Assembly: GCA_003024785.1 (NCBI GenBank)
Contig: PUQB01000185.1
Span: 1 to 64,000, forward strand
Reading direction: 5' to 3'
DNA from: Selaginella tamariscina
Lineage: Eukaryota > Streptophyta > Lycopodiopsida > Selaginellales > Selaginellaceae
DNA length: 64,000 bases
Shown here: positions 1 to 64,000 of the stretch, piece after piece
Layout of the letters: each line of letters opens with the position of its first letter
Numbering within the stretch: position 1 is the stretch's first letter
Notes under the pieces: model-generated
What the model saw: only the letters and a program-made list of their open reading frames with translations
Told to the model about the DNA's origin: nothing
Databases searched by the model: none
Program-made: the position numbers and the translations under genes

Positions 1-255
1 AGAAGCTTAATCAGGTCATTAGGAAGCGTCAATAGGAGATTAATCCAAGACAAAATAGAAAAAACTGCTCACAGAATAACAAGTTAAGGATATATGTATA
101 TATACACATTGTCTCTCTATATATGTCTTTAATATAGTATATATACATATACACTCTTATACGATTGCACAGCATCAAAAGATGTTAGTATTTCACATAC
201 ACAGAATACATAGACATTATAGTCTCAACTACATATATAGACCATATCACCATGA

Positions 256-288
<33 letters not shown>

Positions 289-413
289 GACTTTAAATGG
301 GTAATGCATATCTGTTCACACTCGATTGGTATTCAGTACATATCTTATAATCTCTCTCTCTCTCTCTCTCCCCCGTGGCTAAGCAATTTATACTAAGAAT
401 TTAGACAAGTTGA
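1..413. other. AT-rich 3' flank of pectin acetylesterase copy A, with microsatellites
   Basis: No gene is seen here. The stretch holds a (GT)n tract near 258-285 and a (TC)n tract near 350-370 in AT-rich sequence. It lies just downstream of the last exon of the minus-strand pectin acetylesterase gene, so it should contain that gene's 3' UTR. I see no clear polyadenylation signal to single out. Confidence 0.5.
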
Positions 414-959
414 TTAGTCAAGCTCAAAGTATGTTACACAAGTTGGGTTGCTTGGCCATGGAAGATAATCAATTGCTTGAGCTGCTTGTCTTTCGTACAT
501 CCAATTACCTAAAACTTCTAACCTCGTCTGTTTGAAAGTACAACTTAGTTATACGCATATGCACACACATGAACATTTATACATAAAATTATGCATGTGT
601 GTGTGTGTGTGTGTAAATAGTACCATGTTTTGAATTTTCAAAGTTGATTCACCACCCTGGCAATGATGAAAACACGAGTTGATAAACATGCCCCAGTCTT
701 TTCTTTTAAATATCGCAGGGTCAAGACTATTGAAGAAGCTCTCTCTAAACCCTGCGCACTTATATTATTCTTTCATACTGTATTATATTATTTTATTTAT
801 ATATGTGTATATGTATATGTAAGTATATATATGGACATGCAGACACACATGTATATCATATATGCATATATAATTAACTTGAGTGAAAACTGCAACTCTT
901 GTAATATTGCGAGTTGATTGGGTTGGCATGTAGTTATATTTTCAACACAAGGCCTCCAT

Positions 960-1464
960 GCAAGTTGTAACTAAAATGGGCATGGCTATAGTCCCATTTC
1001 CTAATAATTAGCAATTTTAGCTATTTAATTAGCATTTTCTAATATTAAAGGAATATTCTTTAGAATATATGTTTGAAAAGAGAATATTCTTTAGAATATT
1101 CTATTTTGTATTCTACCCTTTAATAAATTATAGCATTCATTGAACAAAAATTAATAACATTATAAAAGTAGAATGTATTAAATTATATAATATATTGCCT
1201 AATATAACAATTAAGGAAGAGCATAAGAGGTACATTATATAAATATTGATGTTGTTATTAAAATATTAATATTTAAATATAACATTATTAATTAAAAATT
1301 TGTAGTAGTAATAATATATATATAAAATCCTATAATAATATAGTCAATCTTCCATATCATTTTTTAAATTTATATAGTTAAGTATACAATTTGGTACTAT
1401 TATTAAAGAGTTTATAATAATTATGAATATTAAATATATGATATTTTATAATTTTGTAATTGCT
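960..1464. repeat. Element 1 left terminal and subterminal region
   Basis: The terminal inverted repeat is followed by AT-rich DNA with GAATATTC palindromes at about 1051-1110. The same hexamer-plus motif clusters near the right end of Element 1 and near both ends of Element 2. No coding sequence is seen. Confidence 0.55.
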
Positions 1465-4400
1465 TTAAGCTTCAGAAAACATACATTCCCTTGCAGTTTT
1501 GTTAATCGTGACTTTATCAACGCTTCTTGACATCCACCCATATCGAATGGATTTAACATTTATAAAACATGCTGGGTCTTTTTGATTGGGAGACCATGTT
1601 TTCTCTAGGCATCCATTATATCTTTCGCTCTCCTTCTCGTGTCGCCTTTTTTGTGGTTTGAACCATGCAACCTTAACAATACTATTTTTTGTGATTACTT
1701 CAGGTGTGTCGATAATTTGACCCATCCAAATAGGCTGATTATATGACGCATCTGGAGTAATGAGAACCATCATTAGTTTTTGAAGATCCTTGCAGCAATC
1801 AAAGTATGCTTTAGGTTTTTGGTTCCTTTGTCCAACAAAGTGTGGGGTTTGCACTTCCACATCACTACTGGCTTCTATGTCGTCTGTGCTCAGTGATGTC
1901 ATTTCAATCTCCTCTCGCCACCTTGTTTTAGGCCAGAAAGGGTGTTGCAATTCTGTACTTGTGACAGTAGGCCCTTCCAACTCTCGAACAACAGTCTCCC
2001 AATAGTTGACCACATGCTTATATAGTTCTGAGTAACCAGTTGCCTTATCAGAATTCTTTGGCATCGATTTTTGAACCCATGCCACATATTTTTTGATGCC
2101 ATCAATAATAACCTCTTGTTCCTTGAGCTGGGCACTCAATGGAATAGGGTCTGGTTGTCCTTCTGGGAGAAGTGGCTTTCCATCCTCTCCACTTTTGAAG
2201 AGCATTAAGCCCTCTTTCGGTAACCACTCCTGCTCTGATGGCCGTAACTTGTACTGCATAATAGGTATACCATCTCGTATGGAGAAAAAGAATTGTAGCG
2301 GCACAAGGTGACCAACTAAAGAATCACTCCCTTCTTTTATATACTCCTTGAGAAATTTTTTGAAGTCTGGCACCTCAGTCACAAGCAAAGCACAACTTTT
2401 TTTGGAGATGCAATTTTCAAAAAGATTCATCATATGCGGTAAGGTAAGTGCACTTGTCCTTTTTGTAGAGTTGGAGACCTTGCTGAAGAACGCATCAATA
2501 TCTTCATGAGTGTGACCAACCATAAGGAAACTGAGCGTGATTGTTTCAAACACACCTTTGGCAACAAGCATTGACAAGTATGCTAGCACATATCTAGAAA
2601 ATAAAAGTAAGTATGAGCTTGAGAAACCCTTAAGTAAAATGATTTACCTATTTTTGTTCTCGCCTGCACAATTATCCATCTGTAAAAGCAAATGACGAGG
2701 AAGCTTATTTGATGTTGAGGACACATGTACACTATTTGAGCTAGATCCCTCCACTGAACCTGAACTCTCAACAGGGCCATCTGTTTTTTGTGCAGGTTGC
2801 TGACAATGCCTCTCATATTCCCAAGTAGCCTCAAGTGCAGACGTGTTCATGAGAGCATTATGTAAAGGTTGAAGGTGTTGTTTCTTCACTTTGAGATCAC
2901 TGATAGGACTTGTCTGTGAGTGGGCTTCAAGGTTTCTGAAACACATGGCTAACGACCCAATAGTGAAATTGGAGTCGCTAGACCAATGTGGAAGTGAAAA
3001 GTGTCCATATGACTCACAACCGTGTCCATGTGTTAGCACACCTGTCAAAATCGGAAGTTTCATGACATTTCCAAGGCACTTTGGTGTTGCAAAGAGCTTT
3101 GGAATGCTGGTCTTTGAATGATCCATCTTGTCATGGATCAAGCACAGGTACTCTGATGGGCGTGACACAGAAAGCATGCGGTGTGCATAGTACTGAGACC
3201 GCAAGTTTGTTGTGCAATCATGTGGGCCTCCATCTTCCTTTGAATGGTAGTGATCTCCACCAAGGTTTTTGCACAAGCCTCTGCAGCCTTCAATGATGTA
3301 CAAGTGTCACACTTAGAAAAGCTAGAGTGTTTTGCAATCTCCACATCCTTAAAATGAGTATTCCATATGTTGTTGAAGGTACCAGTGCAGATTGCTTGGA
3401 GCCCCATCAAACTGAGGCACTTGTTCACATGTTCACACAGTTTCAATTGAGTGTAGATTGAAGGTAAAACCTTGAGATTTTCCCTGACCCCTGCATTTGT
3501 GGTTCGGCATTTGTGAGGCATCCTGTCTGCATTTGCTTCCACAAAAGCCTTGAGTATCTCTATGGCTGCCATGATGTGAGAGCGGGTTTTGACCAAGCCA
3601 GTGTTCCCATGAACTGAGGTTCGCGCTCCATCTAGCCACTCATCCCTCCGACGGTAGAACGTGGTCTTTGGGATCCCGTATATACTGTACCAAGCTTTGA
3701 AGCAGATGGCCACCTTATTAAATACCATGGATGTACTCTGATAACCTGTGTCCGAGGCCATTCCATCAATACACCCAGTTAGTGCAGCATATACAAACTC
3801 ATGCCTTTGCTTTTGGGTGAGCATACGAAAGACATGTCTACATTGGGTAATTTCATTCCGGTCTGCCATCTGACAACACTTCTTCTTGCAACAGTCAATC
3901 GTGGAAATGCTCGTAACACTTTCGGAAGATGTAGGATCCATCTTTACCCTCTTGCTGAAACTTGCAGGGGAAGATCTACAACCCATGAATCGCCTTTTTC
4001 TTACAATAGGACCAATGCAAGGAACCTCTTCAAATATGAGTTGTTCTTCCGGGTTGTTATTATTGAAATCCAACCCAGAATATGTTGAACCATCTTGCCG
4101 TCTTAATTCAGATGTTCGCCACCTCACGAGGGATCCAGGATACAATGTGCCATTAGGTGAAACCTCTGTCACAACTACACCCACGAAGTCGGACCCTAGT
4201 TTCTCTTCTGACACTGCTTCCATTGGATTTATAGCTGTGATGATGCCTCTTCCGACTTCAATCTCACGAAGAAAGAGAATCACCTCATCCATCACAGCAG
4301 GCAAGCCATCATCTGGTAAACTCGTGCTACTATTTGTTTGTGACTCTGCATATTCTGTGTCAGCCTTGACTTCATCCAAATTCCACAATACAGGAGAACC

Positions 4401-4592
4401 CTCCTCAAATTCCATTCCCAGAACCTCAACATGCTTGTAAATGGTGTTCACCCATACGTACACACAAGATCCTTGGGCAATATTGTGACATGATGCATTA
4501 TTATCTCGAACTTCCACAGTTCCAGTGCCAACTATCTCGTTGTTCCGAAGAAGACATACTTTATCTCCAGTATTAAACATATTGTCCTGCAC
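1465..4592 (-). CDS. DUF7869-type transposase-like protein, two exons, one frameshift
   Basis: Exon 1 runs 4592-2648 and exon 2 runs 2593-1465, with a normal GT..AG intron between. The C-terminal half has the DUF7869 signature: MDNCAGENKNRYV spans the splice junction, then SFLMVGHTHEDIDAFFS. I recognise this as an RNase-H-like transposon protein domain common in metazoan and non-seed-plant repeats. Upstream are a CC/C-rich zinc-knuckle-like segment (CCKKKCCQ), a KCDTC motif and a LIHDKMDHSK block. The N-terminal 200 residues look like chromo/SH3-type beta repeats, which is inference. A single-base frameshift near 3200 separates the KCDTC part from the rest of exon 1. The gene is divergent from the ParB/methyltransferase gene, across the palindrome arrays. 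Catalytic role in transposition is inferred. Confidence 0.75.
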
Positions 4593-4734
4593 ATAAATAA
4601 TTGTATTATTTATGATATCTGTTTATGCAATATTTTTAAGAAATCTGAATTACGGTTACTTAATAATATGCATATGCAATAATACATAATTATGTTTAGA
4701 GATAATATCTCATGTTTGATTAATACAACTGATG

Positions 4735-5540
4735 GGCGGGATTAATCCCGCCCACGAATCCCTCCGACGAGGAACGGTCGGCGGGATTAATCCCGCCGCC
4801 GACTCAACCCCTTCGGAGAGAGTCGGCGGGATTAATCCCGCCTTGGACTCCCTCCGACAAGGAAGAGCCGGCGGGATTAATCCCGCCGCCTCCCCCTGGG
4901 GGAGTCGGCGGGATTAATCCCGCCCGACTCCCTCCGACAAGGAAGAGCCGGCGGGATTAATCCCGCCGCCTCTCCTCTCGGGGAGTCGGCGGGATTAATC
5001 CCGCCGACTCTCTCCGACGGAAGGGAGTCCGGCGGGATTAATCCCGCCGACTCATCCTCGCCGGAGAGAGTCGGCGGGATTAATCCCGCCGGACTCCCCG
5101 AGGAGGAAGAGGCGGCGGGATTAATCCCGCCGGCTCTTCCTTGTCGGAGGGAGTCCAAGGCGGGATTAATCCCGCCCACAATTCTTACGACGGGGAATGG
5201 GTGGCGGGATTAAACCCGCACATAACTCTCTCCAAAACTATGATTTCAAAGAGATCTCGGGATAAATCCTGTCCCCAAATCTTTAAAACAGGGAAGTGGT
5301 GGCGAGATTAATCCCGCCACCCCTTCCCTGCCTCCTAAAATGGTTGGCGGGATTAATCCCGCCGACAACTCTTTCTAATAAATTCTGGTAACTCTTCATC
5401 AGTTGAGAAGGTTATCGACGGGATTAATCCCGCCACTCTTTTTCAGTGGCGGAGAAGCATTGCCCGGGAGATGGTGGCGGGATTAATCCCGCCACTCTTC
5501 AAAGAGGCGAAAAAGAAATGGCCGGATTAATCCCGCCGCC
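4735..5540. repeat. Palindrome array 1 of Element 1 (about 17 copies)
   Basis: About 17 recognisable copies of the palindrome CGGCGGGATTAATCCCGCCG, most perfect over 16-20 bp, recur every 35-60 bp. Spacers are related to each other (gactccctccgac and similar), so the unit is about 40 bp. Copies degrade toward 5200-5540 (for example ggataaatcc at 5258). The array starts about 140 bp upstream of the transposase start codon. The GC content contrasts sharply with the AT-rich surroundings. Confidence 0.9.
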
Positions 5541-8500
5541 CCGGTTAACCTAGAATATTAAGTTAAAAGGATATTTAAACGGGATAAATCCCTAACGGAA
5601 TATATTATAATCCTAATGCATTCTAAACCCCTAAATTGTAATTTTAAGAGAGAATGTAAGAGAGTGAATCTTATAAGTATTTTTAAATTTGTTTATAATA
5701 CTTACTTGTAAACAGCACTGAAGGCGCCGTGCTTTCCTATAAAGAATAGCACCCAATTTAATCTCGCTCCTGAGATGATCACTATGAAGAAAAAAGAAGA
5801 TCTAAAGAGTGAAAAATACAGAAATGAAGAAACCCTTGCCGGAGAAAGAACCAGATCTGAATTTGAGTGGGAAATTAAATGCATTTTCAAATTTACATGT
5901 CAGACCGACAATACATATGTCAGAAATTCAAATTTTTTAAAAAGAACAGAAAATAAAATTTAAGATGAGTTGACACAAATATCCGACACTCTGACATATA
6001 TACTCTCCAGTTCCAATGAGTATTTTAAAATTGCATTTAATGTTATTCAAGTGATTCAAGCTGTTTAATATTACGAAATTTTAGACTATATTCTACATTC
6101 TTAGTATTCAAGTATATTTATATTATATATATATATATAAATATATACTTATACAATAAATAAATTGATATATTATTATGTATCATTTAAAATATATTCA
6201 TAGTCTGTTTATTATTATTATTTTCTTAATTACTCGAGTATTTAGTTTTCATTTCCTAGTATCAATGGGATATTCTTTAATATTTTATTAATATTTGAAG
6301 AATATTCTAATATTAAACCTGATTATCATAATTAAATTAGTCTTGTTCTTAATTATTGCAGTAATTATTCTACATTTGTATATATTAATGGGATTTTCTC
6401 AATTAATTTGTTATTATTTCAAGAATATTCATGTGTTAAACCTTATTATCAATATTAAATTAATACACACTATGAACATATTTTAAATTATACATAATAA
6501 TACATCATTTTATCTAATATATAGTCATATATAGTTTTAATAATATATATATTAATATCATTTCCTTAATTACTTGAGTAATTAATCTTCTTTATATTAA
6601 TGGGATATTCTTTATTATTTTCTTATTATTCCAAGAATATTCCAATATTAAACATGATTATGATAATTAATTTAGTTAATTATTTGAGTACTTAATTTAC
6701 ATTTGTATATATTAATGGGATTTTCTCAATTAATTTCTTATTATTTCAAGAATATTTCAATGTTAAACCTTTTTATCAATATTAAATTAATATATATTAT
6801 TAAAACTATATATGGCTATATATTAGATAAAATCATATATTATTATGTATAATTTAAAATATGTTCTAGTGTGTTTATTAATATTATTTCTTAATTATTC
6901 GATGTTTGTTTTGCACACATATATAAACACAATCATAAATTTACACACGCATTACAAGAACTTACAAAAACACATATGCACACACATGCACAACCCTAAA
7001 CCAAACTGAAGAAATATGTTGCTTCTTTATTGAAAACATCATGTTCAACGCATGTATGATATATGTACTCAATCTGTGTGTATGTAACACATTGAATTTA
7101 CATGTGTAATATTTATATTAAGCTTGTTGGGAGCTAAACCCTAAACCCTAACCCTGTGTATACATGTGTGTACAAAAATAATTTTTCAACACTCTCTCTT
7201 CACACCATGCATGATCCATCCTAAACCCTAAACCCTAAACCCTAATATGTAACACAATGAATTTACTCATGTAATATGTATGTATGTCTGTGTGTATACA
7301 CGTGTGTATGTATATATGTGTACTTTTCTGTCTTCTCTCATACATACACCATGCATGATCCATGTTAATATGTACTGTCTCTCTTCTCTCAAACATACAC
7401 ACCATGCATGATCTATAATATGTACTCGGTCTCTTAATATTATGTACTAATATGTATGTATGTCTGTGTATAATACACACCATGCATGATCCATAATATG
7501 TACTGTCTCTCTTCTCTCATATACTATGTATGTATATCTGTGTATAATATGTGTAAGTATTTATGTGTACTAATATATGCAATGTGTACAAAAATAATTT
7601 TCAACACTCTCTCTTCTCTCATACATACACCCATGCATGATCCTCCTAAATCCAAAACCCTAACCCAAAACCCATGTAATATGTATGTATGTCTGTGTAT
7701 ACACGTGTGTATGTATATATTATGTGTATTAATATATGCAATGTGTATGTATGTATTGATACACATGAAACTTTAACACTCTCATGGACACACACATGTT
7801 AAATCCTGCATGATTTATATTTTTGGGGTGTATGTGATACACCCACGCACACGCACGCACTAATAATATAATGAAAGAATATTCGTTTAGGGCGAATCTA
7901 TATTTTATTCTTTTTAGGGTTTAAGTATATTCTCAGAAGGAATATTCTATTAGGGTTAATATATATATTTAATTCCTTTAGGGTTTAGGTATATTCTTAG
8001 GGTTTCAAGAGGCGGCGGCTGTGAAATCGGCGGCGCGGCTGTGCACACAGGTGAGATCTGTGTGTGTGTGTGTGTGTATGTGTGTATGTATGTATATATG
8101 TATAGGAGTGTGCGATAAATTTATTTATTAGTTTTATCTTCTCGCACACACACGCACACTCCTGTGTATGTATATGTGTGTGTGGTGTGTGTTTGTTTAT
8201 CTGTATGATTTTATTTGTTTCGCTCACACATGCATACACACGATATACATATACACATATATATATATACCTATATAACATACATATATTATGTGTACCA
8301 GTATCTGTAAATTTTTTTTTATTGATCTATCTCTCCACACACACGCACACTCCTGTGTATGTATATGTGTGTGTGTGTGTGTGTGTTTGTTTATCTGTAT
8401 GATTTTATTTTGTTTTGCTCACACACGCATACACACAATATTACATATACACATATATATATAATTAATACATATATACATACATACAACACTAGTTTAT

Positions 8501-8826
8501 ATATATGCTTATATATTCACAGACTCTCTCTCTTTCTCTATGGATTATATATCTATACACCATATATATGTGTGTGTTTATCTGTATAATTTTATTTATT
8601 TATTAGTTTTATATTTCGCACACACACGCACACTCCTGTGTATATATATGTTGTGTGTGTGTTATTTATCTGTATGATTTTATTTGTTTCGCTCACACGC
8701 ATACACACGATATACATATACACACATACATATACCTATGTACACACATATATTATGTGTACCAGTACTGTATAATTTTATTTATTTATCTATCTCTTGC
8801 ACACACACGTACACTCCTATACATAC

Positions 8827-8869
<43 letters not shown>

Positions 8870-8947
8870 TATATATATGTGTGTGTTTTTATCTGTATAA
8901 TTTTTTTATTTATTATTTTATCTCTTGCACACACGCTAAGCCCCTCG
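5541..8947. repeat. AT-rich, minisatellite and telomere-like core of Element 1
   Basis: No gene is supported. Direct repeats of about 340 bp occur at roughly 6230-6470 and 6570-6800 (shared block around attaatgggattttctcaat). From 7060 to 7790 a degenerate tandem unit combines catgcatgatcc, tatgtatgtctgtg and short (CCCTAAA)n runs at 7134-7155 and 7221-7245. From 8040 to 8935 a minisatellite of about 200-250 bp repeats gttt-atctgtatgatttta with flanking (CA)n and (TG)n tracts four or five times. Reading frames here encode only microsatellite peptides. Confidence 0.7.
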
Positions 8948-10530
8948 AGCGGCGGGATTAATCCGCCGCTATAGGTTTATGGCCTCGGCGGCGGGATTAA
9001 TCCCGCCGCTATATGGTTGGGGCCATGGCGGCGGGATTAATCCCGCCGCCGAGGCTTCACGCAGGCTATGGGCGGCGGGATTAATCCCGCCGCTCTACGA
9101 CAAACCGAAGAGCGGCGGGATTAATCCCGCCGCCCATGGCCTGCGTGAGGGGCCTCGGCGGCGGATTAATCCCGCCGCTCACCCATGCCCTGCGCGGAAT
9201 GCGGCGGGATTTATCTCGCCGGCAATGGCCTGTGTGAAGGCCCTAATGGGCGGGATTAATCCCGCCGGATTCTGCGCAGGGCATTTACAGGGATGGGCGG
9301 CGGGATTAATCCCGCCGCTCATGAGGCTAACCGAAGAGCCTGCATGAAAGATCTTGCACGGAAGGCTAACCGAAAAGCCTGCATGACATGTCCTGCGCGT
9401 AAGGCGGCGGGATTAATCCCGCCGCCCAGGGAATTCACGCAGACATGAACGCCGGGATTAATCCGGCCCCACGCTCATGCCCTTCGCGGAGGGCGGCGGG
9501 ATTAATCCCGCCGCTCAGGCACTTCCGCAGGATATAAGCGGCGGGATTAATCCCGCCCCACCCATCCCTGCCCATCCCTGTTCAAAAATGCCGCAGCCAA
9601 TATATATGTGTGAGCGCATGATTTACGAGAGGGCGGCTGGATTAGTCTCTCCGAACCTTCATTAATCCTCCATTGGTATGTTGAATCAATCCCGACTAAC
9701 TCTCTGAGACGGAGAAGGTTTACAAAATACCAATGGAGGGAACTGAGAAGGGTGGTGGGATTAATTTCACCATCCCTTACATGGTGGGCGGGATTAATCC
9801 CGCCGTGTACGCATGCCCTGCGCGGAATCGGGCGGGATTTATCCCGCCGCCATTGGCCTGCCTGAAGGGCCTAGGCGGCGGGATTAATCCCGCAAGATTT
9901 CGCACAGGGCATTGGCGTTCGGCGGGATTAATCCCGCCGACTAAGGCCCGAGTGAAGGGCCTGGGAGGCGGGATTAATCCGCCGCGACGCAATTCCCTGC
10001 GCGAATCGGGCGGGATTTATCCCGCCGCCATTGGCCTGCCTGAAGTGCCTAGGCGGCGGATTAATCCCGCCCGATTCCGCGCAGGGAATTGGCGTCCGGC
10101 GGGATTAATCCCGCCGCATAGGGACCGAGTAAGGCCCTGGGCGGCGGGATTAATCCCGCCGAGTCTTCAATGCCTGTTGGAGGAATGAATCCCGCCACCC
10201 TTCCTTTGTTTTCTCCATTGGTGAGTCGGACCAATCCCAAACGTTTCTGTCTGAGACGTAGAAGGTTTTCAACATACCAATGGAGAGAATTGGGAAGGGT
10301 GGGGAAATTCATTTAACCATCACTTACATGGTGGGCGAGATTAATCCCGCCCCTTTCTGGAGTCACTGAAGGGGTGTGAGAAATAAATCCTGCCCAGTTC
10401 TCTCTGAGACCGAGAAGGGTGGCAAGATTAATTCCGCACTCCCGTTCAAGGCCTCCAGAAAGGTGGCGAGATTAATCCCGCCCACTCTTTCAGGAGGCAT
10501 TGAAGGGGTGGCGAGATTAATCCCGCCGCA
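8948..10530. repeat. Palindrome array 2 of Element 1 (about 25-28 copies)
   Basis: The same CGGCGGGATTAATCCCGCCG palindrome as array 1 recurs about 25-28 times at roughly 40-50 bp spacing. Variants include a ggatttatcc core (9202, 9831, 10010). Spacers form a second family, with ccctgcgcggaat and ggcctgcgtgaagggcc blocks in both orientations. The 3' copies are degenerate. The array ends about 340 bp upstream of the first ATG of the ParB/methyltransferase gene, so the two arrays sit at the 5' ends of the two divergent genes. Confidence 0.9.
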
Positions 10531-10867
10531 CCTTCCATGTGAATATATATGTGTATTAGTATATATAAGTTGCATATCTCATTTTATTTACTTTTATCAT
10601 CTTATCATAATATTTCGAGTAAAAGCTAGGAATCTATGTAAAACTGTCCAGAGCTCACATTTGTGGTGGTTCTAAAACGAAATGTTATCTTTCTTTTGCA
10701 CTAACACAAATGAGCTTCGGACAGTTAATTACGTCTACTTCTCTCTGTGTATTATTTTTGTATATTCGGGTTTATACAAGTGTGTGTGCGTTTTTATATA
10801 ATTTTATTCATAGTGTATTATTTTGCAGAAGGACGATTTGATCAAACAAGGAGATCGAGTCATTAGT

Positions 10868-13800
10868 ATGGAGTCGTCGTCAAATTCTGGGTAAGAATTA
10901 AAATCTGTTTATACTCGGATACTTGAACTAATCATTTTTGTATTCAGATGTGGAATTGAGTGACATTAAAGACAAGAGCAGGAGAAGAGATGGGCAGGGG
11001 GATTCTGGAATCAACTTGGCCATATTTTAAGATAAATGGGAAGCGCATTGGAGCAACCATGGTTGCTGTCAAATTAACCTCTGTCACATCTCATGGACAA
11101 GCAAAACAATGGAAAGTAGATTCGCTAGTCAAGCACCCGAAAGCAGGCTGCGAACCCAGATTGGACGATGCTCGACACATATGCCTTGTTCCATCCAATG
11201 TCACGTTCTCGGATCCAGAGGTCGTCAGTTACAACATTAATTTCGGGTGGTTTTGTCGACTTGTGGATAATGACGTTCACGTGTTCACTAATGATGTTGA
11301 CCTTGGAGTTCTTCTTCAACTCAACGAAAGCCCATCTATGGAGGGGATCCATCTGGATGTCTACTTCGAAGATCTTCAGACTCATCGAGTAGGTGTATTG
11401 TCAGGAGATATTGCTTCACAATACAGAAAATCAGCAAGTGGAGCAATCTTCCCTCTTCACATTGAAGAAGAACACAGCGACATCATAATGGAGATTGAGA
11501 GGGTGGCTCGGTCTCAGGTTCTCTACAGATCACGTTCAATTTGCTTAGGGAGCTTTGGGAGCTGGAAGAGTGTACCGAGAACACTAGAACAGCTGCAGTC
11601 GGGGATCACACATGTTGATTCGGATCGCAAAAGAAAATCATCAATCGTTTTGTCAGCTGCACCTGTGGCATCTCATGCTGCAATAAGTCACAAGGAAATG
11701 ATGTTGGATGATAAGATTTATCCTTGTAGGGTTAAATATTGCAGCGTCAACCCAAACTTCAATTACAGGCCACTCAACCAGGAACGTGTAGCTGAGCTCA
11801 TGGAGAAGATGAAGGACGACAATTCTTATACCGTTCCACATAATGCTGTTTTGTGTCCATACTATGAAAGAAGGAAGGGTGCTGACAAAGTCTGGATCAC
11901 AACACCAGAACAACTCATGAAGATTCAGACGGAGAATAAAATCTATCAAGTACTACATCATTAGTGGCCAGCACACAATAACGGCAGCCCAACGACTTCT
12001 CGATGAACACAACAAAGGAACGATGGCAACAAAACTTTCCGAGCATACCCGTGAGAAGCTGACAAAAAAGATCGGCGTTTTTAGCTAAGCCGAATCTCAC
12101 AATCGAGCAGTACCATAAGTTATCGGCGGAATGGGACGCTGCCGACACCAACCACTACAACAGCAAAATATGGGAGAAGTTTAAACACACGCGAGCCGTG
12201 TGGGAATCTCTTCAGCGACCACAAAGAGCTACCGCAGGGAATACACAATCTGCGGAATACCGGGTAAGCAAATTGTTTGGGCGGGATTTATCTCGCCGGT
12301 ATATTAATCTGTCTTTTTCCTCAGAGAGTTGAAGAAATTGCAGCAGTTGATTTTGCCCAGGTGGGCGGGAAGGAAACATCATTTCTGATGATGTTGATTT
12401 CTTGCCCCGAAGATAGGATCTTTGCCAAATGGTTGGGGATTATGGAATCCTTTTCAAAAGGAACACTGAAGAAGAAGCAGACAAGTGAAGGGGAGCCCTC
12501 AGAAAAGTCTGCAAAGAAACCCAGTAAGACGCCGAAGGCTAAGTCTGTTCAATCTACAAAGGATGTAGACAACGATTTCAAGCTCACATGGTTGAAGCCT
12601 TTAAATGGAACAACGATGGAGGAGATGGAAGTCTTGGCTGATTTGGTGATCGATGGCAAACTACAAATTAATAACAGCAGCCCAACCTCTCCTTTTCATC
12701 TCAAGGCAATGGAGTTGAAGACGGTCAGGCATTTCAAGGAGTGGTTGGGAATACACTGCCACAAACTGGGTTGGACCTCGACTTCAACATATGAAGAGGT
12801 CAGCAAATATTTGCATGTGATGAACGATGATATGCCTTGTCGAATGGGTGAACCAATCGGAAGATCTGGGCAAGAATCTATTGCACGCCAACGCCAAAAA
12901 GGAGAACATTGGGATGACGCCTTCTCTTATGGCAGTCCTTCAGCAGCGGAGAACCGAATTGAACCTTATAAAGGAGGATGCTACGAATCACGACAAGCCC
13001 TACAGATGTTTGTTGTTAGATTCGGAGACTTTATGGGGTAACATCACTGCTTGTAGGAAACCGTTTCAATTGTTCGTGATGGATCGGCGGGTGTCAAAAA
13101 ATCTTTCGACAGATAGGGCACTAGAGGATCTGGTGGAGAAACTTAGCCGTGCAAGCATATACATAGAAGGTATTTATTATTGAATTCATGCTTGCGCTCT
13201 TCACTGATACCTACTTTTTCAGGTATTTATTTCTTGATTCTTGCTCATGTCACCGATACTTTTGCCTTCGCCTTCGCCAAGAAGAATAGACATCGTTGGA
13301 CAGGATTTTATATGAACGATGCTAATCCCAAGTGCATTGATACCGTTGTTCACTTGGTTGTTAGGAATGCGCCAAACAATTTCAAGCTTCCAAATGACTG
13401 GCCAGGCATCTGTTTGCACTCCAACGGCCCTGAACCTCCATCCGATACACCGATAGGTATGAGTGACGTATTCGGCAATGTACGTTATCCAAACATATTA
13501 CAATCAAGCGGCACGGAGCATCGTCAACTTGATCAGGGGTCCTCACAGTGATGCGTGGGTTTTTGACTACTGCACTAGGGGGTCCGTCTTGAAGGAGTGT
13601 TACCTTCGGCATACATGTGTGTTTGCCGTTGAAAAGGATAAGACCATGGTTGAGGACCTGAACAAGTGGATAGATTGGGTCTCAACTGAGTACCCCAACG
13701 ATCCATAAAGGCGTATTTGAGAAAGTTCCCTCCAGATAAGTGCGATAGCTCTGAAGGTGAATCTGGTTCAATCTCGGAGTCTGAGAACGAACTTCAATCA

Positions 13801-13968
13801 GATATTAGACCGGAAGTTATCTCGAGGAGTACAGAACATTCGCACACTCCAGGACCCATGGAAACATCAATAGAAGATGCAGAAGATCTTGAACCATCTC
13901 ACAAGCGGCTTAGACCTTCTTCGCCTCACTCAGAAGGTAATAGCGAAGAAGAATTGATAATGAATTGA
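10868..13968 (+). pseudogene. ParB-like plus DNA-methyltransferase-like protein of Element 1, frameshifted
   Basis: Apparent exons are 10868-10890, 10948-12263, 12325-13169 and 13223-13968, all with GT..AG borders. An N-terminal region of about 240 residues is not recognised. A ParB/Srx-like domain follows: YPCRVKYCSVNPN, then PLNQERVAELMEKM, then ISGQHTITAAQRLL (11960-12003), matching the family's terminal GxHR-like block. A Lys-rich linker leads to a methyltransferase-like region with a motif-IV-like strand FQLFVMDRR (about 13065) and a motif-I-like strand WVFDYCTRGS...FAVEKD (about 13560-13640). Neither keeps the canonical DPPY or FxGxG residues. The tail is Ser/Glu-rich. Frameshifts occur near 10960, 11955, 12085, 12860, 13500 and 13705, so this copy is probably dead. 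The domain order equals that of the Element 2 gene. Confidence 0.6.
12280..12301. repeat. Solitary Element 1 palindrome variant in an intron
   Basis: The sequence gggcgggatttatctcgccgg resembles the array palindrome with a TTTAT core. It lies in the intron between exons 2 and 3 of the ParB/methyltransferase gene, about 1.7 kb beyond array 2. Confidence 0.6.
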
Positions 13969-14039
13969 TAGATGAATAGTTGTAAATGAGTGTAACATAA
14001 GGCATTTTTGTATATTTCTTTTATATTTGTACAGAAAAT

Positions 14040-15402
14040 AAATTCTCAAGGATTAATGAAGCTTTTAGTTCAAACATGGGTCACACATTAACAAGGTAAA
14101 TAATATACCTTGATAATTTTAAGGTCAGCTAATTATCATTTTGCAGATGTAATGAAATAATTGAGAACATGGATTTTCAGCATTGCCATGAGGTAAGAGA
14201 GGGGTTTGGCGACAATTTCTTGTGCCACATGTCAGAATGACAGAGTTCATGCAGGAAATGGATAATAATGCAGCTCAAAACATCGTTACCATGGGGGCCA
14301 CTTCATCATCATTTTTATTGGCTTCAGTTCCGAAATCAATTTCTTCAGCGCATGCAATATCTGAATCTTGTAAGGATGATGTACAATTAAATGATGAAGG
14401 GATAGGCAACGAGATAGTGGCAACGGATAAATGTGAAAGGGAGCAAACAAGTGATTTGCAAAGTATTCAAGAGGCAACGCTATCTCATGTTACTCATGGC
14501 CATATTGTGTTGTTGGATGTCAATGGTGTTCTGCTTCATCGACAAAGGCCCCAGGATAGAAAAAAAGAAATCAAACAAGGAGATTTCATTCCTTGTCATG
14601 GTAAATTTCGATATGATATTATTTTTCGTCCAGGGTTGGATCGTCTCTTTCAAAAGCTTAAGGAGATGGGTGCGCTTGTGGGGATTTGGTCATGCATGCA
14701 GATTCATAACTTAACACCGCTGTTGATTTACTTAAGAAACATTGTAGTGTTGCAGAAGAGGTGATTCGTAAAGATTGGATTTTTGACCAGCGAATGTGTC
14801 ATAAACCTCTCGAATTTCACAATATAAGAAAGGAAAGCAAGCCATACTTCTTCAAGAATGAAAGAATAATTGGGACTCATGGGGAGATCAGTCGCTTAAG
14901 GATAACGAAGAATGCACAGATGTTAGTAGTAGACGACTCTCCTCAGAAGGCTATGCTCAACCAAAACATTGCTTGTATTCATCCAATCACTTTCGATCCA
15001 TATTCTGATACCGATATCATGGATGAGCTAGTGAACTACTTGGATACGTGCCTCAGAAAGAAGAATCTCGAAAATTTTTGTGAGCAGTATCCACCGTATC
15101 ATACATTTCCTGAAGCTTTTCTTTCTCGTGATATTGAATTTTATAAAATGAAGGATAGCAACCGGGCGCTTTATAATATTATTCTTAAGGAACGTCAGTT
15201 TTTAGATGAGCCTTTATGCAGACCTTCTCTTATCACATCTTATGTATTAACAAGGATGGCAACTCCCAATTGCATTCGTGAGAGTGTTAAGTGGTGGCAA
15301 CAACATCAAGATATTGACCAAAATGATTTGATTAATCCGGAGAGTGATGATTTAGACAAAATGAAAAGATTTCTTTGTATGATAGAAAGAAAGTATTTAT
15401 AA
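14040..15402 (+). CDS. FCP1/NIF-like HAD phosphatase, one frameshift; probable cargo of Element 1
   Basis: The main coding part starts at ATG 14237; earlier exon-like sequence at about 14040-14097 and 14147-14200 is flanked by GT/AG sites but not certain. The HAD nucleophile motif reads VLLDVNGVLL, so the second Asp of DxDx(T/V) is Asn, as I recall for a plant FCP1-like clade with LDVNG. Next come FRPGLDRLFQKLKEMG, VGIWSC and, near the end, MLVVDDSPQKA, which is the acidic motif of the family. A one-base deletion near 14715 breaks the frame between VGIWSC and the LLKKHCSVAEEV segment. About 390 residues in total. FCP1-type proteins dephosphorylate protein Ser/Thr; the target here is unknown. 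It lies inside Element 1, downstream of the methyltransferase gene, and may be a captured host gene. Confidence 0.7.
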
Positions 15403-15687
15403 AAAATTAACATGTTGATAAGAAAATGATTTCATTTGTAATTATGTTTGATAGTATTTCTTCATTATTGTAAACTATTTTTAGAATAATATGAATATTC
15501 TAAGATATTTTAGGAATATTCCTTACTAAGTAAGGTTATTGAAGGATTAATTAATTAATTAATTAATATTTAAGGCTTAATTACATATTAATTAAATGAT
15601 TAATTAATAATTAAAACTTAAGTATTAATTAGTAATTTATTTTATATTCCCATTTTCACGTATCATGCCCACTTTAGTTACAACGTG
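15403..15687. repeat. Element 1 right subterminal and terminal repeat
   Basis: AT-rich sequence contains GAATATTC-like motifs (15490-15525), an (ATTA)n run at 15546-15570 and ends in the inverted repeat at about 15665-15685. No coding sequence is seen. Confidence 0.6.
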
Positions 15688-15944
15688 CATCTCCATTCTG
15701 GAAGGATACATGTAATACGTTCCTTATCTGCCACAAAGCAAGCGGAGGTAAGGAAATTAATATATGTACGAGAGAGAGAGAGAGACTTACTTCCATGTGT
15801 CGTAGCGCATTCAGAGGAACAATGGTGGCTTGATGGAAGTCAAGTAAATATGGAGGAAACAATTGCTGTGGAAAAATTTAAAAAAAAACTAAGGTATTAT
15901 AAACTTGTAAACTTCTTTAATATTATCCACACATAATTATTATA

Positions 15945-16236
15945 GGGAAAATTATCAAAACTGACCCTCTAGTTTTAAAAATAATCAAACTGACCTTGTT
16001 ATTAATCAGCTTAATAATAGACACACACCCACCCGCACACACATGCAATATATTGTTTAAAGCTAAAATATATAACACAAATGATAAATATATTGTTTAA
16101 TGCTAAAATATATAACATTGCATGTGTGTGTGAGTGGGTGTATATGTGTGGTGTATTATTAAGCTGATTAATGACTCAAGGTCAGTTCGATTGTTTTTCA
16201 AACTAGAGGGTCAGTTTGATAATTTGATAATTTCCC
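15945..16236. mobile_element. MITE copy 1 in intron 7 of pectin acetylesterase copy A
   Basis: The 292-bp element has terminal inverted repeats starting GGGAAAATTATCAAA and continuing through ctgaccctctagtttt for about 45 bp. The middle holds (CA)n/(TG)n and two aatatattgtttaa blocks. It is non-coding. The same family occurs at 29494. No clear target duplication remains here. Confidence 0.75.
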
Positions 16237-17495
16237 ATGAAACATATGATATGTAACTTACTTGGTACGCAGCATTTTCTGGAACATATCCCCTCTCTAT
16301 ACCAATCCGGATATGGTGTTCCTCTGCAACCCGTTGGTAAACGGCTCGACGTGCGTAAGTTCCATTAAGGTCTGGCCTGTTTTAAATTAAAAAAACTAGT
16401 TAAAAACAGTATAAATATAATAATAAAAAATATTTAAAGAAAAAAACTTAAGTGTACACGTCTATGAAAAGTCCACCGTCCATTGAGCATTTTATAGTAG
16501 ATTGAGGTATGAGGTCTTGTAAGTCATTACATAGAAGTGCCGTTGCTGTTGCACCTGCTGAGCAGCCAGATAGAAGGACCTAAAGCAAATATATACATAT
16601 AAATATATATAAGTATATATTTATATGTATATTATATACTTACAATATATTTATTATAATAAATTTGGTGAGTAAATTTAAACAATAAGTATAAATTTTA
16701 CTTTAGTATACAGTATACATGTATGTATACAATACCGTATCAGCATCCTTCATTCCCTTCTGCAGTAGATCCTTCATAATATACTTCCATATTCTGAGAC
16801 CTCTATAATATATGTAGCGAGTCTGGCATAACTAAGATTAATATATTATTATTAAATATAATATTATATTATATATATAGATATAAACCCCATTTTTAGT
16901 AGAAACAGGGACAGGCTCTTCAGCATCTCCAACGAAACATCCCCCATCACAATAGGTAATAGATACATGAGTCCAATTCCAAAAATCTACTTAAAAAAAA
17001 AAACTAATAAGTTCCTAATTATATATTATATATTTAAAACATTATATAATATTATATAATTATTTATTCCATATTATTATATATATTTGTTTATAAATAT
17101 ATATAACTAAATATATATTATAGAGAGAGAGTACCTGGATTGTCCTCCTTAGAAATGCTAACAGAGCCAGAATTCCATGTAAAATTTCGGGTAACCGTGT
17201 ACTTGAACCAAGATTAGTAGTGCTCCGACTTAAACAAGATCTTCCCTCACTATCTCCATAACAAGTACCTCCCCCCTTTAAAATAAATAAATAACATAAT
17301 TTAAAATTACTATTAAAACAAATAAAATAATAAAAAAAAAGATTTTGAATGTAAGGATTTACTTGCATAAAACAGAAGCCAGTTTGAAGTTGCACCTCGA
17401 CGCAAGTAATAAGCAGGCGGACTTCCATCAAGACACACTGCAAGGTATCTATTTATACACATTGTGTATACGTATGTATACGTACATATCATAGG

Positions 17496-17497
<2 letters not shown>

Positions 17498-17559
<62 letters not shown>

Positions 17560-17560
17560 C
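17498..17560. repeat. (CT)n(AT)n compound microsatellite
   Basis: A run of about 18 CT units is followed by about 10 AT units, in intron 1 of pectin acetylesterase copy A. It is a simple repeat. Confidence 0.9.
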
Positions 17561-19849
17561 ATATGTATGTATGGTTAACTATAGTTCACTGAAATTACCT
17601 GCACCCTCTTTCACAGCATCTGATAAAATTGTTATATTAATTTGTGGTTGTGGTGGTGCTTGTGCTTGTCCTCTGCATAGTGAAGCAAGAAATAAAACGA
17701 GAGAAACCAATAAACCATTGTTTGAAATGTACTGTGTAATAATGTATACTCCTTTATATATAACCAACATGCCACATGTCATATATATATGAAGTTTTTA
17801 TTAAAACAACTTGAAACACAATTCTAATAGCTTACGTCTCTATCCCATGTGTGTGTGCACGCTTGTGTGTGTGTGTGTGTGGATATCCATTCCACGCTAT
17901 AGACTTTATCTCTATAACTTTGTGTATAGCTTTCGTATTTATATAGAATATGAAAGCTTGTAACCATACATTGTTGAAGCACATGTGAAATTTGTGCTGC
18001 TTGCTTACAGTACAAATAAAACCACTATATATAAAACCTTAAAATTCTTATAATATTTGTAAGTTTCCTCACTATTACTCTCATCAAACTTAATATTAAC
18101 TCTAATATTACATTATATTATAACATAATTATAATTGTTCATATATAGAAGTGTTATTTATAACAAATTTGTAATTGTTCATATATATAAATAGACTTAA
18201 ATTTAAACTCAATAAATTCTTTCTTTCTTGCATAAAAATTATTTATAATAATGGATTATTAATAAATAATAAGTATTATTTAAACATATAATTACCTTAC
18301 GAGGGGAAATCACAAAACTTTCTTAAGATTTATTAAAAAACAGTTGTACATTGTTTATAATTAAATGTATTAAAAATTCCAATGTAGTGAAATTACAAGT
18401 ATATAAGTACAAATTTAAATATTATTATAACAAAGACATGAGCCTTCTTTTTTTGTTAAATATTGGAAAACCATTGTAAAGTTGTTTATATGTTTGCTCT
18501 AACTTTGTTATATAAATTAATATTTTTATAATTACTTGGAATCATCGTTTATGCAATTATATTGCATTTTATTACAGTTAAAACTATCAGTTTATTTATT
18601 TATCAACTATAATTTATATAGGATATATATATCCACATGTATATACATACCAAATATAATTTATACTTTCTTATATTTTCATATGATTAGAGTTTAAAAT
18701 ATGTAATTTTATTATTTAATGTTTGATTTAATTGTATATTTATATTATAAAAATTTTGCTATGATTAAATGGTATAAAATAATGTTTATTTTTAATAAAG
18801 AATTGTTATAGTCGTATTTTATATAGCTTAATGATATGTTTAATGATTATTTCAAACTTGTCATTTTTATTAAAGTAAGAGTTATTATTGCATTCCATTT
18901 AATTTGTGTATATTTTTCTTATGTTATATACACATTATATTTATGCATAGCTCTTGATTCAATACTATATTCAATATACACACATATGGCATGAGTATGT
19001 TTTTACGTTATATTGTGATACAACATGTAGAATTTATTATCTAATATTCTTAACAACGGTGAACAGGATAACAATTTGCTCGAGGGGGTTACGGGAGAAG
19101 TATTACGCCGGATAAAACATTTAATCCAATGGATAAAATGAGTGGATCTTCATAACACGCGAGAGGCAGTTGGTTACGGGGGGAAAGCATAATTAAAGTT
19201 CTTTATATTTATATTTAGGGTGATGTTCCTGGAGCATGCCTTTCCTAAGTTATAATGATTAATCAACTATTGATTTCTTAATTAAATAAGCTTCATTTAA
19301 TAGTAACCTAGTCTTGCATTTTGTCTTTTCTTTATACACGTAGTGTAGTTAACTATACACATGTATATATATGATATATACATGTCTATATGTATATTAA
19401 TATACTTATCCATACACATGTACACAAACAATTGTACAATCAAGGTTCACTACACGTATATTACTTAGAGAGGATGACACTAATTTAGAACAACTAATAG
19501 GTTTTCAGTTTTACAGTGTACATGTTATATATATATATATAACATTTATATAGTCCTTGTTAATATATATAACATTTATATATTCCTCGTTAATAATTTT
19601 GAGTTCTTAACAATTGTATAGCAACTGTAAATCTTTAAGTACGAATTTATATACTGATATCTAAGATGGATTCGATAGTATGTATTTGTCTCACTTCTTA
19701 TTAAATATAAGTTATATTATTTTTATTTAATTATTTTTATTAATAGTTTAATTATATACAGAGAAAAGCATATGTTTTTCCAAAACACTACATTAGGTGT
19801 GTGTGTGAGAGAGAGAGTTAAAATTTGTTAAACCATATACCACATGGGT

Positions 19850-20290
19850 AAAGATTATGTGTTATAATTTTATAATAAGAGTATTTAATATGTGTTCATG
19901 ATATATATCTTCTACAATAGTATTTGAAAAGTATATCGTGAACACAATAGTATACTATACTATTAAACACATGATATATATACTATTGCTATACAATTGT
20001 TAAGAACTCAAAATCATTAACTAGAAATATATAAATGAACACAAAATTATGTGTTCATGAATATATAAAATTATGAATACATAATTTTATAATAAGAGTA
20101 TTTAACATGTGTTCATGATATATATCTTCTACAATAGTATTTGATAGTATATTCATGAACACAATAGTATACTATACTATTAAACACATGATATATATAC
20201 TATTACCATACAATTGTTAAGAACTCAAAATTATTATTAACGAGGAATATATAATAAACACAATAGTATTTGAACAAATATAATTTAATA
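19850..20290. repeat. Tandem duplication of a unit of about 220 bp, with an inverted relative
   Basis: Two direct copies (about 19864-20085 and 20086-20290) share atgtgttcatgatatatatc, cacaatagtatactatacta and caattgttaagaactcaaaa. An inverted partial copy of the last block lies at about 19560-19625 (ttaataattttgagttctt). It is non-coding. Confidence 0.75.
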
Positions 20291-20544
20291 TACATTTGTA
20301 ATAGACAAAAAGATATAGAAGTATCTTTTTTACCTATTATAATGCATACATGTGTTTATAAGTGTGTATATACACATATCATTATACATATAAATGTAAC
20401 AGTTCTTACTTAATGAAGTTTACTAAGTAAATTATGTATTACTTAGTTAAATAATATAAAAACTCTTTTATAAACATCAATTGACCATTTATTAAATTAG
20501 TTTTAAAAAAGAGAGATAAATCATTATAATAAATATATTAACAC

Positions 20545-21935
20545 TTAAATATAAAATATAACATATGATTGTTTATGAAATTGTAAATTTACTATTTACA
20601 TTTAAATTTTGTAAATTTATCATTATTCATAACTAATGCGAACATATACATGCATATATGTCCTAGTGACTTCTATATATGAAGTATTATTATATATTAT
20701 CTTTCACAAATACAGGTCTATACATTTATATATACACAAATATCAATTTAAAATACATGCATATGTTCTTACACAATTCAGTACATATATACACTTTTCT
20801 CTCTCTCATGCATGCATGCATGAATTGATGTTTATAAAAAATCTTTATTTATATATAATGTTTATTCATTTTTTTGAATATGTAAATTTATCAATTTAAA
20901 GATGGGTATATATGTATTTAATTAACATTTCTTCTTATACAGCCCATATACACAAACAGACACATACATATGCATGTATCATGCACACATGCGTATTATT
21001 TTTTGTTTAATACATTTATATTTAAATTAAAATTAAGATGCATGATTATGTTTTAATGAGATGTGAAAGTTTAAGTATTGTAGTCAAGTTTTTTTTAAAA
21101 AATTTAATATGACATTAATTATGAAAGATAAAAAATTTAACATTGTTTTATTAAAGAACTATCGTGATGTCAATTACAAGGTAAACTATGTGTGTATCTA
21201 CACATTATCTTTCTTACTAAGAATTTAAATATTAATACATAAATTTATAATATTGAGATTGATACACATAATATTTTTGAATGAGTAACTTTGTGTCGAC
21301 ATTATAAATTTATACACAGTATTTTAGATTGATAGTAAGAAAATCATGTGTATATATACACAGTTTACCTTGTAATTAACAATTTCAACTATGAAAGCTT
21401 TTTAATAAATAATTTGAACTTTTTATGTTTCACAAAGATTTTAAACTGTTATAAAAAAAAAATTGTAAAGATTTTATTACAATACTCGAGCTTTTGAATT
21501 TCATTAAAAAATATTAAATATATTTTAGTCTTAATTTAAATTTTTATATAAATGTATTAAGCAAAAGATAATACACATGTTTACACGTGTAAGAGTTATA
21601 TAAAAACCAATGTTAATTATACATATTTTCAAATTGATAAATTACTCATTTAAAAGAAGTGAATACATAAATAAAGATTTATATAAATAACAATTTGTGC
21701 ATGCATGCCTATAAAAAAGAAAAAATATGTATATATGTACTGTACAAGAGACAATGTATGAACATATGCATGTATTTTTAAGTGTATATATAAATGTATG
21801 AACTATAAACAAATAATACATAAACAACTCATATGCATATATTTGTACATATTAGTTATGAATAATGAGAAATATTATAATGTTTAAATAAAAATAGTAA
21901 ATTTATAATTTCATGAGCAATTGGATGTTTTAGCA
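20545..21935. repeat. Large imperfect inverted repeat (about 1.4 kb)
   Basis: The arms run about 20545-21230 and 21310-21935. Matching pairs include tcattattcataactaat (20617) with its complement near 21860, caattacaaggtaaact (21170) with agtttaccttgtaatta (21360), and the catgcatgcatg/atctttattta block on both sides. The centre lies near 21270. It could form a long hairpin if transcribed. It may be a foldback element, but no target duplication was identified. Confidence 0.7.
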
Positions 21936-24557
21936 TGTATGTGAATTTTGATATATACAATGACATGTGTACGTACACATTTATAAACATGTGTATGCAC
22001 AATAATAAATAAACAAATACTTTTATCTTTTTATCTATTGAGTTTATAGTGATATAATATAAGTGCACACATATACAAATAAAGAAAAAGAGACCTTTTA
22101 AAATTTTTATTTTTTCATTTGTATAATAATATGATTTTCTTTGTATATGCAATAAGTTGTATGTAAAATAAAAAAAAATAATAAGAAATTAAATTTTAAA
22201 ATAAATTGTATTTTTTCTGTGAAATATATGTAAATAATTATATAAGATTTAGAATCATCTTATTTAGCTGGTAATATGTCTTTTTTGTCATTTTTGACTT
22301 TTGTATTTTTTTGTGCTTATAACTTTACTCATATTTCATGATATAACGTCAATGCATATATGCATGTGCGTGAAAAAAGAAAATATATATTCACTTACAG
22401 TTTGAGTAATTAAAATTCCCTTTTTTTTTTGAAATGTATTTTTTTGTTATAATTGGAGTTATTAAAATTCTTTTTCTTTTTAAACATCTTTTATTTTCTT
22501 TTTTTTCAAATGTCTTTTTCTTTTTTCTTTTTGTATTTATGTGATGTATTGTCTTATATAATATAATTTTGAGATCCTACTTATATATATATATATATAT
22601 AAACTTATGTTATCATTATAAAAATATTAATCGCAAAACAAACTCAAATTCACAACTTTTAATAAATTAATTTGTATGTGATCAAAAATATATACTTTCT
22701 ATATAATGATATATTTATCTCTCATTAAACTAATAAGACAAAGAATTAATTAGTATTTATAAAAATGACCACATGGATTTTTTTCACATATTAAACTTTA
22801 GTTATAATCTTTCAATTAAAATTATATAATTAATAAACTTCATTAAAATAGCACTTTTTAATTTAATAAATAAATAATATTTTGAAAGTGTTACAAGACT
22901 TATACCACATATTAGTAATTCTCTTCTTAAAAAAGATAAGGATAAAAATATTAAAAAATCATAAAACACACTATTCATAATGTGTTAAAATATTAAAGTG
23001 ATAATGTACTTTAAATATCCATAACATGTTTAAAAAACTAGTTTTTATTTATCACCTTTTTAAATTTGAATTTGTATGTTTCTTAAATGTCAATTTTATA
23101 TAATGTTAAATTCTATATAATGACTACAACATATAAAAATAAACAAGTATTTATTTAAAATCATCTTATTTTTTAACTATAATCTATCATTAAAATATAG
23201 ATTATCATTCTTTTTAACAAAGAACACCAAGTTAAAAAACAAGAGCATGCAATGAACATTTAATGATAAATTGTTTTTAACCATAATAAATTATAACTTA
23301 AACTTAAAAAGTAGTTGTTTATCATTCATAATTATAAAATTAATTATTATGAATTAAATAATAAAAAAGTAAAAAAGAAATTATAATCTAAAATGCATCT
23401 CAATAATTAAAAACTGACAAGTCATAACTATAACTCAAAAAAAAATTTAAAACTATAATGTTCTATACTTTTGAACTTTTATATATATATATATTATATA
23501 TATAAAAAAAAAATCTTAATATGTGTAACATAATATTCTTTTAAATGTATGAAACCCCTCGTGAATGACAATGTACATGTGATTTAATAAATTCATGGCA
23601 TTATTTGTGTTTTAAAAATATTTCAAATATATATTCTTTACATTTATAACATTAATAGAATAATCCCATAGTCATATAGAAAATTTTTCTTTATTAATTT
23701 TTTTGACAAAACCAACACACTTAATGGATACGAACATGATTTATTGAAAAATTTAAATATATAACAGTTAACAATTAATAACTTTAAATTACTTAATTAT
23801 CGTATGAGGTATGTGAATAAGAAGAGAAAGATATTTACTTATACATTTTCTTACTTACTTACATTTAACTCTCTACGTTAATTTTATACCAAGAATGGGT
23901 GGTCCGTAAGGATATTTTTGTGAATATATATATATAATTATCAAGATTTAATCTGAAAAGTTAATCAAGTGAACTTGAAAGGAGTTTTATTATATGTATT
24001 TACAAATAGATATGCAAATAAATATATAGATTACATTGTGACTACATGTGTTATATTTGAATATTTATATACTCTTTTAGTTAATATGAAAAGTTAAACA
24101 TGCATATACAATATATAATATGGGTTTGTATATATACTCATATCATAGCTTTAATGATTTTAATTTTTTAAATGTTAAATAGTGTAAATGTTTTAGAAAT
24201 TTCATTATAAGAAATTAATTGTTTATATTTCTATTAGATTGTTGAACAAAATGAAAAAAAAAAAAAAAAGAAACGGTATTATCAAAATTTAAAAACCCAG
24301 CATTCCAAAAACTTTAAAGTGTTCACCTGTTTCAGACTTTCACACTTTTTTCCATATATACATATATACATATATAAAGATTATTAAATTATTATGTCTA
24401 TGTAAATAAATTTTCAATACTTCAACCATGTGAGAAGAGTAGATGCATACATCATATATATTTATACATACATGTCAAATGTCTATATATATAAAATATA
24501 TGAGGGTGTGTTTGTACGAGAGAGAGAGAGAGGTTTGTATCAACGTGTAACTCACTT

Positions 24558-25571
24558 TTAAGTGATTTGAGGTGTACAGCAAACATAATAACTCCGCCAT
24601 GGTTTCTTGTTGGAGGATGGAACCGGGGAGCTTTCTATGGTCTCCAATGGTTTCACATCAGGTTTCACATCTTCTTCGAACAAAGACTTCAATGCTACGT
24701 GTGGTCTGATATCTCCTTTTCCCACGATGCAGAAGACCAAGATTCCCCTTTCTCCTTACTAAATATACTCCCTTTCTCACTCTACACATGTATCAATATA
24801 TAAGCATGCGCCCCTGAGTGTGCATGTGCACATGCGCGCGTGTGTGTGTGAGAGAGAGAGAGGTGTCGATTCTGCATGCTTTTGTGTTCTCTTATCCATC
24901 TGTGTATGTTTGCATCTCTCTCTAAAAAATGTATATCAAAAACACATAGTATTCACCTGTGGAAACATTCACATTTTGCAGATGTTGAGCTTCATTTATT
25001 TCATTCTTCCCATGATTAAGGTCCTGTAAATCTGATGTATGGTTTGTAAACATCAGGAAATATATAATGCATATATTGTGAGTGCATGTATGCGTGTGTA
25101 AATAAATATGTGTGTTGCATTGTATACACATACACACCTATATATACATTGACAGTATTAATAATTAGTATTGTTTAAGTAGTTGATGTACCTAACACAC
25201 ACACACACACGCACCTTGATTCTGGTTGGCATCCACTTCTGTAGTCTTGTTATCCGGAGTCTGGTTTAACTCCTGATGAACTGCTGAACAAAATAATGAA
25301 AGCCTTAACAAATTATATAGAGACACATATGTATATTCATTAACACATTATATAAATATCATTAACATTTAAAACAAAAATGCTCACCTTGATTTTGTTC
25401 TACTTTTGGGACATCCTTTGCTGTAAATACAAGCATACACAACGTAAGCACATGTGTATATGTATCCATGTATATGCAATACATTAGAATATACTACCTT
25501 GGCTTTGTTCTAGTTGTGTGTTGGCAAAGCTTCTTCCGCGTCCTTGCCTGTAAATACATACATACATACAT

Positions 25572-25618
<47 letters not shown>

Positions 25619-26424
25619 CATATAAGTGGTGTTTGTGTGTATTTATACACACTAGAGGGTAAGTATACATGTAGTAATTAAATAAGTATGCACACCTTGC
25701 TTAGCTTCATGCGCGCTGGCAAAGTTTCTTCAATGTCCTTTGCTGTAAATACATACATATATACCACACATATTATAGCATGTATATCTTCACACACACA
25801 CGCACAATACCTTCTGGTTGTACTGGCAAAGCAGTGCCGTTCGCTGAAAAATCGAAGCATATAAGCAGAGAGTACTTATATATCTGAGTATGCATACAAA
25901 CACACACACACACACACACACATGTACATGCATACACATATTCTGTACTCATGGTGCTTGATATCTGGCTCAGACTTTACTATTGTGTCTGGAAAGAAAG
26001 AAACTTACCTCACACACACACGCACGCACGCACGCACACGCACACGCACGCATTAATGCCCTCTAGTAGAGTAGTGCCGTTCACTGAAAAGTTAAAGTAA
26101 GCGAAGAGTATTTATACATGTGCGTACACGCACCTGCACACATACATACATACACATTGTGCACTCACCGTGCTTGTATTCGACTCAGGCTCTATTGTTG
26201 TATCTGGACAAGAAAGCAATTTATTTTACACACACACACACACACACACAGAGTCATACCATCTAGTTGTACTGGCAGAGCAGTGCCGTTCACTGAAAAG
26301 TAAAGCATATAAGCAAAGAGTATTTATACGTGTGACTACACGCACTCCTATACATTCACTCACCATGCTTGATATTTGACTCAGGCTCTATTGTTGTATC
26401 TGGACAAGAAAACAATGTTATTTT

Positions 26425-26455
<31 letters not shown>

Positions 26456-28637
26456 CCATCTTTCAAATCAGACTCAGCCTTTAGCGCTGGAGCTGCAAAA
26501 GAGATTGCAAATACAAATAACTATATATATACACTCATGAGTAAATGCATGTGTGTGTACACATATACACGTGCATACTTACCGTGTTTTGAGTCCGCCT
26601 CTATTGCTGAAGCTACAATATAAAACCAGTAATCAATATTAGCAATAATATTTGAATATACTTGATATGTATGTATGTGCCTAGCTATGTGTATATGCAT
26701 ATATACACATAAATAGACATTGCAAAAATAAATATGCAGCCAATCATACCGTCTTAGTTTCATCCGGCATACTCAGCGAGCTTTCAGCATTCTCTGTGTA
26801 ATAGGTTATTGTGTGTGTGTGTGTGTGTGTGTGTGATATATGTAAAGATGACACACACCCGAACTGATATATACATTGCAAATGAGAAAGAATATAAACA
26901 ATCTTACCCATCTTAATTTCATCTGGCATACTTGGCGAGCTTTCAGCATTCTCTGTGTAATAAATATGTTATAGTGTCTCCATGTGTATGTATGTATGGA
27001 TAATGTGTGTGAGGATACAATATGTAGAAATCACACACACACACACACAAGCTAGTTATGCAAAGATCTATACAGGCTTATATGTGTGTATACTAAACAT
27101 ATATTATAAGATTAACACAAGCACGTTTGCATGCACGCACACAAACACAAATTAACTTACCAGTCTTAGAGTGGTTCACGAGTTTAACTTCAGCATACTC
27201 TGTGTCGTAAATTAACCAGTTACCCAAAGACTGATATATGCAACGATCTGTATATGTGTCTCTATCATATATACATATACAGAAGAAAAACAAATCCATA
27301 AACGCATGCAAAAGTTAACTCACCGCTCCTGGAGTCATCTGGTTTAACTTCGTTATTTTCTGTGTGATAAAGCCCAGTCAGTTATACAAGGATACATAAA
27401 GCCATATATATATAGGTTTATGTGTGTATACGATATATATCTTAAGGGAAGCAATATACACAAAACACGTGCACACACACACAAAAGTATTCAAGCTTAC
27501 CGGTTTTAGAGCCATCTGCGAGCTTAACTTCACCATTTTGAATTAAACTCAGTTATGCAAAAATTTTATATATAATGTACAAATGTTACATACAATATAC
27601 ATGTAGATATAATGTGTTTAGGCACACAGTCACGCACAAACAAACAAACAAATACAGAAAATAATAATAATAATTTAAAAAAAAAAAACAAAACAAAATA
27701 ACACTTTCTAACCTAGAGTCATCTCCAAGTTTAGCTTCAGCGTTGTCTGTATGAGAATAAACAAATCAATAGCTTGGTTCATGATAAACATGTGTGGTAT
27801 AACATTTTAAATCACTCACACACACGCGCACGCACCCACACACATACACAAACATAGAGTTATCAGTGAGTTTTACTTTGTGTATAAATTAAATAAGAAG
27901 CTAATCAGTTATGCAAAGATTTATATATAATAATATATAAAGGAAAATAACTGTATGTATATAAATACGGACAATTCATGTATGTCAGCCTTTCTACATG
28001 ATAAATACACCACGCATGGCATATTTATTATATATTAAAGATAACCACACACACACACACACACAACTTACCAGCCTTAGAGTCATCTGCCAGTGTAGCT
28101 TTAGCATTCTCTGTATCATAAATTAAACAAGAGGCTAGTAGTTATACATGTGTATAAATAATATGTGTGTATAAATAATAAAACTGATTACAGCCAAGCA
28201 ACCATAACTTAATTATGTCCAGCGCATTCATATAATAAATATAAACAACGCATTAAATGTAATGCACACCACATGTAAGCAATGTGCATACACGTGCACA
28301 TTGCATATATATACACATACATACACAAATGCGTTAGTAGTAGCATATCATGTGTGTGTGTGTGTGTGTGAAATACACATAACTATATATATGGGTACTC
28401 TTACCTTGTTGATGTTGTCCATTTCCAGGATTTTCTGCAAATAAAAAGAAAGTAAAATTATTAAGAAAAATATAAGTAAATAGTTCATTTAATCAAACAT
28501 GTACTTTACTGGTTTCCCTGTCTGAGTCCCAGAACCTCGAGACTCTATATGAAACAAGATAAGATAAGACAAAAATAATGCATTTGTGCGTGCGTGTGTA
28601 TGTGCGTATGTTTGTGTAAAACATAAAACCATTTAAA

Positions 28638-28676
<39 letters not shown>

Positions 28677-29049
28677 CATACATAAAGAATATAAATGGGT
28701 TATTCCCAAATGTATAAAATGGTATATAATATAAGAAATACACCAAATAAAATCCAAAATACACAAGAAATGGAATAAAATACTTATAACTAATAAATCA
28801 AATAAGAGAACCATATAAATAGGAAAAATTAAATAAGAAAACCATATAAATAATAAAAATGTTTACCATCATCGGAAGAAGCATTATCAGAAGAGCCTCC
28901 TTCTTTAGTGTGAAACCCTTTAACTTTACCACAATGCTTCCTGTGATTTCTTCTGTGTTTAGCACTTGCGGGTATATCCAGCCGCATCTCCTACATACCC
29001 AAGAATCCCCATTTTCCCCTCTTGCTGCTTCTGCTGATCCCCTAATCAT
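24558..29049 (-). CDS. Zinc-finger protein gene with about 20 duplicated mini-exons
   Basis: Exon 1 (29049-28867) encodes a finger-like segment WVCRRCGWIYP followed, after a small frame-breaking deletion, by SAKHRRNHRKHCGKVKGF. This resembles a plant Cys2/His-Cys finger family with YPNPHPSAKHRRxH. Downstream is a string of exons of 30-50 nt, most with phase 1 at both ends and GT..AG borders. One set encodes ENAESSxSMPDExK-like peptides (26750-26793, 26908-26952 and diverged copies at about 27160, 27330, 27505, 27715 and 28075). A second set alternates DTTIEPESN and NGTALPVQ peptides (25810-26400). The last exon near 24558-24740 ends in SYYVCCTPQIT. One donor (about 25951) and one frame (about 25530) look broken. 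The function is unknown; nuclear or regulatory by analogy only. Confidence 0.55.
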
Positions 29050-29484
29050 CTCTCTTTCTCTCTTCTTCCCCTGCTAAAACCCCTCACTGAAAGACACTAA
29101 GTAGCAAGCAGTCAACCATTAACACAGTACATTAAACTATTCAAATACATTTTAAAACTTTTTAAACCATTAAATATACGGGCATCCATCCATACATGAT
29201 TGTACAAATAAAATTTCACATTATATCCACAAACACTGTATACTTATATTATATTAAATATATGGTGTCCCATCTCTCTCACACACGCGCGGGCTGTAAC
29301 TATTTATACAAGTTGTGTAAAATAGAGCGGCCGAGATTTAAAGAATCTTATCTAATGGTTCACAACCACCTAAAAATTTGCCACATATACAACGTATATA
29401 AAAAGCATACAAAATATACACACACAAAACATACATGAGCGTTTGTATACACACAAAGCATGTTATAATATACCGAAGCATATA
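29050..29484. other. Promoter-side spacer of the zinc-finger gene
   Basis: No gene is seen. It lies upstream of the minus-strand zinc-finger gene start at 29049 and should hold its 5' UTR and promoter, in AT-rich DNA with CA tracts. Confidence 0.4.
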
Positions 29485-29493
29485 TCAAATATA

Positions 29494-29765
29494 GGAAAAT
29501 TATCAAATTAACCCTCTAGTTTTATATAATTCTCAAATTGTCCCGGTAGTTTTGAAAAATTCTCAAATTAGCCTTGAGTTATTAATCAGTTTTTATAATA
29601 CACACACTGCAATATATTGTTTAATGCTAATATATAGCATTGCATGTGTGTGGGGGTGTATGTGTGTGTATTATTAAGCTGATTAATAACTATTTGAGAA
29701 TTTTTTTAAAACTACCGAGAATTTGAAAATTATATAAAACTAGAGGGTCAGTTTGATAATTTCCC
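29494..29765. mobile_element. MITE copy 2 with 9-bp target-site duplication
   Basis: The 272-bp element has the same terminal repeats as the copy at 15945 (GGAAAATTATCAAAT... and ...GTTTGATAATTTCCC). It is flanked by a perfect direct repeat tcaaatata at 29485-29493 and 29766-29774. A 9-bp duplication with long inverted termini indicates a Mutator-type MITE. It lies just upstream of pectin acetylesterase copy B. Confidence 0.85.
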
Positions 29766-30157
29766 TCAAATATACATATACACAAAGTATATACATGAGA
29801 AACGCGCATATTGTATTCATATATATACATTGTTTTACTATCTGGCGATCTACAGTATACATATATTTTTTTAAATGTTATAGAATCTTGATAAATCAAG
29901 AATTACCAACATTTCTTCCAAGACAAGCACTATGGTTTGATTAAGTTTAATTTGCAAAGGTGGAATAGATGTCTGTGTACACACACACACACGAGTTCAG
30001 GTGCACATACGTGTGAAGCACGTAAGCTTATGTGTCATGCTGAACTTCATATATATGACATGTGGCTGTTGAACTTCATAATACACACACACACACACAC
30101 AGAGAGGCTATACATAAGTACGTATACATATACACAACGTAATTTGATATCTTGCCG

Positions 30158-30798
30158 TGTGTCTTGATGGAAGTCCGCCTGCTTATTACTTGCGTCGAGG
30201 TGCAACTTTAAACTGGCTTCTGTTTATGCAAGTAAAATCTTTCCCTTATCTCTTGGAGCAGTAAAAAACAGACTTATTCAGGCAATACTTAATCAACACA
30301 CACACACACGCACGCACATCATGTTTTAAATATGTAATATATAATTGAATGGGAAACTTACCTAGTTTTTTCATAGATTTTGGAACTGGACTCGTGTATA
30401 TATTGCTTATTGTGATGGGGATGTTACGTTGGAGATGTTGAATAGCCTGTCCCCTTTTCGACTAAAAAATGAGGGTTTTTAATATTATATAATATTTATA
30501 ATCTTATATATTATACTTGGTTATGCATAGACCCGCTACGTATATTATGTGTATATGGAGGTATATCATGAATGGTCTGCCGCAGAAGGGAATGAAGGAT
30601 GATGCTGATAAGGTATTTATACATATATATATTGTATTAATATGTGTGTGTGTGCGGCGCGCGCCTGCGTTGCTCGTCACACACATATATAATTTTTCTA
30701 CTTGGTTTATGGCAGATAAGAGTACCCACTTCCACAGTGGATGCCTTGTGTTGAAAATACAAATACATGCCAACCCAATCAACTTGAAATATTACAAG
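30158..30798 (+). pseudogene. Pectin acetylesterase copy B, internally deleted
   Basis: Four exon relics remain: 30158-30231 (CLDGSPPAYYLRRG), 30377-30473 (YCDG region), 30531-30612 and 30716-30798 (ending in the CQPNQLKYYK-like block). Exons 1, 3, 6, 7, 8, 10 and 11 are missing, including those with the nucleophile Ser, the acid and the His. The exon 2 acceptor is CCG instead of CAG. It lies in tandem with copy C and cannot encode an enzyme. Confidence 0.85.
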
Positions 30799-31520
30799 GT
30801 AGTTGTAATTTTCATATATATGATATACATGTGTGTAAATTAATGTATATTTACTGTTTATTCTGAATAAATATACCAATCAGATTTGTTATAGTTATGT
30901 TATGCATATATATATACACGTGTGTAAAGTAAATGTATATTTATTGAATAAATATACCAATCAGATTTATTATAAATTTACAGCTCAAATTTAACCTTTA
31001 ATGTTTCAACTTTAACCATTTTATTATACAAAATATATTTACTATTTAAATATATTATATTGTAATTACAACTTACAAAAATCAAACACATTGTATGTTG
31101 TACTTATATATAGAGCTACACAAATAAAGTAATATATACAAGTCTGCATCCATATGTTATGTCATGTTCATGTTTATGTTCTCTCTACATAATTAAGTTT
31201 ATAAACAGCACTCGTGTTAACTACTCAACAAAATGCATGTGTGTAAGTATATATATATATATGTATATATGTATATACATGTAATATGATGGGTCATAAG
31301 TTCCATTTCTTTCGAGACAAACATAAACATGGTTTTGATTAAATTTAAATTTGCCAAAGGTTAGTTATAGTTTGACACGACTCATGTATTTAACAGCATG
31401 TTTGCTATGGAATGGATGTTTGTACACACATGCATACACACGCACTATGTGTCATGTTGACATGTGAGCATGTTGTTGCTTCATATAATTAAGGAATATA
31501 CATATAAATATCTTTCAACA

Positions 31521-33026
31521 ATGGCAATATGGTTGCTTGTTTCTATTTCTTGCTTCACTATGCGGAGGGCAACCACAAGAAACGTTAGTATAACACTTCT
31601 ATCGGATGCTGTGAAAGAGGGTGCAGGTAATTTGAGTAAAATCTATATATATTATAACCATATAGACATCTACACATATTACACGTGTGTGTGTAAGAGA
31701 GAGATATTTTGCGGCTTTACGACGATTCTATACGGAGCTTATGAAAATATACATAAATACGTATACATATACAGTATATAGATTGGTATTTTGCAGTGTG
31801 TCTTGATGGAAGTCCGCCTGCTTATTACTTGCGTCGGGGTGCAACCTCAAACTGGCTTCTGTTTATGCAAGTAAACTCCTTACATTCAAAATCTTTTCCT
31901 TTTATTATTTTATTTTTGGTATTTGAGTATTATTTTTAAGGGGGGAGGTATTTGTTATGGAGATATAGTGCTTGTTTAACACGGAGCACTACTAACCTTG
32001 GTTCAAGTACACAGTTTCCCCAAAATTTTACATTGAATTTCGGCGTCTTTACCATTTCTGAGGAGGACAATCCAGGTAGCGTATCAACTAAACATACATT
32101 ATATATATCATCTTTTAAATATATAATATGTAATATATAATTGAATGGGAAACTTACCTAGTTTTTTTTTATAGATTTCTGGAATTGGAATCACGTATAT
32201 ATTGCCTATTGTGATGGGGGATGTTACGTTGGAGATGTTGAAGAGCCTGTCCCCGTTTCTACTAAAAATGAGGTTTAATATATATATATATATATATATA
32301 TATTATTATATTATATTTATAATATATTATAATTTTACGTATATGTTATACTTGGTTATGCATAGACTCGCTACCTATATTATAGAGGTTTCAAAATCTG
32401 GAAGTATATCATGAATGATCTGCTGCAGAAGGGAATGAAGGATGCTGATAAGGTATTGTATACACACACACACACATATACACGTGTGTGTGTGTGTGTG
32501 TATATATATATTTGCTTTAGGTCCTTCTATCTGGCTGTTCAGCAGGTGCAATAGCAACGGCACTTCTATGTAATGACTTTCACGACCTCATACCTCAATC
32601 TTCTGTAAAATGCTTAATGGACGGCGGACTCTTGATAGACGTGTACTGAAACTCGTTTTTATTGTTATTATAAGATATTTGTTACTGGTTTTTATATTTA
32701 CAACAGGCCAGACCTTAATGGAACTTACTCATCCGACCCATTTTCAAAGAGGCTGCCGAGGAGCACCAGATCCGGATTGGTATAGAGAGGGGATATGTTC
32801 CAAAGAATGCTGCGTACCAAGTACAATATCATACTTTTTTTATTATATAAGTTTTTAACTTATTTACGTACTTAATTATGTGGTTATATTAGAATAGGTT
32901 TATAAAATGGTTTATTTCTTACAGCAACTTTTTCCTCCATATTTCTTGACTTCCATCAAACCACCGTTGTTCCTTTTGAATTCAGCTTACGATACTTGGC
33001 AGGTAAGGTTTAATAGGTATGTGTGT

Positions 33027-33066
<40 letters not shown>

Positions 33067-33693
33067 AAGATATCTTGTCCTTTCTTTATGGCAGATAAGA
33101 AACACTTTACAGTACCCAACTTCACAATGGAGGCCTTGTGTTGAAAATATAACTACATGCCAACCCAATCAACTTGCAATATTACAAGGTAGTTGTAGTT
33201 TTCAAGTTATATAATCATATGTGTGGACTCCCTCTACATATACGTGCATGCGTGTATGTATATAGTGCGTACATATACATACAGAAGTACCTTTAAAACT
33301 ATTATGCACGTTTATGTTTAATAGTATTAAAAGTTAAGCAATAGTGTATGAATTAACTATTACTATTAGCTTAATATAAATCTAATTTGTACACAGGGTT
33401 TAGAGAGAGCTTCTTCCGTAGTCTTGAGCCTGCAGTATTTGAGAGAAAAGATTGGGGCATGTTTATCTATTCCTGCTTTCATCATTGCGGGGGTGATGTA
33501 ACAACTGTGAGAGTTCAAAACATGGTACTATTTAACTGCTATATACGTATATTTCTAAGTTGTACTTGAGCAGAGCATCTTGGGAGCTTTAGGGAACTGG
33601 ATGTACGAAAGACAAGTAGCTAAAGCAATTGATTTTGTTCCATGGCCAAGCAATCCAACGTGCACAACATATTTTGAAGACACTTGGCTTTAA
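31521..33693 (+). pseudogene. Pectin acetylesterase copy C, all 11 exons, frameshifted
   Basis: Exons lie at 31521-31626 (signal peptide from ATG 31521), 31797-31870, 31941-32075, 32175-32272, 32366-32452, 32521-32642, 32707-32820, 32925-33002, 33095-33188, 33397-33524 and 33574-33693. The catalytic triad is visible: Ser in SGCSAGAIAT (exon 6), Asp in NSAYDTWQ (exon 8) and His in SCFHHCGG (exon 10). The join GA|VCLDGSPPAYYL matches the plant family. Two breaks remain: a deletion in exon 3 after GGGICYGD and a one-base deletion in exon 7 before EEHQIRIGIERGY. Everything else is open. The enzyme would be secreted and act on pectin acetyl esters. Sequencing error at the two sites cannot be excluded, so function is uncertain. 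Confidence 0.85.
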
Positions 33694-34414
33694 TTAGCTG
33701 TTACTAAGTGTTATTTAAGCTCTAACTATAATATGAAACTTAAGTAAGTCTGTTTAACTCACAAAACAAATTTTCTAAGCACGTGTAAATATCTTGATCC
33801 AACGGTTGATTTGTACGTACTTATGTATGGAACCAATGTTGCTACACAAGGTTAGTAGAAGAGGTCAATCATCTACATTTGATAACAATGACAGCGATTT
33901 GTTTTACATCTGTTCAAAATGATTATATAAACCTTTTACCACCTTAAGTAAGCAAGCTATGTACTTTAGTGGACCTTATAATGATGTATGCATGTATCAT
34001 GGCAGACAAGATGTTTATAAACACAGCTTCCTACAAACTTCTGATTACTACAAAACTTTAGAAAAAACTAAAATATTTTACAAACTCTGCTTCTCAGAAA
34101 CTTAGAACATGAACATGTATGAATGGTTGTTGATAAGATGAAAAGGTGTTGAATTAAACTCCAATATTCATTAATCATATATACAGATAATACACAAACT
34201 TAAAATTCAAATCATTGAAAGATAGAGGATGCATGTACAGGTGTTTAAGTTTACTTCTCTATATACAACTCCACTCTGATGTTTGTCAAGGTTAACTTCA
34301 CATAAGTCAAATTTTAGACATTAAAGTCTTGGTCTTGTTGTTGTGTCGTAAAGAAACTTTTAAGTACCTTACATAGTAGAAAAAAAAACAAAAAAAAGAG
34401 CTTTGTAGAACTAG
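33694..34414. other. Spacer between pectin acetylesterase copy C and the LRR kinase
   Basis: I see no gene. It should hold the 3' UTR of copy C and the promoter of the LRR receptor kinase; no other repeat is apparent. Confidence 0.4.
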
Positions 34415-37217
34415 ATGGTGTATCACCAATTCACAAATGGGGCTTGGCATCCTTACGTTATCCCTTTCTGGTGTTTTTTTTTCACTTTTCTTATATGTAC
34501 TTACTCGAATGATCTTGATATTCTGCATTCCTTCCGTCAGCAACTCGATAACCCAAATGCGTCCCTTGTTACATGGAATTTGTCTAATCCATGCTCTTCA
34601 TGGGAGGGAGTCTCATGCCTTGAAGACAGCTTCACAGTCACAAATATTACACTCTCCAAAATGTCTCTCTCAGGTACTCTTTCCCCTTCCATAGGAAACC
34701 TCAGAAACCTGAGGTATCTCGACTTGTGGTTGAACGATTTCAGAGGTGCCATACCTGCTGAGATAGGAAACTGTACCAATCTGGAATATCTAGATCTGGA
34801 CGGTAACCATTTCACAGGAGAAATACCTGTAAGTCTTAGCAATTTAACAAGACTGAAAATACTTCAGCTCCAGGACAACTCCCTTTCAGGAAGAATCCCA
34901 CCCGAGCTCTTTACTCTTTCAAACCTGGAAATCCTGTATCTGTATAACAATAGCCTCTCTGGTGAGATACCTGTGAACATAGCTCAGCTTCATAAATTCA
35001 GTATCTCTTTCTCTCGTATAACAACCTCACTGGAAGCATACCCAAGGACATCGTAAGATTATCCCGGCTTGTGCACCTGACGCTCCAAGGGAACTCACTC
35101 AGCGGTGAAATCCCCAGGGAACTCGGAAGAATAGCAGCTTGAAAATCGCTTACATGTCAGACAACATGTTTGAAGGCTCCATTCCATTGGAACTATGTAA
35201 GAGCGGCAGTTTAGAAAGAGTACTTGCAAAACAATAAATTGCAAGGTGAAATCCCCATAGAGTTGATTGGGTGTACCACTTTGAAAAGGTTAATGTTGCA
35301 GAGCAACAGGCTAACCGGTCGGATTCCCACTCAGGTAGGAATCGCTAGAAACTTAACTTACCTCGATCTCTCCATAACTTGCTAAATGGATCTATTCCAA
35401 CGACACTCAACATTGCAACAGTGAATTTTAGTTGGAAGTAAATTTGCTGCTGTACAGTGATTTGAAAACAAATTTACTTTGATATTATATGAAAGCAAAT
35501 CACTGTACGACAGCAAATTTACTTCCAACTGAATTCACTGATTGCAAGAATCTTACATGGTTAGGCCTTCACGACAATGCTCTCTCTGGAGAGCTGCCAA
35601 GTGGTCTTGAAGAATTGGAGGTTCTGAACGTCGCAGATAACCGGATTGCAGGAAACCTTCCTCCTCAGTTTGGTAGCGTGAGAATGTTCACTCTGGACCT
35701 CAGTGGCAACATGCTACAGGGAGCAATGCCTCAGGTGCTACAACAATTGACAGGTTTGCAACAGCTCTTCTTACAGGACAATCAGATAGAAGGCACTATT
35801 CCTAAGTTTCTTGGAAACTTGCAAAGTCTTCGTGAACTGAATATGAGCAATAACGAAGTAAATGGCTCCATCCCAAGCGAGCTAAGTAGCTTAGAGTCAT
35901 TGACCACCCTCGACCTCAGTAAGAACCAGCTCATTGGTAACATTCCACCTCAGCTTGCAGTTTTGACTAAGTTGGAATATTTGGATTTGTCACAGAACCA
36001 GCTCTCTGGTGGCATTCCTTCTCAGCTTGGACAGCTTGTAAGCTTGACTTACGTGAACTTGTCCTATAATAACTTAACAGGACCAGTACCTGAAGCTTGG
36101 AGCAAATTCAGTAGTTCGTCTTTTTTGGGGCTGGGTAACAAAAGTTGCACAACAAATTGCAATGGAGGAACTTCCTCTACAGTCATTGTGATAATCTGTG
36201 TTACTGTAGTGTGCGGGATCTGTCTTATAACTGCAGTAGCTTTTCTCCTGTGGCGGAAATGCAGAGCTTATCCTTCCGTGGAGAATCAAGTCTGCAACAA
36301 GCTCTTGCTAGATGACATTCTAACCGTAACTGGTGGATTAAGTCCCGACCATGTGGTTGGAGAAGGTGGACAGTGTACAAGGCAACAACGGAGTCTGGAG
36401 TTACTTATGCTGTGAAGAGGATCAGAAACGGATCTGAAGACGTCATCAAAAAGCTTCATGAAAGAATGGGAAACCGCTGGACAAGTGAGACACAGGAACA
36501 TTTTTAAAGCCCCTTGGCTTTTACAGGCATCGTGAGTCTGCTTTGTTGGTTTATGACTTCTTGCCTAAGGGAAGCCCGGCGACTATGAATAAGGAATAAG
36601 GAACCGATTCCATGGGATGTGCGGTACAATATAGCTTTGGGAAGTGCATATGGTCTAGCTTACTTGCATTACGATTGTGTGCCTAAGATACTGCATAGAG
36701 ACATCAAGCCCAACAACATTCTACTCACAAACGATATGGTTCCTAAGATAGCAGACTTTGGACTTGCAAAACTCGTAGAAAAGCAAATGGAATCCAAGTC
36801 TGTGTCTGGTATTGCAGGGTCATATGGATACATTGCTCCTGGTAAGTTCATTTAAACATTTAATTAAAACCTCATTAATGCCTGTTTTTTCCAGAGTATG
36901 CTTACACTATGAAAGTGAACGAAAAGAGTGATGTATATAGCTTTGGAGTGGTACTCCTGGAGTTGCTCATTAGGAAAACCCCACTGGATCCCTTTTTCAT
37001 GGAAAGGGGAGAGGGCATGTCGTCTTGGGCAACTAGGAATCCAGTGGAAGATGTAGTTGATGAATCGCTGTGGGACAAGGCGTCTGTGGAGGAGAAGCAG
37101 CAAATAGCTGTGGTTTTGAAGATTGGCTTGTTTTGTACTCATAGCAACCCTTCTGCAAGACCAACCATGCTAGAAGTTGTAGAGATGCTGCAAAGAGTGA
37201 AAAGTTTATGTTCATAG
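34415..37217 (+). pseudogene. LRR receptor-like kinase (LRR-XI-like), multiply frameshifted
   Basis: The order is a signal segment, the Cys-pair cap WNLSNPCSSWEGVSC, LRRs (LSPSIGNLRNLRYLDL and LTRLKILQLQDNSLSG), a further LRR block from about 35540, a transmembrane stretch at about 36180-36255 (VIVIICVTVVCGICL) and a kinase. Kinase motifs seen are a P-loop relic GEGG, YAVKRI (VAIK Lys), [18 protein letters not shown] and a GYIAPEYAYT block spanning an intron at 36841-36893. The end is ARPTMLEVVEMLQRVKSL. Frames break near 35020, 35140, 35220, 35375, 36375 and 36500; the alpha-C region is scrambled and the LRRs carry a foldback insertion. Living relatives bind peptide ligands at the cell surface. 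This copy is non-functional. Confidence 0.85.
35411..35548. repeat. Foldback of LRR coding sequence
   Basis: The arms at 35411-35464 and 35496-35548 are inverted copies (about 50 bp, few mismatches) around a 31-bp loop. The right arm is in-frame LRR coding sequence (LPTEFTDCKNL), so the left arm is an inverted duplication of it. Confidence 0.85.
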
Positions 37218-38013
37218 GACATACATATACAAAGTATAACAATCACCTTTAGTTGTATGTGGTATTTCTTCTTAACACACACACACACACTCAAAGCATC
37301 ATCCACGTAACAACAACAAGTCCACTTTTAATGAAAACATGTAAAGCTGGATGTCATATTTCTTGTCTGAAGTTTCTGCGAATCTCTAGTGAACATGCCG
37401 TGAGCAATACTAATTTGCATCAAAGACTTAAAAGAGTTTTGGATGGACTCGGCCATACTTCGAAAAGAAACCTTTGAAAGTTTATCACGAGATATGAAAC
37501 TTCTGTGACAACTTTTCTTTAAACTTGCACATAGTAGACTAGCTGGTGTTCAAGATGTATGTGTGTGTGTCACACACACGCGCACGCACGCACACAAAAG
37601 ACAATATTAACTTTATGAAGACATTCTGTATAGAGTTTGTGTTATACATACATAGGGAAATCAAGACTAGAGTGGCAAATACGCGTAACGATGACTATAG
37701 TCACAGTTGACAAAATGCAAGTCATAGACATTGTTGAAGTTTTCATAAGAAGTTTTGAATGTCAACTTCTAACATTTTCCAAGAAGCAGCAAAATATATA
37801 ATTTACAGCCATATCCATACAAACTCCTGCCTTAAACTTTAGGCAAGCCTTAACATGTAAGACAGATTTCTTGTGTCATGAAGTTTCCGTGCATTTAGAA
37901 GCTTTTAGTAAACTTCAGGACGCGTAGATGACGTATAAGTGTGACTAAGTCCACACCAAAGAACCATATATATATATATGCGCACATCCATATATACAAG
38001 AGACTTTGGAATA

Positions 38014-38351
38014 ATGAGCTTTAAGTTTGTGCTTACTGTTCTCTTCTGCATTTTGTGTTTATGGCAAGGTACTTGGTTAATTGAATCCCATGTGTATGTA
38101 TCTTTCTTATTGCTTAACAGGCATCAAACATGTGGAAGGCATTAGATTGGAGCGGTTGCTGATACCTGTACCTCGTGTGGCCATGGGTCAGTTCACGTTG
38201 TTTTGTTATTGTTGGCATTTTTAACTAAAACACTTTGTCAGCTCAATGTAATCCAGCATGGAGCTGTGCAGGGCAAGGGAACACTCTCCATAAACACTTC
38301 ATTATGTATGTTAATCGAGATTTAATTTGTATCATTTCAATTATTCTTTAG
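38014..38351 (+). CDS. Small secreted two-cysteine peptide, copy 1
   Basis: Three exons: 38014-38068, 38121-38186 and 38242-38351, with GT..AG borders; 77 codons including the stop. The first exon is a clean signal peptide (MSFKFVLTVLFCILCLWQG). The mature part starts IKHVEGIR and carries CNPAWSC in exon 3. The gene at 54632 shares splice phases, the signal peptide, the IKHVExIR block and the C[NS]PAxxC motif. Upstream sequence is also conserved between the two (gtaaacttc...gtgtgacta). No named plant peptide family matches. The C-terminus differs from copy 2, which stops sooner. It would be secreted; a signalling role is inference. Confidence 0.6.
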
Positions 38352-38579
38352 GCGGGTCTACCGAATATAACTAGTACTCTCGAGAAATGAGCTATCTTTG
38401 ATTTTATATCTATAATGATCAGATTTTCGTGTTTGCAATGAGTTATTCACTTTTCTTAAACTACACTTTAATGTTTATGTATATGTTTTCCTGCTAGTTT
38501 GATTTGATGAACGTTCCCGAAGCGGCCAAGGTTTGTGTGTGTAGATATGTACGTGTAATACTGATATATGCATACAAAT

Positions 38580-39147
38580 ATGTTAAACAAGGTCGTGAAG
38601 CAATTGAGCTATTTAAACAAATGGATATTGAGCCAGATGAAGTGACTTTTCTCTACATCTGTGGATATTGAACAAAGGGAGAAAGCTTCACAAGCGTGCT
38701 GCAGACATGGGATTAGATAAAAATGTGCTCCTTGGCAACCTTCTTATTAGGTTGTGTGTGTGTGTGTGTGTGTGTGAGGAGAGAGAGAGAGAGAGCATGT
38801 AAATAACAACACGTGTATGTTACGTCTATTACTATATACAAGGGGATACATCTAAATATATGACCTCCTAGGTATGTTCGTCTACTGTACTAGCACAAGC
38901 TCGTGTGTGTGTGTGTACATGTGTGAGATATTTATTTGATTGATATTTTAGGTTTTATGGGAAGCTTGATGGAGGACTGGAAGATGCGAAGTATGTTTTT
39001 TACAAAATACGTGAAAAAGATGTTGGTTCATGGAATGCACTTATCGCAGCATATGCCGGAGCTGGTCATCCAAGAGAAGCCTTGAGGTAGTACTACATTT
39101 CACAGGCACACACATGCATACATAATATAATGTCTCTTATTATATAA

Positions 39148-39178
<31 letters not shown>

Positions 39179-39735
39179 GATGTCAATGTACTAATATGAA
39201 TCATAATTACCTCTTTCACAAAATGGACTTGGAAGGTGTCAAGGCAGATCATAGGCGCTTGTACCCAGCTTGAAACAGTTGTTGAAGGTAAATGCATGTA
39301 TTTACGCACCCACACAGAGAGACACCATACATTTTTAGGTGAAAATCTCCACCGTCCATGCAAAAACATGGGAAGTTTTCGCGTTTTGGGATGGTAAGAG
39401 AGATTTCCGAGCGTAATAATCTGTGTGTATCTATACATTAATATACATCACACACACATACATATATGTGTATGCATCTGATACCTAGGAACACACACAG
39501 TACAAATATATAAGCTCCACTAACGTGTGTATATATATATGCAACATACTTTTTGTTTTTGTTGTGTGGAATGCTATGCTTGTGGCCTATGCAAGATCTG
39601 GGAATATCAATGAGGTACTGGGAATATTCTATAGAATCTGTTTGGAAGGAATCGGTTACGATGACACAACTTTCAATCGCGAGACTCTTCCATGTACACT
39701 GTTCTGTCCAATATGCATGTTCTTTAGGTAAAGTC
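38580..39735 (+). pseudogene. PPR protein remnants
   Basis: Fragments with pentatricopeptide repeat character are YVKQGREAIELFKQMDIEPDEVTF at about 38580-38660 (quoted in part: GREAIELFKQMDIEPDEVTF), KYVFYKIREKDVGSWNALIA at about 38990-39050, KMDLEGVKAD at about 39225, and VVWNAMLVAYARSGNINEVL at about 39560-39640. Frames are interrupted by stops and by (TG)n/(GA)n microsatellites. PPR proteins bind organelle RNA. This one is a relic. Confidence 0.75.
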
Positions 39736-39749
39736 TCCCACCCACACAC

Positions 39750-41726
39750 ACATTAACACACACGCACACAGAGTGTATATTGTCTACTCAATTACTTGAT
39801 ATTTTAAACTGCAAGATTAACGGTGGTAACAAGAAAAGAAGTATATATATGTACTTTTATAGAATTTTATTTTTAAAAGTACATAACTCCAAACCAATTA
39901 AACATATATATTGTAGTATGATATAATTATTTAATATGATGGCAATTTATACTTATTTCATTTCATTTGCTATAATTAAATATATATTTATATTTTCTAA
40001 AACATAATAAAATAATAACAAGAATATTTAATTAATTTTGAAACTGCCGTTTTTTTTGTTTAAATAAAAATATATATTAAACATTGTTAGAAATATGTTT
40101 AAATAGATTTTGTTTCATTTCTAATTACTTTTTACATTGTTATAATATATAATTACTAAAATTTAAAATATTAATATTAATATTAAAATTATTTATATGT
40201 TTTGATTATTTATTAAGTTTCCAAGGTTCAACAATAGTTATCGTGTGTGCATCTTGTTTACAAGAGTTTGGGATTTTATTTGAAGTTATCACTTTGAAGT
40301 GTTGAAGTTTATAAAGGAAATAAAAAATTTATTTAAAAGTTAAAATACATATTTTTAAATACCTAAATATATCAGACCTAGGTGGGTTTTTTTCTTTTTT
40401 AAAATTGGGTACAGGGCCATGAGGTAATTTTGTAATGGACTTTTATATTTTTACTTTTTGTTCTAAGAGGGATTCAAATTTTGAATAGTTATAACCATAG
40501 GTGAGATTCAGATTTTCAATGGATATCAGTGTAAATGAAGTAAAAGATGAGAGAGAGAGACCAATTGTTTATATATAATAAAACTTAGATATGGATTTAA
40601 AAGAATGAACTATTTTTATAAATGATAATAATTTTAGAGATAAAATAGTTTTTTAAAAATTGTTAAAATCAAGGTTGGGATGGTTTGTATTATATATTTA
40701 CATAGTTTTATTAAGGTATATTTATAAATTTGTAAGGTTTCGTAGATAAAGTGTTTATTGAAAGTCAATGCACCCGTGTGACATATAGGGTCGCTCCTTT
40801 GTGTAAATAAGAGAAATGTTAAGGGTATAAGTATAATTTTCTCTTAAAGTATTATCATTTAATATTATATAATATTTGCATTTTGAAAGTAAAGCATACT
40901 ATAGAAAGAGAAATTATATTATATATACATTTATTTATAAATACACGAAAATAATTAGTAATCGTAAGTTATAATAAATTAAATTATAATTTTACAAGTT
41001 AAATATTATTAATTATAAATATTAAAATACTTGTGAAGAATATATATATATTTAAATTTGTATAAATATATTCAAAATTAGCTTATTATTTTATTACGTA
41101 GCTCACTGATATATATATATATATTATATATATAATATATATATATATATATTATGAATATGAAGCATAACCAAGTTTCTTTAATTTAAATAGTTAATAA
41201 GGATATTCAAAAATTAAAGCATTTATGATATATTAATATATTAGAGCAAATATATATATAAACACAAAAATATACATGATATATTTGCATGTGTATAAGA
41301 GAATATTTAAACATTATTATTTAATAATACACAAGTAATTAAGAAGTAAAAATATACATGAAAAATAATAAATATTAGAAGACTATATATTTCTAAATTT
41401 ATATGATAAAGGGATCAATTTTTAAAACCATTGAGATGGCAGACACTATAGAAAATGCATGCTTGATAAGTCTAGCCCCACTGTTTTCCTGCTTGAGAGA
41501 TCCTCACCTGTGTGTGTGTGTGTGTGTGTGGTGCCGTTGTTTCTTGAGTCTTTTAGGTGCATAAAGAAATTCTTAAAACTTCAGATGGGTTTTCGACGAC
41601 CCAATCATGTTTTTCAAGCGGAAGAAAGACCTTTACACATATAGTATTTCATTTTCTACTGAGCAATGTCTACAAAGCAAAAATGACATAAGATGCTTAT
41701 TAAAATGCATTAAGCTGTTAATAAAA
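39750..41726. other. AT-rich spacer before Element 2
   Basis: No gene is seen. TA palindromes occur at 41115-41155. The segment at about 41520-41690 (gtttcttgagtcttttaggtg, ctacaaagcaaaaatg) is homologous to 53120-53290, marking a segmental duplication on either side of Element 2. Confidence 0.5.
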
Positions 41727-41893
41727 AGAGGATTGGCAAAAACCGGCTTTACAACGGGCTTTTCGCATATTCCCGAATATCCAGGAATATTCTATCAAAT
41801 AAACGGGATTATCTTTAACTTTCAATATAAAATGCCGACCAACAAGTGAAAAACGCTAATTATTTGCCGACTAGACTTTACTATACCGACTAC

Positions 41894-44800
41894 TTAAAAG
41901 GTCGCAGGTTCGACATTGCGCTTGCAATCAACCAATAACCGATGCACTTCTGCTGGAGTAAGGGTCCGCCTCTGTAAGAAGTAAGTAATCGTTGGGTCCA
42001 ATCCAAGAACATGAGTGTACACAAAATACATGTGTTGGCAGGGGCTCCAGTTCTTGGCTTTCTGAAAAGTTGCACAAGTGCATGACGGAACAGTAGAAAT
42101 TGTTACCTTAGCAGATTGCATGCCTGCAGAGACAATGAAGGCCTCAGTCTTCCCTCTTTGAACCACCTCCACGTTGTTGATCCGACCTTGAAGAATCTTT
42201 GCCTGGTTGTAATGTTTCTCATGTTCCTTGGACATTCTTGTTGGTGTTCGCACACTCCGTCCATGGTATGTTGGTACTCTATGTGCTCCCTCTCCTCTTG
42301 GTGGTGATGGTGTTCGATCCATTCGGCTACTACTGTCGTCTACCATTTCTTCAAATCCCTCCAACTTGAATCCTGCTTTCAGAAGAGCTTCAACCTCATT
42401 TGCATTCAAGTTTGTTCCTTTTTGAACTGGCCAAACCTCTGGAACTTCTGGAATACTCTCAGGAGGAATCCCTGCATATGGTCGTCTGAAGCAACAAGAA
42501 TCGCGTGGGCAGAACCATAACATCTGATGAGTGAACTCAATGTTCCCAAATGCATTTGTATATTGCCGTCTACCGTGAAATCCTGGTGCCGGTACACGAT
42601 GTGGATATCCTATGGGTCTGCCACACTTGCTGTTACCGTCCTGAGTGAGACCTAGACATTTCACCTGACTTGCCTCCCCAATGCGTCTGATGGCCCACTG
42701 AGTCATCAACGTCTCTCTTTCAGTGACATTGACATCTTGAAACTTGAGTTTTTTCCTGCGTGCATTTGGGATGACTTGTTCTGCATATTGTGTGTCATGT
42801 CTATGTGTACGAAGTGCATCAATCCCATGGTCCCCAGTTGACGGTTGACGAACGGTTCGAACACGAACATTTGTTGTAGAGGCAAACTCTGGACTTGCAA
42901 GATGCTCTTCATCACTAACAAGATTTGCAAAAGTTGTTGGAGACACTGATTTTCCCGCTGAAAGTTTCTGCTGTGCACGTTTCAGAAGAGTTTCCATGGA
43001 AGGACCTGTGGCCTGAATATCTCCCTTCAAATGATGCCTTGACCTTTGCACTTTGGAAAACAGCATCTGTTAAATCTAACATTGTTGCCTCCAACAAAGG
43101 AACACGCTTCGTCAGCCTTGCTCTTCGTGCTCTTGCATGAACAACTTCGGAGTTGTTAGTGGTAGGCACATTCGCAACACCATCTTCTGTCAAGTCAATT
43201 ATCTCTGTCATGGAAATATGATCTTCATGTCTTGCCCACCATGACAGCCATGTTTGCAAAGCGCTAACGTTACTGGACCTGCCTTCCCAAAATGACTCCA
43301 ACATTACTCGTCGTTCCAACTTATCTTGGTTGGTTAGTGCTGCAGGCCATGAGCGTGCAAGGTTCATGTGCTCCTCCCTGTGTTCCTCAAGTATCCACTT
43401 CTTTGTAACTTGACGCACTGACTGCATGTAATGGAACAAACAACTCCTTTCTCTTCCTCTCATCTTTGACCCATTGTTGAAAACTTGACGCAATGCTAAC
43501 CAAATTGCACCTGACTCATCTGACATGAACCCCGCAAAGTTCACATTATGAAGTCCTTGCTTGCTGCACACTTGAAGCATAGTGTTCAAAAATTTGATCA
43601 CCGCCACACTATCCTCCCTGATCATGTCACCATAAGCAAGTGTCACCATCGACCTTAAACTACACAAACATAAGTGCATTATATTAGTAAGTATTTTAAA
43701 ACATAGATATGTTAATACTTACAATGGATCATAGAGATGTATTCCCAGTGTACACCAATCATCAATACGATATGTGTGGTCTAGCACCACCCACTGCTGT
43801 TCGAGATCACCTCCAGATTGACACCTTCTAATGTAGTCTATTCCGGATCCTGGGCCGGCAACGTCATTTTGAAGATTAAAGGCTGCTCTTCAGCTCCGTT
43901 GAGGTCCATTCCGGGTATGTGGATAACATGTATGAATGGGATTGATAGCTTCTTCTTTAACTGCAGAAGTCCTTCGTAACCTTCTTTGAAACGAGTGTCT
44001 CTTGTTCTAGCCTGAGATATCCATTCTCTTGTTCTACATTGGAAAGGTTAAGCATCTCCAAAAGGAAATAATAATTTTTTTGCTTACCGGCGGTGATTTG
44101 TGAGTGGTAGTAGATCTGACAGAACCTTGTCGTATGATACATCTCCAGAATCTGTTACCAGTTTTTCCAAAATTATATTGCGTGCTGCTTGAAACTCTAT
44201 GACACGTTGATTAGTTCTTGGGGTTGCAGCGACTGCTTTGTTGATTGTCTCCTTAGCTCTGTCTTTAGAGACCATGGATTCGGGTGGTCTACGTGGGTGT
44301 TGATGTTCTCCAAGATGGATGAAAAGCCTCGTGCATGTGATATCATCTGGAATTATGTAATATGCAACAACGGAGCATGTCTGCACTAGAAGGGGCTCAT
44401 TGTTGCAATGCACACACTTCATTCCAAGCACTCTACCATCTGAAGATAACTGGACTTTATCAATGGTGCCCTTAAATTGGCAGTCATTTGCTTTCTTACT
44501 GAAGCTGATGAACGGACATGTTTCCTTTACGCATTTCATGTGGCCAATACATGAACTGCGACTAACACGAGCTGGAACATTCCAATGTGTTGTGCAGCGT
44601 TGAGTCCAGTAATCACACCCATCCTTCCTATTCATCCCTTTGTACTTGTCCTTCATTGTTTCGTGTGCTGGCAACTCGTAAATCACATTTCCGTTGCAAT
44701 CTTCTGGGACCTCAGCAACTTGCTGAATCGATGACGAGACCACCAGTTGCTTCCCAATCCTACATCTCTGACTATTGCGAAGTATTGTTACCATAGAATT

Positions 44801-45067
44801 GTCCCGATCTGTTGTCTCCAACCGGAATAGCGGTCCTTTGGAAGGAAGAAGTGTGTAATACACAAAACTGCTAGCTCTTGCCCCTTCTGGTTCTACCTCA
44901 ACATTCGCAGCATCTCCACCAACAACAGACATCAAATGCAGCACTTTAAAAGATTGCCAAGGTGGAATGTCAAATGCAGACCTGAGATCTGTTTCAAAGA
45001 CAAATGCAATACCATCTTCATCTGCAGGGAAGTCCTTGTCAACACCATTGTAGCTGATTCTTGCCAT
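41894..45067 (-). CDS. MULE transposase with N-terminal zinc finger and C-terminal SWIM domain
   Basis: Exons run 45067 (ATG of MARISYNGVDK; an in-frame ATG also lies at 45109) to 44088, 44033-43723 and 43659-41894. A Cys/His-rich N-terminal region (CDYWTQRC, CVKETCPF, CTRLFIHLGEHQHP) resembles the WRKY-GCM1/FLYWCH-type fingers of MULEs. The catalytic region follows: VVLDHTYRIDDW (first Asp), GFMSDESGAIWLAL (second Asp) and RSCLFHYMQSV. The SWIM zinc finger SCTCATFQKAKNWSPCQHMY is near the C-terminus. It should cut and rejoin the element ends. Frameshifts near 43880 and 43030 interrupt the frame, so this copy may be non-autonomous. It is divergent from the gene at 46113. Confidence 0.8.
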
Positions 45068-45558
45068 GTAGCAAAAATGGAACAAACAAAAGTTAAAATT
45101 CAAAGACAATGAACATATTACACACGATGGTTAATGTGTTTGTAGTCGTGAGGCAATCATTTCATTGACAAATATTAAAAATAATATTAATTGCGTGCGT
45201 CTGGGTAGAAGAGTGAAATTAATTTACTGCGTCTGGGTAGGTTTTTTGTAAATTAAAAAGTTTTACTATGTACAAGTGGCGATCATGCATGCAATATGTT
45301 TACAGAAATTAGGTTGGTTTTTAATTGATTTAGGGCGGCTAGGGTTTTGCAATTAGGGCGGCTAGGGCAGAGGGCGGCTAGGTTTTCGTGGAGCAGGGCG
45401 CATTTGGGGGCATAGCGTGGAGCAAGTGTGGCTCCAGGGATTAATCACAATAGGCTTCCATTGAGGGGGTGAGTATTTTCTGATTTCTTCATGATCTGCT
45501 CATGATCTTTTCATGATCTGTTCATCTTTTTACATCTCTTCACAGTTGCAAGAAATCC

Positions 45559-46027
45559 GAGTCCTGCCGACTCGGACTGACTTCGTTGTCCGTCCCAGTC
45601 GGCAGGCCGACTGGGGTGGACTGTTCCAGATCCAGTCAACATTTTGACCGGGGTTGACTGTTCCAGCCCCAGTCAGCATTTTGACTAGGGTTGACTGTTC
45701 TAGTCCCACCTAGCATTTTGACTGGGCCTTGCTTCGTTCCCAGTCCCAGACTGGGCCTCCCTTTGTTGCCAGTCCCAGTCGGCATGCCGACTGGGCCTCC
45801 CTTTGTTGCCAGCCCAGTCGGCATGCCGACTGGGACTCCCTTTGATGCCAGTCCCAGTCGGCATGCCGACTGGGCCTCCCTTTTGCCAGCCCAGTCGGCA
45901 TGCCGACTGGGACTCCCTTTGATGCCAGCCCAGTCGGCATGCCGACTGGGACTCCCTTTGATGCCAGCCCAGTCGGCATGCCGACTGGGACTTACAGCAA
46001 CTGCTCTCTCAGTCGGCACGCCGACTG
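45559..46027. repeat. Palindrome array of Element 2
   Basis: The perfect 18-bp palindrome CAGTCGGCATGCCGACTG occurs six times from 45776 at about 38-44 bp spacing, with one-base variants at 45596 (centre CAGG) and about 46009 (centre CACG). Weaker half-site copies (ttttgactggggttgactgtt) fill 45620-45740. Spacers are ggactccctttgatgccagc or ggcctccctttgttgcc. It lies about 490 bp from the transposase start and 85 bp from the ParB/methyltransferase ATG, the same layout as in Element 1 with a different sequence. Confidence 0.9.
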
Positions 46028-46112
46028 TGAGGGCTAGTATGTTTTTTTAATTTTTATTAAACATCTTTGAACATTTATTACAGTTTTTTGTTAAACCTTA
46101 TTGCTTTTGTAG

Positions 46113-49100
46113 ATGCGCTCTTCACAACGTTTACAAGAAAAGAAGATGAAGGAGCCTACTGAGAGAGAAGCAGAAGCTAGAGCTGCAATTCAGAGAGGGC
46201 GTCGGGGTCGTGGGAGAGGAAGTAGGAAGCTGGCTGTGGTTCAGGAACAAGGACCTTCAAGTGATGCTCCAGTTGAACAGGCAAGCCAGCAGGACTGGTC
46301 AGGAGAGCAAGAGGATGTAGTTCAACCCCAACAAGAACAATCAGACTTTGTTGAAGAAGTTGAGGATGATGTCTTACCACAGGAGACACAGGAGCAGACA
46401 GAAGGCACACAAGCCTCATGCGCAGTGACTTTGTCGAGTGACGAAGAGGATGAACCCAAGAGAAGAAGAGACGACGCAAAGCTGCTGGAGATTCAGAGGC
46501 TGCTAAGAAGAAGAAGAAGGGAAAGCAGAAGTGCCAGATAATGAGGAAGTTTACAACATTGCAGCCAGCATGCATTCGGAGAGTGCAGTGCGTCTTCTCG
46601 CGAAGATCACAATCCGAGAATATGGAGAGGCACCGGATGTCCCTATTTGCCGAATTCTGGGAAATGAGCAGGTGCGGAGAGTCAATCCAGCGGATCTGGA
46701 ATCTTTGACTAGGAGTTTCAAGAAGGCAGTTGGTTATTTGCGCAACACCACTCAGTTCATCCTTCAAGTTGGGGACCCCATGACAGATGCAGATCTGGCA
46801 GCATTGAGAAGCGATGAAGCGATGTATGCTCAGCATTTGGCTTTTGAGGAGGAGCTTCAGTCGACATGTTCCGGCAATGGGCACCAATGCTTTCGATGAA
46901 GAAGTTCATCTGTTGGGATGGTAATCACAGGCTAAAGGTGCTTCAGAAGCTGTACACAGAAGACACGGAAGATAAAATCAGTGGGCAGTGAGAGTGCGTT
47001 CAGGCTTCATCCGTGCTGGGGTCATGGATAATCTTCAGCTTGTGACAATGTTTCAGCAAATTAATAGGTAAACATAGTGACCTCTAGATCATAGGATTAA
47101 CTAACTTCGAGATTTTCAAATATGCAGTTCCTCCGCAACGGCAGTGCAAACCACACTGCCACATCTTCTGCTATCTGTGAAGACATGTTGCACCAGTGAG
47201 GAGGGCACAGCGAAGATCTTGGCCAGGCTCAGTGACAAGGAACGAGATGACATAAGAAAGTGGAAGGAAAGCGCGCTGGACAACAAGCTTGGCATCCACT
47301 TCCGAATTTGATCTGTGCAAAGATTTTTTTGAGGTACCACGTCTCACACTTATATTACTTAGTTGATTACGTCTGTGAATTACAGAGTGAGATTGAGGAT
47401 GATCTTGAGAAGGCTGCAAGGGCATCCAAAGGCAACAAATACCAGGAGCAACAACAGGTCTACATTAAGCATGACAAGCGCATGATGAAGATCTTAGCCA
47501 TCATCGATCCTGCATTGGGTGAAGAGTGGTTCGACAAGGTGACCCAAATCACATGGAAACAATGCAGATGGATGGGGTTGGAAAAGCTGTACGCGCTTTC
47601 AAGGGCGAGAATTCCAAACGAGACGAGAATCATGTACTTCAATAAACTGGTACGTCTCGATCTGAAGAGAGAGCAAGAGACACTTGGATTGCCGGGTGTT
47701 CAGGATAAGGAGTGGATAAGGTGGTTTACTATCGATTTGTATTGGCGGCAATCAGAGAGGAGGCAGTACAGATTCTCACGGGACTCATCGAGGATGGCGA
47801 GTGGAGCAGGCCGGTTACAGATTTCACGACTTGGTACGATGAAGTGCGGGTAAAATGCAAGAACGTGATGTTCCAGCCATTCCATGAGTGTGTGAAGTTC
47901 ACTTACTCCATAGAGCCGAAAGAGTTCCTCGAACACGAAGAGACAGCAAGAAGGATGATTTGGAGGTAAGGATGATCTTCTTGACATTGTTACATTCTGA
48001 CACTACTATATGTTCATTACAGGTATGTCGCAGCGAGAAAGGTGCCTCACACACAGACTATGGTATTCTGGTCAGATTACATGGAAGCACCACACATGTG
48101 GTCGAAGACAAGATCTGGCCTGACAGAGTTCGAGCGTGTACACGTACCGTTCTGGCTTGATTATCCACCTGGGCAACCACCAACATGGGAGAAGGATCTC
48201 TACAATGAACACTCAAAAGATCTCCCATGCATCTCATGGGATCCGGCAGAGGTCGACTTCATTAAGAAGACAAAGGCCAAGGCAAAGCGGCGTCAGCCTG
48301 TGCAGCAGTCAAAGAAGACCTCAGATACAGTAGCTGGCACCTCCACTACTCGCGATCCAGCTGCCTTCTTCAATTTATCTGAAGTGCTACCATCGCAGGG
48401 AACCATGGACATCAAGGATGACTTGGTCACATTCGTCCCTTCACTTGCTACAACTCGAGGTGATAATTTCTTGGCGATTGATGACATCGAGGAGATGCAA
48501 CAGGCCGTGCTCACGGATGAGAAGGAAGAGGAGGTTCCTGACGCTAGACTGGTTCCTTATAGAAAAGTTCAGACACAGGTGGCCAGGTACCATACAGCTG
48601 ACAGCCAGACTCGCTACCAGCATATTGCGGGAGAATATGGTTTCAACTTGGTGATCTTCGACCTTCCAAATGGGACCTTGCCAGGAAATACAACGAGTGA
48701 TACGCCATACCTCTACCTTGATCCAGTGAAGTTCGATGAAGCACTCCAGTTTGCAGGTATGCATATGGCTGCAAATGGTTGGTTGGTTGTGTTTGCTGCA
48801 GCAAACACCTGGGATCAAGTTGTCCGAGCTGCAAGTGTGGTGGACCTTCAACTTGCTGCAACGTACTACATCTACAGAGGGCGTGGTTGGGGCTACCGCA
48901 ACAAGATGAAGGTACTTTTTTCTTTATTCATGAAGTTCATTAATGATTTTTGATGTTTTAACAGGAGAGCATCCTGCTCCTTCTTGTCTTCCAAGATGCA
49001 TCTAGAGGATTGCGCGATAATCCGCTGCGTTTGTCATCAACAATTCTTGTTGATAATCCTGAGCGGTTCCAAGAACCATGGTAGGCATTTCATTTCAACA

Positions 49101-49438
49101 ATTAAGTATTTACCATTATCTTCACATGCAGGATGGACTACCAACCGAAGAGCACTCGATTGATGCAGCTCGTGATAGAACGACTCACCCGGCCAGGTGA
49201 TCTTATCTGGGATATAGGCAGTGGTACGGGGTCCTCAATGCTTGCAGCTATCGAGCTGGGGAGAAACATTGTTGGGACTGAGAAGAACCCTGAGCTCGGG
49301 AGAATTGCTATGAACAGGATTAAAGAGAACATCCAGCCAGAGGAAATCCCAACCCAACCAATAGCGACGTCAAGTAGGACCAAGGATTGGCGTTCTGTGT
49401 TTTTTAAAGTACCGGGAACACGAAAATACTTTGACTAA
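46113..49438 (+). CDS. ParB-like domain plus beta-class DNA (N6-adenine/N4-cytosine) methyltransferase
   Basis: Exons are 46113-47067, 47128-47333, 47386-47965, 48023-48911, 48965-49080 and 49132-49438. The N-terminus has an AT-hook-like RRGRGRGSRK and an acidic region. A ParB/Srx-like domain follows: DVPICRILGNEQVRRVNPAD, then FICWDGNHRLKVLQKL. After a helical middle region comes the methyltransferase in permuted (motif IV before motif I) order: NLVIFDLPNG at about 48647-48673 in the DPPY position, then KSTRLMQLVIERL and the SAM-binding DLIWDIGSGTGSS...GTEKNPE at 49200-49300. Motif I is canonical; motif IV is DLPN. Frameshifts in A/G-rich repeats near 46480-46530 and near 46890, 46990, 47290 and 47715 interrupt this copy. 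ParB-methylase fusions are known to me from bacteria and phages. Confidence 0.7.
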
Positions 49439-51129
49439 AAAACTTTGATTAAGAACTTTTGTGTTTTCTTTAATATTTTTTTTTAAAAAATCCACATGGA
49501 TGGTATATTCAAATAATATTCTATTTTTCAAATTATATAGCCATGTTAACATTATTTTATTCCACATTTTTATTTTTTTGCCACGTTAACATTATTTTAT
49601 CACATCTTTATTTTACCACATTAGCATTTTGTTTTTAAATTTTACCACATCAACACTTTTTTTTTAACATACATTTGATAATTAAATTAGCAACTTAGCA
49701 AAGCCTATGTATATAATTAATCATTGTTGTCGTAGTATCATTATTCTACATTTCTAGATTCCCAAGCATATTTTCCCTTTAAAGTTACCTCCCCAGCATG
49801 AACTCACCAACGCTAGCTCTAGATGCAATCCCTCACCATTCGATTGTGGTATCTCAGCTACCTCCCGTTCACCTGAATAAATATATTTATTATAAATGCA
49901 TGTATATGAGAAAGATAAGATATAACATTAATAAATAACCATAGATATATGAAATGCCATATCTTAAGAGAATTATATTTTAACAAGTGTTATCCATACC
50001 CATTTTTAGCTACACAGTGCATACATGTGTGCGTGTTGCGTGTGTGTGTGTGAGGGAGAGAGAGAAAGAGAAGAGAGATAGAGGAGAGAGGGGAGAGGAG
50101 AGAATAATTTACCAGATCATAAATATAAATATCCCCATTGTAGGAGCCCATGTAATACAGTGCTAGAGGATAAAAAATTTAAGAATTTGATTAAATAAAA
50201 TAAATTAAATTTGATTAATTAATAAGTAAAATAAAAAAATTGTCTCTTTGCGTGTGTGTGTGTTTACCTTGCAACAGGGGAGAAATAGCATCTAATCAAC
50301 GTTTGTAAAACCTTATGCCCTCTATATACATCAAAGATTCATCACGAAGGTGTCTTCTCGTGCATAAATGCTATGAGACTCTCATTTATCTGTAGTCCCA
50401 TCTAAAAGTGGGCACCAGATTGCTTCACAAACCTGTTATATGAGTTAGTATCACACACACACACACACTTATGGATTCACCATCACTTATTCTATTCCAC
50501 ACTTCCTCTTCATCATCACATAATCCCATTCTGGGTTGTGTAATTTTACCACCATCTGTAATTATTCAGTAAGGATGCACTTGCTGTTAAACGCTTTCGT
50601 CTCGTTCTCTTTCATCTGATTCGAAATGTCTTCCATTGGAATCCTTGACATGACTGTAGCCTGCAGTGTAAGTTGAAGACTCAGAACAGGAAACTCAAGT
50701 CTCACAATGCTGCTCCTCCTTAATCCACTCTGTCATGCCCTCGCTGTTGGCTATATCCTTAGAAGAGCCAAGATTTGAACCCCAACCAGTTGACACTTCT
50801 CCGAAAAAAAAAATTTGCCCACCGCCCTTAGGGCCACGTAATAATTTTAGCTGGCAGTAAAATGCTTAACATAATGCCATGTCATCATTGATTCATGCCA
50901 CATATGCAAATAATCTTTGTAAATGTTGTTTGTGATAATTTTAAAGGTATATTACGTATATTCATGTGTTTTTTGAAGTTTTTTAAAGTTTTCTTCTTAT
51001 TAAGAACATGTTTTTGTAAATTCACGATGTTCTTGTGTTCCAAGAGTTTTTTACCTTTGGCAAAAACCCTGAGTAGGACTGGTGGTTCACGAATTGCAGC
51101 ATTGTTCAATCGTAAGAAGAAGTGACAAG
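49439..51129 (-). other. Right-hand non-transposase part of Element 2 with coding-like minus-strand fragments
   Basis: Minus-strand stretches at about 49870-49755 (GLHLELALVSSCWGG) and 50800-50560 (STGWGSNLGSSKDIANSEG; SRIPMEDISNQMKENETKA) look like exons but are broken by stops and match no family I recognise. They may be captured host-gene pieces. A plus-strand segment ending at 51125 reads SRTGGSRIAALFNRKKK before a stop and could be a terminal exon. The rest is AT-rich with GT/GA tracts at 50030-50100. Confidence 0.3.
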
Positions 51130-51260
51130 TGTTGAATTGTACTCTTTGGTGTTGAAATAAAACTTTAATAATACAGTATAAACATGGTTATGATTGTTGA
51201 ATTGTACTCTTTGGTGTTGAATATAAAACTTTAATAATACAGTATAAACATGGTTATGAT
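51130..51260. repeat. 65/66-bp tandem repeat near the right end of Element 2
   Basis: Two nearly identical copies (51130-51194 and 51195-51260) begin tgttgaattgtactctttgg and end aacatggttatgat. They lie about 160 bp inside the right terminus and are followed by GAATATTC motifs at 51305-51365. Confidence 0.9.
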
Positions 51261-51529
51261 TTAAATATTTTTTGTTGTTAATTGCCGACTGAGCCAAAAT
51301 CCTAAATTCTAAGAATATTTAAGAATATTCTAAGAATATTCTGGTAGATTCTTTAGAATATTCTGGGTCCAAAAGCCCGGAAGCCCGAAAGCCCGGAAAG
51401 CCCTCTTTTTGTCGGGACTCTTTAATAAAAGAGCGTGATTCCTTCACCAGTTAGTCATTACGTACCTATGTTATCCCAATTTAATTCGATAGGTAAACTT
51501 TTTTTCATGTGTGTATTTAGCATAACACA

Positions 51530-53970
51530 GAGAACGATGTTCAGGCATTGGAGGCACTATATTTAATACACCAACCTTGGAATAAGTGACTAAAACTGAA
51601 GCTACTTTAGCACGGTTTGAGGAGTGAAACAAGCTGGAACATTCTCAGATTGTGCATTGGAGTGACCCTTTTACAGTGTATCGGAATAGTGTGTGTGTGT
51701 GTGTGAACTCCTTGGGCCATCCTTCGCTAGTTTCCTGCTGAAAAGGTCCTTAAGTGTGCCAAGAACTATATGGATTCACATGTGTGTGCATGTGTTGCGT
51801 TCTATGGTTTGTTGTGTATAAATAGTGCAAGTAAGCCTAATTGGCATAATCAGGACAGATATGTATAATTAGAAATGTACATATGATAACCTTGAGAGAT
51901 TACCACTTTGGTAATAGCTGCTTCTTTGAATTGTTAACACATACTTGATTCATGAGTTTTGATAAACTGCATTAGTTTGTTTTTCAAATTTCACTTTGTA
52001 TTTCCATATAAATTTCCATCGTTTATAATGGCTAGCGTGTGTTTGGTGAATATAAAAAACAATCATTTACACATATCTTGAAGTTTTTCACAACCTTGCC
52101 CTTTTTGTGTGTATTTTAAATATAAAAGTTCACAGATGGCCCCTGAGCCATCATGATGTAAATAAAACACTATCTACACCTTTCATTTCTATACATTCTT
52201 TCTGTGGAAACTGCCTTTGTTGTATTTTGAAAATCTAACCAGGTAAGGATTTGCATCTTGACCGTGTGTCTATAACCTGTGGCATTCATAATACATTTTA
52301 AATTTATTATTATTTAAGATTAATAAAAACAAGCCTGCGGATAAGTGTGGTAACATCACTAAGGTAGACTGGAAGCTGTAAAGCTGCCTCAGGGAGAGAG
52401 CAAGAGGAAACGAGGCGCTTTCTGAGCTTGAAACAAGCACTAGTTACATGTTACATACAGATTATGTAATCTTAATTAAGTTAAAATTAACCATTAATAA
52501 ACTAAAAACACTATGTACATAAATATTTTATTCTAATCAGTTTTAAAATCTTAATCAAAATAAATTGATGAGTTTAACTTAATACTAAGATTGAGCTTTT
52601 TAATTGCTGCAATGAGCTGACACTTGGGGATATGCTTAGTCCTGAAGCCAAGAACTGAAGGTTGCTTGAGATTGCTAATTCAAGTTGAGTCTCTTTATAT
52701 AATTTATATAAATGTGTACGAGTACACCTCTAAGAGAGAGATGTACAATATCTACAAACACAAGTTTTATACAGAGTATACATAAAAACTGACATATACA
52801 CGTTTAATTGGTTTTCATATAAATATGAGACATACCTCCACTGTATATGATAGTGAAGACTATCTACATACGATATCTACAATGCACAATCACATGAAAC
52901 AGGTAAACTCCAGCTTGGAATGCACAAAATGAATATTCACTTGTGCAGACTTTAACGAGTATGAGCTTTCACCTTTGAATACATTTGCCACCAGGTTGGG
53001 TTTCCTCTGTGTGTGTGTGTGTGTGTGTGTGAAGAGAGAGAGAGAGAGAGAGAGAGCCATTGTTCAATGACTGATCTAAATAGACAGTATGGAAAAAATA
53101 CCAAGAATCCTGTGTGTGTGTCTGTGTGATGTTTCTTGAAGAAGCTTTTTAGGTGCAAAAGATATATTCTTAAAACTTCAGATAACTGGATTTTATCAAG
53201 GGACGTAATTGCCCTTAGACCATTAAGAGATATTATATGTTTCTTAAGATATGTCATTTTCTTTTGAGCACGTCTACAAAGCAAAAATGTGATATTCCCT
53301 CATGAGAAATTAATATTATAATGATCAGGTTTTCGTGTTTGCATGGATAAGGTGTCTCTTACTTAGTTATACTTCAAGTATTAATGTTTATTGATGTATT
53401 TACACATTTCATCTGTGTATTTAGAACCTTGGGATAAGTGAAGCTACTTCAGCACTGTTGAGGAGTGAAAACAAGTTGGAGCATTCTCAGATTTTTGCAT
53501 TGGAGTGACCTCTTTACAGTGTATCGGAGTATCGTGAGCGTGTGTGAACTCCTTGAGCCCAATCTTGAGCTAGCATGTCCAACGAGTCTCACGAGCCTGG
53601 CTAGTTTCCTGCTAAATAGCTTCCTTAAGTGCACCAAGTATATGGATTCACATGTGTGGGTGTCTATTGTGTTCTATGGTTTTGACGATTTGGTGTGTTA
53701 TGCATAAATACCAGCCTTTCTACAAGACAAACGGTAATAGAAGCTTTACATAGAGAAGTAGGACATACATATACTTAAAGGTGTAGTTACAAATATATCA
53801 TGACCTGATCGAGAGGATACAGATTAAGTATTACCACTATCTTTTAGTTGGCAATAGCTGCTCCTTTCTATTGTTAACACTCGAGACCATGATTTGATCT
53901 ACGTAGTTTGTGACAGTCATAAACTGCATTACTTTGTTTTCCAGATTTTACAACTTGCTAATACAATGGT
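51530..53970. repeat. Segmental tandem duplication, non-coding
   Basis: Unit 1 (about 51540-52000) and unit 2 (about 53400-53970) share long blocks: gcattggagtgacc, ttacagtgtatcgga, gtgtgaactccttg, tatggattcacatgtg, and later taatagctgcttc/gcaatagctgctcc. No gene is supported in either. The second unit precedes the secreted-peptide gene copy 2. Confidence 0.75.
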
Positions 53971-54631
53971 TAAAATTAAAAAATTGTATACAAGTATGTG
54001 ATGGATAGGCTAGTGCTTGCTTCATGTCCTGGGTGGGACCAAAAATAAAAATATTCTTAATTATTATGCTTATTAACAATAGGTTCATTAACAATAAAAT
54101 CTACTCATTCTGTCATGAATGATGTCTGTGGTAAACTAGAATTATATTGCATATAGTCAAAATATCAAGTTTACAATTTTTCATATGTGTATAAATTCAT
54201 AGTAGGTAGTAGTCTTGGAGACAAGTTGTGAGTCATTAAAACACACTGTCTACAGAGTTGGACTTTTTACTGCATTATGTATATTATACATTGTGATGAA
54301 TGAAGCACCTGTGAGAAACATGTATAAAGTATACATATAGTCAATGAATGAGCGTGACATGCATCTATATTTGCTAGAATTACCTCTGGGCAGTGAAGTG
54401 AATTAAGTACAAAAAGAGGCTTTATATGTGTATATAGCGACATGCACATAACATTTTAACTGGTAACAACAATATAGTAAAGCTGATTGTCAGAATCTCT
54501 TGTGTTTTTAGTAAACATCCGGGCCCATGCATGATGTATGAGTGTGACCAAGCCCAGTGCCCAGTGCATATAAAACAGAGACACGCATCCACATGTATAC
54601 AAGAGAGCTTCAGAAAGTACTACTTCAAACA

Positions 54632-54903
54632 ATGAGTCTGAAATTTGTGCTTGTTGTTCTCATAAGCATTTTGTATATATTGCAAGGTAATATTGTAATT
54701 CATGACTGATTTATATGTCTGATTTTATCATTTTTAACAGGCATCAAGCATGTGGAAAGCATTAGGCCCCGACAGTCATGGTTACCAGCACAGAGTGAGC
54801 TTACATTTTTCTAATATTTGTTTCTAACTCAGATAATCTGTCAGGGTTATGTAGTCCAGCACCACAATGTGTACACAAGTCACGGTGGTCCATAAGCATG
54901 TAA
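54632..54903 (+). CDS. Small secreted two-cysteine peptide, copy 2
   Basis: Exons are 54632-54686, 54741-54794 and 54845-54903, with GT..AG borders and an intact frame of 55 residues. The signal peptide is MSLKFVLVVLISILYILQ; the mature part begins GIKHVESIRPRQ and has CSPAPQC near the C-terminus. Exon lengths and phases match the gene at 38014 (55 nt first exon in both). A TATA-like tgcatataaaacag lies about 60 bp upstream, in a region conserved with copy 1. It is too short for routine gene finders. The function is unknown; a secreted peptide hormone or defence peptide is possible. Confidence 0.65.
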
Positions 54904-56697
54904 AGTGAGCAATTTTTCATTCTATCTTCTTTGATGTTTAATTTATAAAAAATCAAAAGAAACCTCTAGTTCATTTCAGAATGAACTCAGAGTACAAAAT
55001 TGTTAATAAACATCATATTTAATTCTCTTTAGAGCTACTGTTTATATAATGGAACTATCTAAGGTTATATATATAGTCATCTGTTCTTACTTTTAGACAG
55101 TTATGGTTTAAATTGGAAATAACCCATAGCTTCAAGGATATGATCAGTCTGTATTGTGTACATTATTGGTGCTTAAATCTATCAAGTGTTTGGTACATGC
55201 GTACATGTGTATCTCTGCCGCTCCGGTTCATACAATGTTATTTTGTTTCGTATACACTAAACCACAACCTTGAGATAGTCAATCAATGAATGTTTAAGCA
55301 GCACAGCATATGCAAAAATGACTAAACCATATCTCATGAATTGAATTACATTCGTGACAGGTGCTTCTGATATGTTGAAGCTTTATTAACCTGAATTACT
55401 GGTTCCCTGTTTCTATATGATTAAATGAATTTTCACTAGAGCAAAAAGGAGAGTATACCTTGAATCATCTTCTGTAAACTTTCAGATAATATATATGTGA
55501 AAATTCTTTGAAGTTTTTGAGAATCTTGACTGAGTTTCGGACCCATACATGAGGTATAGGTGTGACTGACAAGCCATGAACATGAATGAGCGTGGGCTGT
55601 CCCACGTTACAGTGTATTGGACCTTGAATGTAAGATTTTTAAACTAGTGTGAAATGTTTGGATCTTAAATCAAGTGATTTTAAAACAAATTTATACTATT
55701 AGTATTGAATATTTGTAATCATTTCTAAATGTTCTTCATTAACATAATTGAATTAAGTATTATATAATGTGAGGAGATATCACCAGTATTTAATATATGT
55801 ATACTCATTAATCAGAACTGTTTCTATTTATAAAAAATATAATTTTATTATATAAGAAAAGAAAGGAGTGACATTTTTCGTTTTGAATCCGGATACATCC
55901 AATGGTGAGATGACCCATACACAGATGAATGGAGCATCTATGGGACAGTGGTAGACCTCATATGGATGAGAGTGACATTCATCTCATTGTGAGCTTCTAT
56001 TTGTTAGAGTTACCTGACAAAGTGAATTTTTATTTTCAATGAAGCATAGTAAAAAGTAAAGAAATGTTTTTTGTGTATACGTGGATGTCCACGGCCCATT
56101 GAAAACTGCAAGTACTAGCTCCGTTAGGGAATATAAACCGTTCAATTGTCTGGTTGTTGTCCACGTAGGACAGTCCACACACTACACGGTGGCAAATACA
56201 TGGATGGCCAATATATGAATGTGTTCTACTAGAGATTTTAATACCTATGGTTCTGGAGCCATGATTGAGAATATATCGGGTGTATCATAGCCTATCTGAA
56301 TGTAATAGTCACATGTATTTTTATTTGTATTTGACATGGAGACTGACAAGGAGATGAATATTCGCATATTCTATTAATTTCCACTCATATTTGCCACTTC
56401 ATGTGTTTGTATATACCTCAAAACATCTTATCAAACAAGAACATGGAGTTCGCAACCGTATAAGAACAACCAGAACCTACAATATGGATGACGTCTGAGT
56501 TCTATTGTGACATGGTTTCCAAGAGGTTCCTTTATGAAGCTATTAGTAAATCTCAGGGCCCAACATATATAATGTATATATAAGTTCCACTGTCAGCACA
56601 AAATCAGTGTGTGTGTGTGTGTGTGTGTGTGTGGCACGGGCATTAAGGATAAAAATTTGGACAATGAGTCTTGCAAGTAGTATTGTCGGTGTTTTCC
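54904..56697. other. Spacer with degenerate copies of the peptide-gene upstream region
   Basis: No gene is seen. Two short blocks, at about 55530-55575 (tttcggacccatacatgaggt) and about 56550-56600 (ctcagggcccaacatata), resemble the sequence upstream of the peptide gene at 54632 and suggest decayed further copies. A (GT)n tract lies at 56606-56634. Confidence 0.4.
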
Positions 56698-59600
56698 TTA
56701 AGGGCATAATAGGCTTCCAGCCCTTGGAGAAAACGGTACATATATATATATATATATAATATTTACTTCACCGTAGATACAAGACGTTGAATGTCTTGTA
56801 TCTATATCCCAGCCCAATCTGCATCTGAATAAGCGAGTAACTGCATCTTTTGAGATTCCCTGACCTGTACAATAAGCCAATATTGCGAGTTCCCTTCAAG
56901 TAACGTAAAACCCGTTTACCAGCTTCCAATGCGCCTCTGTTGGACAATGCATATGTCTGCTGAGTAAACTGACAACAAAACTAATGTCTGGACGTTACTG
57001 ATGTTGAGACTGGCTTATAATCCTGTATACCAAATTGCACTAAAAGCCTGTCTATATATGCCTGTTGAGAAAGTTTAATCGTTGATGAGCTCGTATCCCT
57101 GTGTACCTCCATTCCTAAGAGTTGACTAGCTGGTCCAAGGTTAAACATGATAAACCAAGATGAGAGATCACGCTTTACTCTCCTAAGCAGCTCAGCATTG
57201 TTGCAAACTAGTAAACAGTCATTCACACAAAATGACCTTCCACACTCCAAGAGATATAAGTTACAATCAAATTGTAGCTTGCTAAAACCCACACTAAGAA
57301 GAAATGTGTCCATACACTCGTACCATTTTCAAGATGCCTGCTTAAGTCCATACACTGTTTTTGAGCTTACAAACCAATCCTTCATCCTTCACAAAACCTG
57401 GTGGCTATATCCTTGTCCAAGTCTTCATTAAAAATGCTGTTTTCATGTCCATGTGATGAACCTGAAGATTGAACTCTATAGAAAATGCCAATAAGTTCGA
57501 ATGTTAGTCATTTTGACAATTGGTGAGAATGTTTTATCGAAGTCAATACCTGGAATTTGTAAGAGAACCAATCGAGCCTTGTACCTTTTTGATTGTCTGA
57601 TCTGGGTTTAATTGCAAGCGGTACACCCATTTGCATCTTGTAATTGATCTGCCTTCTGGCTTCAGTACAAGATCATATGTCCCGTTACTCTTAAATGAAT
57701 CTAACTCATCCTGCATGGTAGCAATCCACCTGTCTGCATCTGGACAAGAGATGGCTTCTTCATATGTGGTTGGTTCAAAATGATGTAAGCAATACTCTCC
57801 TTAATACTCTTATCTACTGAAAATTCCCTAACAAGTCGTTCTGCCTCTGTGGTCCTTGCACGGGATGACAACCTGGTCATACGAGTTTCCCCATTCTCCA
57901 CGTGTCCAAGCCCACCTGAATCTGTAGGTAAAACTTCCTTTGGATGCCTCAATGATGATGGTGAATGTGGTACAACTGTGTCCAAATGTGGAGTTGAGCT
58001 TGGTCTGCTTCATCTTCCCAATCCCAATCCAAAGGTTCCCAATTATGTGATGGTTTCATATGCTGCTGCTTCTACAATTCAGATTCATCAAAAACAACAT
58101 CTGTGAACACAATGACCTTACGTGTTGTTGGATTGTACAATCTATAACCTTTGGATACATCACCATATGTTCTTCAAGCTCTAAGAACCCCTACTTTCCT
58201 AAGTGCAAAAGCTACAGATCCATACCTCTTAAAGGGTTTCACGCTCTAGTTCCTCTGGAATATTCCTTCTGCATGAAACATGCGGCAAAAGTTCTAAACA
58301 TGTACAGCTGCCCTAACAGCTTCATCCCAGAGGTATCAAGGAAGTCCAAAAGAGATCAGTGCACTCCTTACAGCATTCATGATGGACCTGTTCTTGCACT
58401 CTGAAGTTCCGTTATGTTGAGGTGTGTGTGAACATGAGCTGATTATTTTATCTTGTAATAATCCTTGAACAAGTTTGATGTGTATTCTCCACCAGAGTCT
58501 GAGCGAAGTACTCTCACTTGTCATCCTATCTGATTCTCTGCTTCGTTTACAAACTCCTTGAAGGCTGCAAGAGCTTGAGATTTTATATGCAGAAAGTATA
58601 CCTTTGTTCTTCTGCTGTAGTCATCTATGAATGTGATGAAGTACCGCTTTCCTTGTCTTGACGGTATTCTCATCAGCCCAGACACATCAGAATGAACAAG
58701 ATCCAGAGGTGCCTCTGCACGCTTTGGTGAAGAAGAAAATTGTCGTCGAGTTTGCTTGCCAAGGATGCAATCATGGCAAAGGGTTTTTGCATCCGGGAGT
58801 TCACCCTCAAGTCATCTACAAGTTGTGTTGCTGCATATATCTTAATGTGGAGAAGTTTACATGCATTAACTGTGAATGCCAGAAGTTGGCATTGGCTGTA
58901 TGTAAAATGGTGGGTGTATGATATATTGGTAGTTCATATAAGTCAACTCGTCTGTGCCCCGTGGCTATGGTATGACCTTTAGTGTTTTGGATAGTGCAAT
59001 GGTTTCTAAAGAAGTGGATATTACAAAGTTTAAAAACATAAATAAGATTTTGAATTACTGAGGGAACGTACCAAGCATTTTTTAACAAAAGATATTTATT
59101 TTGATTGACTGGAATTCTAATTGTACCACATACTTTAACAGCCTGCAAACCTCTATTTCTTACACACAGGCTTGACACTCTCTAAAAGACTTGTTGAATT
59201 TACTATATGTCTCTCACTCCTTGAGTCGAGAACAAAGTGAGAATGATTATGGGGCACAGACTGTTTAAGATGAAAATGAACTTACCACTTCTTCATCATG
59301 CATCTCTTCCTCGGTGTCACTAGGAGATGGTGCTGGTGCCTCCTCATCCTCTGCTATTGTCACGAAGTGGAATATGCAGATTTTGAAGTGCCACCGCAAT
59401 TGCCTGTATTGGGCAATCCGCCTTGAAGTGTCCCAACATGTCACAAGCATGACAACGGTCATTTCCACATCCATGTCCTATGCCAGCAAGTTCTCCACGC
59501 CCTTGAGTTGGCCTGGGACACTTGCAAAACACGCCCCCTTTAGGACATGTATAAAAAATAAAAAAAAAATTCACATTTACATTAATTTTCAAGGGTTTTT

Positions 59601-60409
59601 TCCTATAACATATATTAAAAACCCATTCATAAATGTATTTAAATAAAAATATGTTAATTCAGAAATGCATTAACCCTAAAGGGCATTACGTTTAATTTTT
59701 TAATTTTTAATAAGAATTTAGTTTATTTTTTTTAATTTATCTCATTAATTTTTCTTTCGTATATCATCATGGTGTCCTGAATCCTCCTAAATAATATTGG
59801 GCCAACTAGCTGCCATCTCAAGAAGAACTAGTAGTATACAGGGTACGGATAGAAGTTTCATCTGTCATCCCATGATGTTCAAGCTCGCTTTGAAATAGAG
59901 TTTCTGCCTCTTGAAGTGTTAGTGCACTGGACCTCACTGTTGTAGCAATGTGCTCATACTCAGATCTTGAAAAAGCAGAACAGATTGCAATGATCTTATG
60001 AGCCTCTGAGTAGCCAGCTCCACTCCCCTACAGCTTTTGAGAGCGAAAAGAGGCAAACAATCCAAGAATACTATCTCCTAATTGGTACCTAAGATTTGCA
60101 ATTCGCTATTCGATCACGCTAATCTGCATAGTTTGGAGCATCTGATAGTTATTGATCAAGTAAGCATTTGCACATGCAGCAAGATGTCATCACTAAGGCA
60201 GTGATGATTATTCGAGCCCTCTCCATCTTCTCAGCATTCTGAGCAAGCTGTTCGCCTTCCAAGTTCTCCTCTGCTATTTGTGTCAGCGCAAGGGCTTCGT
60301 CCTCATCTAGGACCTCTCCTTCGTGTGCTGCAGCAGCTGCAACTCGAGGAAGACGCAAAGGACCAACTTGGGCATCTCTCTAATGGTGAATATGAAAATT
60401 TGGGGCCAT
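56698..60409 (-). mobile_element. Decayed Ty1/copia retrotransposon
   Basis: In minus-strand order: gag relic from about 60409 (RLPRVAAAAAHEGEV; AFSRSEYEHIATTVRSSAL), CCHC zinc knuckle CHACDMLGHFKADC at about 59450, GAG-pre-integrase (NANFWHSQLMHVN) at about 58880, integrase core with SHTPQHNGTSECKNRSIMNA at about 58400, reverse transcriptase (LLVCNNAELLRRVKRDL; GPASQLLGMEVHRD) at 57310-56990, and the start of RNase H (GWDIDTRHSTS) at about 56790. The integrase-before-RT order defines copia. Stops and frameshifts are frequent, the RNase H is cut short and I see no LTR pair, so it is a relic. Confidence 0.85.
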
Positions 60410-60570
60410 TCTAGTTCAGATAAGTTTAATTTTAGAGTTTTTAATTGGGTTCACAGCAGTCCTGAACTTGATTCCTAATCTAAGCTAGCCTAAACTAGTT
60501 TAAGCTAATTTAACCGAGCTTAGTTATCTTAAGATAACATGAGAAATAAACTAGAGTATAACAGTAGTTC

Positions 60571-62532
60571 TTAAACTTGGCTACTAGAAGGACGATGAAC
60601 AGAAGTGTCCTTGTACGATGGGCAGCAGTACCAAATATTTTCCGCATTTTTATCCTTGCGATGCCATTTTTTGCAAGGCCGTGTTCCCACCATACCAGCA
60701 CAAGGTTGAACTTCCGTCTTCTCCACCTGCTCAGGTTTCCCCAGGTTGAGTAACCTATCAAATTCCTCCAGACATTCGTTCACATCCGCAAGTTTCTTGA
60801 ACAAGACTCCAAGGTTCTTAACTTGGTCCAGATTTACTCCCTCGTATACTTCAGTTCCAATATGGACGTCCGCATCCTCATCGCCATCATCATCACCCGC
60901 ATCTTCTTCGGTGGGTTGCAGTTGCGCATGACAGCACCGACATAGCTCACCAAGTCATTCTGAATCGTCCCAAGCTCCACCTTCTCAGGAGTCACGTAAA
61001 CAAACTGATGCTCGGCTTTCAAGCCCTCTGCCAACCATTTCGGTACAACCTCCTCCTGCCAAACCCTGTGTGACTTCTTTCTTCGCTTGTTCTTCCATTT
61101 GGCAATGGTGATTTGCACCGCCTTGATCGTCAGCACATCACCATCTAGCTTGAGGTACACAACATCCAAGACATTCTCGTTGAAGGCAACAGGTCCCACC
61201 AACACGCCTTGACAAAGCTCTTGATTCGTCAGACCAGCCAGAAGAGCTGCTTCACCACCATGCTCGTAAGTCTTGTAGTGCAGGAATGGTAACGCATCCT
61301 TCCACAGCTTCCCTTGATACCTCATCACAGCTATGACCAAGCCTTCGACATTCCAGCCCGCTCTTGCAGGATTTATGCCCTTCACGCCCCTCAAACAGTC
61401 CATTCGAACAGCGCTTGCCCATTGCATTATGTGCTGATAACTCAGGGAGCTCCGCAATGCGGCATTCTGCTCCATGATGTAGTACTCTGCCTTGGAGCGC
61501 AAGTATGGGCTCAGGAGCCTGAATCTGCCGTTTCCATCCTGATAGAAGCACGTCAAATCCACTGGTCCTTTCAAATGCACACCTCGGACTCCTGTGGTTA
61601 CCATCGTGACAGCAGACCCGAGCTGCTCTTTGGTCGTCTGCATCGCAATGAACCTCTCATTCAGCTTCCATGAATACGATGCATCAGTCCTTTTCATGAA
61701 AAGCTTCCGTTTCCCCTTGACTTCTTCGTAAAACCGCAACAGCCGGGGTATTCCACCAGTAAAACAGTCAAGCGATTGCAGCTGGGCTTCGGAAAGGCTT
61801 GAATGCGCAATCCAGGTCTTGAGCTCGTCCTCGGTGTAAGGACCATCGAAGCTGAATTGTGGAGCCGGCTTGTCACTAGCTTGATAAATCCTGCGCTCTC
61901 TGCTGTTGGTTGATGACAACTTGACAAGGCTGTGATAGTACGCCACCACGTTTTTCAACTCAGCCTCCCTTTTCGGGAACTCTTCAAGACGATCCCAGTC
62001 GTCCACCACGAACAGCAACCGATCCCTTCTGTGAAGCGAACACCAACGGGTCATTTCTTCGACGGTTGTGAGATGAGCCAGAGTTCGGTCACAGTCGGTT
62101 GCCACAAGCAGTGCATGAAGCAATACAGCAGGGCAGCGATGAAACGAGCGCAGATATGTAGACGACCTTGCGCAGCTTCTTGGCAAACATGTAACCAGAC
62201 AGAGTGCATACAGCGGTGCTCTTTCCAGAGCCTTTGGCGCCATCAATCTGCAAGCTGTAAGGCGGCTCCAAACCCTGCATCTTTTCAAGGAGAGCTTTGC
62301 ATTTCTCCCTGCCAATGTACCTGTACTCCCTGGTCGAATCCTCATTGAAACAAGTTGTAGGCTGTAGGAGCGAATGCATCACGGTCGTCCCCCACAAAAT
62401 TCTTCCGGCATAGGGCCATACAAGGCCTCCAGATCCAGCAGCACAGCCTTAGCCTTCGACAATGGCCGCCTCGCCCTCTGTTTCGCGACCTGCGTCACCA
62501 TCCAGCCGCTGCCGCTTTCCCTCACTCGCCAT
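60571..62532 (-). CDS. Crinkler/RHS-type P-loop NTPase plus restriction-endonuclease-fold protein, frameshifted
   Basis: Start is ATG at 62532 (MASEGKRQRLDG). A Walker A motif GAKGSGKS lies at about 62240, a Walker B strand LLFVVDDWDR at about 62000, and FTGGIPRLLRFYEEV at about 61740. The C-terminal nuclease-like domain has LDVVYLKLDGD and VQITIAKW near 61130, the D...QxT pattern of the PD-(D/E)xK-like domains in CR-type effectors. An acidic stretch and a Cys/His-rich end (to 60571) follow. An in-frame TAA at 62451-62449 and frame changes near 62380, 62140 and 60905 interrupt it; introns could explain some but not clearly. CR proteins act in transposons and as nuclear effectors in several eukaryotes. 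In a plant the role is unknown. No intact frame exists here. Confidence 0.65.
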
Positions 62533-63383
62533 AACGCAGCCAAACCCTATAGCGAATATCCTTGAAATCTAAGTCGGCTATTTAACGGTAGGCCCGGTTC
62601 GAATCCTTTTAACAGGAAGAGACCGGTAAAGGTCTGAATCATAGAAAAACTGGTTTACCACATACTTTGGAGTTTCTATTGAGAACCATCATTGGGAATA
62701 TTCCTGAGAATCTTTTCTGAGAATATGCTGCATACTACATGAAGTATATGCGTATTATGTATATGCTTTTATGTATTTCTGTTTTGTATATGCTTTTATG
62801 TATTTCTGTTTTGAATACAATTATCGTTCGAATCCTTTTAACTGTTCTTTCAGACGTCATTTCTGAAAAAGTGCTGCTTGTCAGCATATTCATTACAAAC
62901 GACGCATTTGTAGTTAAAAATCAGAACTTTACAAGCACAATTGTACTGACTTTATCACATGATTTTATCACAGTGATCTGATCAAGGTCCATCAAGGTGT
63001 TTATGTAGAGTCAGCACTCAGCAGACCGGAAACTTGCACCTCCACAGCAGATGATCATCTTCAGGTAACTTGTTTTCGTCAATCACCATAACTCACAAAA
63101 TGTGTCTACTAGCTTTTTTCTATGTTCCTACTGTTGAACCCTACAAGAACAAATCCACTACTAAAGATGATTGAAAAAAAAAAAACAAGTCATGCATCAT
63201 GGTGTATGCTAAATGCAGCAGCATGGGATGCTTGTGCTGTATTGGATAATATAAATCATCTTAACATGGTGTACTGAACAATATCTCCAACAACAATGAT
63301 GGAAGCTGCACACCAAAATTAAACTCATCTAAACTAAACTGAACCAAACTAAACACACTAAACTTAACCAGCATGATCATCGA
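62533..63383. other. 5' flank of the NTPase-nuclease gene
   Basis: No gene is seen. The motif gttcgaatccttttaac occurs twice (62599 and 62826), and a 28-bp unit gtatatgcttttatgtatttctgttttg is repeated in tandem at 62758-62813. An isolated gggaatattcc (62692) and agtcggc (62571) resemble motifs at the ends of Elements 1 and 2, but this is weak. Confidence 0.4.
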
Positions 63384-63960
63384 GTGAAGATTAATGATTC
63401 TGGAATCCTTAAGCTTTGTACAAATCTGTCCTGGAACCTTATTCCATGCCAAACTGGCGTTTGGAAAGCGTTCTGCAGGATTTATCGAAGAAGACCACAG
63501 ATATGCTGTTGGAGGAGGTGGATGAAAGAGAAGTTCTTACACGACTTGCAGAGACATGGTGATTTCTCCAGGCACAACCGGCATTGCCGAAAACTTCCAC
63601 AGGAAATCAAGCTTGCAATTGCTGCACGATGCAGATGAAATATTTGCACAGATGAAATGCAGGACTTCTTTTTCGACGATGTGATGTTTTATGACCTGAT
63701 GTTGCAGCAGAAAACCAAGTGGTACGTGCCTTGTTGTTTTTTCCCAGGTCCAGCATTCCAATTCGGAAACAAGACGAATGATGTCGTTGAACGCAGCACG
63801 GTTGACAATGGAGGGCCAGGAACACGCGTTTACTCTCAAGTCATTTCACAAAGTCGGATTAGAGTCAAGCTTAACAGGGTCTTCTTTCCCCACTGATTCT
63901 TCCAAGGAATGGCCACTGATTCTTCCAAGCCCGTTCCTTGGCTATGGTTTCACTAGATAG
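63384..63960 (+). other. Unassigned coding-like sequence at the window end
   Basis: A plus-strand frame at about 63450-63555 reads DLSKKTTDMLLEEVDERE and another at 63778-63957 reads MEGQEHAFTLKSFHKVGLES. Both look more protein-like than chance but lie in different frames and match nothing I recognise. They may be exons of a gene that continues outside the window, or relics. Confidence 0.2.
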
Positions 63961-64000
63961 TAGGTAGGAACACTAGGAATCTCGTTAATCCATTGATACG

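Follow-up and report, generated by a model that had tools for sequence, protein, structure and literature searches.

Two DNA transposons of Selaginella tamariscina each pair a divergent accessory gene with its own palindrome array, a candidate target for self-recognition

Why do two DNA transposons with different transposases each carry an array of its own palindrome beside an accessory gene, and what might act on these arrays? The question arises from a 64,000-nucleotide stretch of Selaginella tamariscina DNA (the window), in which a preliminary description had recognized a three-part module repeated in two elements: a transposase, a divergent accessory gene and an element-specific palindrome array. 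The present analysis found this module in both elements, and in both of them the minus-strand transposase gene diverges from a plus-strand gene, as had been described. The sample consists of these two elements, and the accessory gene is broken in both.

Element 1 (958-15690, 14.7 kb) is a DNA transposon with a DUF7869 gene, a ParB-like gene, a NIF-phosphatase-like gene and two palindrome arrays. Its TIR sequences (958-984 and 15664-15690) are identical at 25 of 27 positions, and an empty site was found, in that a paralogous stretch around position 33127, in opposite orientation, aligns with the joined flanks over the junction. The direct repeat CTCCAT, read from the sequence at 954-959 on the left and 15691-15696 on the right, marks a target-site repeat of 4-6 bp, the limits of which are ambiguous because AT also begins the TIR. 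The putative transposase gene (1468-4622, minus strand) matched Pfam PF25273 (DUF7869) with E=2.7e-45 on the joined translation and with E=1e-26 and 3.6e-12 on its separate pieces; a literature search for DUF7869 returned no paper. The third gene (14177-15402, plus strand) encodes an NLI-interacting-factor (FCP1/SCP-type HAD) phosphatase-like protein, with Pfam PF03031 at E=5.7e-11 on the joined translation and E=1e-4 on the first piece.

Element 2 was given candidate limits of 41727-51421 (9.7 kb), on the basis of a 9-bp direct repeat and inverted ends. The repeat, TTAATAAAA, is perfect and flanks the element at 41718-41726 and 51422-51430, but it was picked among many short repeats; the target-site duplication of MULEs is typically 8-11 bp. 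The inverted ends are weakly similar (17 of 30 positions), and no empty site was found, since the flanks match the paralogue separately and fail, when joined, to align over the junction. The putative transposase gene of this element (41894-45067, minus strand) encodes a SWIM-like finger, the matches for which (E=0.01 and 0.027) are both under the curated Pfam cut-off, and the Pfam scan of its hand-joined translation contained no MULE transposase domain. Comparison of the main ORFs of the two transposase-like genes, in three of the nine possible pairs, revealed no similarity (best E=0.77). The earlier assignment of the two transposases to DUF7869 and SWIM-MULE was upheld for their difference and for DUF7869, whereas SWIM stayed below the cut-off and no MULE domain was matched.

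The accessory gene of element 2 (gene 2; 46113-49438, plus strand), a broken copy of about 1020 amino acids when read through, has a methyltransferase domain, and only in this gene is the sequence evidence for such a domain solid. PF01555 was detected by Pfam at E=5.8e-9, and hhalign placed a beta-class N6A/N4C DNA methyltransferase domain at 48567-49342 (plus strand) with a probability of 94 over 204 columns, a result equalled by 0 of 60 shuffles. Its motif I, DIGSGTGSS, has the best motif-I score across the six frames of the window. The usual form of motif IV is [DNS]PP[YFW]; gene 2 has DLPNG at this position, and the canonical catalytic form was not seen. A ParB-box-like motif, GNHRLKVLQKL, was located in gene 2 by alignment as a motif only (KKFICWDGNHRLKVLQKL; 46899-46953, plus strand) and was not significant: 2 of 60 shuffles scored as high, the hhalign probability was 0.9%, and the search of the gene 2 ParB region against the PDB gave only noise.

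The accessory gene of element 1 (gene 1; 10868-13968, plus strand), likewise a broken copy, was analysed as a read-through translation. It has no significant Pfam domain; a methyltransferase was not found in it by Pfam, PHROGs, hhalign profile or motif-I searches, and a canonical catalytic motif IV was not recognised. Its ParB-like region, LNQERVAELMEKM ... ISGQHTITAAQRL (11698-12270, plus strand), is collinear with the protein P0122 (pairwise E=9e-9), which was the single match to gene 1 at E<=1 among 5800 candidates from the protein set. When the two-sequence profile was compared with bacterial ParB, 0 of 100 decoys were as good, yet the hhalign probability was just 6%, and the best ParB match overall reached 6-7%. 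A ParB-like domain in gene 1 therefore has modest support, solely through this one distant relative. Structure prediction for P0122 with the gene 1 ORF was uninformative (pLDDT 32). The two accessory genes have no mutual similarity (E=0.29). Both had been described as encoding a ParB-like domain followed by a methyltransferase; in the profile searches the methyltransferase of gene 2 and, modestly, the ParB-like region of gene 1 stood, while ParB in gene 2 and the methyltransferase in gene 1 rest on motifs that failed the statistical tests.

In the 5.8-billion protein set, gene 2 had no homologue at E<=1 among 8000 candidates scored. Viral contigs contained no relative of gene 2, of P0122 or of the A2 alignment, nor did either palindrome occur in them as a tandem pair. 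A phage tblastn search with gene 2 returned 643 records, and the 20 matches listed were mostly methyltransferase-motif matches; the same search with the P0122 region gave no match. The single match of a plasmid search was rejected as non-credible. The A2 alignment had no match in the PDB, NCBIfam gave nothing significant, and PHROGs was significant for gene 2 only. No ParA ATPase gene was present among the gene models scanned (antisense ORFs left out), and no plant-TE domain was listed in the domain scan of genes 1 and 2. The available portions of PMC8226300, PMC12695648 and PMC9477723 yielded no useful ParB content.

The palindromes are concentrated in three arrays. The 18-bp palindrome GGCGGGATTAATCCCGCC has 44 matches at up to 3 mismatches, against 0.03 expected, and 43 of them lie inside two arrays of element 1. 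Array A (4735-5537) has 17 sites, with 13 of 16 spacings of 37-45 bp; array B (8951-10527) has 26 sites, or 29 when 4 mismatches are allowed, with 16 of 28 spacings of 44-46 bp. Between the two lie about 3.4 kb, in large part AT-rich. The remaining match, at 12280, belongs to an exact 20-bp copy (12280-12299, plus strand) of the array variant at 9203 and falls within the coding region of gene 1; apart from it, there is no exact copy of at least 15 bp outside the element 1 arrays. Element 2 has a palindrome sequence of its own, the 22-bp CCCAGTCGGCATGCCGACTGGG, with 11 sites at 45594-46029, where 9 of 10 spacings are 37-40 bp; six copies, at 45774-45989, are perfect and five have 1-7 mismatches. 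Perfect zero-loop palindromes of at least 14 bp with GC>40% number 38 in the window, including 34 inside the arrays, as compared with 0-6 in each of 20 Markov-resampled windows.

From splice-site scores, leader introns were predicted for the element 1 transposase gene (5705 to 4587, minus strand), for gene 1 (8051-10828) and for gene 2 (45469-46112), and these contain array A, array B and the element 2 array, respectively. All three arrays may thus be located in leader introns of element genes. The preliminary description had an intergenic space filled by perfect palindromes of one sequence per element; the element-specific arrays were borne out, but element 1 has two widely separated arrays, imperfect copies occur, and the arrays may be intronic.

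The palindromes are better conserved than the DNA between them. The information per column was 1.91, 1.63 and 1.63 bits in the palindromes of arrays A, B and element 2, and 0.47, 0.26 and 0.88 bits in their flanks. Palindrome identity was 0.97 and 0.87 in arrays A and B, while the mean spacer identity was 0.55 and 0.48, and that of shuffled sequences 0.43 and 0.44. This differential conservation supports the palindromes as candidate protein targets. In element 2 the repeat units are alike in their spacers also (94% matches), and therefore these repeats can be explained by recent duplication. The CpG o/e of arrays A and B was 1.10 and 1.03, and that of the neighbouring transposase gene 0.40. 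CpG retention as a sign of hypomethylation was nevertheless rejected, because most of these CpGs belong to the palindromes (the spacers by themselves gave 0.71, 0.65 and 0.08 for arrays A, B and element 2) and element 2 lacks the excess (0.54 in its array, 0.53 in its transposase gene).

Four known kinds of system resemble parts of this arrangement. In the Ectocarpus DNA transposon Sola1-1_Ec32, a ParB and methyltransferase gene lies opposite the transposase, with green and red algae also cited, and the methyltransferase activity is stated as predicted (PMC12477816, as far as its available text goes). As in that element, the accessory and transposase genes here occupy opposite strands of a DNA transposon, and the accessory proteins are of like size (about 1,000-1,100 amino acids); the Ectocarpus protein joins ParB-like and N4C/N6A methyltransferase domains, which are half confirmed in each element here, and the plant host and the DUF7869 or SWIM-like transposases are different. 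The main text of that paper contains no word starting with 'palindrom'. The VANDAL/VANC system of Arabidopsis, according to the passages available from PMC5735166 and PMC10398659, consists of self-targeting TE proteins whose target motifs recur in tandem within noncoding DNA of the element. The likeness is that of a TE protein with its own short motif, repeated in noncoding regions and introns and differing per family, the motifs here being candidate targets. A further property of VANC is that DNA methylation is lost at its targets. The VANC21 motifs are 9 bp long in a single orientation (YAGTATTAY) and not 18-22 bp palindromes, and gene 2 has a methyltransferase domain. By this analogy, elements 1 and 2 may work like VANDAL/VANC and are not filed as members. 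The parS site of the F plasmid is made up of twelve repeats of 43 bp, in which ParB binds inverted repeats of 16 bp (PMC6238139 and PMC9178275, in part); it resembles the arrays in its tandem 43-bp units and short inverted repeats; it differs in serving bacterial plasmid partition with ParA, and the ParB similarity here is distant. ParB-MTase fusions of phages and bacteria (e.g. Lactobacillus phage T280, L006) have the same domain order, ParB and then a beta-class methyltransferase, but are about 390 amino acids long, have no large middle region and occur in phage and bacterial DNA.

We propose that both elements are DNA transposons carrying a divergent accessory gene of the algal ParB/methyltransferase kind together with its target. 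The accessory protein would bind, as a dimer, to the element-specific palindromes in leader introns or promoter-proximal DNA, would recruit or spread over the array, and would keep the element promoters active through anti-silencing or autoregulation, in the way that VANC serves VANDAL elements. We give an even chance to this proposal, in which dimers of the accessory protein occupy the palindromes of their own element and so sustain its expression; an action against silencing, and the membership of genes 1 and 2 in one family, are what we infer. The centres of the element 1 palindromes are themselves palindromic and almost invariant, which would suit a dimer bound to double-stranded DNA. Alternatively, an active N6-adenine or N4-cytosine methyltransferase might mark its own palindromes, so that the mark, and not the binding, protects or activates the element. 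The significant beta-class fold of gene 2, together with its motif I, and the activity predicted for the Ectocarpus protein (PMC12477816, in the text available), point that way, but the unusual motif IV of gene 2 and the lack of a methyltransferase match in gene 1 make it unlikely, with the proviso that an intact family member may differ in motif IV because the gene 2 copy is broken.

Instead of the ParB/MTase-like protein, it could be the transposase or a further protein of the element that targets the palindromes, which would then resemble the subterminal repeats that En/Spm carries. Array A is directly 5' of the transposase coding region of element 1; however, the arrays occupy internal positions, several kb away from the ends of the elements, and in both elements the leader intron predicted for the accessory gene contains an array, so that this seems distinctly improbable. 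We have little belief in selfish or structural repeats that need no dedicated protein, such as self-copying hairpin-forming palindromes or RNA hairpins in leader introns. The single DNA strands do fold well (-11 and -9.7 kcal/mol, equalled by 3 and 0 of 200 shuffles), the exact copy in gene 1 gives the impression that the palindrome can spread to other places, and the element 2 units are near-identical, spacers included. RNA hairpins are possible, but the element 1 centres, which would be their loops, have no need to be palindromic or invariant, and no further exact copy of at least 15 bp lies outside the element 1 arrays. Least credible to us is that the arrays are parS-like sites at which a ParB-like protein nucleates and from which it spreads, or by which it gathers copies into clusters, like plasmid ParB at the parS array of the F plasmid. 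The 18-bp palindromes mostly recur every 37-46 bp and the 22-bp ones every 37-40 bp, close to the 43-bp F repeats, but this period may merely reflect tandem duplication, the gene models scanned include no ParA-like gene, and the ParB similarity is weak, with a DNA-binding HTH not shown.

The preliminary description had known of no comparable plant transposon system. A ParB and methyltransferase accessory protein is already published for Ectocarpus, as are self-targeting TE proteins with repeated motifs in VANDAL/VANC (PMC12477816 and PMC5735166, from partial texts); what is new here is the combination, in which the transposases differ between the elements and each element has an array of its own palindrome beside the accessory gene, within predicted leader introns. 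A broader and somewhat doubtful reading is that different superfamilies each acquired a bacterial-type ParB/methyltransferase protein with its own parS-like array, a portable self-recognition cassette in leader introns, with its target swapped per element, serving to shield the element from host silencing. It has been suspected that the ParB/methyltransferase genes carried by transposons of eukaryotes act on the element they belong to, by binding and modification, and the portion of the published account available to us names no target. The arrays supply concrete 18-bp and 22-bp candidate sites, and thus make the idea testable by a binding assay. If true, VANC would be joined by another sequence-specific system of self-recognition, assembled from bacterial parts and common to different transposases, in which the element-specific palindrome may be a label, built into each element, that allows the element to tell its own DNA apart.

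The DNA of the window has the look of nuclear plant DNA, and contains pieces of LRR receptor kinases and TTTAGGG-type repeats near 7140-7245. Element 1 (958-15690) was delimited by 27-bp terminal inverted repeats (958-984 and 15664-15690; 25/27 identical) and by an empty paralogous site, and CTCCAT flanks it on both sides. The paralogue at ~33127, on the other strand, lacks element 1, and the joined flanks of the element align with it straight across the junction. Element 1 is therefore a true insertion. To its right lie inverted duplicated segments (16259-17781 and 31458-32823; 73-82% identity), and the copy adjoining them near 33 kb is that empty site. Element 2 (41727-51421) was delimited by a perfect 9-bp direct repeat. 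Its flanks matched a paralogue at 53.1-53.7 kb separately (scores of 81 and 135), but the joined flanks gave no alignment across the junction, and therefore its limits are less secure than those of element 1. The window also contains a copia-like retrotransposon remnant (56984-59658), with a piece of integrase core (PF00665, E=9.4e-5) below the cut-off, and minus-strand GC-rich ORFs of 514 and 119 aa (60571-62448), with a P-loop-like GAKGSGKSTAV and no significant match in Pfam. Its end (63915-64000) matches eukaryotic LSU rRNA (Rfam RF02543, 61.9 bits) and is cut by the edge.

In both elements, the putative transposase gene lies on the minus strand and the accessory gene on the plus strand (gene 1, 10868-13968; gene 2, 46113-49438), in agreement with the preliminary description. 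The transposases had been assigned to DUF7869 and SWIM-MULE. The former was confirmed in element 1 (E=2.7e-45), whereas in element 2 the transposase-like gene had a SWIM finger below the threshold and, in Pfam, no hit to a MULE domain. The two transposase genes had no similarity in the 3 of 9 ORF pairs compared (best E=0.77). Element 1 carries a third gene, absent from the preliminary description, on the plus strand at 14177-15402, which resembles NLI-interacting-factor (FCP1/SCP-type HAD) phosphatases (PF03031, E=5.7e-11, joined translation).

Both accessory genes had been described as a ParB-like domain followed by a methyltransferase. Frameshifts and stops break both. Hand-joined read-through translations were used for the protein tests, in which no relationship between the two was detected. 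The methyltransferase was found in gene 2 but not in gene 1. The C-terminus of gene 2 passed the curated cut-off of PF01555 (E=5.8e-9) and also matched PHROG methyltransferases (best 6.6e-12) and beta-class enzymes of solved structure (best 4.3e-4). With a profile built from 82 ParB-methyltransferase rows of bacteria and phages, one of them a duplicate, hhalign gave a probability of 94 over 204 columns, which none of 60 shuffles equalled. In none of the six frames of the window did a motif I score higher than that of gene 2 (25.7). The usual methyltransferase motif IV is of the DPPY type. That of gene 2 is DLPNG, and catalysis by this copy is therefore doubtful. On the other hand, gene 1 had no significant methyltransferase match in Pfam or PHROGs, and 48/60 shuffles were equally good in hhalign. 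Its motif I scored -1.6 at the expected place, and its best score (3.5), located elsewhere, was reached by 10/500 controls.

The ParB-like domain was not found by Pfam in either gene, and gene 1 gained support only through P0122, its one database relative at E<=1 (database E=0.057, pairwise E=9e-9). The two are collinear over ~180 aa, including ISGQH, and the stretch that they share has a weak DndB match in P0122 (E=0.052, below the cut-off). A profile of both beat 100/100 decoys against the first bacterial ParB box, but with an hhalign probability of only 5.9%. In the two-box ParB test, P0122 outscored 399/400 natural-sequence controls and 299/300 shuffles with both boxes in the expected places; for gene 1 alone, the second box was wrongly placed and 14/400 controls were as good. 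In gene 2, hhalign aligned the motif WDGNHRLKVLQKL to the GHTRYKAAKKL box of bacteria, but 2/60 shuffles were as good (probability 0.9%), and the gene failed the two-box test (28/400 controls, boxes elsewhere).

The intergenic palindromes are element-specific as described, 18 bp in element 1 and 22 bp in element 2, although not uniformly perfect. Element 1 has 43 sites at <=3 mismatches in two arrays: array A, by the transposase gene (4735-5537; 17 sites, and 17 at <=4), and array B, by gene 1 (8951-10527; 26 sites, and 29 at <=4). The array of element 2 has 11 sites (<=7/22 mismatches), 6 of them perfect. Spacing was 37-45 bp in 13/16 intervals of array A, 44-46 bp in 16/28 of array B and 37-40 bp in 9/10 of element 2. 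Information within the palindromes was 1.91, 1.63 and 1.63 bits per column in arrays A, B and element 2, respectively, against 0.47, 0.26 and 0.88 in the flanks. Simple tandem duplication does not explain the pattern in element 1, since mean identity was 0.97 and 0.87 for the palindromes of arrays A and B but 0.55 (14 spacers; shuffled 0.43) and 0.48 (23 spacers; shuffled 0.44) for their spacers. The sites were therefore held while the intervening DNA drifted. In element 2 the spacers are alike too, so that recent duplication is a possible origin of its repeats. The CpG o/e of these spacers is 0.08; the imperfect upstream units at 45631-45726 (sites 45631, 45668 and 45705) are missing most palindrome CpGs, whereas the six perfect copies retain them. 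In element 1 the centres, palindromic and almost invariant, are better suited to a dimeric protein that binds double-stranded DNA than to hairpins of RNA, although single strands of the palindromes fold well with DNA parameters. One array variant (site 9203) recurs as an exact 20-bp copy at 12280-12299, within the coding region of gene 1 and about where the P0122 alignment has a 6-residue gap; the gene may have received a copy of the palindrome or may be its source.

Splice sites were scored with plant-like weights, which were also tried on five introns within the coding part of gene 2. In the minus-strand transposase leader, the top-ranked sites around array A were donor 5705 and acceptor 4586. 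Around array B, donor 8051 ranked first and acceptor 10829 second, and around the element 2 array donor 45469 and acceptor 46113 were both second. From these ranks, all three arrays would lie in predicted leader introns.

The preliminary description named ParB-methylase fusions of bacteria and phages but no plant transposon system of this kind. A comparable accessory protein is already published for an algal transposon. Sola1-1_Ec32 of Ectocarpus is reported to have a 1104-aa ParB and N4C/N6A methyltransferase gene opposite its transposase; green and red algal cases are cited there, and self-binding and modification are proposed (PMC12477816). The idea of such an accessory protein is thus not new. 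The Arabidopsis VANC proteins bind short motifs that recur in noncoding DNA of the VANDAL family to which each belongs, and cause silencing marks to be lost (PMC5735166, PMC10398659). In its logic, the arrangement here matches theirs. A striking structural parallel is the F-plasmid parS array, in which a 43-bp unit with 16-bp inverted repeats occurs twelve times (PMC6238139, PMC9178275); that system has ParA, whereas none was seen among the gene models scanned in the window. Among the literature matches listed, with subscription journals thinly covered, none linked palindrome arrays to ParB/methyltransferase-type genes. Both transposons are real, and so are the element-specific palindrome arrays that lie next to their accessory genes. 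These genes probably belong to the known, little-studied ParB/methyltransferase class, although the proof is incomplete. What is new is the candidate target arrays and their recurrence with two different transposases.
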